NCBI RefSeq assembly: GCF_023897065.1
Contig: NZ_JAMHIV010000057.1
Span: 1-44,680, forward strand
Length of the DNA stretch: 44,680 bases
Source: Crossiella sp. SN42
Lineage (GTDB): Bacteria > Actinomycetota > Actinomycetes > Mycobacteriales > Pseudonocardiaceae
Direction of reading: 5' to 3'
A program made the translations under genes and the position numbers. Under the pieces are notes generated by a model. It did not search any database and was not told where the DNA came from. It saw only the letters and a list, made by a program, of their open reading frames with translations. Every line of letters starts with the position of its first letter. Positions within the stretch are counted from its first letter, which is position 1. Shown piece after piece: positions 1 to 44,680 of this stretch.

Positions 1-204
1 TGGCGGGGCCGGGGGAGCGGCGGTCGGGGCGGAGGCGGCTGGCGTGGTGGGGACGGGCGGAGCTGGCGCGGCGGGGGTAAAGGCGACTGGGGTGGCTGGC
101 GAGGGCGGGGGAGGCGCGGCTGGTGTGGCGGTGGGCGCTGCTGGGGTGGCGCTGGCGGGGGTGGGCGGATGGGTGGCCTTGGCGGGGTTGGCGGGGCGGG
201 TCAT
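1..204 (-). CDS. Partial CDS: Pro/Ala-rich N-terminus, probable ABC-2 permease
   Basis: On the minus strand an ATG at 204-202 shares the four bases ATGA with the stop codon of the upstream ABC ATPase. An open frame of 68 codons without a stop then runs to the window edge. The visible residues are almost all Pro, Ala and Thr, which fits a disordered cytoplasmic tail. ABC drug-exporter ATPases are usually followed directly by their ABC-2 membrane subunit, so the hidden part is inferred to be that permease. No membrane segment lies inside the window, so this identity rests on position only. Confidence 0.5.
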   Translation of the reverse strand, partial: MTRPANPAKATHPPTPASATPAAPTATPAAPPPPSPATPVAFTPAAPAPPVPTTPAASAPTAAPPAPP

Positions 205-1130
205 GCGGCGGCCTCGGGCTCGCGTTCGGTGAGGGGGTGGCCGGTGAGGGTGAGGAAGGCGTCGTCCAGGGTGGCGCGGTCCAGGCGGAGGTCGATCGGG
301 ATGACCTGTTGGGCGGCCAGGGCGGCGGTCAAGGTGTGCAACAGGTTGCCGTGGCCGGTGACGATGACCTCCGGGCCTTCCTGGCGTACCGCGTGCACCT
401 CCGGCAGGGTGGTCAGCGGGTGTGGGTCCAGTGGCGCGGAGGGGCGGAATCGCACGGTCTGCTCATTGTCCACTGTGGACATGAGTCCGGCTGGGGTGTC
501 GATCGCGGCGACCCGGCCTGCGGCCAGCACCGCGATCCGGTCGCAGAGCCGTTCCGCCTCGGCCATGAAGTGGGTGACCAGCAGCACCGTGACGCCCCGG
601 TCCCGGATGCCCTCGATCAGCGCCCAGGTGTCCTTGCGCGCCTGGGGGTCCAGGCCGGTGGTGAGCTCGTCCAGGATGGCGATCTCCGGGTTGCCGATCA
701 GGGCCAGTGCGATGGACAGGCGTTGCTGCTGGCCGCCGGAGAGCTTCTCGAAGCGGGTGTTCGCCTGTTTGGTCAGGCCGAGTTCGGCGAGTAACTGCTG
801 CCAGGGCAGGGGATTGGGGTAGAAGGTGGCGTAGAGCTGGAGCGCCTCGCGGACGGTGATCCGGTCAGGCAGGCGGCACTGCTGGAGCTGGGCGCCGAGC
901 TTGGCGCGCAGGGCGGGGCCGTCGCGCTGGGGATCCAGGCCCAGTACGGAGATCCGGCCGCGGTCGGGGCGGCGCAGGCCCTCCACGCACTCCACCGTGG
1001 TGGTCTTGCCCGCGCCGTTGCGGCCCACGACGCCGAAGATCTCGCCGCGCTCGACGGTGAAGGATACCTCGGCCACGGCCACGTGGTTCCGGTAGCGCTT
1101 GTGCAGGGAGTCGACCTCGATGACTGGCAT
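201..1130 (-). CDS. ABC transporter ATP-binding protein (DrrA/CcmA type)
   Basis: This is the cytoplasmic ATPase of an ABC-2 type exporter, 309 aa. It carries a Walker A motif GRNGAGKT, a Q-loop region, the signature LSGGQQQR, a Walker B region ILDELTTGLDP and an H-loop in VTHFMAEAE, followed by a C-terminal extension of about 90 residues typical of drug or antibiotic exporter ATPases. The start chosen is the ATG at 1130 (MPVIEV), because the longer frame upstream is poor in family-like residues. The next gene on this strand begins within its stop codon. The transported substrate cannot be told from sequence. A copy of the 13-bp palindrome discussed in the findings lies inside it at 468-480, encoding Ser-Thr-Val-Asp. 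Confidence 0.9.
   Translation of the reverse strand: MPVIEVDSLHKRYRNHVAVAEVSFTVERGEIFGVVGRNGAGKTTTVECVEGLRRPDRGRISVLGLDPQRDGPALRAKLGAQLQQCRLPDRITVREALQLYATFYPNPLPWQQLLAELGLTKQANTRFEKLSGGQQQRLSIALALIGNPEIAILDELTTGLDPQARKDTWALIEGIRDRGVTVLLVTHFMAEAERLCDRIAVLAAGRVAAIDTPAGLMSTVDNEQTVRFRPSAPLDPHPLTTLPEVHAVRQEGPEVIVTGHGNLLHTLTAALAAQQVIPIDLRLDRATLDDAFLTLTGHPLTEREPEAAA
468..480. repeat. Palindrome GTCCACTGTGGAC (intragenic copy 1)
   Basis: Exact copy of the recurring 13-bp palindrome GTCCAC-W-GTGGAC inside the ABC ATPase gene. On the coding strand it reads TCC ACA GTG GAC, with the rare Thr codon ACA. Confidence 0.6.
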
Positions 1131-1250
1131 GGGATGAGCTTGTCCTGTGCCAGTGCGGCACGACATCACTCGGATCGGTGGACCGGGAGGGCGGCTGGTT
1201 GACCGGGAATCAGCTGATCGGTTGATGCGCCAGGCCGTACAGTCGGTGGG

Positions 1251-2690
1251 GTGGGGGCGAGACTGGCGATCATCGGCGCGGGTCCGGCGGGACTGGCCAC
1301 GGCACGGGCGGCGCGCGCGGCCGGGCTGGAGCCGGTGCTGTTCGAGCGGAAGACCGAGCTGGGCGGGGTGTGGCGGCCGGGCGACGGCGCGGCCTGGGCC
1401 GGTATGACGACCAACCTGTCGCACCAGCTGTGCTCGTTCTCCGAGCAGGCCTGGCCGGAGCGGACCCGGGACTACCCGTTCCAGGGCGAGGTGCACGGGT
1501 ACCTGTCCGCCTACGCGAGTGGGCTGAGCCCGCGTTATGGCTGTGCGGTCAGCGAGGTCGCGCCCTCGGGTGACGGGTGGGCGGTGACCTGGACCGAGGC
1601 GGGGCGGGAGCATCGCGAGGTCTTCGCCGCGGCGGTGCTCGCCTCCGGGGTGTTCTCCCGGCCCTGGATGCCCGAGCTGCCGGGGAGTTTTGCCGGGGAG
1701 TCACTGCACAGCAGCCAGTACCGCGGCGCGGAACGGTTCGCCGGGAAGCGGGTCGCGGTGGTGGGGATGTCCTTCAGCGGCACCGAGATCGCGGCCGAGC
1801 TGGCCGGGGCGGGGGTGGCGACCACGGCGGTGACCGGCAGGCCGTTCTGGATCCTGCCGCGCTACGAGGGCGGTGTGCCACGCGACCTGCGGGGCATGAC
1901 CCGCCGGCGTCAGCAGGAGCGGACCCGGTTGCCGAGGGCGGCGGCCAACCGGGCGGCGAACACCCGTTACGACGCCCTCGGCGGCAACCCGGGCCGGTTC
2001 GACTCCCGGCTCGCCCTGGACCCGTCCTCGACCGAGCCGCCGCACCTGGTCACCTCCGACCGGCTGCCCGGCCTGCTCGCCGGCGGCGCGCTGCGGATCG
2101 CGGTCGGCCACGTGACCGCCTTGTCGCCCAAGGGGTTGGTGCTCGCCGATGGGTCCGCTGTGGACTGTGACGCGGTGGTCTGGTGTACCGGGTACCGGCC
2201 CGAGCTGCCGCTGCCCGCGCCGCTACTGGCGGAGATCTCCTTCGCCGACGACTGTTTGCAGCCGATCCTGTTGCACGGCTGCACCTTCCACCCCGCGCTG
2301 CCGGGACTGGCCTTCGTCGGCGTGTACCGTGGGCCGTTCTTCGCGGTGATCGAGCTCCAGGCCCGCTGGGCGGTCGAGGTGCTCGCCGGGGCGATGCCGC
2401 CGCCCGCGCCGGAGGTGATGCGGGCCGGAATCCAGTCAGAGCTGGACATCCGGCTGGCCCGGCCGCGGCCGCAGTTCCCGCACGGCGACTACGTGGGTTT
2501 CGCCGATCGGCTGGCCGCCGAGTTCGGCGTGCTGCCCTCGCTGGATCCGGCGGGGGAGTGGTACGAGCAGCTCTGGCACGGGCCGGTGGTCGCCGGGCAC
2601 TACCGGCTGCGCGGGCCTGGCGCGAACCCGGAGCTGGCCGCGCGGCAGTTACGATCGGCGTGGGAACGGGTCGGGAGGAGGCCGGGGTGA
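1251..2690 (+). CDS. Flavin-containing monooxygenase-like NAD(P)/FAD oxidoreductase
   Basis: A 479-aa class B flavoprotein monooxygenase-like enzyme. The N-terminal FAD-binding Rossmann motif is GAGPAG (residues 9-14). An FMO/BVMO-type fingerprint FAGESLHSSQY is followed by a second Rossmann motif, GMSFSG, for NADPH. Such enzymes oxygenate N or S atoms or carry out Baeyer-Villiger oxidation; the substrate here is unknown. Translation begins at a GTG with no Shine-Dalgarno sequence. The hexamer TACAGT ends 7 nt upstream, so the mRNA may be leaderless. The stop codon overlaps the GTG of the next gene by 4 nt, so the two are probably co-translated. Confidence 0.85.
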   Translation: MGARLAIIGAGPAGLATARAARAAGLEPVLFERKTELGGVWRPGDGAAWAGMTTNLSHQLCSFSEQAWPERTRDYPFQGEVHGYLSAYASGLSPRYGCAVSEVAPSGDGWAVTWTEAGREHREVFAAAVLASGVFSRPWMPELPGSFAGESLHSSQYRGAERFAGKRVAVVGMSFSGTEIAAELAGAGVATTAVTGRPFWILPRYEGGVPRDLRGMTRRRQQERTRLPRAAANRAANTRYDALGGNPGRFDSRLALDPSSTEPPHLVTSDRLPGLLAGGALRIAVGHVTALSPKGLVLADGSAVDCDAVVWCTGYRPELPLPAPLLAEISFADDCLQPILLHGCTFHPALPGLAFVGVYRGPFFAVIELQARWAVEVLAGAMPPPAPEVMRAGIQSELDIRLARPRPQFPHGDYVGFADRLAAEFGVLPSLDPAGEWYEQLWHGPVVAGHYRLRGPGANPELAARQLRSAWERVGRRPG

Positions 2691-3103
2691 ACGTCAGCGC
2701 GCAGCAGCTGTTCGCCACGCTGCCCGGCGAATGGCGGTTCAGCCGGGTGATCACCGGGCAGGGCACCGCGAGCGGCCTCGCCCGGTTCCGGCCCGCCGGG
2801 CCAGGGGAGCTGCACTACCGCGAGGACGGCACGCTCACCCTGGACACCGGCTACACCGGGCCCGCCTACCGCGAGTACCGCTACCGGCTCGACGGCGAGG
2901 CGCTCCAGGTGTGCTTCCCGGACGGCCGGATCATGCACACCCTGCGCCCGGACGCCGAGGCGGCCACCCACCTGTGCGGCGCGGACGTCTATACCGGCCA
3001 CTACCGGCTGGCCGACCCGGACACCTTCCACATCTCCTACGAGGTGGCCGGGCCGCACAAGGACTTCACCATCGCCACCGTGTTCCGGCGGGTCACCGGC
3101 TGA
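2687..3103 (+). CDS. DUF6314-like small protein
   Basis: A 138-aa soluble protein whose GTG start overlaps the monooxygenase stop (GTGA, 2687-2690). It has no signal peptide or membrane helix. It has alternating short strands and repeated aromatic/Gly turns (ELHYREDGTL, YTGPAYREYRYRL, YTGHYRLADP), suggesting a small beta-barrel. This pattern resembles the DUF6314 family, from memory and not confirmed by a search. The coupling suggests a role with the monooxygenase, perhaps binding its substrate or product. Its end overlaps the convergent AAA+ gene by 11 bp. Confidence 0.7.
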   Translation: MNVSAQQLFATLPGEWRFSRVITGQGTASGLARFRPAGPGELHYREDGTLTLDTGYTGPAYREYRYRLDGEALQVCFPDGRIMHTLRPDAEAATHLCGADVYTGHYRLADPDTFHISYEVAGPHKDFTIATVFRRVTG

Positions 3104-4343
3104 GCCTGCGCCGGACCTCCTTGGCCGCCAGGTACTCGGCCACGTCGGAGTAGCGCTCGGACTGGTTGGCGAACTCCACGTACGCCTTGGCCCGCACCAG
3201 CCAGTCCACAGTGGACGGACGAACCTGGGCGAGGGCCTGTTCCAGGTGCGCCATCCGCAGTGGCGGCTCCGCGCCGGTGCGCAGCGCCTCGTCGATCACC
3301 GCGTCGATCGCGCGCTCGGTGACCGCGCGCAGGTCCGCGCCGCTGAACAACGCGGTCGGCTCGGCCAGCCTGCCGGGGTCCACGCCCTCGGTGGGCGCGG
3401 CGGCCAGCAGCACGCGCAGGATCTCCGCGCGGGCCGGGGCATCCGGCGGCGGCACGAACACCACCCGGTCGAACCGGCCGGGCCGCAGCATCGCCTCGTC
3501 CACGTCCCACGGCGCGTTGGTGGCGGCCAGCACCAGCACCCCGTCGTTGTCCGAGCCGATCGCGTCCAGCTCCTGCAACAGCACGTCCACCAGGCGGCGG
3601 GCGTCGGAGCCGTGGTGCTTGTGCCGGGCGAAGGCCAGCGCGTCCAGCTCGTCCAGGAACAGCACGCAGGGCGCCTGGGCGCGGGCGTTCTCGAAGGCGG
3701 CGTGCAGGTTCTGCTCGGACACCCCGAGGTAGGGGTCCATCACGTCCTCGATCCGGACGTTGACGAACGGCAGCCCGCACTCCCCGGCGGTGGCGCGGGC
3801 CATCATGGTCTTGCCGCAGCCGGGCGGCCCGTACAGCAGCACGCCGCCACCGGTGCGGCGGCCGTACTTGGCGTAGAGCTCCGGCCGGGACAGCGGCAGG
3901 ATGATCATGCGGTGGATCAGCTGCTTGACCTCGGTCATGCCGCCGATCTGGTCGAAGGTCAGCGTTTCCGCCCGCGCGGGCGGACCCTCCGGCCGCTCGC
4001 CGGAGCGACCCTCGGCGGTGACCCTGATCGCGCCGCGCGCGGTGAGCAGCTCGTCGACCAGCCGCTGGAGCTTGCCGACACCCTCCACGATCCCGGCCTG
4101 TCTGGCGTGTTCCAGGCAGGCGCGCAGCAGCGGCAGCCGCTGCTCGGCCGCGGCCAACTCGCCGATGTGCACCAGCGACTCGGTGAGGTCGGCGTCGTGG
4201 TGCAGCAGCCAGTCGTACTCATCCAGCGCCGCCGCGGTCTGACCGGCGCCGGCCAGCTCCTCGGCCAGCATCAGTCGCAGCATGGGGTCATCCGGGCTGG
4301 CCGCGACCGCGCGGCGCAGCGACTCGATCCGGTGCTCGCTCAT
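3093..4343 (-). CDS. AAA+ ATPase with N-terminal TPR-like region
   Basis: A 416-aa cytoplasmic AAA+ protein of the Cdc48/FtsH-like classic clade. Residues 1-100 look like helical TPR-type repeats. The AAA module begins near residue 127 (LTFDQIGGM). It shows Walker A GPPGCGKT (172-179), Walker B VLFLDELDAL, sensor 1 LAATNAPWDVD and the arginine-finger region MLRPGRFDR, so it should be an active ATPase. Its ATG overlaps the stop of the TPR gene by ATGA. It is the last gene of a three-gene, fully overlapping operon (5640 to 3093). The target protein is unknown. It contains palindrome copy 3204-3216. Confidence 0.88.
   Translation of the reverse strand: MSEHRIESLRRAVAASPDDPMLRLMLAEELAGAGQTAAALDEYDWLLHHDADLTESLVHIGELAAAEQRLPLLRACLEHARQAGIVEGVGKLQRLVDELLTARGAIRVTAEGRSGERPEGPPARAETLTFDQIGGMTEVKQLIHRMIILPLSRPELYAKYGRRTGGGVLLYGPPGCGKTMMARATAGECGLPFVNVRIEDVMDPYLGVSEQNLHAAFENARAQAPCVLFLDELDALAFARHKHHGSDARRLVDVLLQELDAIGSDNDGVLVLAATNAPWDVDEAMLRPGRFDRVVFVPPPDAPARAEILRVLLAAAPTEGVDPGRLAEPTALFSGADLRAVTERAIDAVIDEALRTGAEPPLRMAHLEQALAQVRPSTVDWLVRAKAYVEFANQSERYSDVAEYLAAKEVRRRLSR
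3204..3216. repeat. Palindrome GTCCACAGTGGAC (intragenic copy 2)
   Basis: Exact copy of the 13-bp palindrome inside the AAA+ gene. On the coding strand it gives Ser-Thr-Val-Asp with the rare Thr codon ACT. Confidence 0.6.
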
Positions 4344-5200
4344 CGGTTTCGCTCCAGCCAGCGGCGCACCAGCGGCGGCGCCACCCACGAGTAGACGCAG
4401 TACAGGACCCAGATCACGGTCAGCCCCAGGGCCAGCGGCAGCAACCCGGCCGCGCGCAGGCCCAGCAGCACCAGCATGAAGCCCAGCCACAGCTTCATCG
4501 GCCCGATCCGGTACATCAGCCGCAGCGGCCGCAGCGCCGGGTGCGCGGCCACCCTGGCCTCGCGGGCGGCCGCGACGTAGGCGGCGTTGCCGGGTTCGGC
4601 GGCCGCGGCCGCCCGGAACGACCGGTACGCCTGGTCGACGTCCCCGGTCTGGGCCGCGGCGTTGCCGTGCATGGCCCGCGCCGCGGTGGAGTCCGGGTCC
4701 TGCGCCAGGGTGTCCGCGCTGTGCCGCACCGCCTCGGCGTCCTGGCCGCGGGCCAGCGCGATCATCGACCGGACCTGGCCGACCGACTCCAGGTGCGGAT
4801 CGTGGTGTGCGGCCCGGGCGACCAGCCGCTCCGCCTTGTCCACCTGCCCGGCGGACAGGCACAGCCGCGCGTAGTCGCAGAGCAGCTGCGGCTGTTCCGG
4901 GTCCTGGTGCAGCGCGGCCAGCAGCGCCTCCTCGGCCGCCGGCCACTGGCCCAGCTCGTGCCGGGTGTTGCCGAGCACCTGCAGCAGCGGCAGGTCCGGC
5001 CCGAACCGGCTGATGCCGTCCGCGGCGACCTGGGCCGCCTCCTCGTTGCGGTCCAGCATCCACAGCGCGCTGGCCCGGAACACCGTGGCCGGGTAGCCGA
5101 CCGCGTCCTCCCCGGGCAGCTGGGCCAGCGCGTCGAGCGCGCGCTCGGGCTGGCGCACCGACATCCAGTGCCGCACCAGCGCGAAGGTCTCCTCGCTCAT
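4340..5200 (-). CDS. Tetratricopeptide repeat protein with C-terminal membrane segments
   Basis: A 286-aa protein. Residues 1-220 form a series of helical TPR-like units (for example PDLPLLQVLGNTRHELGQWP and PEQPQLLCDYARLCLSAGQ). The C-terminal 65 residues contain two hydrophobic stretches (WLGFMLVLLGLRAAGLLPLA and VIWVLYCVYSWVA) that should anchor it to the membrane with the repeats in the cytoplasm. Both ends overlap their neighbours by ATGA (5197-5200 and 4340-4343). It probably acts as a scaffold that brings the downstream AAA+ ATPase to the membrane (inference). Confidence 0.8.
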   Translation of the reverse strand: MSEETFALVRHWMSVRQPERALDALAQLPGEDAVGYPATVFRASALWMLDRNEEAAQVAADGISRFGPDLPLLQVLGNTRHELGQWPAAEEALLAALHQDPEQPQLLCDYARLCLSAGQVDKAERLVARAAHHDPHLESVGQVRSMIALARGQDAEAVRHSADTLAQDPDSTAARAMHGNAAAQTGDVDQAYRSFRAAAAAEPGNAAYVAAAREARVAAHPALRPLRLMYRIGPMKLWLGFMLVLLGLRAAGLLPLALGLTVIWVLYCVYSWVAPPLVRRWLERNR

Positions 5201-5640
5201 GCCGTCCACACCACCACGGCCACCAGCAGCGCCTCCGGGATGCCGCAGCCGAACAGCGCGCCGAAACCGGGTCCCCACAGCGAGGCGTGCTCGCCGCCGC
5301 GCAGCTGGAACACCCGTTCCGCGGTGTGCTGCAAGCGGGCCTGGGCGAAGTAGCCGAGCAGCGCCACCGCGCGGATGATCAGCCGCAGCGCGTTGATCGC
5401 CACCAGGTCCGCGATCAGGTGCGCGAGCACGAGCTCCGCGGCCAGCGCCACCCCGCCGATCAGCAGCACCAGCCGCCGCTCGCGGGCGGCCATGCCCAGC
5501 TTGCCGGAGTTGAGAAAGGCGATGGTGGTGACCGCCAGCACGCCGCCGAAGAACGCGACATAGGCCTGGCTGCTCACCCGCCACGGCCGTGCGGTCCCGG
5601 CTGACGTGCGAATCGTCGGCCGGAGAAGATCGTCGGACAC
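5197..5640 (-). CDS. Small integral membrane protein
   Basis: A 147-aa protein with about four hydrophobic helices (YVAFFGGVLAVTTIAFLN, LVLLIGGVALAAELVLAHLI, INALRLIIRAVALLGYF and a C-terminal GIPEALLVAVVVW). It opens a translationally coupled operon with the TPR and AAA+ genes. The GTG at 5640 gives the longest product; an internal start is possible. I do not recognise a family. Confidence 0.7.
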   Translation of the reverse strand: MSDDLLRPTIRTSAGTARPWRVSSQAYVAFFGGVLAVTTIAFLNSGKLGMAARERRLVLLIGGVALAAELVLAHLIADLVAINALRLIIRAVALLGYFAQARLQHTAERVFQLRGGEHASLWGPGFGALFGCGIPEALLVAVVVWTA

Positions 5641-5693
5641 CCTGCCCCCTCCAGTTCCGCCGAAAGCGTAGTCGACGGCTCTACCCTGTTCCG

Positions 5694-6158
5694 GTGACGC
5701 GGCGAAGTGCGGGCATCCTGGTCCACCGCAGGGGCGAGAACGGGGTGGAAGTCCTGCTCGGACACATGGGCGGCCCGTTCTGGGCGAGCAAGGACGAGGC
5801 GGCCTGGTCCATCCCCAAGGGCGAGCACACCGAGGACGAGGCGCCGGAGGCCGCGGCCCGGCGGGAGTTCCTGGAGGAGCTCGGGCTGCCCGCGCCGGAG
5901 GGGGAGCTGCTGCCGCTGGGACAGGCGCGGCAGTCGGCGAAGGTGGTCGCGGTGTGGGCGGTGGAGGGGTCGGTGGACCTGGAGCGGGTGGTGCCGGGGA
6001 CCTTCCGGATGGAGTGGCCGCCGCGGTCGGGGAAGTTCGCGGAGTTCCCGGAGCTGGACCGGGTGGCGTGGTTCGACCTGGAGACCGCGGCGGTGAAGCT
6101 GGTCAAGGGACAGCGGGTGTTCCTGGCGCGGTTGGCCGAGCTGCTGGCTCAGAGCTGA
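5694..6158 (+). CDS. NUDIX hydrolase
   Basis: A 154-aa Nudix hydrolase that cleaves a nucleoside diphosphate linked to another moiety. The Nudix box GX5EX7REUXEEXGU is complete, running from GEHTED through REFLEELGL, so it should be catalytically competent. The N-terminal segment AGILVHRRG and the insertion PFWASKDEAAWSIPKGE match the diadenosine-polyphosphate/MutT-like branch with a YffH/Ndx-style fold. Substrate specificity is not certain. The GTG at 5694 is preferred over an in-frame ATG far upstream, because TACCCT lies 6 nt before it and suggests a leaderless start. Confidence 0.9.
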   Translation: MTRRSAGILVHRRGENGVEVLLGHMGGPFWASKDEAAWSIPKGEHTEDEAPEAAARREFLEELGLPAPEGELLPLGQARQSAKVVAVWAVEGSVDLERVVPGTFRMEWPPRSGKFAEFPELDRVAWFDLETAAVKLVKGQRVFLARLAELLAQS

Positions 6159-6182
6159 TCAGCGGGTGCCCGCAGGCCCTGC

Positions 6183-6581
6183 TCAGTGCGTGCGCCAGAA
6201 GACGACCATGATCACGATCTGGAGGGTGAGGACGCCCACGATGATCGACCACTGCCTGCCGAAGCTCCAGCGCCGCGCGACCGCCAGCAGCACCAGCACC
6301 ACACCGGCGACAGCGGCGACGACGCAGCCCACTGTCCACCACACGTCCCCAGAGCTGCCGCCGATGAAACCGACGATGACCGAGAACAGCACCGCTCCGA
6401 CGATCATCCAGTCGCGGAGGAAGCCCTCGGCCAGCGCCACCACCGCTCTGGGCAGAAAACCGGCCCACGCGCGGCGGCGCTGGGTCGATCCCTCAGCCTT
6501 GTCCACCGCATCGGCGTGCTCGTAGGCCGAACGAAACAGCGGACCGTCCTCATCGGTCGGACCGGGCCGGTCGGCAACCAT
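6183..6581 (-). CDS. Small three-helix membrane protein
   Basis: A 132-aa protein with an acidic, hydrophilic N-terminus of about 45 residues and three hydrophobic segments (MIVGAVLFSVIVGFIGG, VGCVVAAVAGVVLVLLAVA, SIIVGVLTLQIVIMVVFW). The family is not recognised. The ATG at 6581 is chosen because TAGGGT lies exactly 7 nt upstream, matching other likely leaderless genes here. A GTG at 6590 would add three residues. It converges on the Nudix gene with 24 bp between the stop codons. Confidence 0.65.
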   Translation of the reverse strand: MVADRPGPTDEDGPLFRSAYEHADAVDKAEGSTQRRRAWAGFLPRAVVALAEGFLRDWMIVGAVLFSVIVGFIGGSSGDVWWTVGCVVAAVAGVVLVLLAVARRWSFGRQWSIIVGVLTLQIVIMVVFWRTH

Positions 6582-6720
6582 GGCGTTCACCCTAGACCCA
6601 GCGTCGCCGCTGGGCTGAACGGCAGCTTGCTGTCACGAGTTGGCCAAAACCGGGAGGGCTCCCCAGGCTGGTGCCGACAATCAGTGACGGCAACAGCCCG
6701 ATCCGCGACGGAGGAGCCCG

Positions 6721-8157
6721 ATGGACTACCCGACACTCCCGGTGCCGGAGCCAGCCCCCGCGCCGGAACCGGGCTGGACGCCGCCCCCGCCCCGCCCGCA
6801 GGACCCGTTGGCGGTGGCGCTGGGCAACGCCTCCCTGCTGAGCGTCGGCTACTTCCTGATGCGCAAGGTCAGGCTCGGCGTGATCACACTGCTGATCACC
6901 CTGGCCCTGGTCGCGGCGCAGACCGGGACGGTCCGGGAGACCTGGCTGGAGTTCACGCTGCTCGGCTGGTGGCTGCTGATGGTCTGGCACGGCTGGTTCC
7001 TGGCCCGCCGCGCCGAGCAGGCGGTCCGCAAGGGGCAGCGGCTGTGGGCGCTGGCGGCCGCGCTGGTGGTGCTGCTGGTGGTTGGGTTCCTGCGGTTCGA
7101 CGCGGCTGGGATCGAGCGGGAGGTCACCGCGGCCAAGGAACGCGGGGACTGTGGGCAGGCGCTGTCCGCGCTGGACCAGGTCGGGTTCGGGCACCGGGTG
7201 GCCGACGCGCCGCTGACCGTGCGCGGGGAGCAGACCGCGGACGCCTGTCAGCGGTTGCGGCGCTCCGCTGACAAGCTCACCGCGGCGCTGACCGGGAACA
7301 CCGAGGCGCTCAAGGCCGGATTTGACGAGCTGGCCAACGTGCTGGCCAACCTGCCCGGCCACGAGAAGATGACCGACACCGTGCTCAACGCCTTCCTCGG
7401 CGGCCTGCCCGCCAAGAGCCCCTGCCACACCGTGGTGGTCACCACCTGGCTGCGGCAGCGGCAGGCCACCAAGAACACCCTGGACCGCGCCGCCGAGGTG
7501 GTGGACAAGCACGCGCCGCTCGCGCTGGCCGAGTGCGGGGACCTGATCATGGACGGCAAGCAGTGGGAGCAGGCCAAGGCGCAGTACCAGCAGCTGATCG
7601 ACCAGTACCCCGGCCACGAGCTCATCGGCCGGGCCGAGGAGGGCGTGCGCAAGGCGACCCTGGCCATCGAGCTGGACAACGTGCGCGGCCTGCTCCGCGG
7701 CTCCAAGTCCGCCTACTGCGCCAGCCCCGCGAAGTACAGCGCGGCCCCGCCCTACGGCAAGGGCACCAACCGGGCGATCATGGCCGGTGAGGGCGAGTAC
7801 ACCGGCAGGCTGCCCGGGGAGTGGAAGACCGAGGACCCCACCCAGGCGGTGCTGGTGGTCTGCGCGGGCCGGAAGGAGTACGGCGCGATGGTGCGCAGCT
7901 GCCTGTACCAGAACAAGATGCTGCCCCGGGTCCCGCACAGCGTGGCCTTCCACAAGATCGCCATCCCGGTGCGGGCCTACGAGCTGCGCACCGGCAAGCG
8001 GGTGGTGGACGCCAAGGTCGAGGTCGGCGGCTCGGTCTGCCCCAGGGTGCTGCACTACCGGACCATCTTCAACGACGGCCCGCCGCCCTCCCAGGTCTAC
8101 GTCACCGAGTCCGACAAAGAGGTGCACGCCGCCTTCGGCTGGTTCATCAACCAGTGA
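6721..8157 (+). CDS. Membrane protein with TPR-like extracellular domain
   Basis: A 478-aa protein with a clear Shine-Dalgarno sequence (GGAGGAG) before the ATG. A Pro-rich N-terminus is followed by three hydrophobic segments within residues 45-125 (VITLLITLALVAA, LLGWWLLMVWHGWFLA, ALAAALVVLLVVGFL). A large C-terminal domain contains TPR-like helices (WEQAKAQYQQLIDQYPGH) and a cysteine-containing end domain. It resembles uncharacterised actinobacterial membrane proteins; the function is unknown. Its 3' end overlaps the convergent gene by 11 bp. Confidence 0.75.
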   Translation: MDYPTLPVPEPAPAPEPGWTPPPPRPQDPLAVALGNASLLSVGYFLMRKVRLGVITLLITLALVAAQTGTVRETWLEFTLLGWWLLMVWHGWFLARRAEQAVRKGQRLWALAAALVVLLVVGFLRFDAAGIEREVTAAKERGDCGQALSALDQVGFGHRVADAPLTVRGEQTADACQRLRRSADKLTAALTGNTEALKAGFDELANVLANLPGHEKMTDTVLNAFLGGLPAKSPCHTVVVTTWLRQRQATKNTLDRAAEVVDKHAPLALAECGDLIMDGKQWEQAKAQYQQLIDQYPGHELIGRAEEGVRKATLAIELDNVRGLLRGSKSAYCASPAKYSAAPPYGKGTNRAIMAGEGEYTGRLPGEWKTEDPTQAVLVVCAGRKEYGAMVRSCLYQNKMLPRVPHSVAFHKIAIPVRAYELRTGKRVVDAKVEVGGSVCPRVLHYRTIFNDGPPPSQVYVTESDKEVHAAFGWFINQ

Positions 8158-8569
8158 CCCGCCGGGCCAGCAGCCAGTCCACCAGCACCGTCAGCCCAAG
8201 TCCGAGCCCGCCGACCAGGCCGAGCGGGATGGTCTCCAGGCCGTTGACCAGCCCCAGCAGGTCGATCGGCAGCCACAGCAGCACCGACAGCGCCGCCGCG
8301 GCCGGGGCGATCAGCAGTGCCCAGCCGCGGCGGCCCGCCGGGGTCGCGGTGCGCGGGGTGACCGTGGGCGTGGCGGCGGCCAGCGCCCAGCACAGCAGCC
8401 ACAGCACGGCCAGGGCCAGCGCGCCGAGCACGGCCACCCACAGCCAGACGGTGTCCGCGAACAGCCCCACCAGCACCGTGGTGACCAGGGGCGCGGCCGC
8501 GAAGCCGCCGAGTAGCACGGCCAGGGCGAGGCGGGCGTAGAGCGGGATGTGCCGCGCCGGGTCAGCCAT
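8147..8569 (-). CDS. Hydrophobic membrane protein
   Basis: A 140-aa protein with four likely helices (LALAVLLGGFAAAPLVTTVLV, LWVAVLGALALAVLWLLCWAL, WALLIAPAAAALSVLLWLP and LGLVGGLGLGLTVLVDWLLA). The ATG at 8569 overlaps the 3' end of the response regulator by 8 bp, so the two should be co-transcribed. No family was recognised. It could be a signalling partner or a regulated output of the regulator (inference). Confidence 0.65.
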   Translation of the reverse strand: MADPARHIPLYARLALAVLLGGFAAAPLVTTVLVGLFADTVWLWVAVLGALALAVLWLLCWALAAATPTVTPRTATPAGRRGWALLIAPAAAALSVLLWLPIDLLGLVNGLETIPLGLVGGLGLGLTVLVDWLLARRVTG

Positions 8570-9206
8570 TGAGGTAGGCCAGCACCGCGAGCACCCTGCG
8601 GTTGTCGTCCTCGGCTGGCAACAGGCCGAGTTTGCTGAAGATGTTGTTGGTGTGCTTGGAGACCGCCTTCTCGGTGATGAACAACCGGGCGGCCACGGCG
8701 GCGTTGGACCGGCCCTCGGCCATCAGGCTGAGCACCTCGCGCTCGCGCGGGGTGAGCGCGGTGACCGGCTTGTCCCTGGCGTGCCTGGCCAGCAGCTGGG
8801 CGATCACGTCCGGGTCCATCGCGGTGCCGCCCGCGGCGACCCGCCTGACCGCGTCCACGAACTGCCCGACGTCGGCCACCCGGTCCTTGAGCAGGTAGCC
8901 GACGCCGCCCGCGGAGTCCGACAGCAGTTCGCGGGCGTAGAGCTGTTCGACGTACTGGGACAGGATCAGCACCGGCAGGCCGGGCAGCCTGCGCCGGGCC
9001 TCGATTGCGGCGCGGAGGCCCTCGTCAGTGAACGTCGGTGGCAGTCGCACATCGCAGACCGCCACGTCCGGTCGATGCCTGACGAGGGCTTCCAGCAGGT
9101 CACGGCCGTTGTCCACGGCGGCGACCACCTCGAAGTCGTGCGCCTGGAGCAGCCTGATCAGGCCGTCGCGGAGCAGGACGAGGTCTTCAGCGATGACGAC
9201 ACGCAC
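8562..9206 (-). CDS. LuxR/NarL-type response regulator
   Basis: Two-component response regulator of about 214 aa. The receiver domain has the acidic pair in IAEDLV, phospho-acceptor Asp52 in VAVCDVRLPP and the Lys of LLKDR. The C-terminal LuxR helix-turn-helix begins LTPREREVLSLMAEG. The start at GTG 9206 gives the usual family N-terminus; a GTG at 9224 would add six residues and overlap the GH101 stop codon by GTGA. No histidine kinase is adjacent on this strand, so its partner lies elsewhere, unless it cross-talks with the kinase at 14168. The close spacing to the upstream glycosidase gene suggests one transcript. Confidence 0.88.
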   Translation of the reverse strand: MRVVIAEDLVLLRDGLIRLLQAHDFEVVAAVDNGRDLLEALVRHRPDVAVCDVRLPPTFTDEGLRAAIEARRRLPGLPVLILSQYVEQLYARELLSDSAGGVGYLLKDRVADVGQFVDAVRRVAAGGTAMDPDVIAQLLARHARDKPVTALTPREREVLSLMAEGRSNAAVAARLFITEKAVSKHTNNIFSKLGLLPAEDDNRRVLAVLAYLNG

Positions 9207-9220
9207 GGGGCCATTCTGGA

Positions 9221-12199
9221 TCACCGCCCCGCCGGGCCGAGATGGAACACCGCAAACTCGTCCAAAGACAGCTCTTCCGCGACGCCACCGATCGCCCGGC
9301 GCAGCCCGACCCAGCTGTCCCCGGAGCTGGACGCGGTGAACTCCACCGTGTGCGTGCCGGGCTCGGCGCGGGCCGGCAGCGGGGTCACCGTGACGTCCCT
9401 CGGCTTGCCGTCGGCTGGATCCTCGCCGACCACCCAGCTGTAGGCGCCGCCCGCGGCCGCGTACGTGAAGCTCACCCGGTAGCGGTGGCCCGGCTCGAAG
9501 CGGACCGTGGCCGGGGTGGTCCGGTAGACCAGGTGCGCGACGTACTCGAAGGACTTCAGGCTCCAGTCGCCCTCAATCACGTCGTCCACTGCCTTGCCGT
9601 TCCAGCCGCGCTGAGTGAACGGGGCGTGCTTCTCGGCCAGGTGGGTGCGGGCGTCGGTGGGCGCGATCTCGCCGCCGGGCACGAACGGGCCCCAGCCCTG
9701 GTCGACCCGCTCGAAGTCCCAGCGGCTGCCGGGATCGGGAGCCGGGGTGACCCGCAGGTCGTCGATCCGGACCGCCGCGTCACCCTCGCCGACCCGGACG
9801 CCGACCTCGGTGCCGCCGGTGCTGGTGAAGAACACCCGGATCCGCTGTGACTTGGTGCCCTTCTTCTCCTCGGAGGCCACGATGTTGGTCACCGTGGAGC
9901 GGTCCAGCCGGGTTTCCTTGCCGTCAGCGAACACGGTGACCGGCCTGGACTTGCCGGGCTCGACCTCCACCATCAGCGAGGCCGCGTACTCACCCGGCGG
10001 CAGCTGCACCCGCTGGCTCAGGCTGGCCGATCCGCCGCGCACCACGGCCTCCCGCTGCCCGCGGTCGTTGGCCTCCACCGCGACCGCGCCGTTGTGCCGC
10101 CAGCCGGTGAGGTCGCCGGAGTCGAAGCCGGGGTTCGTGGTCGGCGTGCCCTCGCCGTAGCCGGCCTTCGGCGCGGGCGCGGGGGCCTGCGCGGTGACCA
10201 GGTACGGGGTGCGCGCGTCGGCGGTGATGGTCACCTTTCCGTCGCGCACCGGCAGCGCGCCGACGTGCGCACGGCCGTCGTCGGTGAGCCGGTAGAGCTG
10301 GAGGCTGGGCCACTTGGCCAGTGCCGGCGGCAGTGCCCAGGTGCTGGTGCCACCGGCGGGATTCCAGTGGTAGGCCTTGTCCGGCGCGGCAGGCGACCAG
10401 GGCAGCAGATAGGCGCCGTTGTCATAGATCAGCCTGCCGTCCTGGTGGAACTGGCGTTTGCCGCCGGGCGCGGTCACCTTGAGCCCGCCGTCCAGCACAG
10501 CCTCCACAGTGGACAGTCGCTGCACCGGGAAGTGCTGGAGGTACTTGGTGGGCAGGTTCTGCTCGAAGGTGTTGGCCAGGAACGCCCGGTAGTCGGTCTC
10601 GCCGGTCCAGCCCTCGAACTCCACGATCCGCGCGCCCATCAGCAGCGGGTGGTGCACGAAGACGTCCTTCTGGTGGTTGCGGGCCAGCCGGATGATGGTG
10701 GAGTTGATGCCGCGGTGGGTCTCACTGCTGTAGTCGATGTCGGTGGCCCAGTGCGTCCACAGCGTCTCCCGCTCCAGCCGGTGCGACCACTCGGTGGCCA
10801 TCTCCCAGCCCAGCTGCCGCACCTCGCGCTGTAACCGGTCCGCGGTCCAGCCCGTCTCCCGGAACACGTCGAAGTACAGGAAGTCCAAGCCGCCCTTGGT
10901 CTCCCGCTGGAGCTGGGCCAGCCTGCGCTGGAGGTCGCCGGAGGCCAGGTCGCGGCGCTGGTTGATCCGGTAGGACTGGTCCATCCAGGCCCACTGCTTG
11001 TTGCTCTTGTCCACCAGCGTCTCGGAGAAGGCCTTCGCCTCCGGGTAGGACTCGGTCGCGTTGACGTGCACGCCGAAGTCGGCGTTCCAGCGCTTTCCCT
11101 TTTCCAGCAAGGTGTTCAGCCCGCGCAGGCCGCCAGCTCGCTCGTTGTAGTGGCCGCCGTAGTCCGGGTGCGCGGCGTCGTGGCCCTCCGACTGGTAGCC
11201 CTTGAGCAGCACGAACTGGCCGAGGCCGTCGGTGGCCAGGTTGACCCGCTTGGTGTCGTCCAGGGTGCGGGTGAACGGGTGCGTGGCCGAGGAGGCGATG
11301 TTGAACGGGATCCGCTGCACCACCCGGTCCTTGGTCCGCTGCCAGCCCTTCGGCTGCCACATGATGTCCCGGAAGGCGATCGCCGCGTCCTGCCAGTCCA
11401 GCACGCCGTCGCCGTTGCGCTCCCCGGTCAGCGTGACCTTGGCCCAGGGCGCGGGCTCGGTGTCCGGCGCGTCCTTGGCCCGGTGCGTCCACCGTCCACT
11501 CCAGACACTCACCGCGGGGCCGTCCGCGGTGGCCCTGGCCTGCCGCCAGATCCGGCCGTTCTCATCCGCGCCCGGACCGCCGTCCTGGTCGTAGGTGGAG
11601 TTGGTCTCGATCGCGGCGGCCAGCTTGCCGGTGCTGACCATGCCATAAGCCGAGCCCTGCGGCTGCGCGTCCGGCGCGGTGGCGGCGTTGACCGGGTAGA
11701 TCCGGTCGCCGTTGCCGTTCTTGTTCAGCTCCACCCTGGCCGCGGCCACCTGCGCGGCCGGATCGGCGGCACGCACGGTGAGCAGGTCGTGGCCGGGGAT
11801 GTCGATGGTGCCCACCCGGAAGGCCGGGGTGTCGCGCACCTGGTCGATCCGGAAGGTCACGGTGCGCCCGCGCAGCGCCAGGCTGGTCTCCAGGCGCACG
11901 CCGGGCAGGTCGGGGAAGGTCAGCGCGTACCGCACCGCGCCACCGGCCGGGCGGGCGGCGGCGCTGGTCCGGTACTCGGTTCCGTTGAGCCGCAGCGAGG
12001 TCAGCGGCGCGGACCGGCCGTGCAGCACCGCGCCGGAGCGGCGGTCGGTGTAGCTGACCACCCGGGGGAACTCCGCGCCGATGGCCACGCTCAGCTCGGC
12101 CGAGCGCAGGGTCAGCTCGGGTTGGGCAACAGCCGGTAGCGCGGGGGCGAGCAGGGTCAGGGCGGCGGCTAACACCACGGGGGACAGGCGGGTCGACAC
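9221..12199 (-). CDS. Secreted GH101 endo-alpha-N-acetylgalactosaminidase-like enzyme
   Basis: A 992-aa secreted glycosidase. GTG 12199 is preceded by a strong Shine-Dalgarno sequence (GGAGGTG), which decides this start over GTGs at 12205 and 12211. A Sec signal peptide (cleavage near AVA-QPE, residue 25) leads into a beta-sandwich, then the GH101 (beta/alpha)8 barrel. Candidate catalytic residues are Asp444 (LDFLYFDVF) as nucleophile and Glu470 (ATEWSH) as acid/base. C-terminal sandwich/CBM-like modules run from about residue 690. GH101 enzymes release the core-1 disaccharide Gal-beta-1,3-GalNAc from Ser/Thr O-glycans, so the likely target is mucin-type glycoprotein; specificity is not proven here. 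Palindrome-like copy at 10503-10514. Confidence 0.88.
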   Translation of the reverse strand: MSTRLSPVVLAAALTLLAPALPAVAQPELTLRSAELSVAIGAEFPRVVSYTDRRSGAVLHGRSAPLTSLRLNGTEYRTSAAARPAGGAVRYALTFPDLPGVRLETSLALRGRTVTFRIDQVRDTPAFRVGTIDIPGHDLLTVRAADPAAQVAAARVELNKNGNGDRIYPVNAATAPDAQPQGSAYGMVSTGKLAAAIETNSTYDQDGGPGADENGRIWRQARATADGPAVSVWSGRWTHRAKDAPDTEPAPWAKVTLTGERNGDGVLDWQDAAIAFRDIMWQPKGWQRTKDRVVQRIPFNIASSATHPFTRTLDDTKRVNLATDGLGQFVLLKGYQSEGHDAAHPDYGGHYNERAGGLRGLNTLLEKGKRWNADFGVHVNATESYPEAKAFSETLVDKSNKQWAWMDQSYRINQRRDLASGDLQRRLAQLQRETKGGLDFLYFDVFRETGWTADRLQREVRQLGWEMATEWSHRLERETLWTHWATDIDYSSETHRGINSTIIRLARNHQKDVFVHHPLLMGARIVEFEGWTGETDYRAFLANTFEQNLPTKYLQHFPVQRLSTVEAVLDGGLKVTAPGGKRQFHQDGRLIYDNGAYLLPWSPAAPDKAYHWNPAGGTSTWALPPALAKWPSLQLYRLTDDGRAHVGALPVRDGKVTITADARTPYLVTAQAPAPAPKAGYGEGTPTTNPGFDSGDLTGWRHNGAVAVEANDRGQREAVVRGGSASLSQRVQLPPGEYAASLMVEVEPGKSRPVTVFADGKETRLDRSTVTNIVASEEKKGTKSQRIRVFFTSTGGTEVGVRVGEGDAAVRIDDLRVTPAPDPGSRWDFERVDQGWGPFVPGGEIAPTDARTHLAEKHAPFTQRGWNGKAVDDVIEGDWSLKSFEYVAHLVYRTTPATVRFEPGHRYRVSFTYAAAGGAYSWVVGEDPADGKPRDVTVTPLPARAEPGTHTVEFTASSSGDSWVGLRRAIGGVAEELSLDEFAVFHLGPAGR

Positions 12200-12233
12200 G
12201 GGCACCTCCACGATCGACTGCGCGAATGTGCTT

Positions 12234-12262
12234 GTTCTATGGCGCTAAACATCATTAGTCAA
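12234..12262 (-). promoter_or_regulatory. Candidate promoter of the GH101 operon
   Basis: Reading the minus strand: TTGACT (12262-12257), a 17-nt spacer, then TAGAAC (12239-12234), which lies 35 nt before the GH101 start. The -35 is close to consensus and the spacing ideal. The region is unusually AT-rich for this window. Confidence 0.5.
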
Positions 12263-12276
12263 CACTCAATCAATCA

Positions 12277-12290
12277 GGACTGAACAGTCC
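12277..12290. promoter_or_regulatory. Inverted repeat GGACTGAACAGTCC, candidate operator
   Basis: A perfect 5-bp inverted repeat with a 4-nt centre lies between the divergent GH101 and ABC transporter genes. It lies about 15 bp beyond the GH101 -35 element and could bind a dimeric repressor. There is no independent support. Confidence 0.3.
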
Positions 12291-12369
12291 GGGGTTGGGA
12301 CATGTGTACTGGCCAACCGTGGACAAAGCACTCTTACCTGCGGAAACGCCGGTAAATACGGTTGGTGCC

Positions 12370-13262
<893 letters not shown>

Positions 13263-13263
<1 letters not shown>

Positions 13264-13991
13264 TGCTGGGCTACATCATCATCGAGTGCAAGCGGCTGGG
13301 CCGGGACACCGGGTTCCTGATCATGAGCGTGCTCACCCCGCTGGTCATGTACGTGGTGTTCAACAACCTCAACGTGGCCATCGGCCAGGACCCCCGGCAC
13401 GCCGCGCTCTACACCATGATCAGCATGTCCGCCTTCGGCGCGATCAGCGGCGTGCTCAACAGCAGCGTCGGCGTCGCCGAGGACCGGGCCATGGGCTGGC
13501 TGCGGCAACTGCGGCTGACCCCGTTGTCCCCGTTGCGGATCGTGCTGGCCAGGGTGCTGATCTCGATGCTGCTGGCGCTGCCGCCGGTGCTCTCGGTCTG
13601 CCTGGCCGGGGTGCTGGTCAACGACGTGCAGCTCTCCGCGGGCCGCTGGCTGACCGTGGTGGGCCTGCTGTGGCTGGGCACCGCGCCCTTCGCCGCGGCC
13701 GGCATCGCCATTGGCTACCTGCTCTCGGTCCGGGTGGCCCAGCTGGCCAGCATCTTCGTCTACTTCGGACTGTCACTGGTGGGCGGACTGTGGATCCCGC
13801 TGGCCGCCTTCCCGGACTGGCTGGCCGAGCTGGCCCGCTACACCCCGACGAACCGCTACGCCGACCTGTCCTGGCGGGTGGTCTTCGAGCAGGGGCCGTC
13901 GGCGGCCGGGATCGGCATCCTGATCGGGTGGTTGGCGCTGGCCGCGGGCTTCGCGGTCTACGCATACCAGCGTGGGGGACGGCGGGCATGA
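13263..13991 (+). CDS. ABC-2 type permease
   Basis: A 242-aa membrane subunit with six hydrophobic segments, starting with FLIMSVLTPLVMYVVFNNL and ending with GILIGWLALAAGFAVYAY. The motif YTPTNRYADL before the last helix is typical of ABC-2 permeases. It starts within the ATPase stop (TGATG) and must pair with that ATPase. The order exporter pair then DesK-like kinase/regulator is the common layout of lipid- or drug-responsive exporters in Gram-positive bacteria. Confidence 0.9.
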
Positions 13992-13993
13992 TC

Positions 13994-14156
13994 AGGCCGT
14001 GTCCCGTGGGTCTCGCACGTGAGCGCCGGAGTCCAGGTCGTTCCTGGCGGTGCCGCCGAGGCGGCCTCGTACTTGGGCGTACTTGGTCGTCTCGGCGGTG
14101 CCGCCAGGAACGGGCTGGGCCCGGCGCTCGCGTGCGAGACCCGCGGGACACGGCCT
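13994..14156 (+). repeat. 163-bp imperfect palindrome, candidate structured RNA or MITE-like element
   Basis: This element nearly fills the gap between the permease stop (13991) and the kinase ATG (14168). Outer arms 13994-14029 and 14121-14156 pair over 36 bp, inner arms 14039-14066 and 14085-14112 pair over 28 bp, and the two stems are separated by a small internal loop. The 18-nt apical loop lies between 14066 and 14085, and a direct repeat CGTACTTGG occurs at its edge. Every stem position that is not Watson-Crick is G-U when read as plus-strand RNA. It could be a processed or attenuating mRNA hairpin, a terminator, or a non-autonomous mobile palindrome; no coding frame fits. Confidence 0.75.
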
Positions 14157-14167
14157 AGGGTGCGGGA

Positions 14168-15289
14168 ATGCGGACGAGGCCGGTGACCGATCCGATCCAC
14201 GGTCAGCTGCCGCCGGTGGTGATGCTGCCCTGGCTGGCCTCCCTGCTCATGCCCGCACTGCGCGCCGACACCCTGGGCGCCACCGCGCTCGGGGTGTTCG
14301 CGCTGGCCTACGCGGCCGCGGTGTGGCTGCTGCTGGGCACGCGCGGCCCGCGCTGGCCGTCCATCGCGCTGGCCGTGCTGCTCACCGCGATCGCGCTGGT
14401 GTTCGCGGCGAAGCTCGGCGAGTTCTGGTACCTGCCGATGCCGTTCGTGTTCGCGGTCTGGTCGCTGATCACCGTCGAGTACGGCGCGCCGCTGGTGAAC
14501 GTGGCCGGTGTGGTGGTGGTGCACCTGCTCGGGGTGTGGGTGGGCAGCGACGCCCCGCAGATCGTGATCGGCGCCTTCCTCACCTTCCTGGCCGGCATGC
14601 TGACCTTCGTGGTGCTGCGACTGGGCGGCGCGGTCCGTGAGCTGGAGGCGGCCAGGGAGGAGCTGGCGCACACCGCGGTCGCCAGGGAACGGCTGCGCTT
14701 CGCCAGGGACCTGCACGACCTGCTCGGCCACACGCTCTCGTTGGTGGTGGTCAAGGCGGAGGCGGTGCGGCGGCTGATCCCGCGCGATCCGGCCGCGGCG
14801 GGGGAGCAGGCGGCCGACATCGAGACGGTGGGGCGGCGGGCGCTTTCGGAGGTGCGGCAGGCGGTCACCGGTTACCGCGAGCCGAGCCTGGCCGAGGAGC
14901 TGGCCGGAGCGCGGGCGGCGCTCACCGCGGCCGGGGTGGTCGCGGAGCTGCCGGAGCCGGGGGAGCTGCCGGGGGAGGTGGGCGCGCTGCTGGGCTGGGT
15001 GGTGCGGGAAGGTGTCACCAACGTGCTCCGGCACGCGCGGGCCCGGCGGTGCGTGATCGAGCTGCGGCAACTGGAGGAGCGGGTGGAGCTGAGCATCACC
15101 GACGACGGCGACGGCTGGGTGGGTGGCCCAGGGAGTGGGCCGCACGAGCAGGGCGGCCCGGTCGCCGAGGGCAACGGGCTGCGCGGCCTGGCCGAACGGG
15201 TGCGCGCCGCCGGTGGTGAGCTGCTCGCCCAGGGCACTGCCGCCGGTTTCACGCTGCGGGTGAGCCTGCCTGCCGGGGAGGCGTCGTGA
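14168..15289 (+). CDS. Sensor histidine kinase (DesK/NarX type)
   Basis: A 373-aa kinase. Residues 20-155 hold about five to six hydrophobic segments that form a membrane sensor with almost no extracellular domain, suggesting detection of a signal in the bilayer. The HisKA_3 motif ARDLHDLLGH carries phospho-acceptor His183. The HATPase region shows VREGVTNVLRHA (N box), DDGDGW (G1) and NGLRGLAERV (G2). The ATG is preceded by TAGGGT with a 6-nt gap, overlapping the end of the hairpin element, so a separate leaderless promoter is possible. The stop overlaps the regulator start by GTGA. Confidence 0.92.
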   Translation: MRTRPVTDPIHGQLPPVVMLPWLASLLMPALRADTLGATALGVFALAYAAAVWLLLGTRGPRWPSIALAVLLTAIALVFAAKLGEFWYLPMPFVFAVWSLITVEYGAPLVNVAGVVVVHLLGVWVGSDAPQIVIGAFLTFLAGMLTFVVLRLGGAVRELEAAREELAHTAVARERLRFARDLHDLLGHTLSLVVVKAEAVRRLIPRDPAAAGEQAADIETVGRRALSEVRQAVTGYREPSLAEELAGARAALTAAGVVAELPEPGELPGEVGALLGWVVREGVTNVLRHARARRCVIELRQLEERVELSITDDGDGWVGGPGSGPHEQGGPVAEGNGLRGLAERVRAAGGELLAQGTAAGFTLRVSLPAGEAS

Positions 15290-15891
15290 TCAGGGTGCTG
15301 CTGGCCGAGGACCAGGGCATGATGCGCGGCGCACTGGCCCTGCTGCTCGGCCTTGAGGAGGACATCGAGGTGGTGGCCGAGGCCGCCACCGGCGACGAGG
15401 TGCTGCCCAAGGCGCTGGAGACCCAACCGGACATCGCCGTGCTGGACATCGAGATGCCCGGCCGCAGCGGTCTGGAGGCCGCCGCTGACCTGCGCGAACA
15501 GCTACCGTCCTGCCGGGTCTTGATCGTCACCACCTTCGGCCGCCCCGGCTACCTGCGCCGGGCCATGGAGGCGGGGGCCAGCGGGTTCCTGGTCAAGGAC
15601 GGCCCGGTGGAGCAGCTGGCCGTCGCGATCCGCCGGATCCTGGCCGGTGAGCAGGTCATCGACCCCGGACTGGCCGCCGCGGCGCTGCGCTCGGGCCCGA
15701 ACCCGCTCACCGAGCGGGAACGCGAGCTGCTGGCCGCCGCCGCGGACGGGGCCACCGTGGCCGATCTGGCCGCTCAGCTGTTCCTCTCGGAGAGCACGGT
15801 GCGCAACTACCTGTCCTCGGCGATCCAGAAGACCGGCACCCGCAACCGGATCGAGGCGGTGCGTGCCGCGGCCGACCGCGGCTGGCTGTGA
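15286..15891 (+). CDS. LuxR-type response regulator, partner of the kinase
   Basis: A 201-aa response regulator of the DesR/NarL family. Phospho-acceptor Asp54 lies in AVLDIEMPG, the conserved Lys in FLVKDG, and the C-terminal LuxR helix-turn-helix begins LTERERELLAAAADG. GTG 15286 overlaps the kinase stop (GTGA), so the two form a coupled two-component system. The likely target is the adjacent ABC-2 exporter (inference from order). Confidence 0.92.
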   Translation: MIRVLLAEDQGMMRGALALLLGLEEDIEVVAEAATGDEVLPKALETQPDIAVLDIEMPGRSGLEAAADLREQLPSCRVLIVTTFGRPGYLRRAMEAGASGFLVKDGPVEQLAVAIRRILAGEQVIDPGLAAAALRSGPNPLTERERELLAAAADGATVADLAAQLFLSESTVRNYLSSAIQKTGTRNRIEAVRAAADRGWL

Positions 15892-15980
15892 AGGATACGC
15901 AGAGTGCCCGGCCGGGCAGGCAGGAAGTCCGAGTTGGACGGTCCCCGCGGGGTTTCGCTTGGCCCGCAACGGGAACCCGG

Positions 15981-15995
15981 GTTCGCGACGCGAAC
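15981..15995. promoter_or_regulatory. Perfect inverted repeat GTTCGCG-A-CGCGAAC, candidate operator
   Basis: A 7-bp perfect inverted repeat around a central A lies 120 bp upstream of the MpaB-type oxygenase gene. The same gap (15892-16115) also holds a palindrome TGCCCGGCCGGGCA shortly after the regulator stop, which may help terminate the two-component transcript. Confidence 0.35.
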
Positions 15996-16115
15996 GGGTC
16001 CGGACAAAGCCGGGAGATTCCTAACCGAGACCGGGCAAACCCTGGCGAAACCTGCCCGGCGCGAGTGAGAATCCGGGGAGATGATCGGCCCCCGACCCCC
16101 TGCGAGGAGCCTGGC

Positions 16116-17312
16116 ATGACGACGGTCAGTCTGGACCACACCGCCGCGTTGACCAACAGCGCGTTCCGGACCACCGCCGCCCGCCGCGGACACTCCGCGC
16201 GCACCCCGAGTGCGGAGCGGCTGGCCCACCTGCGACACCGAGCCACCACCGTCGACGCCCTCGGCGACGGCCTGGTCGCGATGATGCACCGGCTCAAGGG
16301 TGAGGGCCGCGAGCTGTTCACCCGGGCCTGCCAGGACGGCATCGACTCGATCGAGAACCCGCCGGAGGAGCTGGTCGCGTTCTTCCGCGCGGTGGAGCGC
16401 ACCCCCGCCTGGGTGGACCAGCAGCGACTGCGCCGCGGCGCGGAGGCGATCAGCCGCGGCGGCAAGCTGGCCGCGTTCACCCTGTGCGATGTCTACCTGG
16501 TGGTCGGCTTCCACTCCTTACGGGTGTGCAAGACGCTGACCTCCACCGGCCAGACCGGCAAGGCCACCAGCCGCCGGGTGCTCAACACCGCCAGCTGGTG
16601 GCTGGACGTGAGCACCCCGGGCAGCCTGGTCCGCGGTGGCGTCGGCTACGCGGCCGCGCTGCGGGTCCGCCTGGTGCACGCGCACATCCGCGACGTGCTG
16701 CTGCGCCGCGGCGACTGGGACCTGGCCGCCTGGGACCAGCCGCTCAACGACGCCCAGGCCAACCAGCTCACCCTGATGTTCTCCCTGGGCGTCATGGAAG
16801 CCACCCAGGTCCTCGGTATTCGTTACACCGCACAGGAACGCGCCGACATCCTGCACCTGTGGCGCTACGTCGGCTGGCTGGTCGGCATCCAGGAGGACAT
16901 GCTCCCCGCGGACGAAGCCGAAGCCTGGCAACACCTCTGGGAACAGGCCGCCACCGAGCTGATCCCGGACGAGGACTCCCGCACCCTGGCCGCCGACCTG
17001 CGCGCGGCCTACCAGCGCCCCCGCCCCGACCAGAGCGCCCTGCGTGCCCGCTGGGCCGAACGCGTGCACACCGCGATCAGCCGGATCGTGATCGGCCCGG
17101 CCAGCGCCGACTCCCTCGGCATGCCCGACGACCCGACCGCTCGCGCGCTGGTCCGGGTGGCGGGCGCGCTGAACACCCTGGCCGAGCTGACCTACCGGCG
17201 CATCCCGGCCTTCCGCACCGCGCAGGCCGTGCACGGCCACGCCGCCCGCAAGGCCTACGTCGAGGTGCTCCGCGCCGCCCACGGCGACGGCGCTGGTGGC
17301 GGCAAGCCGTGA
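16116..17312 (+). CDS. MpaB/latex-clearing-like oxygenase (DUF2236 family)
   Basis: A 398-aa protein of the family that includes fungal MpaB and bacterial rubber oxygenase Lcp, which bind b-type haem and cleave or oxidise unsaturated isoprenoid chains. The core TPGSLVRGGVGY followed by RVRLVHAHIRDVL contains the conserved Arg and the candidate axial His. Later helices include HLWRYVGWLVGIQEDMLP. There is no signal peptide, so it should be cytoplasmic, unlike secreted Lcp. ATG 16116 follows GAGGAG; a longer frame from 15888 is rejected because it begins inside the previous stop region. The stop overlaps the next GTG by 4 nt. Confidence 0.8.
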   Translation: MTTVSLDHTAALTNSAFRTTAARRGHSARTPSAERLAHLRHRATTVDALGDGLVAMMHRLKGEGRELFTRACQDGIDSIENPPEELVAFFRAVERTPAWVDQQRLRRGAEAISRGGKLAAFTLCDVYLVVGFHSLRVCKTLTSTGQTGKATSRRVLNTASWWLDVSTPGSLVRGGVGYAAALRVRLVHAHIRDVLLRRGDWDLAAWDQPLNDAQANQLTLMFSLGVMEATQVLGIRYTAQERADILHLWRYVGWLVGIQEDMLPADEAEAWQHLWEQAATELIPDEDSRTLAADLRAAYQRPRPDQSALRARWAERVHTAISRIVIGPASADSLGMPDDPTARALVRVAGALNTLAELTYRRIPAFRTAQAVHGHAARKAYVEVLRAAHGDGAGGGKP

Positions 17313-17752
17313 CCCCGCAGGAGATGCTGGCGGTCGCGGTCGAGGAGGCCCGCGCCGGCCTGGCCGAGGGCGGCATCCCGATCGGGGCCGCCCTCTTCGG
17401 CGCGGACGGCACCCTGCTCGGCCGCGGCCACAACCGCCGCGTCCAGGACGGCGACGCCTCCACCCACGGCGAGACCGCCGCCTTCCGCAACGCCGGCCGC
17501 CAGTCCAGCTACCGCGGCACCACCATGGTCACCACACTGTCCCCGTGCTGGTACTGCTCAGGCCTGATCCGCCAGTTCGGCATCAGCAACCTGGTGGTCG
17601 GCGAGTCCCGCACCTTCACCGGTCAGCACGAGTGGCTGGCCGGGCACGGGGTGCGGGTGATGCTGCTGGACGATCCGGAGTGCGTGGCGCTGATGACGGA
17701 GTTCATCGCGGCGAACCCGGAGCTGTGGCACGAGGACATCGGGGTGGACTAG
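17309..17752 (+). CDS. Fungal-type (Fcy1-like) cytosine/nucleoside deaminase
   Basis: A 147-aa zinc deaminase of the cytidine deaminase fold. Zinc ligands are the His of THGETAA, with the neighbouring Glu as proton shuttle, and the two Cys of LSPCWYCSG. The flanking segments GGIPIGAALF, LGRGHNRR, RNAGR and the end LWHEDIGVD follow yeast cytosine deaminase Fcy1 closely, as recalled, so cytosine to uracil (EC 3.5.4.1) is the best guess; guanine or other nucleobase deamination is an alternative. The GTG start overlaps the MpaB-like stop (GTGA), an unexpected partner for pyrimidine salvage. Confidence 0.87.
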   Translation: MTPQEMLAVAVEEARAGLAEGGIPIGAALFGADGTLLGRGHNRRVQDGDASTHGETAAFRNAGRQSSYRGTTMVTTLSPCWYCSGLIRQFGISNLVVGESRTFTGQHEWLAGHGVRVMLLDDPECVALMTEFIAANPELWHEDIGVD

Positions 17753-17764
17753 CAAGGGGGTCGC

Positions 17765-18250
17765 GTGCCGGGGACGGATGGTCCGGTGCCGCTGTTCACC
17801 GGCCGGGCAACAGTGCTGTCGGAGTACGGGTTCTTCCTGATCGCCGCCGAGGAGCGCGAGCTCCCGGCACCTGACGACGACGCCTTCTGCTCCCCGCTCA
17901 AGGTGTGCCACCCGATGCGGGACGCCGTGTACTTCCTCAGCTATCCGTCGATGCAGGAGGTCTGCTGCACCGTCGAGTCGTGGTCGGCCGCGCCACCGAT
18001 GGACGACGGCGAGGAGCCGTACGACGAACAAGTCGAGGTCGACGTCCTGTTGACCGGAGAACAGTGTTCGGTCACCGGGTTCGAGGACTACCTCACCTCG
18101 ATCCCGGTCGCCGTTCCCGGAAGGCAGCGCATGCGGGTCCGGGTGTCGGGGCGCGCGGCCTCGAAACGGCTGTACCAGTCGGATCCCCGGACGAACACCG
18201 ACGGTCTCGAACGCTGGCGGATCCAGTTCTGGCCCTCGCCCGCCGTCTGA
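17765..18250 (+). CDS. Uncharacterised acidic protein
   Basis: A 161-aa soluble protein starting at a GTG after a G-rich ribosome site (AAGGGGG). It is acidic, with strand-rich segments (YGFFLIAAEERELP, DAVYFLSYPSMQEV, EVDVLLTGEQCSVTGF) and ends in WRIQFWPSPAV. It has no signal peptide or membrane helix. I do not recognise a family; the size and composition resemble small beta-rich immunity or accessory proteins, which is only an impression. It lies 12 bp after the deaminase and may be in the same operon. Confidence 0.7.
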   Translation: MPGTDGPVPLFTGRATVLSEYGFFLIAAEERELPAPDDDAFCSPLKVCHPMRDAVYFLSYPSMQEVCCTVESWSAAPPMDDGEEPYDEQVEVDVLLTGEQCSVTGFEDYLTSIPVAVPGRQRMRVRVSGRAASKRLYQSDPRTNTDGLERWRIQFWPSPAV

Positions 18251-18339
18251 AGTTCCCAACACCTCTGGCAGTTGACGCGTAACGTTCGGCCCCGGCTTCG
18301 CGACGCACTGCCGGGACTGTCGAATCCCTGGGGGAGTTC

Positions 18340-19548
18340 GTGGTGGCGAACCAGACAACGACCGACGACCCGGCCCTGCGCATTGTCGATCCACCCCGCT
18401 CGGCCTTCCGCAGGCGCCGGTTCCTGCTGCCCTTCTGGGCGGCCGCGCTGATCGCCCTTTCGGGCACCGTCTCGCTGGTGGTCTCCGGCACGATCACGCT
18501 GCCGTTCAACCGGACGGTGGTGCTGGAGGGCAAGCTCGCCTCCAAGTCGGAGTTCTTCGCCGACGAACAGGTCCGGCGGATCCTGATGCGGCACGGCATC
18601 CAGGTGCACCTGACCAAGGCCGGTTCGCGGGACATCGCCAACAACGACGTCAGCGCCTACGACTTCGTCTTCCCCTCCGGCCAGCCCGCGGCCAAGATCA
18701 TCCGCGACCAGCGGCAGCGGGACCGGCAGTACTTCAAGGTGTACAAGCCGTTCTTCAGCCCGCTGGTGCTGGCGACCTTCCGCAACTACGCCGAGGGCCT
18801 GGCCACCCGCAAGGCCGCGAGCAAACAGGACAGTGCGGACGGCAAGCAGGACTACTACTACAACCTGGTCATGCCGGAGTTCGTCCGGCTGATGGACTCC
18901 GGCACCAGCTGGCGGGAGCTCGGACCGGCCAACGGCAACCGGGTGCTCGCGCAGAGCTCGGATGTGTGCTGGTCCAACTCGGCCGGGGTCTACCTCGGCC
19001 TGATCGCCTTCGTGGCCAACAACAACCAGGTGCCGGTGACCGAGGCCGAGGCGCTGCGGCTGGCCGACCGGATCAAACCTTGGCTGACCAGCCAGGGCCT
19101 GGCCAACGAGGAGGTCGCCCGGCTGTACTTCGCCCCTGAGGGCCGAGGGCTGGCCCCGGTGGCGGTGATCTACGAGCACCAGTTCCTGGCCCACCAGCTG
19201 CGGGTCAAGGAGCAGACCGGTCAGCCGGACCACCAGCGGGTGCTGCTCTACCCGGAGGCGCAGCTGCAGACCGTGCCCGAGCTGATCGCGCTCACCGCGG
19301 GCGGCGCCCGGCTCGGCGACCTGATCACCACCCACCCCGAACTGCGCGCCCGCGCGCTGGCGCTGGGCCTGCGGGTGCTCGAACCCGACGGCACCCTGGC
19401 CACCGGGCAGCTCTCGGAGCTGTTGCACCGCAACGGGTTGCCGGTGCCGCAGACCGGGATCGGCGACACCGAGACCTTCCTGCCCTCGGTCCCGCTGCTG
19501 GAGAAGATGATCACCAGGGTGGGCGAGTGCCCCGAGGTGCCCCGATGA
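18340..19548 (+). CDS. Membrane-anchored extracellular protein, first gene of a VWA trio
   Basis: A 402-aa protein. A charged cytoplasmic N-terminus of about 30 residues precedes one transmembrane helix (LLPFWAAALIALSGTVSLVV), with an approximately 340-residue domain outside. That domain shows features of a periplasmic-binding-like fold (YDFVFPSGQPAAKIIRD) and segments such as VCWSNSAGVYLGLIAFVANN. Start is GTG 18340, after GGGGGAG; GTG 18343 is also possible. The stop overlaps the next gene by ATGA, so it is co-translated with the VWA lipoprotein. No named family was recognised. Confidence 0.75.
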   Translation: MVANQTTTDDPALRIVDPPRSAFRRRRFLLPFWAAALIALSGTVSLVVSGTITLPFNRTVVLEGKLASKSEFFADEQVRRILMRHGIQVHLTKAGSRDIANNDVSAYDFVFPSGQPAAKIIRDQRQRDRQYFKVYKPFFSPLVLATFRNYAEGLATRKAASKQDSADGKQDYYYNLVMPEFVRLMDSGTSWRELGPANGNRVLAQSSDVCWSNSAGVYLGLIAFVANNNQVPVTEAEALRLADRIKPWLTSQGLANEEVARLYFAPEGRGLAPVAVIYEHQFLAHQLRVKEQTGQPDHQRVLLYPEAQLQTVPELIALTAGGARLGDLITTHPELRARALALGLRVLEPDGTLATGQLSELLHRNGLPVPQTGIGDTETFLPSVPLLEKMITRVGECPEVPR

Positions 19549-21068
19549 GACGCCTGGCCGCCGGCGCGCTCGTGCTGGCGCTGGCCGCCGCGTGCACCGG
19601 GAGCCCGCCGGAGCCGGTGCGGCTGTCCGTGCTGGCCAGCTCGGAGCTGGCCGACCTGGCCCCGGTGCTGGCGGAGCTGAAGCGGGACACCGGGATCGAG
19701 CTGGCCATGGACCACCGGGGCACGGTCGAGGCCAGCAAGGCGCTCAACCCCGGCGAGTACCGGCACGACCTGGCCTGGCTGTCCTCCGACCGCTACTTCC
19801 AGCTGCGCACCCGCAAGGCCGGTCAGCCCGGCCCGGCCCCGATCAGCACCCGCACCATGCTCTCCCCGCTGGTGGTCGGCGTCAAAGCGAGCAAAGCCAA
19901 GCAGTTGCGGGCGAGCGTGCCCGGCGGGCAGCCGACCTGGGCCGACCTGGCCGCCAAGGCCGCCGCCGGTGAGCTCACCTTCGGCATGGCCGATCCGCAC
20001 GTCACCGGCAGCGGCCTGTCCGCGCTGATCGGGGTGGCCACCGCGGCCGCGGGCACCGGGGTCTCGCTGCGGCCGGAGGACGTGGCCTGCGACAAGCTGC
20101 GCGGCTTCTTCACCGGCCAGGCCTTCACCGCGAACAGCACCACCGGCCTGGCCGCGGAGTACGTCAAACGCCAGGACCAGGTCGACGCGCTGGTCAACCA
20201 CGAGTCGGTGCTGCTGTCCCTGCAAGCCGGCGGACAGCTCAGGGAACCACTGGAGATCCTCTACCCGCGAGACGGCATCGTCCTGTCGGACTACCCGCTG
20301 CTGTTGCTGGACAACGGCAAACGCGCCGCCTACGACAAGGTGGCCGAATGGCTGCGGTCCGAACGCGCGCAGCGGATGATCATGGAGCGGACCGCGCGGC
20401 GGCCGATCGACCCCGCGCTGCCGCGCACCGAGGCGCTGCGCCCGGAGATCGGCAACTCGCTGTACTTCCCGGACCGGCAGGAGGTGGTGGACACCCTGCT
20501 CGCCGCCTACGACCGGGCCACCTCCGGCGCGGGCAGGCAGGTGGTGTTCGTGCTGGACTTCTCCGCCTCCATGGCGGGCAGCCGGATCGAGGAGCTGCGG
20601 GCGGCGTTCCGGGAGCTCAGCGGCGCGGGCGGGTTCGACCGCTTCCACCGCGGCGAGACCATCACCGTGCTCCGCTTCGCCGGGCAGGTGCTGGAGGAGC
20701 AGACGGTCACCGTCTCCGGCCCCGGCGACCTGGACCCGGTCAACCGCGTGCTGGCCACCGGCGGGCTGGGCAAGGGCACCGCGATCTGGTCCGCGCTGGC
20801 CCAGGCCTACCGCACGGTCAAGGGCCCGGCCTCGATCGTGCTGATGACCGACGGCGAGAACAACACCGGCATCGGCCTTGACCAGTTCCTGCGCGAGCGG
20901 GAAACCCTGCCGGCCGAGGCGAAATCGGCGCCCACGTTCGCGATCCGCTTCGGCTCGGCCGACCCGGCGGAGCTGACCAAGGCGGCGCGGGCCACCGGCG
21001 GCCGCCTGGTCGAGGCCGCCCAGACCTCGCTGCTCGCGGCGGTGAAGGAGATCCGTGGCTGTGGATAA
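19545..21068 (+). CDS. Lipoprotein fusing a solute-binding domain and a VWA domain
   Basis: A 507-aa surface lipoprotein. The signal peptide ends in a lipobox with Cys17 (LAAAC). Residues 25-310 resemble an ABC substrate-binding fold (LSVLASSELADLAPVLAEL, DPHVTGSGLSALIGVA). Residues 330-500 form a von Willebrand A domain with the MIDAS motif DFSAS from Asp338 and LMTDGENN as the distal metal loop. Such a protein could bind a ligand and a partner protein in a metal-dependent way at the cell surface. ATG 19545 overlaps the previous stop; the 3' end overlaps the next gene by 14 bp. No ABC permease accompanies it. Confidence 0.85.
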   Translation: MRRLAAGALVLALAAACTGSPPEPVRLSVLASSELADLAPVLAELKRDTGIELAMDHRGTVEASKALNPGEYRHDLAWLSSDRYFQLRTRKAGQPGPAPISTRTMLSPLVVGVKASKAKQLRASVPGGQPTWADLAAKAAAGELTFGMADPHVTGSGLSALIGVATAAAGTGVSLRPEDVACDKLRGFFTGQAFTANSTTGLAAEYVKRQDQVDALVNHESVLLSLQAGGQLREPLEILYPRDGIVLSDYPLLLLDNGKRAAYDKVAEWLRSERAQRMIMERTARRPIDPALPRTEALRPEIGNSLYFPDRQEVVDTLLAAYDRATSGAGRQVVFVLDFSASMAGSRIEELRAAFRELSGAGGFDRFHRGETITVLRFAGQVLEEQTVTVSGPGDLDPVNRVLATGGLGKGTAIWSALAQAYRTVKGPASIVLMTDGENNTGIGLDQFLRERETLPAEAKSAPTFAIRFGSADPAELTKAARATGGRLVEAAQTSLLAAVKEIRGCG

Positions 21069-21819
21069 CGAGCTCTGGTGGTCGGTCTGGGGTTTCTGGG
21101 CCGTGGTCTGGCTGGTCACCGCGCTGGCCGTGCTCACCATGCTGGTCACCCTGGTGCTGGCGGTGCGCGCGAACCGCCGCCCCGCGGTCTTCCCCGACCT
21201 GGCCTTCTACCTGCACGAGAAGTCGGTGATGAACCTCTACCTCTCCGGCGGCTACGGCGACGCGCTGCGCCGGGAGGTGCAGGAGAAGGTGGACACCGCC
21301 AAGTCCCGCTGGTTCGGCCTCAAGGTCTTCCGCGCCGGCGCGGGCGCGGGCCACAGCGCCGGCCGCGAGGTGGTCGTCCGCTACATCGCGCAGAACCAGC
21401 CCATCGCGGTCATCGGCGACGTGCTCCGCGCCCTGGAGTCCGCCGACGGCGTCGTGCACGTGGACCTGCGCCGCCGCACCATCCGCCGCAACCCCGCGCT
21501 GACCAAGGCCCTGGCCAGCCTCGACCCCGACACCAGCCCCGAGCACGCGCAGCTGCGCCACCTGGACCGCTACGTCTCCATCCGCGGCCAGTTCCGCCTG
21601 CTCAACCGCACCGGCGCGCCCGCGACCTTCCAAGCCGCCTACGGCACCCCGGAGTCCCCGGCGACCACCGCCACCATCCGCCTGGACTGCCACCCCGACG
21701 ACCTGCGCTACGACCAGGTCCCCGACGGCTGGTTCCAGGCCCGCTGCCTCGGCAAGGTCCAGTCCTGGCAACACGACACCCAGGAGCTGGTCGTGCTGCC
21801 GATCGCGATCTTCCAGTAG
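21055..21819 (+). CDS. Single-pass membrane protein, third gene of the VWA trio
   Basis: A 254-aa protein with an N-terminal helix (WAVVWLVTALAVLTMLVTLVLAV) and a soluble domain of about 220 residues that contains a basic stretch (LRRRTIRRNPALTKAL) and strand-rich C-terminal repeats. GTG 21055 is preceded by GAAGGAG, and a second GTG lies two codons on. It overlaps the VWA gene by 14 bp, so the three genes from 18340 form one unit. The family was not recognised. It converges on the ferredoxin reductase gene with one base between the stops. Confidence 0.72.
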   Translation: MAVDNELWWSVWGFWAVVWLVTALAVLTMLVTLVLAVRANRRPAVFPDLAFYLHEKSVMNLYLSGGYGDALRREVQEKVDTAKSRWFGLKVFRAGAGAGHSAGREVVVRYIAQNQPIAVIGDVLRALESADGVVHVDLRRRTIRRNPALTKALASLDPDTSPEHAQLRHLDRYVSIRGQFRLLNRTGAPATFQAAYGTPESPATTATIRLDCHPDDLRYDQVPDGWFQARCLGKVQSWQHDTQELVVLPIAIFQ

Positions 21820-21820
21820 C

Positions 21821-22966
21821 TCAGACCGCGGCCAGCGCGCGCCGGATGCGGGTGAACGGCTTGGCGCGGTTGAGGGCGAGGGCGGCCACGGTCTGGCCCT
21901 CGCGTTCGTAGACGGCCAGGAAGCTGCGCGAGTCCGGTTCGCCCTCGGCGATGCGGACCTGGTCACCCGGCCGGGTGTGCCCGGCGAACTGGATGCGCAC
22001 CCCGTACTGGTCGGACCAGAAGTACGGCGCGCTGCGCCCGGTGTGCACGGTCCGCCCGGCCAACAGGTTGGCCACCGCGACGGTGGGCTGTTCGGCGGCG
22101 TTGGTCCAGTGCTCGACCCGGCGGCCGGCCAGGTTGGCCACGTCGCCGACCGCGACCACGTTGGGCAGCCTGGTCACCCCGCCCGCGTCGCAGCTGACGC
22201 CGTTGTCCAGGGGCAGCCCGGAACCGTGCAGCCAGCCGGTGTTGGGCCGCACGCCGATGCCGACCACCACCACGTCGGCGGGCAGGCGGCGGCCGTCGGC
22301 CAGCGCCACCCCGGTGACCCGGCCCGGCCCGAGCAGGCCGGCCACGCCGACCCCACAGAGCAGCCGGACGCCGTGGTCGGCGTGCAGGCCGAGGCAGTGC
22401 GCGGCCATCTCCTGGCCGAGCACCGGGGCCAGCGGCAGGGACGCGGCTTCCACGATGGTCACGTGCAGGCCGAGCGCGGCGCAGCTGGCCGCGACCTCCG
22501 CGCCAATGAAGCCCGCGCCGACCACCACCACCCTCGGCGAGCCCTCGACCAGGTCGGCGCGCAGCGCGACGGCGTCGTCCAGGGTGCGCAGCACGTGCAC
22601 CCCGGCCAGGAACTCCGCGCCGGGCAGGCTGCGCGGGGTCGCGCCGGTGGCGATCACCGCGCCGTCGCAGCGCAGCCGCCTGCCATCGGCCAGCTCCAGC
22701 GCGCCCAGGCCGGGGGAGAGGTGGCTGACGGTCTGGCCGAGCAGCCATTCGGCGTCCAACTCGGCCAGCTCGGACTCCTCGGCCAGCGCGAGGTCGTCCG
22801 GGCCGATGGTGCCGAGCAGGAAGTTCTTCGACAGCGGCGGCCGGTCGTAGGGCCGGTGGGCTTCCGCGCCGATGATGGTGAGCCGGCCCTGGAAACCCTG
22901 GTCCCGCAACGCCCGCGCGGCCGACAGGCCGGCCAGCGCGGCGCCGATGACCGCCACGGATCTCAT
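21821..22966 (-). CDS. NAD(P)H:ferredoxin reductase of Rieske oxygenase type
   Basis: A 381-aa FAD enzyme of the BphA4/ThcD/rubredoxin reductase family. It passes electrons from NAD(P)H to a ferredoxin. The FAD Rossmann region starts AVIGAALAGLSAARAL (one Gly of the usual GxGxxG is Ala), followed by PYDRPPLSKNFL, the NAD-binding GAGFIGAEVAAS and the FAD-contact motif VAVGDVAN. The ATG at 22966 overlaps the stop of the Rieske ferredoxin (ATGA). With that ferredoxin it probably feeds the betaine oxygenase at 28018, the only Rieske oxygenase in the window (inference from neighbourhood and shared operator). Confidence 0.88.
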   Translation of the reverse strand: MRSVAVIGAALAGLSAARALRDQGFQGRLTIIGAEAHRPYDRPPLSKNFLLGTIGPDDLALAEESELAELDAEWLLGQTVSHLSPGLGALELADGRRLRCDGAVIATGATPRSLPGAEFLAGVHVLRTLDDAVALRADLVEGSPRVVVVGAGFIGAEVAASCAALGLHVTIVEAASLPLAPVLGQEMAAHCLGLHADHGVRLLCGVGVAGLLGPGRVTGVALADGRRLPADVVVVGIGVRPNTGWLHGSGLPLDNGVSCDAGGVTRLPNVVAVGDVANLAGRRVEHWTNAAEQPTVAVANLLAGRTVHTGRSAPYFWSDQYGVRIQFAGHTRPGDQVRIAEGEPDSRSFLAVYEREGQTVAALALNRAKPFTRIRRALAAV

Positions 22967-23280
22967 GCGACGCCCTGCTCGGCCGGTCTGTGCAGGTAGA
23001 TCACCCCGTCCGCGACGCTGACCCGGTGCGTGCGCACCGGCTTCTTCGCGGGCAGGCAGGTCGGGCGGCCGGTGCGCAGGTCGAAGCTGGCCGCGTGCAG
23101 CGGGCACTCCACGAAGCAGCCCTCCAGGTAGCCCTCGGCGAGGCTGGCGTCCTGGTGGGAGCAGGTGTCGTCGATGGCGTACAGCTCGCCGTCGACGTTG
23201 AACACGGCGACCGGCACATCGGCCAGCAGCCGCACGGCCTCTCCTGGTGGCAGGTCGTCGAGGCGGCAGACGGCGATCAT
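22963..23280 (-). CDS. Rieske-type [2Fe-2S] ferredoxin
   Basis: A 105-aa soluble Rieske ferredoxin. Cluster ligands are Cys40 and His42 (CSH) and Cys59 and His62 (CPLH), with the usual spacing. ATG 23280 has an excellent Shine-Dalgarno sequence (GGAGG, 6 nt away), preferred over an upstream in-frame ATG. It is the first gene of the minus-strand arm of the choline locus, reading away from the IclR gene. A 36-bp double operator lies 36-71 bp upstream of its start. Confidence 0.92.
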   Translation of the reverse strand: MIAVCRLDDLPPGEAVRLLADVPVAVFNVDGELYAIDDTCSHQDASLAEGYLEGCFVECPLHAASFDLRTGRPTCLPAKKPVRTHRVSVADGVIYLHRPAEQGVA

Positions 23281-23315
23281 CACGCCCTCCATGGCGGGGT
23301 AACGGAGTGGGAGTT

Positions 23316-23351
23316 GTTGCGTAGTGCGCGACGCGATGTGCTATGCGCAAC
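23316..23351. promoter_or_regulatory. Double operator A, likely IclR-regulator site
   Basis: Two 17-bp half-palindromic sites face each other with 2 bp between: GTTGCGTAGTGCGCGAC at 23316-23332 and, on the other strand, GTTGCGCATAGCACATC (23351-23335). The whole 36-bp site lies between the divergent ferredoxin and IclR genes. The same layout, with identical 19-bp centre-to-centre spacing, recurs at 24353-24388. Confidence 0.65.
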
Positions 23352-23463
23352 AGCGTCCGTCCCGGTGCCCGGTCCCGTCAAGAGGTGAAACCGGCGAAAT
23401 GTGTTGCCAACGCGTTGCGCGTTTGGACGGCGGCCGTTCGGCAGAGTGGTTACCGTGGGGTTC

Positions 23464-24252
23464 ATGCCCAGCGATTGCGACCGCGAACCCCGTGCCGCCG
23501 GTTCGGTGCAGTCCGTCGACCGGGCGGTGAGCGTGCTGGAGATCCTGGCCAGGGACGGCGAGGTCGGGGTCACCGAGATCGCCGCTGAGCTGGGCGTGCA
23601 CAAGTCCACCGCCTTCCGGCTGCTCGGCGTGCTGGAGGACCGGGGACTGGTCGCGCAGACCGAGGACCGCGGCAAGTACCACCTGGGCCTGGGCATCATC
23701 CGGCTGGCCGGGGCCACCGCGGCCCGGCTGGACATCACCCAGCAGAGCCGCCAGGTGTGCGCGGAGCTGGCGCAGGAGGTGGGCGAGACGGTCAACGTGG
23801 CCATCTCCGACCTGGAGGCCGCGGCCGCGGTCAACGTCACCCAGGCCCGCGGCACCGCGGCGGTGAGCAGCCAGAACTGGGTCGGCAGGCGCACCCCGCT
23901 GCACGCCACCTCCAGCGGCAAGGTGCTGCTGGCGCACATGCGCCCTGACGAGGTGCGCCGGGTGCTGGGCCGCCGCCTGGAGGGCTTCACCGACCACACC
24001 ATCACCTCCACCCGCAGGCTCCGCGAGGAGCTGGTCGTGGTCGCGCAACGCGGCTTCGCCTCCTGTGTCGAGGAGCTGGAGATCGGGCTCAACGCCCTCG
24101 CCGCCCCGATCCGGTCCTACGAGGGCGCGGTGATCGCCGCGATCAGCATCTCCGGCCCGTCCTATCGACTCACCGAAGAGCGCCTGCCGGAAGTCGCCGA
24201 ACAGGTGGTGGCCGCCGGCGCCGAGGTGTCCAGGCGGATGGGCTGGGCCTGA
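23464..24252 (+). CDS. IclR-family transcriptional regulator of the choline locus
   Basis: A 262-aa regulator. The N-terminal winged helix-turn-helix (VTEIAAELGVHKSTAFRLLGVL) is followed by the IclR effector domain (LHATSSGKVLLAHM, CVEELEIGLNALAAPI). It lies between the two catabolic arms and probably binds the paired operators at 23316 and 24353. The effector may be betaine, dimethylglycine or sarcosine (inference). ATG 23464 is chosen because TACCGT lies 7 nt before it and the upstream in-frame codons are not family-like. Confidence 0.92.
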   Translation: MPSDCDREPRAAGSVQSVDRAVSVLEILARDGEVGVTEIAAELGVHKSTAFRLLGVLEDRGLVAQTEDRGKYHLGLGIIRLAGATAARLDITQQSRQVCAELAQEVGETVNVAISDLEAAAAVNVTQARGTAAVSSQNWVGRRTPLHATSSGKVLLAHMRPDEVRRVLGRRLEGFTDHTITSTRRLREELVVVAQRGFASCVEELEIGLNALAAPIRSYEGAVIAAISISGPSYRLTEERLPEVAEQVVAAGAEVSRRMGWA

Positions 24253-24322
24253 GCCCGGATCCCTTGTCGTAACAGCGAGTTCACCTGCCTGGGCACCGCT
24301 GCGCCATCAGCGGGATCCGGTC

Positions 24323-26864
<2,542 letters not shown>

Positions 26865-26878
26865 AGGAGACCAGCCCG

Positions 26879-28021
26879 ATGTACGACGTGATCGTGATCG
26901 GCCTCGGCGGCATGGGCAGCGCCGCCGCCAGCCACCTGGCCGCCCGCGGCAGCCGGGTGCTCGGCCTGGACCGCTTCGGACCCGCCCACCACAACGGATC
27001 CAGCCACGGCGGCTCCCGGATCATCCGCCAGTCCTACTTCGAGGACCCGGCCTACGTGCCGCTGCTGCTGCGCTCCTACGAGCTCTTCGACCGGCTCACC
27101 GCCGACTCCGGCCGCGACGTGCTCACCGTCACCGGCGGCGTGATGATCGGCCGCCCGGACAGCCTCACCGTCAAGGGCAGCCGGCTGTCGGCGGAAACCT
27201 GGGACCTGCCGCACGAGATGCTGGACGCGCTGGAGATCCGCCGCCGCTTCCCGACCATGACCCCGGTCGAGGACGAGATCGCGCTCTACGAAACGAAAGC
27301 CGGGTTCGTCCGCCCGGAAGCCACCGTCACCGCCCACCTCGAACTGGCCGGCAAGGCCGGTGCGCACCTGCGCTACCACGAACCCGTGCTGGACTGGACC
27401 AGCGACGGCAACGGCGTCCGCGTGCGCACCGGAGCGGGGGAGTACCGCGCGGAGAAACTGGTGATCTGCCCAGGAGCCTGGGCACCCGAGCTGCTCGCCG
27501 ACCTCGGCATCCCGTTCGTGATCGAACGCCAGGTGCAGTACTGGTTCGCCCCCACCGGCGGCACCGGCCCCTTCCAGCCCGAGGTGCACCCCATCTACAT
27601 CTGGGAGGCCGCCGACGGCGTGCAGGCCTACGGCTTCCCCGCCAGCGACGGCCCGGAGGACGGGGCCAAGGTCGCCTTCTTCCGCGGCGGCCAGACCTGC
27701 ACCCCCGACACCATCGACCGCACCGTGCACCCGCACGAGGTCGAGGCCATGCGCGCGCAGATGTTGCCGCGCATCCCCAGCCTGCCCGGCAGGTTCCTGC
27801 GCGCGGCCACCTGCATGTACACCAACACCGCCGACGAGCACTTCGTGATCGCCACCCACCCCGCGCACGAGCGGGTCACCGTGGCCTGCGGGTTCTCCGG
27901 GCACGGCTTCAAGTTCGTGCCCGTGGTGGGCGAGATCCTCGCCGACCTCGCGCTCACCGGCGCCACCGCGCACCCCATCGACCTGTTCCGCCCCGAACGG
28001 CTCTCCGAGGTGACCCCGTGA
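26879..28021 (+). CDS. solA: Monomeric sarcosine oxidase (MSOX family)
   Basis: A 380-aa flavoenzyme that converts sarcosine to glycine, formaldehyde and H2O2. The FAD motif [17 protein letters not shown] is followed by the family signature [13 protein letters not shown]. Cys312 in [11 protein letters not shown] is the expected site of covalent FAD attachment. N-methyl-tryptophan oxidase is a close relative, but the locus argues for sarcosine. A good ribosome site (GAAGGAG) precedes the ATG 14 bp after the previous stop. The stop overlaps the oxygenase GTG (GTGA). Confidence 0.9.
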
Positions 28022-29175
28022 CCGCAACCGGTCTGCCCCCGAGCCTGCTGGCCACCCTGCCCGGCAGCGCCTACACCGACCCCGAGGTCTTCACCGCCGA
28101 GCAGCAGCACCTGTTCGAGGCCATGTGGTTCTGCGCCGTGCGGCTGTCCGATCTGGACGGTCCGGGAGCCTACCGCACCGTCCAGATCGGACGGGAGAGC
28201 GTCATCCTCACCCGCAACCGCGCCGGACAGCCGCGCGCCTTTCTCAACATCTGCCGCCACCGCGGCGCGCGGATCTGTACCCAGGACAGCGGTGCGGTCA
28301 AACGCAACTTCCAATGTTCCTATCACGCCTGGACCTACGACCTGGACGGCAAGCTCATCGCCGCGCCCAACCTGACCAAGATGCCCGACCTGGACCGCGT
28401 CGAGTACGGCCTGGTCACCGCGCACGTCAAGGAATGGCTGGGCTACCTCTGGGTCTGCCTCGCACCGGAACCGCCGTCCTTCGCCGACACCGTGCAGCAG
28501 GTGGTCACCGAACGCCTCGGTTCCCTGGCAGCCATCGACTCCTACACCATCGGCCAGTTGACGGTGGGCCGCCGCATCGTCTACGACGTGCGCGCCAACT
28601 GGAAGCTGATCGTGGAGAACTTCATGGAGTGCTACCACTGCGCCACGATCCACCCCGAGCTCACCGAGGTGCTGCCCGAGTTCGCCGACGGCTACGCCGC
28701 CCAGTACTACGTCGGCCACGGGGCCGAGTTCGGACCGGATATCCAGGGCTTCACCGTCGACGGCAGCCCCGGCTTCGAACCCCTGCCCGGCCTGCGCGAG
28801 GACCAGGACCGGCGCTACTACGCGATCACCGTGAAACCGCAGGTCTTCATCAACCTGGTGCCCGACCACATCATCTTCCACCGCATGTTCCCGCTGGCCC
28901 CCGACCGCACCGTGGTGGAGTGCGACTGGCTCTACACCAACGAGGTGGTGGCCACGGGCAAGGACGTCTCCCGCTCGGTCGAGCTGTTCCACCGGGTGAA
29001 CGAGCAGGATTTCCAGGCCTGCGAGCGGACACAACCTGCCATGTCCTCCCGCGCCTACCGAGATGGTGGTGTACTCGTACCCAGCGAACATCACATCGGT
29101 GCGTTTCACCAGTGGGTTCAGGAGGCAACGGGCAGGTTCGTGCCCACTTCGGGGTGCGCGAAACCGGAAGATTGA
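28018..29175 (+). CDS. gbcA: Rieske oxygenase, glycine betaine monooxygenase large subunit (GbcA-like)
   Basis: A 385-aa Rieske non-haem iron oxygenase. The [2Fe-2S] ligands are Cys79/His81 and Cys100/His103. Catalytic iron ligands are His207, His212 and probably Asp331. Glu204 takes the place of the usual bridging Asp, a feature known from the quaternary-amine oxygenases CntA and GbcA. It demethylates glycine betaine to dimethylglycine with release of formaldehyde. Carnitine monooxygenase is an alternative, but flanking dimethylglycine, sarcosine and choline genes favour betaine. No GbcB-type fused reductase is adjacent; electrons probably come from the pair at 21821-23280. Confidence 0.9.
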
Positions 29176-29209
29176 ATTAGATAGCGGCCAGACATACCTA
29201 GGAGGTTGT

Positions 29210-30682
29210 ATGGCCGAGCTGTTCATCGGCGGCAGATGGCTGGCGGCACAGGAGGGCGGCCAGCGGGAGATCCGCTGCCCCGCGGACGGTTCGGTCGTGG
29301 CCACCGTGGCCGAGGCGACCCGCGTGGACACCGAGGCGGCGATCGCGGCCGCGCGCACCGCCTTCGACACCGGCCCCTGGCCGCGCACCCCCGCGGCCGA
29401 ACGCGGGCGGCTGCTGCTCCGGGTGGCCGAACTGTTGCAGCGGGACAAGGTCGCGCTGGCCCGCGCCGAGGCCATGGACACCGGAAAGCGCTTGGTCGAA
29501 GCCGAGTACGACATCGACGACGTGACCGCCTGCTTCCGCTACTACGCCTCGATCGCGGCCACCGACGCCGGCCGGGTGGTCGACACCGGCAACCCGGAGG
29601 CCACCAGCAAGGTGGTCTACGAGCCGGTCGGCGTGTGCGGGCTGATCACCCCGTGGAACTACCCGCTGCTGCAGACCGCGTGGAAGGTCGCCCCGGCGCT
29701 GGCCGCGGGCAACACCTTTGTGCTCAAGCCCAGCGAGCTGACTCCCAGCAGCGCGATCATCCTGATGCGCCTGCTGGTGGAGGCCGGACTGCCGCACGGC
29801 GCGGGCAACCTGGTCCTCGGCGCGGGCCCCGAAGCCGGTGCGCCGCTGTCCGAGCACCCCGACGTCGACCTGGTCTCCTTCACCGGCGGCCTGTCCACCG
29901 GGCAGCGGATCATGACCTCCGCCGCGGGCACGGTGAAGAAGATCGCCCTGGAGCTGGGCGGCAAGAACCCCAACATCGTCTTCGCCGACGCCGACTTCGA
30001 CACCGCGCTGGACTACGCGCTCACCGCGGTCTTCCTGCACTCCGGCCAGGTCTGCTCCGCCGGAGCGCGCCTGATCATCCAGCAGGAGTGGCACGACCGG
30101 TTCGTGGACGCGCTGGTCGAGCGCGCGCAGAAGATCCGCCTCGGCGGGCCCTTCGACGAGCGCGCCGAGACCGGTCCGCTGATCTCGGCCGCGCACCGGG
30201 AGAAGGTCGAGGCCTACGTGGCCGCCGGGATCGCCGAGGGCGCGGTGCTGCGCTGCGGCGGCAAGCGGCCCGAGGACCCCGCGCTGGCCGACGGGTTCTA
30301 CTACCCACCGACCATTTTGGACGGTTGCCGGTCCGGGATGACCGTGCTGCGCGAGGAGTCCTTCGGCCCGGTCCTCACGGTGGAGACCTTCACCGACGAG
30401 GAGGACGCGATCCGGATCGGCAACGACACCGACTACGGCCTGGCCGGCGCGGTGTGGACGGGCGACGCGGGCCGGGCCGAGCGGGTGGCCGGGCGGTTGC
30501 GGCACGGCACCATCTGGATCAACGACTACCACCCGTACCTGCCCCAGGCGGAATGGGGTGGTTTCAAGCGGTCCGGCATCGGCCGTGAGCTAGGCCCGAG
30601 CGGGCTCAACGAGTACCGCGAGGCCAAGCACATCTGGCACAACCTTCGGCCGGCGCCGCAGAAGTGGTTCTCCGGCGAGTGA
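29210..30682 (+). CDS. betB: Betaine aldehyde dehydrogenase
   Basis: A 490-aa NAD(P)-dependent aldehyde dehydrogenase. Catalytic Cys282 is in SGQVCSAGARL and general base Glu248 in LELGGKNPN, 34 residues apart as usual in the family. The motif TPWNYPLLQ binds cofactor. It should oxidise betaine aldehyde to glycine betaine. It begins after a strong AGGAGGT ribosome site in a 34-bp gap. Because choline oxidase can do both steps itself, this enzyme may remove escaping aldehyde or act on another amino-aldehyde. Confidence 0.88.
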   Translation: MAELFIGGRWLAAQEGGQREIRCPADGSVVATVAEATRVDTEAAIAAARTAFDTGPWPRTPAAERGRLLLRVAELLQRDKVALARAEAMDTGKRLVEAEYDIDDVTACFRYYASIAATDAGRVVDTGNPEATSKVVYEPVGVCGLITPWNYPLLQTAWKVAPALAAGNTFVLKPSELTPSSAIILMRLLVEAGLPHGAGNLVLGAGPEAGAPLSEHPDVDLVSFTGGLSTGQRIMTSAAGTVKKIALELGGKNPNIVFADADFDTALDYALTAVFLHSGQVCSAGARLIIQQEWHDRFVDALVERAQKIRLGGPFDERAETGPLISAAHREKVEAYVAAGIAEGAVLRCGGKRPEDPALADGFYYPPTILDGCRSGMTVLREESFGPVLTVETFTDEEDAIRIGNDTDYGLAGAVWTGDAGRAERVAGRLRHGTIWINDYHPYLPQAEWGGFKRSGIGRELGPSGLNEYREAKHIWHNLRPAPQKWFSGE

Positions 30683-30718
30683 CCCTGCCCTTGCACCCCA
30701 CCACGCTCGGAGGTTGCC

Positions 30719-32248
30719 ATGACGACCGTCCGCTCGGACGACGCTGAGCTCCAGGAGTTCGGCTACCGCCAGGAACTGAAGAGGACCCTCGGAAACTTCC
30801 ACACCTTCGCCGCCGGGATCAGCTACATCTCCATCCTCACCGGCACTTTCCAACTGTTCTACCTCGGCTTCGCCCAGGGCGGCCCGGCCTACTGGTGGTC
30901 CTGGCCGATGGTCTTCGCCGGCCAGCTCATGGTCGCGCTCTGCTTCGCCGAGCTCGCCGCCCGCTACCCGATCGCGGGCTCGATCTACAACTGGGCCAAA
31001 CGGCTCAGCAACCCGCACGTGTCCTGGCTGGCCGGCTGGCTGATGCTGGCCGCCTCCGCCACCACGGTCGCCGCGACCGCGCTGGCGCTGCAGATCACGC
31101 TGCCGCAGATCTGGGACGGCTTCCAGCTGGTGCCGGACAACCCGACCAACGCGGTGATCCTGGCCAGCATCCTGATCGTGTTCACCACCGTGATCAACGC
31201 CTGCGGGGTCAAGCTGATGGCCCGGATCAACAGCGCGGGCGTGCTGATCGAGCTGATCGCGGCGGTGATCATGGTGGTGGTGCTGGCCGCCTTCGCCGTG
31301 CGCGGACCCTCGGTGGTGCTGGAGACCCACGGCACCGGCGAGGGCAACCCGCTCGGCTACATGGGCGCGTTCCTGGCCGCCTCGCTGGCCTCGCTGTACG
31401 TGATGTACGGCTTCGACACCGCGGCCTCCCTCGGCGAGGAGTCCAAGGACCCCTGCCGCAACGCGCCCAAGTCCATCCTGCGCGCGGTGACCGCCTCCTT
31501 CGTCATCGGCGGCCTGCTGCTGCTGTTCGCGCTGATGGCGGTGCGCGACATCAACGCGCCGGAACTGGGCACGATCGGCCTGCAGTACATCGTGCTGGAC
31601 GTGCTCGGCCCGGTGGTCGGCAAGATCTTCCTGGTATCCGTGGCCATCGCGATCGTGGTGTGCGTGCTCGCGGTGCACACCGCGGCGATCCGGATGATGT
31701 TCGCCATGGCCAGGGACAACAACCTGCCCGGCGGCGCGAAGCTGGCCAAGGTCAGCGCCCGGTTCCAGACCCCGGTGCTGCCCGCGCTGCTCATCGGCGC
31801 CTTCGGCATCGCCTTCCTGATGATCAACATCGGTCAGCCGCAGATCTTCTCGGTGGTCACCAGCATCGCGATCATCCTGATCTACCTGGCCTACCTGCTC
31901 GTCACCGTGCCGCTGCTGATCGCCAGGTTCCGCGGTCGCTGGCCACTGTCCACAGTGGAGGGTGCGGAGTCCCGATTCGGGCTCGGCAAGTGGGGTCTGC
32001 CGGTCAACATCGTGGCCGTGCTGTGGGGCGCGGCCATGGTGGTCAACCTGCTGTGGCCACGGCAGGCGATCTACAACCCGAGCCCGCCGTTCCACTGGTA
32101 CCTGCAGTGGGGCGCGGTCCTGTTCGTGGGCGCCGTCACGATCATCGGCTTCGCGTACTACTGGTTCGTCCAGCGCCACCGCAGCGGTGTGCTGGCCGAC
32201 CACGCGCACACGCCTGCCGAGGCGGCCCCGATGCCGGAGGTGCGTTGA
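30719..32248 (+). CDS. APC-family permease, probable choline/amine importer
   Basis: A 509-aa transporter with about 12 membrane helices. The N-terminal segment FGYRQELKRTLGNFHTFAAG, then ISYISILTGTFQLFYLGF, is typical of the amino acid/choline transporter (ACT) branch of the APC superfamily, which includes yeast choline permease. It is placed between betaine aldehyde dehydrogenase and choline oxidase, so choline or betaine import is the best guess. ATG 30719 follows GGAGG. The stop shares one base with the choline oxidase ATG (TGATG). A near-copy of the 13-bp palindrome lies at 31948-31960. Confidence 0.85.
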   Translation: MTTVRSDDAELQEFGYRQELKRTLGNFHTFAAGISYISILTGTFQLFYLGFAQGGPAYWWSWPMVFAGQLMVALCFAELAARYPIAGSIYNWAKRLSNPHVSWLAGWLMLAASATTVAATALALQITLPQIWDGFQLVPDNPTNAVILASILIVFTTVINACGVKLMARINSAGVLIELIAAVIMVVVLAAFAVRGPSVVLETHGTGEGNPLGYMGAFLAASLASLYVMYGFDTAASLGEESKDPCRNAPKSILRAVTASFVIGGLLLLFALMAVRDINAPELGTIGLQYIVLDVLGPVVGKIFLVSVAIAIVVCVLAVHTAAIRMMFAMARDNNLPGGAKLAKVSARFQTPVLPALLIGAFGIAFLMINIGQPQIFSVVTSIAIILIYLAYLLVTVPLLIARFRGRWPLSTVEGAESRFGLGKWGLPVNIVAVLWGAAMVVNLLWPRQAIYNPSPPFHWYLQWGAVLFVGAVTIIGFAYYWFVQRHRSGVLADHAHTPAEAAPMPEVR

Positions 32249-33792
32249 TGGAGGAGTTCGACTACGTGGTCGCCGGCGGCGGCACAGCGGGCGCGGTGGT
32301 CGCCGCGCGGCTGTCGGAGGACCCGGACGTGCGGGTCTGCCTGCTGGAGGCCGGACCGTCCGATGTGGACGATCAGGCGATCCTGCGGCTGGACAAGTGG
32401 ATGGCGCTGCTGGAGTCCGGCTACGACTGGGACTACCCGGTCGAACCCCAGGCCACCGGCAACTCCTTCCTCCGGCACGCCCGCGCCCGCGTGCTCGGCG
32501 GCTGCTCCTCGCACAACTCCTGCATCGCTTTCTGGGCGCCCGCTGAGGATCTGGACGAGTGGGCCTCGATGGGCTGCACCGGCTGGAGCGCGGCCGAGGT
32601 CTTCCCGCTGTACCAACGGCTGGAGACCAACGACGCGCCCGGCGAGCACCACGGCCGCTCCGGCCCGGTCAACATCATGACCGTGCCCGGCGAGGATCCC
32701 TGCGGCGCGGCGCTGCTGGAAGCCTGTGCGCAGCAAGGCATTCCGACCACCCCGTTCAACAGCGGCACCACCGTGGTCAACGGCGCCAACTGGTTCCAGA
32801 TCAACGCCACCAAGGAAGGCGTGCGCTCCTCCTCCTCGGTGTCCTACCTGCACCCGATCATCGGGCAGCGGCCGAACCTGGAGATCCGCACCGGGGTCCG
32901 GGTCAAGCGGCTGCTCATCGACGAGCACAAGCGGTGCACCGGGGTGGAGTACCTGGCCGCGGACCTGCACCACAGCCTGGAAGTGCGGGCCAGGCGGGAG
33001 GTGGTGGTCAGCTGCGGCTCGATCGACACCCCGAAGCTGCTCATGCTCTCCGGCATCGGCCCGGCACAACACCTGCGCCAGCACGGGATCGACGTCGTGG
33101 TCGACTCGCCCGGTGTGGGGGAGAACCTGCAGGACCACCCCGAGGGCGTGATCCAGTGGCAGGCCAAGCAGCCCATGTCGCGCAAGTCCACCCAGTGGTG
33201 GGAGATCGGCATCTTCACCACCACCCAGGAGGGCCTGGACCGCCCGGACCTGATGTTCCACTACGGTTCGGTGCCCTTCGACCTGAACACCCTGCGGCAC
33301 GGCTACCCGACCACGGAGAACGGCTTCTGCCTGACCCCGAACGTCACCCGCAGCCGCTCGCTGGGCACGGTCCGGTTGCGCAGCAGGGACTACCGGGACA
33401 AGCCCATGGTCGACCCGCGCTACTTCAGCCACCCGCACGACGAGCGGGTGATGACCCACGGCCTGCGGCTGGCCCGCAAGATCGTCGCCCAGCCCGCGAT
33501 GGCGGAGTGGGCCGGTCCCGAACTGTTCCCCGGCCCGGAGGCCACCACCGACGAGGAGCTGCTGGACTACATCCGCCGCACCCACAACACCGTCTACCAC
33601 CCCTCCAGCACCGTCCGGATGGGCGCGCCCGGCGACGCCCAGGCCCCGCTCGACCCGCAGCTGCGGGTCAAGGGGATCGACGGCCTGCGGGTGGCCGACG
33701 GCTCGGTGATGCCGTTCCTGGTCACCGTGAACCCGTGCATCACCACCATGATGATCGGCGAGAAGTGCGCCGACCTGATCAAGGCGAGCTGA
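32248..33792 (+). CDS. codA: Choline oxidase (GMC family)
   Basis: A 514-aa FAD enzyme. It is called an oxidase rather than choline dehydrogenase because it follows Arthrobacter globiformis choline oxidase residue by residue at the active site, as recalled: His89 in GGCSSHNSCIAFWAP (covalent FAD), Glu299 in DHPEGV (trimethylammonium binding), His451 in NTVYHPSSTVRMG and Asn495 in VTVNPCITTMM. The His-Asn spacing of 44 is the same as in that enzyme (466/510). Choline is oxidised through betaine aldehyde to glycine betaine with two H2O2. It is the last gene of the operon, followed at once by a hairpin terminator. Confidence 0.92.
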   Translation: MEEFDYVVAGGGTAGAVVAARLSEDPDVRVCLLEAGPSDVDDQAILRLDKWMALLESGYDWDYPVEPQATGNSFLRHARARVLGGCSSHNSCIAFWAPAEDLDEWASMGCTGWSAAEVFPLYQRLETNDAPGEHHGRSGPVNIMTVPGEDPCGAALLEACAQQGIPTTPFNSGTTVVNGANWFQINATKEGVRSSSSVSYLHPIIGQRPNLEIRTGVRVKRLLIDEHKRCTGVEYLAADLHHSLEVRARREVVVSCGSIDTPKLLMLSGIGPAQHLRQHGIDVVVDSPGVGENLQDHPEGVIQWQAKQPMSRKSTQWWEIGIFTTTQEGLDRPDLMFHYGSVPFDLNTLRHGYPTTENGFCLTPNVTRSRSLGTVRLRSRDYRDKPMVDPRYFSHPHDERVMTHGLRLARKIVAQPAMAEWAGPELFPGPEATTDEELLDYIRRTHNTVYHPSSTVRMGAPGDAQAPLDPQLRVKGIDGLRVADGSVMPFLVTVNPCITTMMIGEKCADLIKAS

Positions 33793-33797
33793 CCGGA

Positions 33798-33829
33798 TAA
33801 CCGGCGGCGCCTGCCAGCGCCGCCGGTTA
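33798..33829 (+). terminator. Stem-loop after choline oxidase
   Basis: A perfect 13-bp stem (33798-33810 with 33817-33829) and a 6-nt loop start 5 bp after the stop. There is no T-run, as is usual in high-GC actinomycetes. The last bases of the stem are also part of the TACCCT hexamer in front of the next gene. Confidence 0.75.
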
Positions 33830-33840
33830 CCCTGCCCGCC

Positions 33841-34347
33841 ATGATCACCGAACGCCCCGAGCCGCCCTACCGGGGCAGCGAACGCGAGACCCTGCGCGTC
33901 TACCTGGACTTCCACCGCGCCACCCTGGCCATGAAGTGCGCGGGCCTGTCCACCGAAGACCTGCGCCGCCAGTCCTCACCGCCCTCCACGCTGTCCCTGC
34001 TCGGCCTGGTCCGGCACATGGCCGAGGTCGAGCGCACCTGGTTCCGCCGGGTGATCAACGCCGAGGACATCCCGCTGGTCTGGTCGGACAGCTTCGACTT
34101 CCAGGCCGCCTACGACGCCACGAACTGCACCCGCGAGCAGGCATTCGCCGCCTGGGAGGCCGAGGTCGAGCACTCCCGGCGGATCGAGCTGGCGGCGGAG
34201 TCGCTGGAGGTGACCGGCTACCAGCCGCGCTGGGGCGAGCACGTCTCGCTGCGGCTGGTGATGCTGCACCTGATCCACGAGTACGCCCGGCACAACGGTC
34301 ACGCCGACCTCCTACGCGAGGGCATCGACGGCGTCACCGGGGCGTGA
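33841..34347 (+). CDS. DinB/DUF664 family protein
   Basis: A 168-aa four-helix-bundle protein of the DinB-like superfamily (mycothiol- or bacillithiol-dependent enzymes and relatives). Candidate metal-binding His residues are in LGLVRHMAEVERTWF and in LIHEYARHNGHADLLREGIDG. The function within the family is unknown; thiol-linked detoxification is a possibility. TACCCT lies exactly 7 nt before the ATG, so translation may be leaderless. It stands alone between the choline operon and the low-GC patch. Confidence 0.88.
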   Translation: MITERPEPPYRGSERETLRVYLDFHRATLAMKCAGLSTEDLRRQSSPPSTLSLLGLVRHMAEVERTWFRRVINAEDIPLVWSDSFDFQAAYDATNCTREQAFAAWEAEVEHSRRIELAAESLEVTGYQPRWGEHVSLRLVMLHLIHEYARHNGHADLLREGIDGVTGA

Positions 34348-34455
34348 ACCAGACACGCACATCCCGTGATCTCGGCGGCGCTTCGTCATCACCCGCCAAC
34401 TCTCCGTCTTGTTGCTGGGCGGAGAAGGGGGAAACAAATTCAATAAGGGGGGACT

Positions 34456-35657
34456 ATGTTCCTACGGGAACGTCCATGGCGGCATGCGCTGGTTCTGGTG
34501 CTTGCCGCTGGTTCTATTGTCGGCTCCGCAGGCTCTGCGGTAGCCTTGGCCAGCGATGTCGAGAAGGACCGTTCGCGGATTCAGCGACTGCTGACGGACT
34601 ATCTCACTGATCGGGCGAACCGGGTCACGGAAAGCAGTACTCTCGCGGTGCCAGCCGACCCTGTAAAACTGACTTCGGTAGCGGTCAGCCGGGGCCTTGC
34701 TGGCAAGTTCGCAGCTGAGGCTGCCGAGTTGGACGCTCGGCGTGACAGATATTCTGATCTTGGTGGCGCTTCAAATACGCCGAAGTGCAAGTCCGCGACG
34801 TTTTTGTTGATCACCGGGGCGCAGCGGCTGGTGTCGCACTGGTCGAGCAGACCCGGCTGCACTATCGGAATCCCAGCAGCGACCAGGCTCCCCAGTACCT
34901 GGACTACACGCTGAGCCACAAATTCTCCCTCGTTCGCAACGGTGCCATGTGGGTGCTGGACGCCGACTCCGTCCAGTTGCCCAGCGGACCGCTCTCGCCG
35001 TTCACCTACGTGGCGCAGAGCAGGGCCACACCGTTGGCGTAGCGGTCGGCCGCACCAGCCATCACCGATCAGTCGATGGGTCTGTGGAACCACTCCACCT
35101 CGGCTGCGCCGCCGACGGGTCGAGCTAAACTGGGATACGACTACACGGCCATGGTGAACTACGCTCGCCAGTGGGCGTACGCCAGGAACCCGCAGTATCC
35201 GAATTTCAACAACGACTGTGCGAATTTCGTGTCTCAGGCGTTGCGTGCCGGCGGCTGGGAGATCGTGCTCGACGCGTCCTCGGGATATCCGGCGAGAGAT
35301 CCCAAGAATTGGTATCACTATCAAGTCCAGGCCATCCATCACTGGAGCCGTACGTGGTCCATCTCGCATGAGTTCTACTTCTTTGCTCGCGACGAATCGC
35401 GCCGGGCGACTCCTTTGCGCTACTTCGAGGAGCTGTCGATCGGTGATATCCTCCAGGCTGACTGGAATACTGCAGAAGGAGAACCTGCTCCCGACGGTCA
35501 CCTTGACCACACGATGATGGTCAGCCGAAAGGATGGCACATCGCCGAATCAGATCCTGCTGACATATCACACCGAAGACCGATTCGATCATCCACTCGCC
35601 CTGGTGCTGGCTGCCGCACCGCTGAGCCGGGCGAACTATTACGGCCTCCGAACGTGA
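34456..35657 (+). pseudogene. Secreted amidase-domain protein, broken by frameshift and in-frame TAG
   Basis: The N-terminal part (from ATG 34456, with a signal peptide ending SAVALAS) is in one frame up to about 34758. One base appears lost near 34759, since the continuing frame gives WWRFKYAEVQVRDVFVDH. That frame is stopped by TAG at 35040-35042 and then continues in the same frame through a complete amidase domain (YDYTAMVNYARQWAY, NDCANFVSQAL with the likely catalytic Cys at 35217-35219, GHLDHTMMV with the likely His). The two lesions make it a pseudogene unless they are sequencing errors. The amidase part lacks its own signal peptide. GC content is clearly lower than in the flanks, suggesting acquisition. 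Confidence 0.8.
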
Positions 35658-35711
35658 GCATTACCGGTACCGTGTCTCACGAGGCATCATGACGTTCTAG
35701 GACAGGTGGTC

Positions 35712-36380
35712 ATGTCGTTTACCCGGGTCGGGATCGCACTTGCTTCCGTCGTCGCGTTGGCGGCTTGCACGAGCCCCGACCCGGGGAGCGTGACCCGTAC
35801 GACCGTACGCGCCATGTCCGAATCGGCTGCCGTTCGGCCGTCCACCTCCGCCCCGTGGCCCACGGCTGTTGTTGACGTGCGGCCGGTGCCGGACTCTGCT
35901 CGTGCCGAGTGGTTGGAGGCCCGGCTCCGCACCGTGCTCGAACCCATGGTCCGGGTGCAGAAGCTGGCCTCGGCCGTGCAGCGGGCAGGCGGCTCGATGA
36001 ATTACCAGGTTGCTGCTCTGGTGGGCGACGCCGAGAGTGGATTCGGTTCGGTAGCAGTGTATTTTGCCGCGCCGCCGTTCACCCGCGGCACGCCGGGCTG
36101 TCCGCCACCGGACGAGCGCACGTGCCGGATCCTTGATCACCCCGAGGGTGCGGTGGCGCTCGCTGACCGCAGCGCACCCGGCGCGGATCCGGCCGGCCTG
36201 ACCATCTCGGCTGAACGGTTCAACGCCGAGTCCTACCTCGTGGCCAGCGTTCGGGCCACCGATCGCGCCGACTCCACCCGAGCCGTCTTCTGGCACGGCG
36301 GCAAGCCCATGGGCCGAGTGCCGCTGACCGCGGATCAGGTCGTCGATCTGGTGACCCGGCCCGAATTCCGGCCGAGCTAG
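35712..36380 (+). CDS. Lipoprotein of unknown function
   Basis: A 222-aa protein with a lipoprotein signal peptide (MSFTRVGIALASVVALAAC, lipid-modified Cys19) and a Ser/Thr/Pro-rich linker before a domain of about 150 residues (LEARLRTVLEPMVRVQKLASA, FGSVAVYFAAPPF). ATG 35712 is preceded by AGGTGG; GTG 35706 is an alternative. No family was recognised. It lies in the same lower-GC patch as the amidase pseudogene. Confidence 0.75.
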   Translation: MSFTRVGIALASVVALAACTSPDPGSVTRTTVRAMSESAAVRPSTSAPWPTAVVDVRPVPDSARAEWLEARLRTVLEPMVRVQKLASAVQRAGGSMNYQVAALVGDAESGFGSVAVYFAAPPFTRGTPGCPPPDERTCRILDHPEGAVALADRSAPGADPAGLTISAERFNAESYLVASVRATDRADSTRAVFWHGGKPMGRVPLTADQVVDLVTRPEFRPS

Positions 36381-36697
36381 ATGTATTGCGCGCCAACAGG
36401 GCCCGGCCACCGCTGGCCCAGCAGTGGCCCTCACTTGTAACGGGCAGCACAGTCCCGGTCACCCGGGCGGCGGTTTCCGGCGCCCGCGTGAGCCCGAAAG
36501 CGACGGTCCGGTCTCGCGCCGCTTTCCCCATGGCCCGGACACAGGCCTCATGGCTCGATCGCCGCGGCAGCATCGCCAAGGTGGTCTGGACACCGACCCG
36601 CGGCGCAAGCGATTTCGGGCATACCTGAAAGGCTTCTGCCGCCGCGATGGCGCTGACCAGACTCATCCCGTTGAGGTTTTCCCCATCGGAGGTCGAG
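36381..36697. other. Gene-poor stretch of degraded appearance
   Basis: No convincing gene on either strand. It contains the first copy of a 50-bp imperfect direct repeat (36491-36540). A minus-strand open frame crosses it but has no ribosome site and mixed codon bias. Confidence 0.4.
36491..36540 (+). repeat. Imperfect direct repeat, copy A
   Basis: Shares GACGGTCCG, then TCTCG, then GCTTTCCC with copy B at 36921-36970, a shift of 430 bp. Read as protein, both give a TVRSR-x-AFPM-x-R pattern, so this may be a decayed duplication. Confidence 0.5.
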
Positions 36698-36934
36698 TTG
36701 ACTTCTCGTCTTGCCCGCACTGACCTGGCGCTCGCGGCCGCGGCCACCCTGACCGCCGGCCTGGCCACCCCCGCCTCGGCGGCCCCCGCGCCCAAGCCCT
36801 TCCCGGACTGCTCCGTCGGCTGGGCCTGCGGTCGGTCGGCGGCTACTGACCCAGCCGAGGAGTCGCGCGTGGCAGGCGCCCGGAGCTTGTCACGCGCAGC
36901 ACTCAGGACAACACTCCTCCAGGCTCAAAGATGA
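36698..36934 (+). CDS. Short secreted peptide, possible gene remnant
   Basis: A TTG at 36698 follows GGAGGT at 36689-36694, 3 nt before the codon. It opens a 78-codon frame with a plausible signal peptide (LALAAAATLTAGLATPASA) and a short mature part beginning APAPKPFPDC with two Cys. The 3' half looks random and runs into repeat copy B, so this may be a truncated exported protein rather than a working gene. Confidence 0.35.
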   Translation: MTSRLARTDLALAAAATLTAGLATPASAAPAPKPFPDCSVGWACGRSAATDPAEESRVAGARSLSRAALRTTLLQAQR

Positions 36935-36970
36935 CGGTCCGATCTCGTCGCGCTTTCCCTATGACCCGAC
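36921..36970 (+). repeat. Imperfect direct repeat, copy B
   Basis: Second copy of the element at 36491-36540. The two copies flank the short secreted-peptide frame. Confidence 0.5.
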
Positions 36971-37009
36971 CCCGGGCTCCCCGGCCGATAACGCGGTAAC
37001 ACTGGAGCC

Positions 37010-37624
37010 GTGCCCACACCCACGCCGCCCGTCCCGCGCCCCGGCCGCCGTCCCGGCCCGCGCGCCTTCGTGGCGGTGTTGTGCGCACTCCTGCTCGCCG
37101 GCTGCGCCGGGCTCACCGAACTGGTCAAACTTGGTGGCAGACTGGAACAAGCCGGTCTGGCGCAGGTCTCCACCCAGCACTCCAGCGACAACGGCCTGGT
37201 CCGGCTGCGCGTCCAGGCGCAGCTGAAGGACCCCAGGGCCGATGCCGAAGCGGCCGGGCAGAGCGCGGCCAAGGTGGTGTGGGACACCTACCCGCGGCGG
37301 GTCGACGAGCTCGAGATCGCCCTCAACGGCCGGCTGGTCCTGCGCGCCAGCCACGCCGAGCTGACCGACCGGCTCGGCGAGCGCAACCCCCAGCTCGAGG
37401 AGACCACCGGAGACGGCGACCTCGGGTTCTGGCTGCCGGTCGTGCTCATCCTGCTCGCGGTGCTGCTCGCCGGCGGGCTGACCGGTTTGTTGCTGTGGCT
37501 GCGCCACCGGCGTCAGCGCCGGGCCGCCGTGGCGGCGCAGCGACCACCTCCTTGTCCATCCGCGGTGGCCTGGCCGCCGTACCAGGGACCGCCACCCCCG
37601 TCCGGAAGGGGACGCACCCACTGA
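37010..37624 (+). CDS. Lipoprotein with C-terminal transmembrane helix
   Basis: A 204-aa protein. The N-terminus is Pro/Arg-rich, with a lipoprotein-like signal (VAVLCALLLAGC, Cys32). An extracellular helical domain (about 35-135) is followed by one membrane helix (about 141-163) and a short basic, Pro-rich cytoplasmic tail. Having both a lipobox and a C-terminal helix is unusual; Actinobacteria have similar LppM-like proteins with this layout (not tested here). GTG 37010 lies after GGAG. The stop shares a base with the next ATG (TGATG). Confidence 0.75.
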   Translation: MPTPTPPVPRPGRRPGPRAFVAVLCALLLAGCAGLTELVKLGGRLEQAGLAQVSTQHSSDNGLVRLRVQAQLKDPRADAEAAGQSAAKVVWDTYPRRVDELEIALNGRLVLRASHAELTDRLGERNPQLEETTGDGDLGFWLPVVLILLAVLLAGGLTGLLLWLRHRRQRRAAVAAQRPPPCPSAVAWPPYQGPPPPSGRGRTH

Positions 37625-37830
37625 TGTACGTCTACCTGTTGTGGCACACCAGTCATCTCGGTGGCCGGGACGAGAAGCTGCTGGGCGTCTACGCGACCCG
37701 CACCGAGGCCGAGGCGCGTGTGCGGCGCTCCCGCGCGCTACCCGGCTTCCGGGAGGAGCCCAACGGCTTCCACATCGCCGAGTACCGGGTCAACGCCGAC
37801 CAGTGGGCGGAGGGCTTCCTCACCGTCTGA
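37624..37830 (+). CDS. Small conserved protein (DUF7336-like)
   Basis: A 68-aa protein beginning MYVYLLWHTSHLGGRDEK and containing LLGVYATRTEAEARVRR and GFHIAEYRVNADQWAEGF. This layout matches small proteins I recall as DUF7336, often encoded alone. It has no signal or membrane segment. It is translationally coupled to the upstream lipoprotein gene (TGATG). Confidence 0.78.
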   Translation: MYVYLLWHTSHLGGRDEKLLGVYATRTEAEARVRRSRALPGFREEPNGFHIAEYRVNADQWAEGFLTV

Positions 37831-37852
37831 GCCGGCGGGGCACACTCCGCTG

Positions 37853-38599
37853 GTGCGTGTTGACCTTGGGCCGTCACTTGCGGTCGTGCTGTTGCTGCTG
37901 GCCGTGTTCGCCGCCGCCGTGGTCCGCCTCGGCGGGCTCGGCCCAGCCCGCCCGGTGCTCACCGCCGCCGCCCGCGCGGTGCTCCAGCTGACGCTGATCT
38001 CGTTGGTGCTGCTGGGTGTGCTGCGCTCGGCCGGATGGACCGCGGTGTTCATCACGCTGATGTGCGCGGTCGCCGTGCTCACCGCCGCCCGCCGGGTCAG
38101 CTCACCGCGGGACAGCGGCTGGCTCGCCCTGGCGATCGCTGGCGGCGCGCTCCCGGTGCTGCTGCTGTTGACCGCCAGCGGGGTGGTGCCCCTCGCACCG
38201 GTCGCGGTGCTGCCGGTGGCGGGCATCCTCATCGGCGGCGCGATGACCGCCACCAGCCTGGCCGGTCGCCGCGCGCTGGACGAGTGGCACGCCCGGCACG
38301 GCGAGTACGAAGGCGCACTGGCCCTGGGCCTGTCCCACCGGGACGCGGTGCTGGAACTGTGCCGCCCCACCGCGGGCCAGGCCCTGGTGCCCGCCCTGGA
38401 CCAGACCCGCACCGTCGGGCTGGTCACCCTGCCCGGCGCCTTCGTCGGCATGCTGCTCGGCGGCGCCACCCCGCTGGCCGCCGGTGCCACCCAACTGGTT
38501 GTGCTCATCGGACTACTGGCGGTGCAAGCGGTCGCGGTGCTGGTCACCGTGGAGCTGATCGCCCGGGGTCGCATCGGCGGCCCCCGCAGGAGAGGTTAG
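37853..38599 (+). CDS. fetB: FetB/UPF0014-family ABC permease
   Basis: A 248-aa membrane protein with about seven helices. Features of the UPF0014/FetB family are ARAVLQLTLISLVLLGVL and the conserved GGAMTATSLAGRRALDEW and LVTLPGAFVGMLLGGATPL segments. In E. coli FetAB is proposed to export iron. The partner ATPase FetA is not in this window. The stop codon lies inside the iron box that precedes the siderophore-binding gene, so the next unit starts immediately after it. Confidence 0.85.
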   Translation: MRVDLGPSLAVVLLLLAVFAAAVVRLGGLGPARPVLTAAARAVLQLTLISLVLLGVLRSAGWTAVFITLMCAVAVLTAARRVSSPRDSGWLALAIAGGALPVLLLLTASGVVPLAPVAVLPVAGILIGGAMTATSLAGRRALDEWHARHGEYEGALALGLSHRDAVLELCRPTAGQALVPALDQTRTVGLVTLPGAFVGMLLGGATPLAAGATQLVVLIGLLAVQAVAVLVTVELIARGRIGGPRRRG

Positions 38600-38612
38600 G
38601 CTTTCCTAAGCT
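38594..38612 (+). promoter_or_regulatory. Iron box (IdeR/DmdR operator)
   Basis: The core TTAGGCTTTCCTAA (38596-38609) is an inverted repeat close to the DtxR/IdeR consensus TTAGGTTAGSCTAACCTAA. It lies 24 bp before the siderophore-binding lipoprotein gene and overlaps the end of the FetB gene. The expected effect is repression of siderophore uptake when iron is plentiful. Confidence 0.75.
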
Positions 38613-38632
38613 CGTCACTGGGAGGAAAGCGC

Positions 38633-39637
38633 ATGTCCATGAGAACTCGGCTGCCCGGCGTGGCCATCGCCCTGGCCGCCACCCTGGTGCTCACCGCCTG
38701 CGGCTCGGGCGGCACGGTGCCGGCCGCCGGGCCGGGCGGGGGAGACGGCGTCTTCCCGGTGAAGATCGACCACAAGTACGGCAGCACCGAGATCACCAAG
38801 CGCCCGCAGCGGGTGGTCACCCTCGGCCTGTCCGACCACGAGACCGCGCTGGCCCTGGACGTCAAGCCGGTCGGCGTCGTGGACTGGTTCAAGGAACGCC
38901 CCTTCGGCAAGTTCCCGTGGCAGGCGGAGAAGTGGGCGGGCACCGAGCCTGCCATCGTCGGTGAGCGCGACGACATCAACATGGAGAAGGTCGCCTCGCT
39001 GCGCCCGGACCTGGTGATCGCCCAGTACTCCGGCATCACCAAGGAGCAGTACGAGACGCTGACCAAGCTCAACATCCCGGTGGTGGCCCAGTCCGGCAAG
39101 CACCCGGACTACGCCACCCCGTGGGAGGAGATGGCCCGCACCATCGGCAAGGCGCTGGGCAAGGACAAGGAGCTCGACGCCAAGATCGCCGACCTGAAGG
39201 CCCAGTTCGCCAAGGCCCGCGCCGAACACCCCGAGTGGGCCAAGCAGACCGCGCTGGTCGCCGACAACTTCCAGCCCGGCATCTTCGCCGCCTTCGCCGC
39301 GCACGACCCGAAGCTGGCCTTCCTGCTCGACCTCGGCTTCCAGACCCCGGATCGGCTGCGCCAGGCGCCCAAGGAGCAGAACATCATCGAGGTCGGCTCC
39401 GAGGGCCTGCCGGAGTTGTTCGAGGTGGACCGCCTGGTCTGGCTGACCAGCGACGCGACCAGCGAGCCGAAGGTCAAGGCCGACCCGGTGTACCAGCGCC
39501 TCAAGGTGGCCAAGGAGAAGCGGGACCTGTTCGTCTCCTACTACGAGCCGCCCATCGGCGCGGCCATCTCGTTCAACACCGTGCTGAGCATGCCGTTCGC
39601 GCTGAAGAACCTGGTGCCGATCCTCGCCGCCAAGTGA
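38633..39637 (+). CDS. Iron-siderophore substrate-binding lipoprotein
   Basis: A 334-aa class III (FecB/FhuD-type) binding protein. The lipoprotein signal has Cys23 (LTACGSGG), followed by a Gly-rich linker and the two-lobe fold with KRPQRVVTLGLSDHETALAL, LRPDLVIAQYSGIT and a long connecting helix. It captures ferric siderophore outside the membrane for the two permeases downstream. ATG 38633 has GGGAGGAAAG upstream. Control by iron is indicated by the adjacent box. Confidence 0.92.
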   Translation: MSMRTRLPGVAIALAATLVLTACGSGGTVPAAGPGGGDGVFPVKIDHKYGSTEITKRPQRVVTLGLSDHETALALDVKPVGVVDWFKERPFGKFPWQAEKWAGTEPAIVGERDDINMEKVASLRPDLVIAQYSGITKEQYETLTKLNIPVVAQSGKHPDYATPWEEMARTIGKALGKDKELDAKIADLKAQFAKARAEHPEWAKQTALVADNFQPGIFAAFAAHDPKLAFLLDLGFQTPDRLRQAPKEQNIIEVGSEGLPELFEVDRLVWLTSDATSEPKVKADPVYQRLKVAKEKRDLFVSYYEPPIGAAISFNTVLSMPFALKNLVPILAAK

Positions 39638-39709
39638 CCTGAGCCGGGCAGGCGCGCACCCCGCCCCTGCCCGGCAGCGAGGAGTCCCGTTCCGCGGATG
39701 GAGATCCAC

Positions 39710-40762
39710 ATGGTCCAGGTGCCCGGCGCGCGGGGGAGCGCGCCATCGCGCCCGGCCCGCCTGCGCGGCGTGCCGCTGCGCGCGGGCGGGCTGCTGCTCG
39801 CGCTGGCCGCGCTCGCCCTGGTGTGCCTGCTCAGCGTGTGGCTGGGGCTGAAGTCGATCCCCTTCGCCGACACCTGGTCGGTGTTGTGGCACAACGACGG
39901 CAGCGCCGAGGCGGTGATCGTGCACGAGCTGCGGATCCCGCGCACCCTGCTCGGCCTGCTGGTCGGCGCCGCGCTGGGGCTCTCCGGCGCGCTGATGCAG
40001 GCGTTGTCCCGCAACGCCCTGGCCGAACCCGGCCTGCTCGGCGTGACCATGGGCGCCTCCTCGGCGGTGGTCATCGGCATCGCTTTCCTCGGTGTGTCCG
40101 GCACCTCCGGTTCCGTCTGGCTCGCCTTCGCCGGGGCGGCCTTCGCCTCGGTCGTGGTCTACGTGCTCGGCTCCACCGGCCGCGCCGCGGTCACCCCGGA
40201 CCGGCTGATCATGGCCGGGGCGGCGATCACCGCGGTGCTGCTGGCGTTCAACTCCGCGGTGCTGCTGCTCGACCCCGGCGCCTTCAACCAGTACCGCTTC
40301 TGGCACGTGGGCTCGCTGGCAGGCCGCCGCATGGACGTGGTGACCGCGGTCGCCCCGTTCCTGCTCGGCGGCACCCTGCTCGCCCTCGGGCTGGCCCGTC
40401 CGCTCAACGGACTCGCCCTCGGCGAGGAGACCGGCCGCGCCCTCGGTGTCCACATCGGACGGACCCGCTGGCTCGGCGCGCTGGCCATCACCGTGCTCTG
40501 CGGCGCGGCCACCGCGGCGGCGGGCCCGATCGGCTTCCTCGGCCTGGCCGTGCCGCACATCGCCCGGCTGCTGGTCGGCGCCGACCAGCGCTGGGTGCTG
40601 CCCTACTCCGCGGTGCTCGCGCCGATGTTGTTGCTGGGCGCGGACATTCTCGGCCGCCTGCTGGTGGCGCCCGCCGAGCTCGCGGTCGGGATCGTGACGG
40701 CGGTCCTGGGCGCGCCCGTGTTCCTCGCCCTGTGCCGCCGCCGGAAGCTGGTGCACTCGTGA
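39710..40762 (+). CDS. FecCD-family iron-siderophore permease 1
   Basis: A 350-aa permease with about nine to ten helices and the family motifs RIPRTLLGLLVGAALGLSGALMQALSRNALAEPGLLG and, near the end, AAAGPIGFLGLAVPHIARLL. (Motif ends: RIPRTLLGL and ALAEPGLLG.) ATG 39710 is preferred, with GGAG 6 nt upstream; ATG 39698 is possible. It overlaps the second permease by GTGA, so the two form a heterodimeric channel. Confidence 0.9.
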   Translation: MVQVPGARGSAPSRPARLRGVPLRAGGLLLALAALALVCLLSVWLGLKSIPFADTWSVLWHNDGSAEAVIVHELRIPRTLLGLLVGAALGLSGALMQALSRNALAEPGLLGVTMGASSAVVIGIAFLGVSGTSGSVWLAFAGAAFASVVVYVLGSTGRAAVTPDRLIMAGAAITAVLLAFNSAVLLLDPGAFNQYRFWHVGSLAGRRMDVVTAVAPFLLGGTLLALGLARPLNGLALGEETGRALGVHIGRTRWLGALAITVLCGAATAAAGPIGFLGLAVPHIARLLVGADQRWVLPYSAVLAPMLLLGADILGRLLVAPAELAVGIVTAVLGAPVFLALCRRRKLVHS

Positions 40763-41823
40763 CCCGTGTCCAGGAACGTACCACGCCGATCAGGGGCCGG
40801 GTGCTGCGTGTGCACAGGGGCTGGCTGTCCCTGCGCCTGGACCCCAGGGCGCTGACGGTCTGCCTGCTGCTGGCCCTCGGCGCGGCCACGGCGGGCGTGT
40901 TCGGCATGACCACCGGGGACTTCCCGCTCACCCCCGGCGAGGTGGTCAACGTCTTGCTGGGCCTGGGTGACGGGCCCACCGAGTTCATCGTGCTCACCCT
41001 GCGCCTGCCCAGGGTGGTGGCCGGACTCGTCATCGGCGCCGCGCTCGCGGTCAGCGGCGCGGTGCTGCAGAGCCTGACCCGCAACCCCTTGGGCAGCCCC
41101 GACTTCCTCGGCTTCACGCACGGCTCGGCCACCGGCGCGATCGTGGTGATCGTCTGGTACCAGGGCAGCATGGCCGAGATCTCCCTCGGCGCGCTGGCCG
41201 GCGGCACGCTGACCATGGTGCTGACCTACCTGCTCGCCTTCTCCAGGGGAGTGCAGGGCTTCCGGCTGGTGCTGGTCGGCATCGGCGTGAGCAGCCTGCT
41301 CATCGCGGTCAACCTGTACCTGGTCACCCAGGCCAACATCTACGACGCGCTGCAGGCGCAGGCCTGGCAGACCGGCTCGCTCAACGGCCGTACCTGGGGC
41401 CACCTGCTGCCGCTGGGCGCGGCCATGGCGCTGCTGCTGCCACTGGCCCTGCACTACGGGCGCAGGCTGGCCGTGCTGGAGATGGGCGATGAGGCCGCGG
41501 CCGCGCTGGGGGTGCGGGTGGAGCCGACCAGGCTGGTGCTCATCGCGATCAGCGTCACCCTGTGCTCGCTGGCCACCGCCGCGGCAGGCCCCATCGCCTT
41601 CCTCGCGCTGGCCGCCCCGCAGCTGGCCCGCAGGCTCACCGGCGCGACCGGCCCGAACCTGGCCGCCTCCGCGCTCATGGGCTCGCTGCTGCTGGTGGTC
41701 AGCGACCTTGCCGTGCAACGGATCTTCGCCCCGGTGCAGCTGCCGGTGGGCATCGTCACCGGCGCGATCGGCGGGCTGTACCTGGTGTGGCTGCTGGCCC
41801 ACGAGTGGCGGCGCGGCCGGTAG
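40759..41823 (+). CDS. FecCD-family iron-siderophore permease 2
   Basis: A 354-aa second permease subunit with the motifs RLPRVVAGLVIGAALAVSGA, NPLGSPDFLGF and AAAGPIAFLALAAPQLARRL. GTG 40759 overlaps the stop of permease 1. In most systems a FecE/FepC-type ATPase gene follows, but the next gene here is geosmin synthase, so the energising subunit must be encoded elsewhere. Confidence 0.9.
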   Translation: MTRVQERTTPIRGRVLRVHRGWLSLRLDPRALTVCLLLALGAATAGVFGMTTGDFPLTPGEVVNVLLGLGDGPTEFIVLTLRLPRVVAGLVIGAALAVSGAVLQSLTRNPLGSPDFLGFTHGSATGAIVVIVWYQGSMAEISLGALAGGTLTMVLTYLLAFSRGVQGFRLVLVGIGVSSLLIAVNLYLVTQANIYDALQAQAWQTGSLNGRTWGHLLPLGAAMALLLPLALHYGRRLAVLEMGDEAAAALGVRVEPTRLVLIAISVTLCSLATAAAGPIAFLALAAPQLARRLTGATGPNLAASALMGSLLLVVSDLAVQRIFAPVQLPVGIVTGAIGGLYLVWLLAHEWRRGR

Positions 41824-41839
41824 AAACGACACCGTTTTC
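41823..41839 (+). terminator. Short hairpin at the end of the siderophore operon
   Basis: Inverted repeat GAAACG-ACAC-CGTTTTC overlaps the last base of the permease stop and ends in a small T-run. It may terminate the operon. The sequence also looks somewhat like a Zur-type metalloregulator box, which I cannot settle. Confidence 0.4.
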
Positions 41840-42011
41840 GCACAACAGCCAACAGCATCCGGACAGTGGCGGACACAACCGCGCCCGCAGGCTGCGCGGC
41901 CGCCTCGATCAGGACACGAACGTGTTGCGGGAGCAATCATCCGCGCGGTTCACCAGGCATGGTCTACCCAGCGTTTCCGCACGTCGCCAACGATTGCGGA
42001 ACCTCTGGCCC

Positions 42012-42056
42012 AGGTGGCGCCCCGCGCCCGCGCCCCCGTCTCGCGGGGCGCCACCT
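42012..42056 (+). other. Strong stem-loop upstream of geosmin synthase
   Basis: Perfect 14-bp stem (AGGTGGCGCCCCGC at 42012-42025 with its complement at 42043-42056) around a 17-nt C-rich loop. It could be a terminator for transcription from the left or part of the geosmin synthase leader RNA. Confidence 0.6.
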
Positions 42057-42220
42057 TCCTGCACCGAACAGGTGACCGCCCCCGAACGAGGCGAGCAGGG
42101 CCGATGTCTCCGGTACCGCCATTTGTCTGGCATCCCCGGCCACAAAACCCGGACAACCGAACCCCCGATCCGGCACCTTCCGTCATCCTCCCCGCCCCCG
42201 GTTGGGCTGGTCGAGCGATG

Positions 42221-44621
<2,401 letters not shown>

Positions 44622-44645
44622 CCCCCAAAAAACCCGCGCACCCCA

Positions 44646-44679
44646 ACGCCGACCATGTCCCCCCAGACGTGGTCGGCGT
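44646..44679 (+). terminator. Terminator hairpin of geosmin synthase
   Basis: A 14-bp stem (44646-44659 with 44666-44679, one G-U pair) with a 6-nt loop begins 24 bp after the stop codon and runs to the window edge. A short A-run precedes it, so it may act in both directions. Confidence 0.7.
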
Positions 44680-44680
44680 C

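What the first reader, a model, noticed from the sequence alone, without database searches (positions are those of the whole stretch)
468..31960. Over-represented intragenic palindrome GTCCAC-W-GTGGAC
Exact 13-bp copies occur at 468-480, 3204-3216 and 25376-25388, and copies with one change at 2153-2165, 10502-10514, 26708-26720 and 31948-31960. All lie inside unrelated genes on both strands. The reading frame is the same each time (Ser/Tyr-Thr/Ala-Val-Asp/Glu), and six of seven use ACA or ACT for Thr, codons rarely seen in these genes. My rough base-composition estimate expects far fewer than one exact copy here. The pattern recalls highly iterated palindromes such as HIP1 and may be a site for a chromosome-binding protein, repair enzyme or methylase.
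Basis: partly seen in the sequence, partly recalled or inferred. Interest (0 to 1): 0.72.

Follow-up and report, generated by a model that had tools for sequence, protein, structure and literature searches.

The report
Genome-wide palindrome written into genes
An actinobacterium carries hundreds of copies of one 13-letter DNA palindrome, mostly inside genes and apparently held there by selection even where that changes the protein, which points to an unidentified DNA-binding system that uses the whole chromosome as its landmark map.

Summary
GTCCAC-W-GTGGAC occurs 473 times in the 9.72-Mb genome (reversed control 0). An 840-kb sample has 35 copies against 0.017 expected. A synonymous-codon shuffle leaves a mean of 0.42 (34 observed in genes). 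The genus is Crossiella, Pseudonocardiaceae. Copy number is a lineage trait: 330-500 in the genus, up to 640 elsewhere in the family, zero in all 18 sampled members of another genus. Outside the order, a phylum sample showed 0-2.

STVD, the tetrapeptide it encodes, is 12 times over-represented. Three proteins aligned to homologues show no insertion at the site; in two the residues differ. Between two species the synonymous centre stayed A or T at 20 of 20 in-frame sites (about 0.51 expected), and arms changed less than flanks. Whole-word identity was not above control.

Best reading: selected binding site of an unidentified dimeric, chromosome-wide protein; HIP-like but not HIP1. An extra ParB paralog common to carriers, promoter operators and inserted repeats are disfavoured. 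Methylation- or repair-driven origin and biased DNA transfer remain open.

The parts
468..480 (.). exact copy GTCCACTGTGGAC inside an ABC-transporter ATPase gene (201-1130, -), peptide MSTVDN
   Evidence: no aligned congener stretch in what was fetched
2153..2165 (.). one-mismatch copy inside an FMO-like monooxygenase gene (1251-2690, +), peptide GSAVDC
   Evidence: no aligned congener stretch
3204..3216 (.). exact copy GTCCACAGTGGAC inside an AAA ATPase gene (3093-4343, -), peptide PSTVDW
   Evidence: no aligned congener stretch
10502..10514 (.). one-mismatch copy inside a GH101 gene (9221-12211, -), peptide LSTVEA; identical in G002, 6 mismatches in G003, not aligned in G001
25376..25388 (.). 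exact copy inside a dimethylglycine oxidase-like gene (24429-26864, +), peptide QSTVDE; exact in G001, G002 and G003 (centre A to T in G003)
26708..26720 (.). one-mismatch copy in the same gene, peptide GYTVDR; identical in G001 and G002, 3 mismatches in G003
31948..31960 (.). one-mismatch copy inside an amino-acid permease gene (30719-32248, +), peptide LSTVEG; 3 mismatches in G001 and G002, 7 in G003
32358..32370 (.). two-mismatch copy inside a GMC oxidoreductase gene (32248-33792, +), peptide PSDVDD
40448..40460 (.). two-mismatch copy in another frame (VHIGRT), possibly chance

Best explanation
GTCCAC-W-GTGGAC (weakly extended to ACtGTCCACWGTGGACaGT) is a genome-wide landmark: the binding site of an unidentified two-fold symmetric (dimeric) DNA-binding protein that works on the chromosome as a whole, most likely in its organisation, segregation or coordination with division, and not on individual promoters. 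New sites arise by point substitution where a gene tolerates Ser-Thr-Val-Asp or a near neighbour, and are then held by purifying selection on the DNA. Shown: over-representation, a symmetric unit with nearly fixed spacing, DNA-level constraint including a synonymous centre, substitution without insertion in aligned examples, spread over the whole chromosome, and lineage-wise presence or absence. Inferred: that a protein dimer reads it and that the benefit is chromosomal.
For: 473 copies, reversed control 0. 35 against 0.017 expected in 840 kb; centre C or G: 0. Strongest over-represented word at k = 9, 10 and 12. Synonymous shuffle mean 0.42 against 34. G001 to G002 (93.2% identity): 16 exact sites become 10 exact, 6 one-mismatch, 0 worse. 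Centre stays A or T at 16 of 16 exact and 25 of 25 aligned sites with up to 1 mismatch, 20 of 20 in the STVD frame (7 one-mismatch sites unaligned), against about 0.51 retention at other 4-fold W positions. Arm substitutions 7/300 against 195/2250 in flanks. Spacing N1: 35 of 35 in G000, 19 of 20 in G011, 15 of 16 in G039, for gaps 0-5. CC/GG positions nearly invariant among one-mismatch copies. CDS share equals CDS coverage. 193 positions along G002 have Poisson-like gaps. Same consensus in three other genera, two of them in other families.
Against: No reader protein was found, so binding is not shown. Letter-for-letter, 7 of 16 exact sites are identical in G002 (3 more differ only by A/T at the centre), which is not above the 0.557 of control 13-mers of like composition in any frame; the case rests on centre retention and on arms against flanks. 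Between the more distant G000 and G002, 2 of 7 exact sites were lost and 4 of 11 one-mismatch sites had 3 or more mismatches; against G003, 3 of 3 one-mismatch sites were degraded and the one exact site kept. Density varies more than Poisson in 0.5-Mb bins (p = 0.0016) and no origin-terminus pattern was seen, with oriC not located. A biased repair or transfer process could mimic selection.
Confidence: 0.53

Rival explanations
1. Methylation- or repair-driven HIP: a methyltransferase or mismatch-repair factor recognises the site, and repair bias creates and preserves it as a by-product, as Elhai proposed for HIP1.
For: HIP1 is the closest precedent and its presence generally goes with methyltransferases (PMC4390886: abstract, passages, sections 13 and part 1 of 18). 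Lineage-wise presence and loss. Elhai's text says CGATCG is mostly not over-represented outside HIP1, so a weak inner core here does not exclude this rival. In G000 inner cores not extended further are enriched: CACWGTG 42 against 21.7, CCACWGTGG 14 against 3.0.
Against: CCACWGTGG that is not extended is at background in G011 (1 against 0.8) and G039 (1 against 0.4); CACWGTG is 17 against 8.1 and 3 against 4.6. One-mismatch copies are not concentrated at the ends (17, 10, 2, 1, 12, 17 from the outermost to the innermost arm position), unlike HIP1. Density is about 49 per Mb, against 300-2700 tabulated for HIP1. A 13-bp methylase site would be unusual (recalled). No methyltransferase gene was searched for.
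Confidence: 0.22
2. Biased DNA transfer or gene conversion: fragments carrying the site are preferentially moved or retained, so it accumulates as uptake sequences do.
For: Copies sit in unrelated genes and coincide with changed residues in two aligned proteins; they are dense in megasynthase genes.
Against: Known uptake sequences are not palindromes (recalled). No competence or conjugation machinery was examined. The 15-mer TGTCCACWGTGGACA was found in 87 stretches of the viral collection, which I judge near chance from an assumed collection size; the hosts are unknown, so this says little.
Confidence: 0.12
3. Operators of an ordinary transcription factor (the 19-bp odd palindrome has tetO-like geometry; recalled).
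For: Odd two-fold palindrome with a central W and weak 3-bp extensions. Some copies lie between genes near starts (L190, L191, L193, L195, L200, L201, L205).
Against: 34 of 35 exact copies lie inside predicted genes. A scan of 16 genomes for sites just upstream of an RBS-like word and a start gave 98 matches; in 20 stretches that I chose from them no recurrent target gene between genera was seen.
Confidence: 0.05
4. Nucleoid-occlusion or partition site of an extra ParB-family protein (Noc or KorB type; KorB's 13-bp odd operator recalled).
For: Noc binds specific sequences scattered round the chromosome (PMC4331003, abstract start in the listing). The Crossiella genomes have 3-4 ParB_N matches each.
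Against: Copy-rich G004, G009, G011, G039, G046 and G056 have a single ParB_N match, as does zero-copy G025, while zero-copy G007 has 3. No long depleted arc in G002 when two site subsets are combined.
Confidence: 0.04
5. Inserted repeat, protein motif or compositional artefact.
For: The peptide STVD is repeated (36 times).
Against: Three of three aligned proteins show no gap at the site. 35 of 36 STVD are spelled TCC ACW GTG GAC. The reversed control is 0 and the synonymous shuffle removes the signal.
Confidence: 0.01

Closest known systems
HIP1 (GCGATCGC) of cyanobacteria and alternate HIPs
   Same: Over-represented genome-wide palindrome found inside genes, present or lost by lineage, with many one-off copies and position-specific tolerance.
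   Different: 13-bp odd palindrome with a W centre; about 49 per Mb here instead of 300-2700; deviations not mainly at the ends; methyltransferase link not tested.
Chromosome landmark sites: SlmA sites, Noc sites, MatP matS
   Same: Two-fold palindromes of 12-14 bp scattered along a chromosome and read by a dedicated protein (site sequences recalled).
   Different: Several times more copies than those (recalled), no terminus pattern seen, reader unknown, no extra ParB paralog common to carriers.
DNA uptake sequences (Neisseriaceae, Pasteurellaceae)
   Same: Short exact words over-represented genome-wide (PMC1939737, abstract start in the listing).
   Different: Symmetric motif, much lower density (recalled), no competence evidence.

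Membership tests
Highly iterated palindrome (HIP), general kind | Palindromic word far more frequent than composition and codon usage allow, across the genome | tested here: met
Highly iterated palindrome (HIP), general kind | Not confined to intergenic DNA | tested here: met
   86 of 94 sites with up to 1 mismatch in CDS, coverage 0.888, p = 0.51
HIP1 proper | Sequence GCGATCGC with nested GATC/CGATCG | tested here: not met
   Different sequence, which contains neither
HIP1 proper | 300-2700 copies per Mb | tested here: not met
   473 in 9.72 Mb, about 49 per Mb (HIP1 figure in a passage)
HIP1 proper | One-off copies deviate most at the ends | tested here: not met
   17, 10, 2, 1, 12, 17 from outermost to innermost; HIP1 pattern
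HIP1 proper | Cognate methyltransferase present | not tested
   No search for methyltransferase genes was made
SlmA/Noc-type nucleoid-occlusion sites | Depleted near the terminus | tested here: inconclusive
   No depleted arc among 193 of 237 T- or G-flanked G002 sites, to 7.97 of 10.06 Mb; oriC not located
Noc/KorB (ParB family) | Extra ParB_N protein in carriers | tested here: not met
   Several rich genomes have one match; Crossiella has 3-4; G059 (37 copies) has none
DNA uptake sequence | Non-palindromic, oriented word | tested here: not met
   The word equals its reverse complement but for the A/T centre
REP/BIME or MITE | Extragenic or inserted unit with conserved flanks | tested here: not met
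   Flanks vary beyond about 3 bp; genic; no insertion in three aligned proteins

The most novel reading that the evidence does not exclude
A previously undescribed chromosome-organising system of Pseudonocardiaceae and scattered related families: its own dimeric protein reads up to about 100 landmarks per Mb, and selection for landmarks is strong enough to rewrite protein sequence in hundreds of genes. Whole genera have gained or lost it.
Probability: 0.38. Interest if true: 0.87.

Novelty: new variant of a known kind. Interest (0 to 1): 0.72.

Why it matters
Iterated palindromes such as HIP1 have had no agreed function for decades (recalled). This one is longer, rarer, symmetric about a single base pair and present or absent between sister genera, so presence-absence comparison and affinity capture could name its reader. 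It also shows a DNA-level signal overriding protein sequence: STVD is here a genomic fingerprint, not a protein motif.

Tried and rejected
DnaA-box pairs: considered because GTCCACA recalls the actinobacterial DnaA box (recalled). Rejected because flanking T is not preferred on the strand with centre A (11 of 35, against 17 of 35 A on the other side).

The 19-mer as a special strong site: exact copies occur in 3 of 16 genomes, one each, about what the flank frequencies give by my own estimate.

Promoter operators: 98 matches upstream of an RBS-like word and a start in 16 genomes; 20 stretches chosen and read. Several hits proved to lie within coding sequence, for example in what reads by eye as an acyl-CoA dehydrogenase in three genera.

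Substitute palindromes in zero-copy genomes: in 200 kb each of G025 and G007 nothing comparable. G007's CTTGGG-N3-CCCAAG (8) and GTGAGTGGCGAT (10) repeats are grouped, and 0 and 1 of them lie in CDS; G025's CCCTGGCCAGGG (5 against 0.17 expected, 5 of 5 in CDS) is a weak candidate that I did not follow.

Terminus depletion: a 535-kb gap in the T-flanked subset of G002 holds 9 G-flanked sites, so I dropped it.

Extra ParB paralog common to carriers: not found. Synteny search with L033 failed because the stretch is scrambled in G002. Plasmid searches listed no Crossiella plasmid among the rows shown.

Literature: nine searches. The exact-sequence search found 3 papers that hold the letters once each; their titles and abstract starts are unrelated. 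I saw no description of this motif in the listings; the library holds open-licence PMC papers only.

Full report
What is in the window. All seven reported copies of GTCCAC-W-GTGGAC are at the stated coordinates; two more with two mismatches bring the total to 9, against a mean of 1.78 and a maximum of 5 in 100 dinucleotide shuffles. Each of the seven lies in a predicted gene, in frame xxG TCC ACW GTG GAC or one change from it. The genes are unrelated: ABC ATPase, FMO-like monooxygenase, AAA ATPase, GH101 glycosidase, dimethylglycine oxidase-like (two sites) and amino-acid permease.

Genome scale. The window is contig 53 of a 9,719,922-base assembly (G000) holding 473 exact copies; the reversed pattern has 0. 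I analysed 839,547 bases of it (400 kb of C1, all of C2, 160 kb of C3 and the window). There are 35 exact copies against 0.017 expected from a third-order Markov model and none with centre C or G. Counted on both strands, one-mismatch W-centred words are 118 against 1.17 expected, two-mismatch words 142 against 20.15, and three-mismatch words 228 against 215, so the excess ends there. Words from this motif are the most over-represented of length 9, 10 and 12; at length 6, 7 and 8 others rank higher. My own simple gene caller placed 34 of 35 exact copies in genes, 32 in the STVD frame. Keeping protein and codon usage per gene but permuting synonymous codons leaves a mean of 0.42 (maximum 3 in 60 shuffles); permuting codon order leaves 0.017. 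Composition, codon usage and the protein sequence as it stands do not explain it.

The motif writes protein. STVD occurs 36 times in 678 predicted proteins, against 3.0 in shuffled proteins (maximum 8 in 200); every other order of the four residues occurs at most 8 times. 35 of the 36 are spelled TCC ACW GTG GAC. I aligned three site-bearing proteins to solved homologues; none shows an insertion at the site. In a ketosynthase, STVD stands opposite TASD; in the window's dimethylglycine oxidase-like protein, opposite SEIE; in a GMP-reductase relative the homologue already has STVD. Sites are made by substitution in such cases, sometimes at amino-acid cost, sometimes not.

Anatomy of the unit. 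Profiles show the 13-mer plus weak extension: few G and more T at -1, and more A at -3 (folded, so symmetric by construction; unfolded). One-mismatch copies fall, from the outermost to the innermost arm position, 17, 10, 2, 1, 12 and 17: the CC/GG pairs are nearly invariant. The half-site GTCCAC is enriched only 1.26-1.40 fold in G000, G011 and G039 (0.98-1.12 in two empty genomes). For gaps 0-5 only spacing N1 occurs in G000 (35); G011 has one N3 beside 19, and G039 one N2 beside 15. Inner cores that are not extended further: CCACWGTGG 1 against 0.8 in G011 and 1 against 0.4 in G039, but 14 against 3.0 in G000; CACWGTG 17 against 8.1, 3 against 4.6, and 42 against 21.7. So the full word carries most of the signal, with some inner-core excess, part of which must be one-mismatch copies.

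Conservation. G001 and G002 align over 201,836 bases at 93.2% identity. Of 16 exact sites in G001, 10 are exact and 6 have one mismatch in G002; of 11 in G002, 10 are exact and 1 has one mismatch in G001. At ordinary 4-fold sites ending in A or T only about half keep A or T. At the motif centre 16 of 16 exact sites do (3 with A/T exchange), and 25 of 25 aligned sites with up to 1 mismatch; 7 one-mismatch sites of 32 had no aligned partner. Counting only sites in the STVD frame, where the centre is a third codon position of Thr or a near neighbour, it is 20 of 20. Arms changed at 7 of 300 positions, flanks at 195 of 2250. Against this, whole-word identity is not special: 7 of 16 exact sites are letter-identical, against 0.557 for control W-centred 13-mers with 8 G/C in any frame. 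For G000 against G002 (110,538 bases, 85.1%) conservation is weaker: of 7 exact sites 3 are exact, 2 one mismatch, 1 four mismatches, 1 gapped; of 11 one-mismatch sites, 4 have three or more mismatches. Against G003 the one aligned exact site is kept and 3 of 3 one-mismatch sites are degraded. Window site 25376 is exact in all three congeners, with the centre exchanged in G003, whereas 31948 is degraded in all three. The constraint is real, with turnover.

Where it occurs. G001 is Crossiella sp. S99.2 (100% over 3,019 bases), so the window genus is Crossiella, Pseudonocardiaceae. Of 60 genomes in the relatives search (G000 included), 42 have a copy: 330-500 in the genus and 0-640 elsewhere in the family. 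In the other 15 families of the order: 237 and 23 in f5, 114 and 1 in f9 (one genus), 74 and 37 in f12, 8 in f14, 3 in f7, and 0 in the 16 genomes of the ten others. Of 396 genomes across the phylum, 19 have a copy; all but G000 have 1-2. Of 297 genomes of the family, 249 have at least one. In 11 of 46 genera (156 genomes, chosen by me and typed in), genus explains 95% of the variance of log copies and genome size 50%; within genera copies still rise weakly with size (r = 0.27). Genera g5 (25 genomes, up to 8.9 Mb, 0-2 copies) and g297 (18 genomes, all 0) show that size alone is not the cause. The same consensus is found in G011, G039 and G056; two zero-copy genomes show no comparable dispersed genic palindrome in 200 kb each, apart from a weak CCCTGGCCAGGG in G025.

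Along the chromosome. Two subsets of G002 sites (followed by T or G), listed to 100 rows each of 120 and 117, give 193 positions to 7.97 Mb. Gaps are Poisson-like (CV 1.01), but 0.5-Mb counts vary more than Poisson (p = 0.0016). One dense stretch, picked because it was dense, has 22 sites in 80 kb, nearly all in PKS/NRPS-type genes (read by eye), partly at the same linker of repeated modules. I saw no gradient; oriC was not located and the last 2.1 Mb were not listed in full.

What reads it. A contiguous two-fold site with a free A/T centre implies a dimeric protein (inference). It is not an extra ParB-family protein shared by carriers: G004, G009, G011, G039, G046 and G056 have one ParB_N match, like empty G025, although Crossiella has 3-4 and empty G007 has 3. 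It does not look like promoter control: CDS share equals coverage (86 of 94), and an upstream-site scan gave no recurrent target in the 20 stretches read of 98 matches. I could not lay whole genomes for a presence-absence comparison, and no methyltransferase or repair gene was tested.

Comparison with what is known. HIP1 is the nearest kind. Elhai's paper (abstract and outline, passages, section 13 and part 1 of section 18 read) ties HIPs to methyltransferases and a repair ratchet. Ours shares over-representation, genic location and lineage-wise loss, but differs in length, odd symmetry, density and deviation pattern. Chromosome landmark sites (SlmA, Noc, MatP) resemble it in form (mostly recalled; listing). 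Three papers hold the letters of the motif once, unrelated by title and abstract start; the listings show none that describes it in these taxa.

Verdict. A real, constrained, genome-wide palindrome and a new variant of the HIP kind; most likely the landmark of an unidentified chromosome-wide binding protein (0.53), with methylation- or repair-driven origin the main rival (0.22).

Noticed in passing
G002:C1:3480001-3540000 and 3570001-3590000 (L320-L323): 22 exact sites in 80 kb, nearly all in PKS/NRPS-type genes, several at the same linker of repeated modules: between five and six times the genome density; the region was picked because it was dense.
   Followed up: partly
G710 (genus g16): Only 6 copies against 84-225 in 24 sampled genus mates: a possible recent loss of the system and a useful comparison genome.
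   Followed up: no
G043 and G056 (same genus g41): 1 against 114 copies within one genus outside the window's family.
   Followed up: no
G002 stretches L094-L108: ACCGA-N4-TCGGT palindromes: 24 in 290 kb of G002, 6 in 840 kb of G000, 0-1 in the other six samples; often in small groups, perhaps a repeat family.
   Followed up: partly
G000 sample: GGGAGCGCTCCC occurs 8 times in 840 kb, 7 of them outside predicted CDS; it resembles the CebR operator of Streptomyces (recalled).
   Followed up: partly
G025 sample: CCCTGGCCAGGG occurs 5 times in 200 kb, all in predicted CDS, against 0.17 expected: a weak candidate for another iterated palindrome in a genome without the motif.
   Followed up: no
G007 sample: Grouped repeats that lie mostly outside predicted CDS (CTTGGG-N3-CCCAAG; GTGAGTGGCGAT pairs; a 15-bp tandem TGCCCAGTCCAACGG).
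   Followed up: partly
window 24429-33792: Dimethylglycine oxidase-like, DAO, Rieske oxygenase, aldehyde dehydrogenase, permease and GMC oxidoreductase genes in a row: probably a betaine/choline breakdown cluster.
   Followed up: no
window 9221-12211: A GH101 endo-alpha-N-acetylgalactosaminidase gene, a family associated with mucin-type glycans (association recalled).
   Followed up: no
window 34348-37069: 2.7 kb of lower GC (0.654) with no gene called by my simple caller.
   Followed up: no
L306 (viral contig) 5927-6013: Three copies of TGTCCACWGTGGACA at 36-bp spacing in a viral contig.
   Followed up: no
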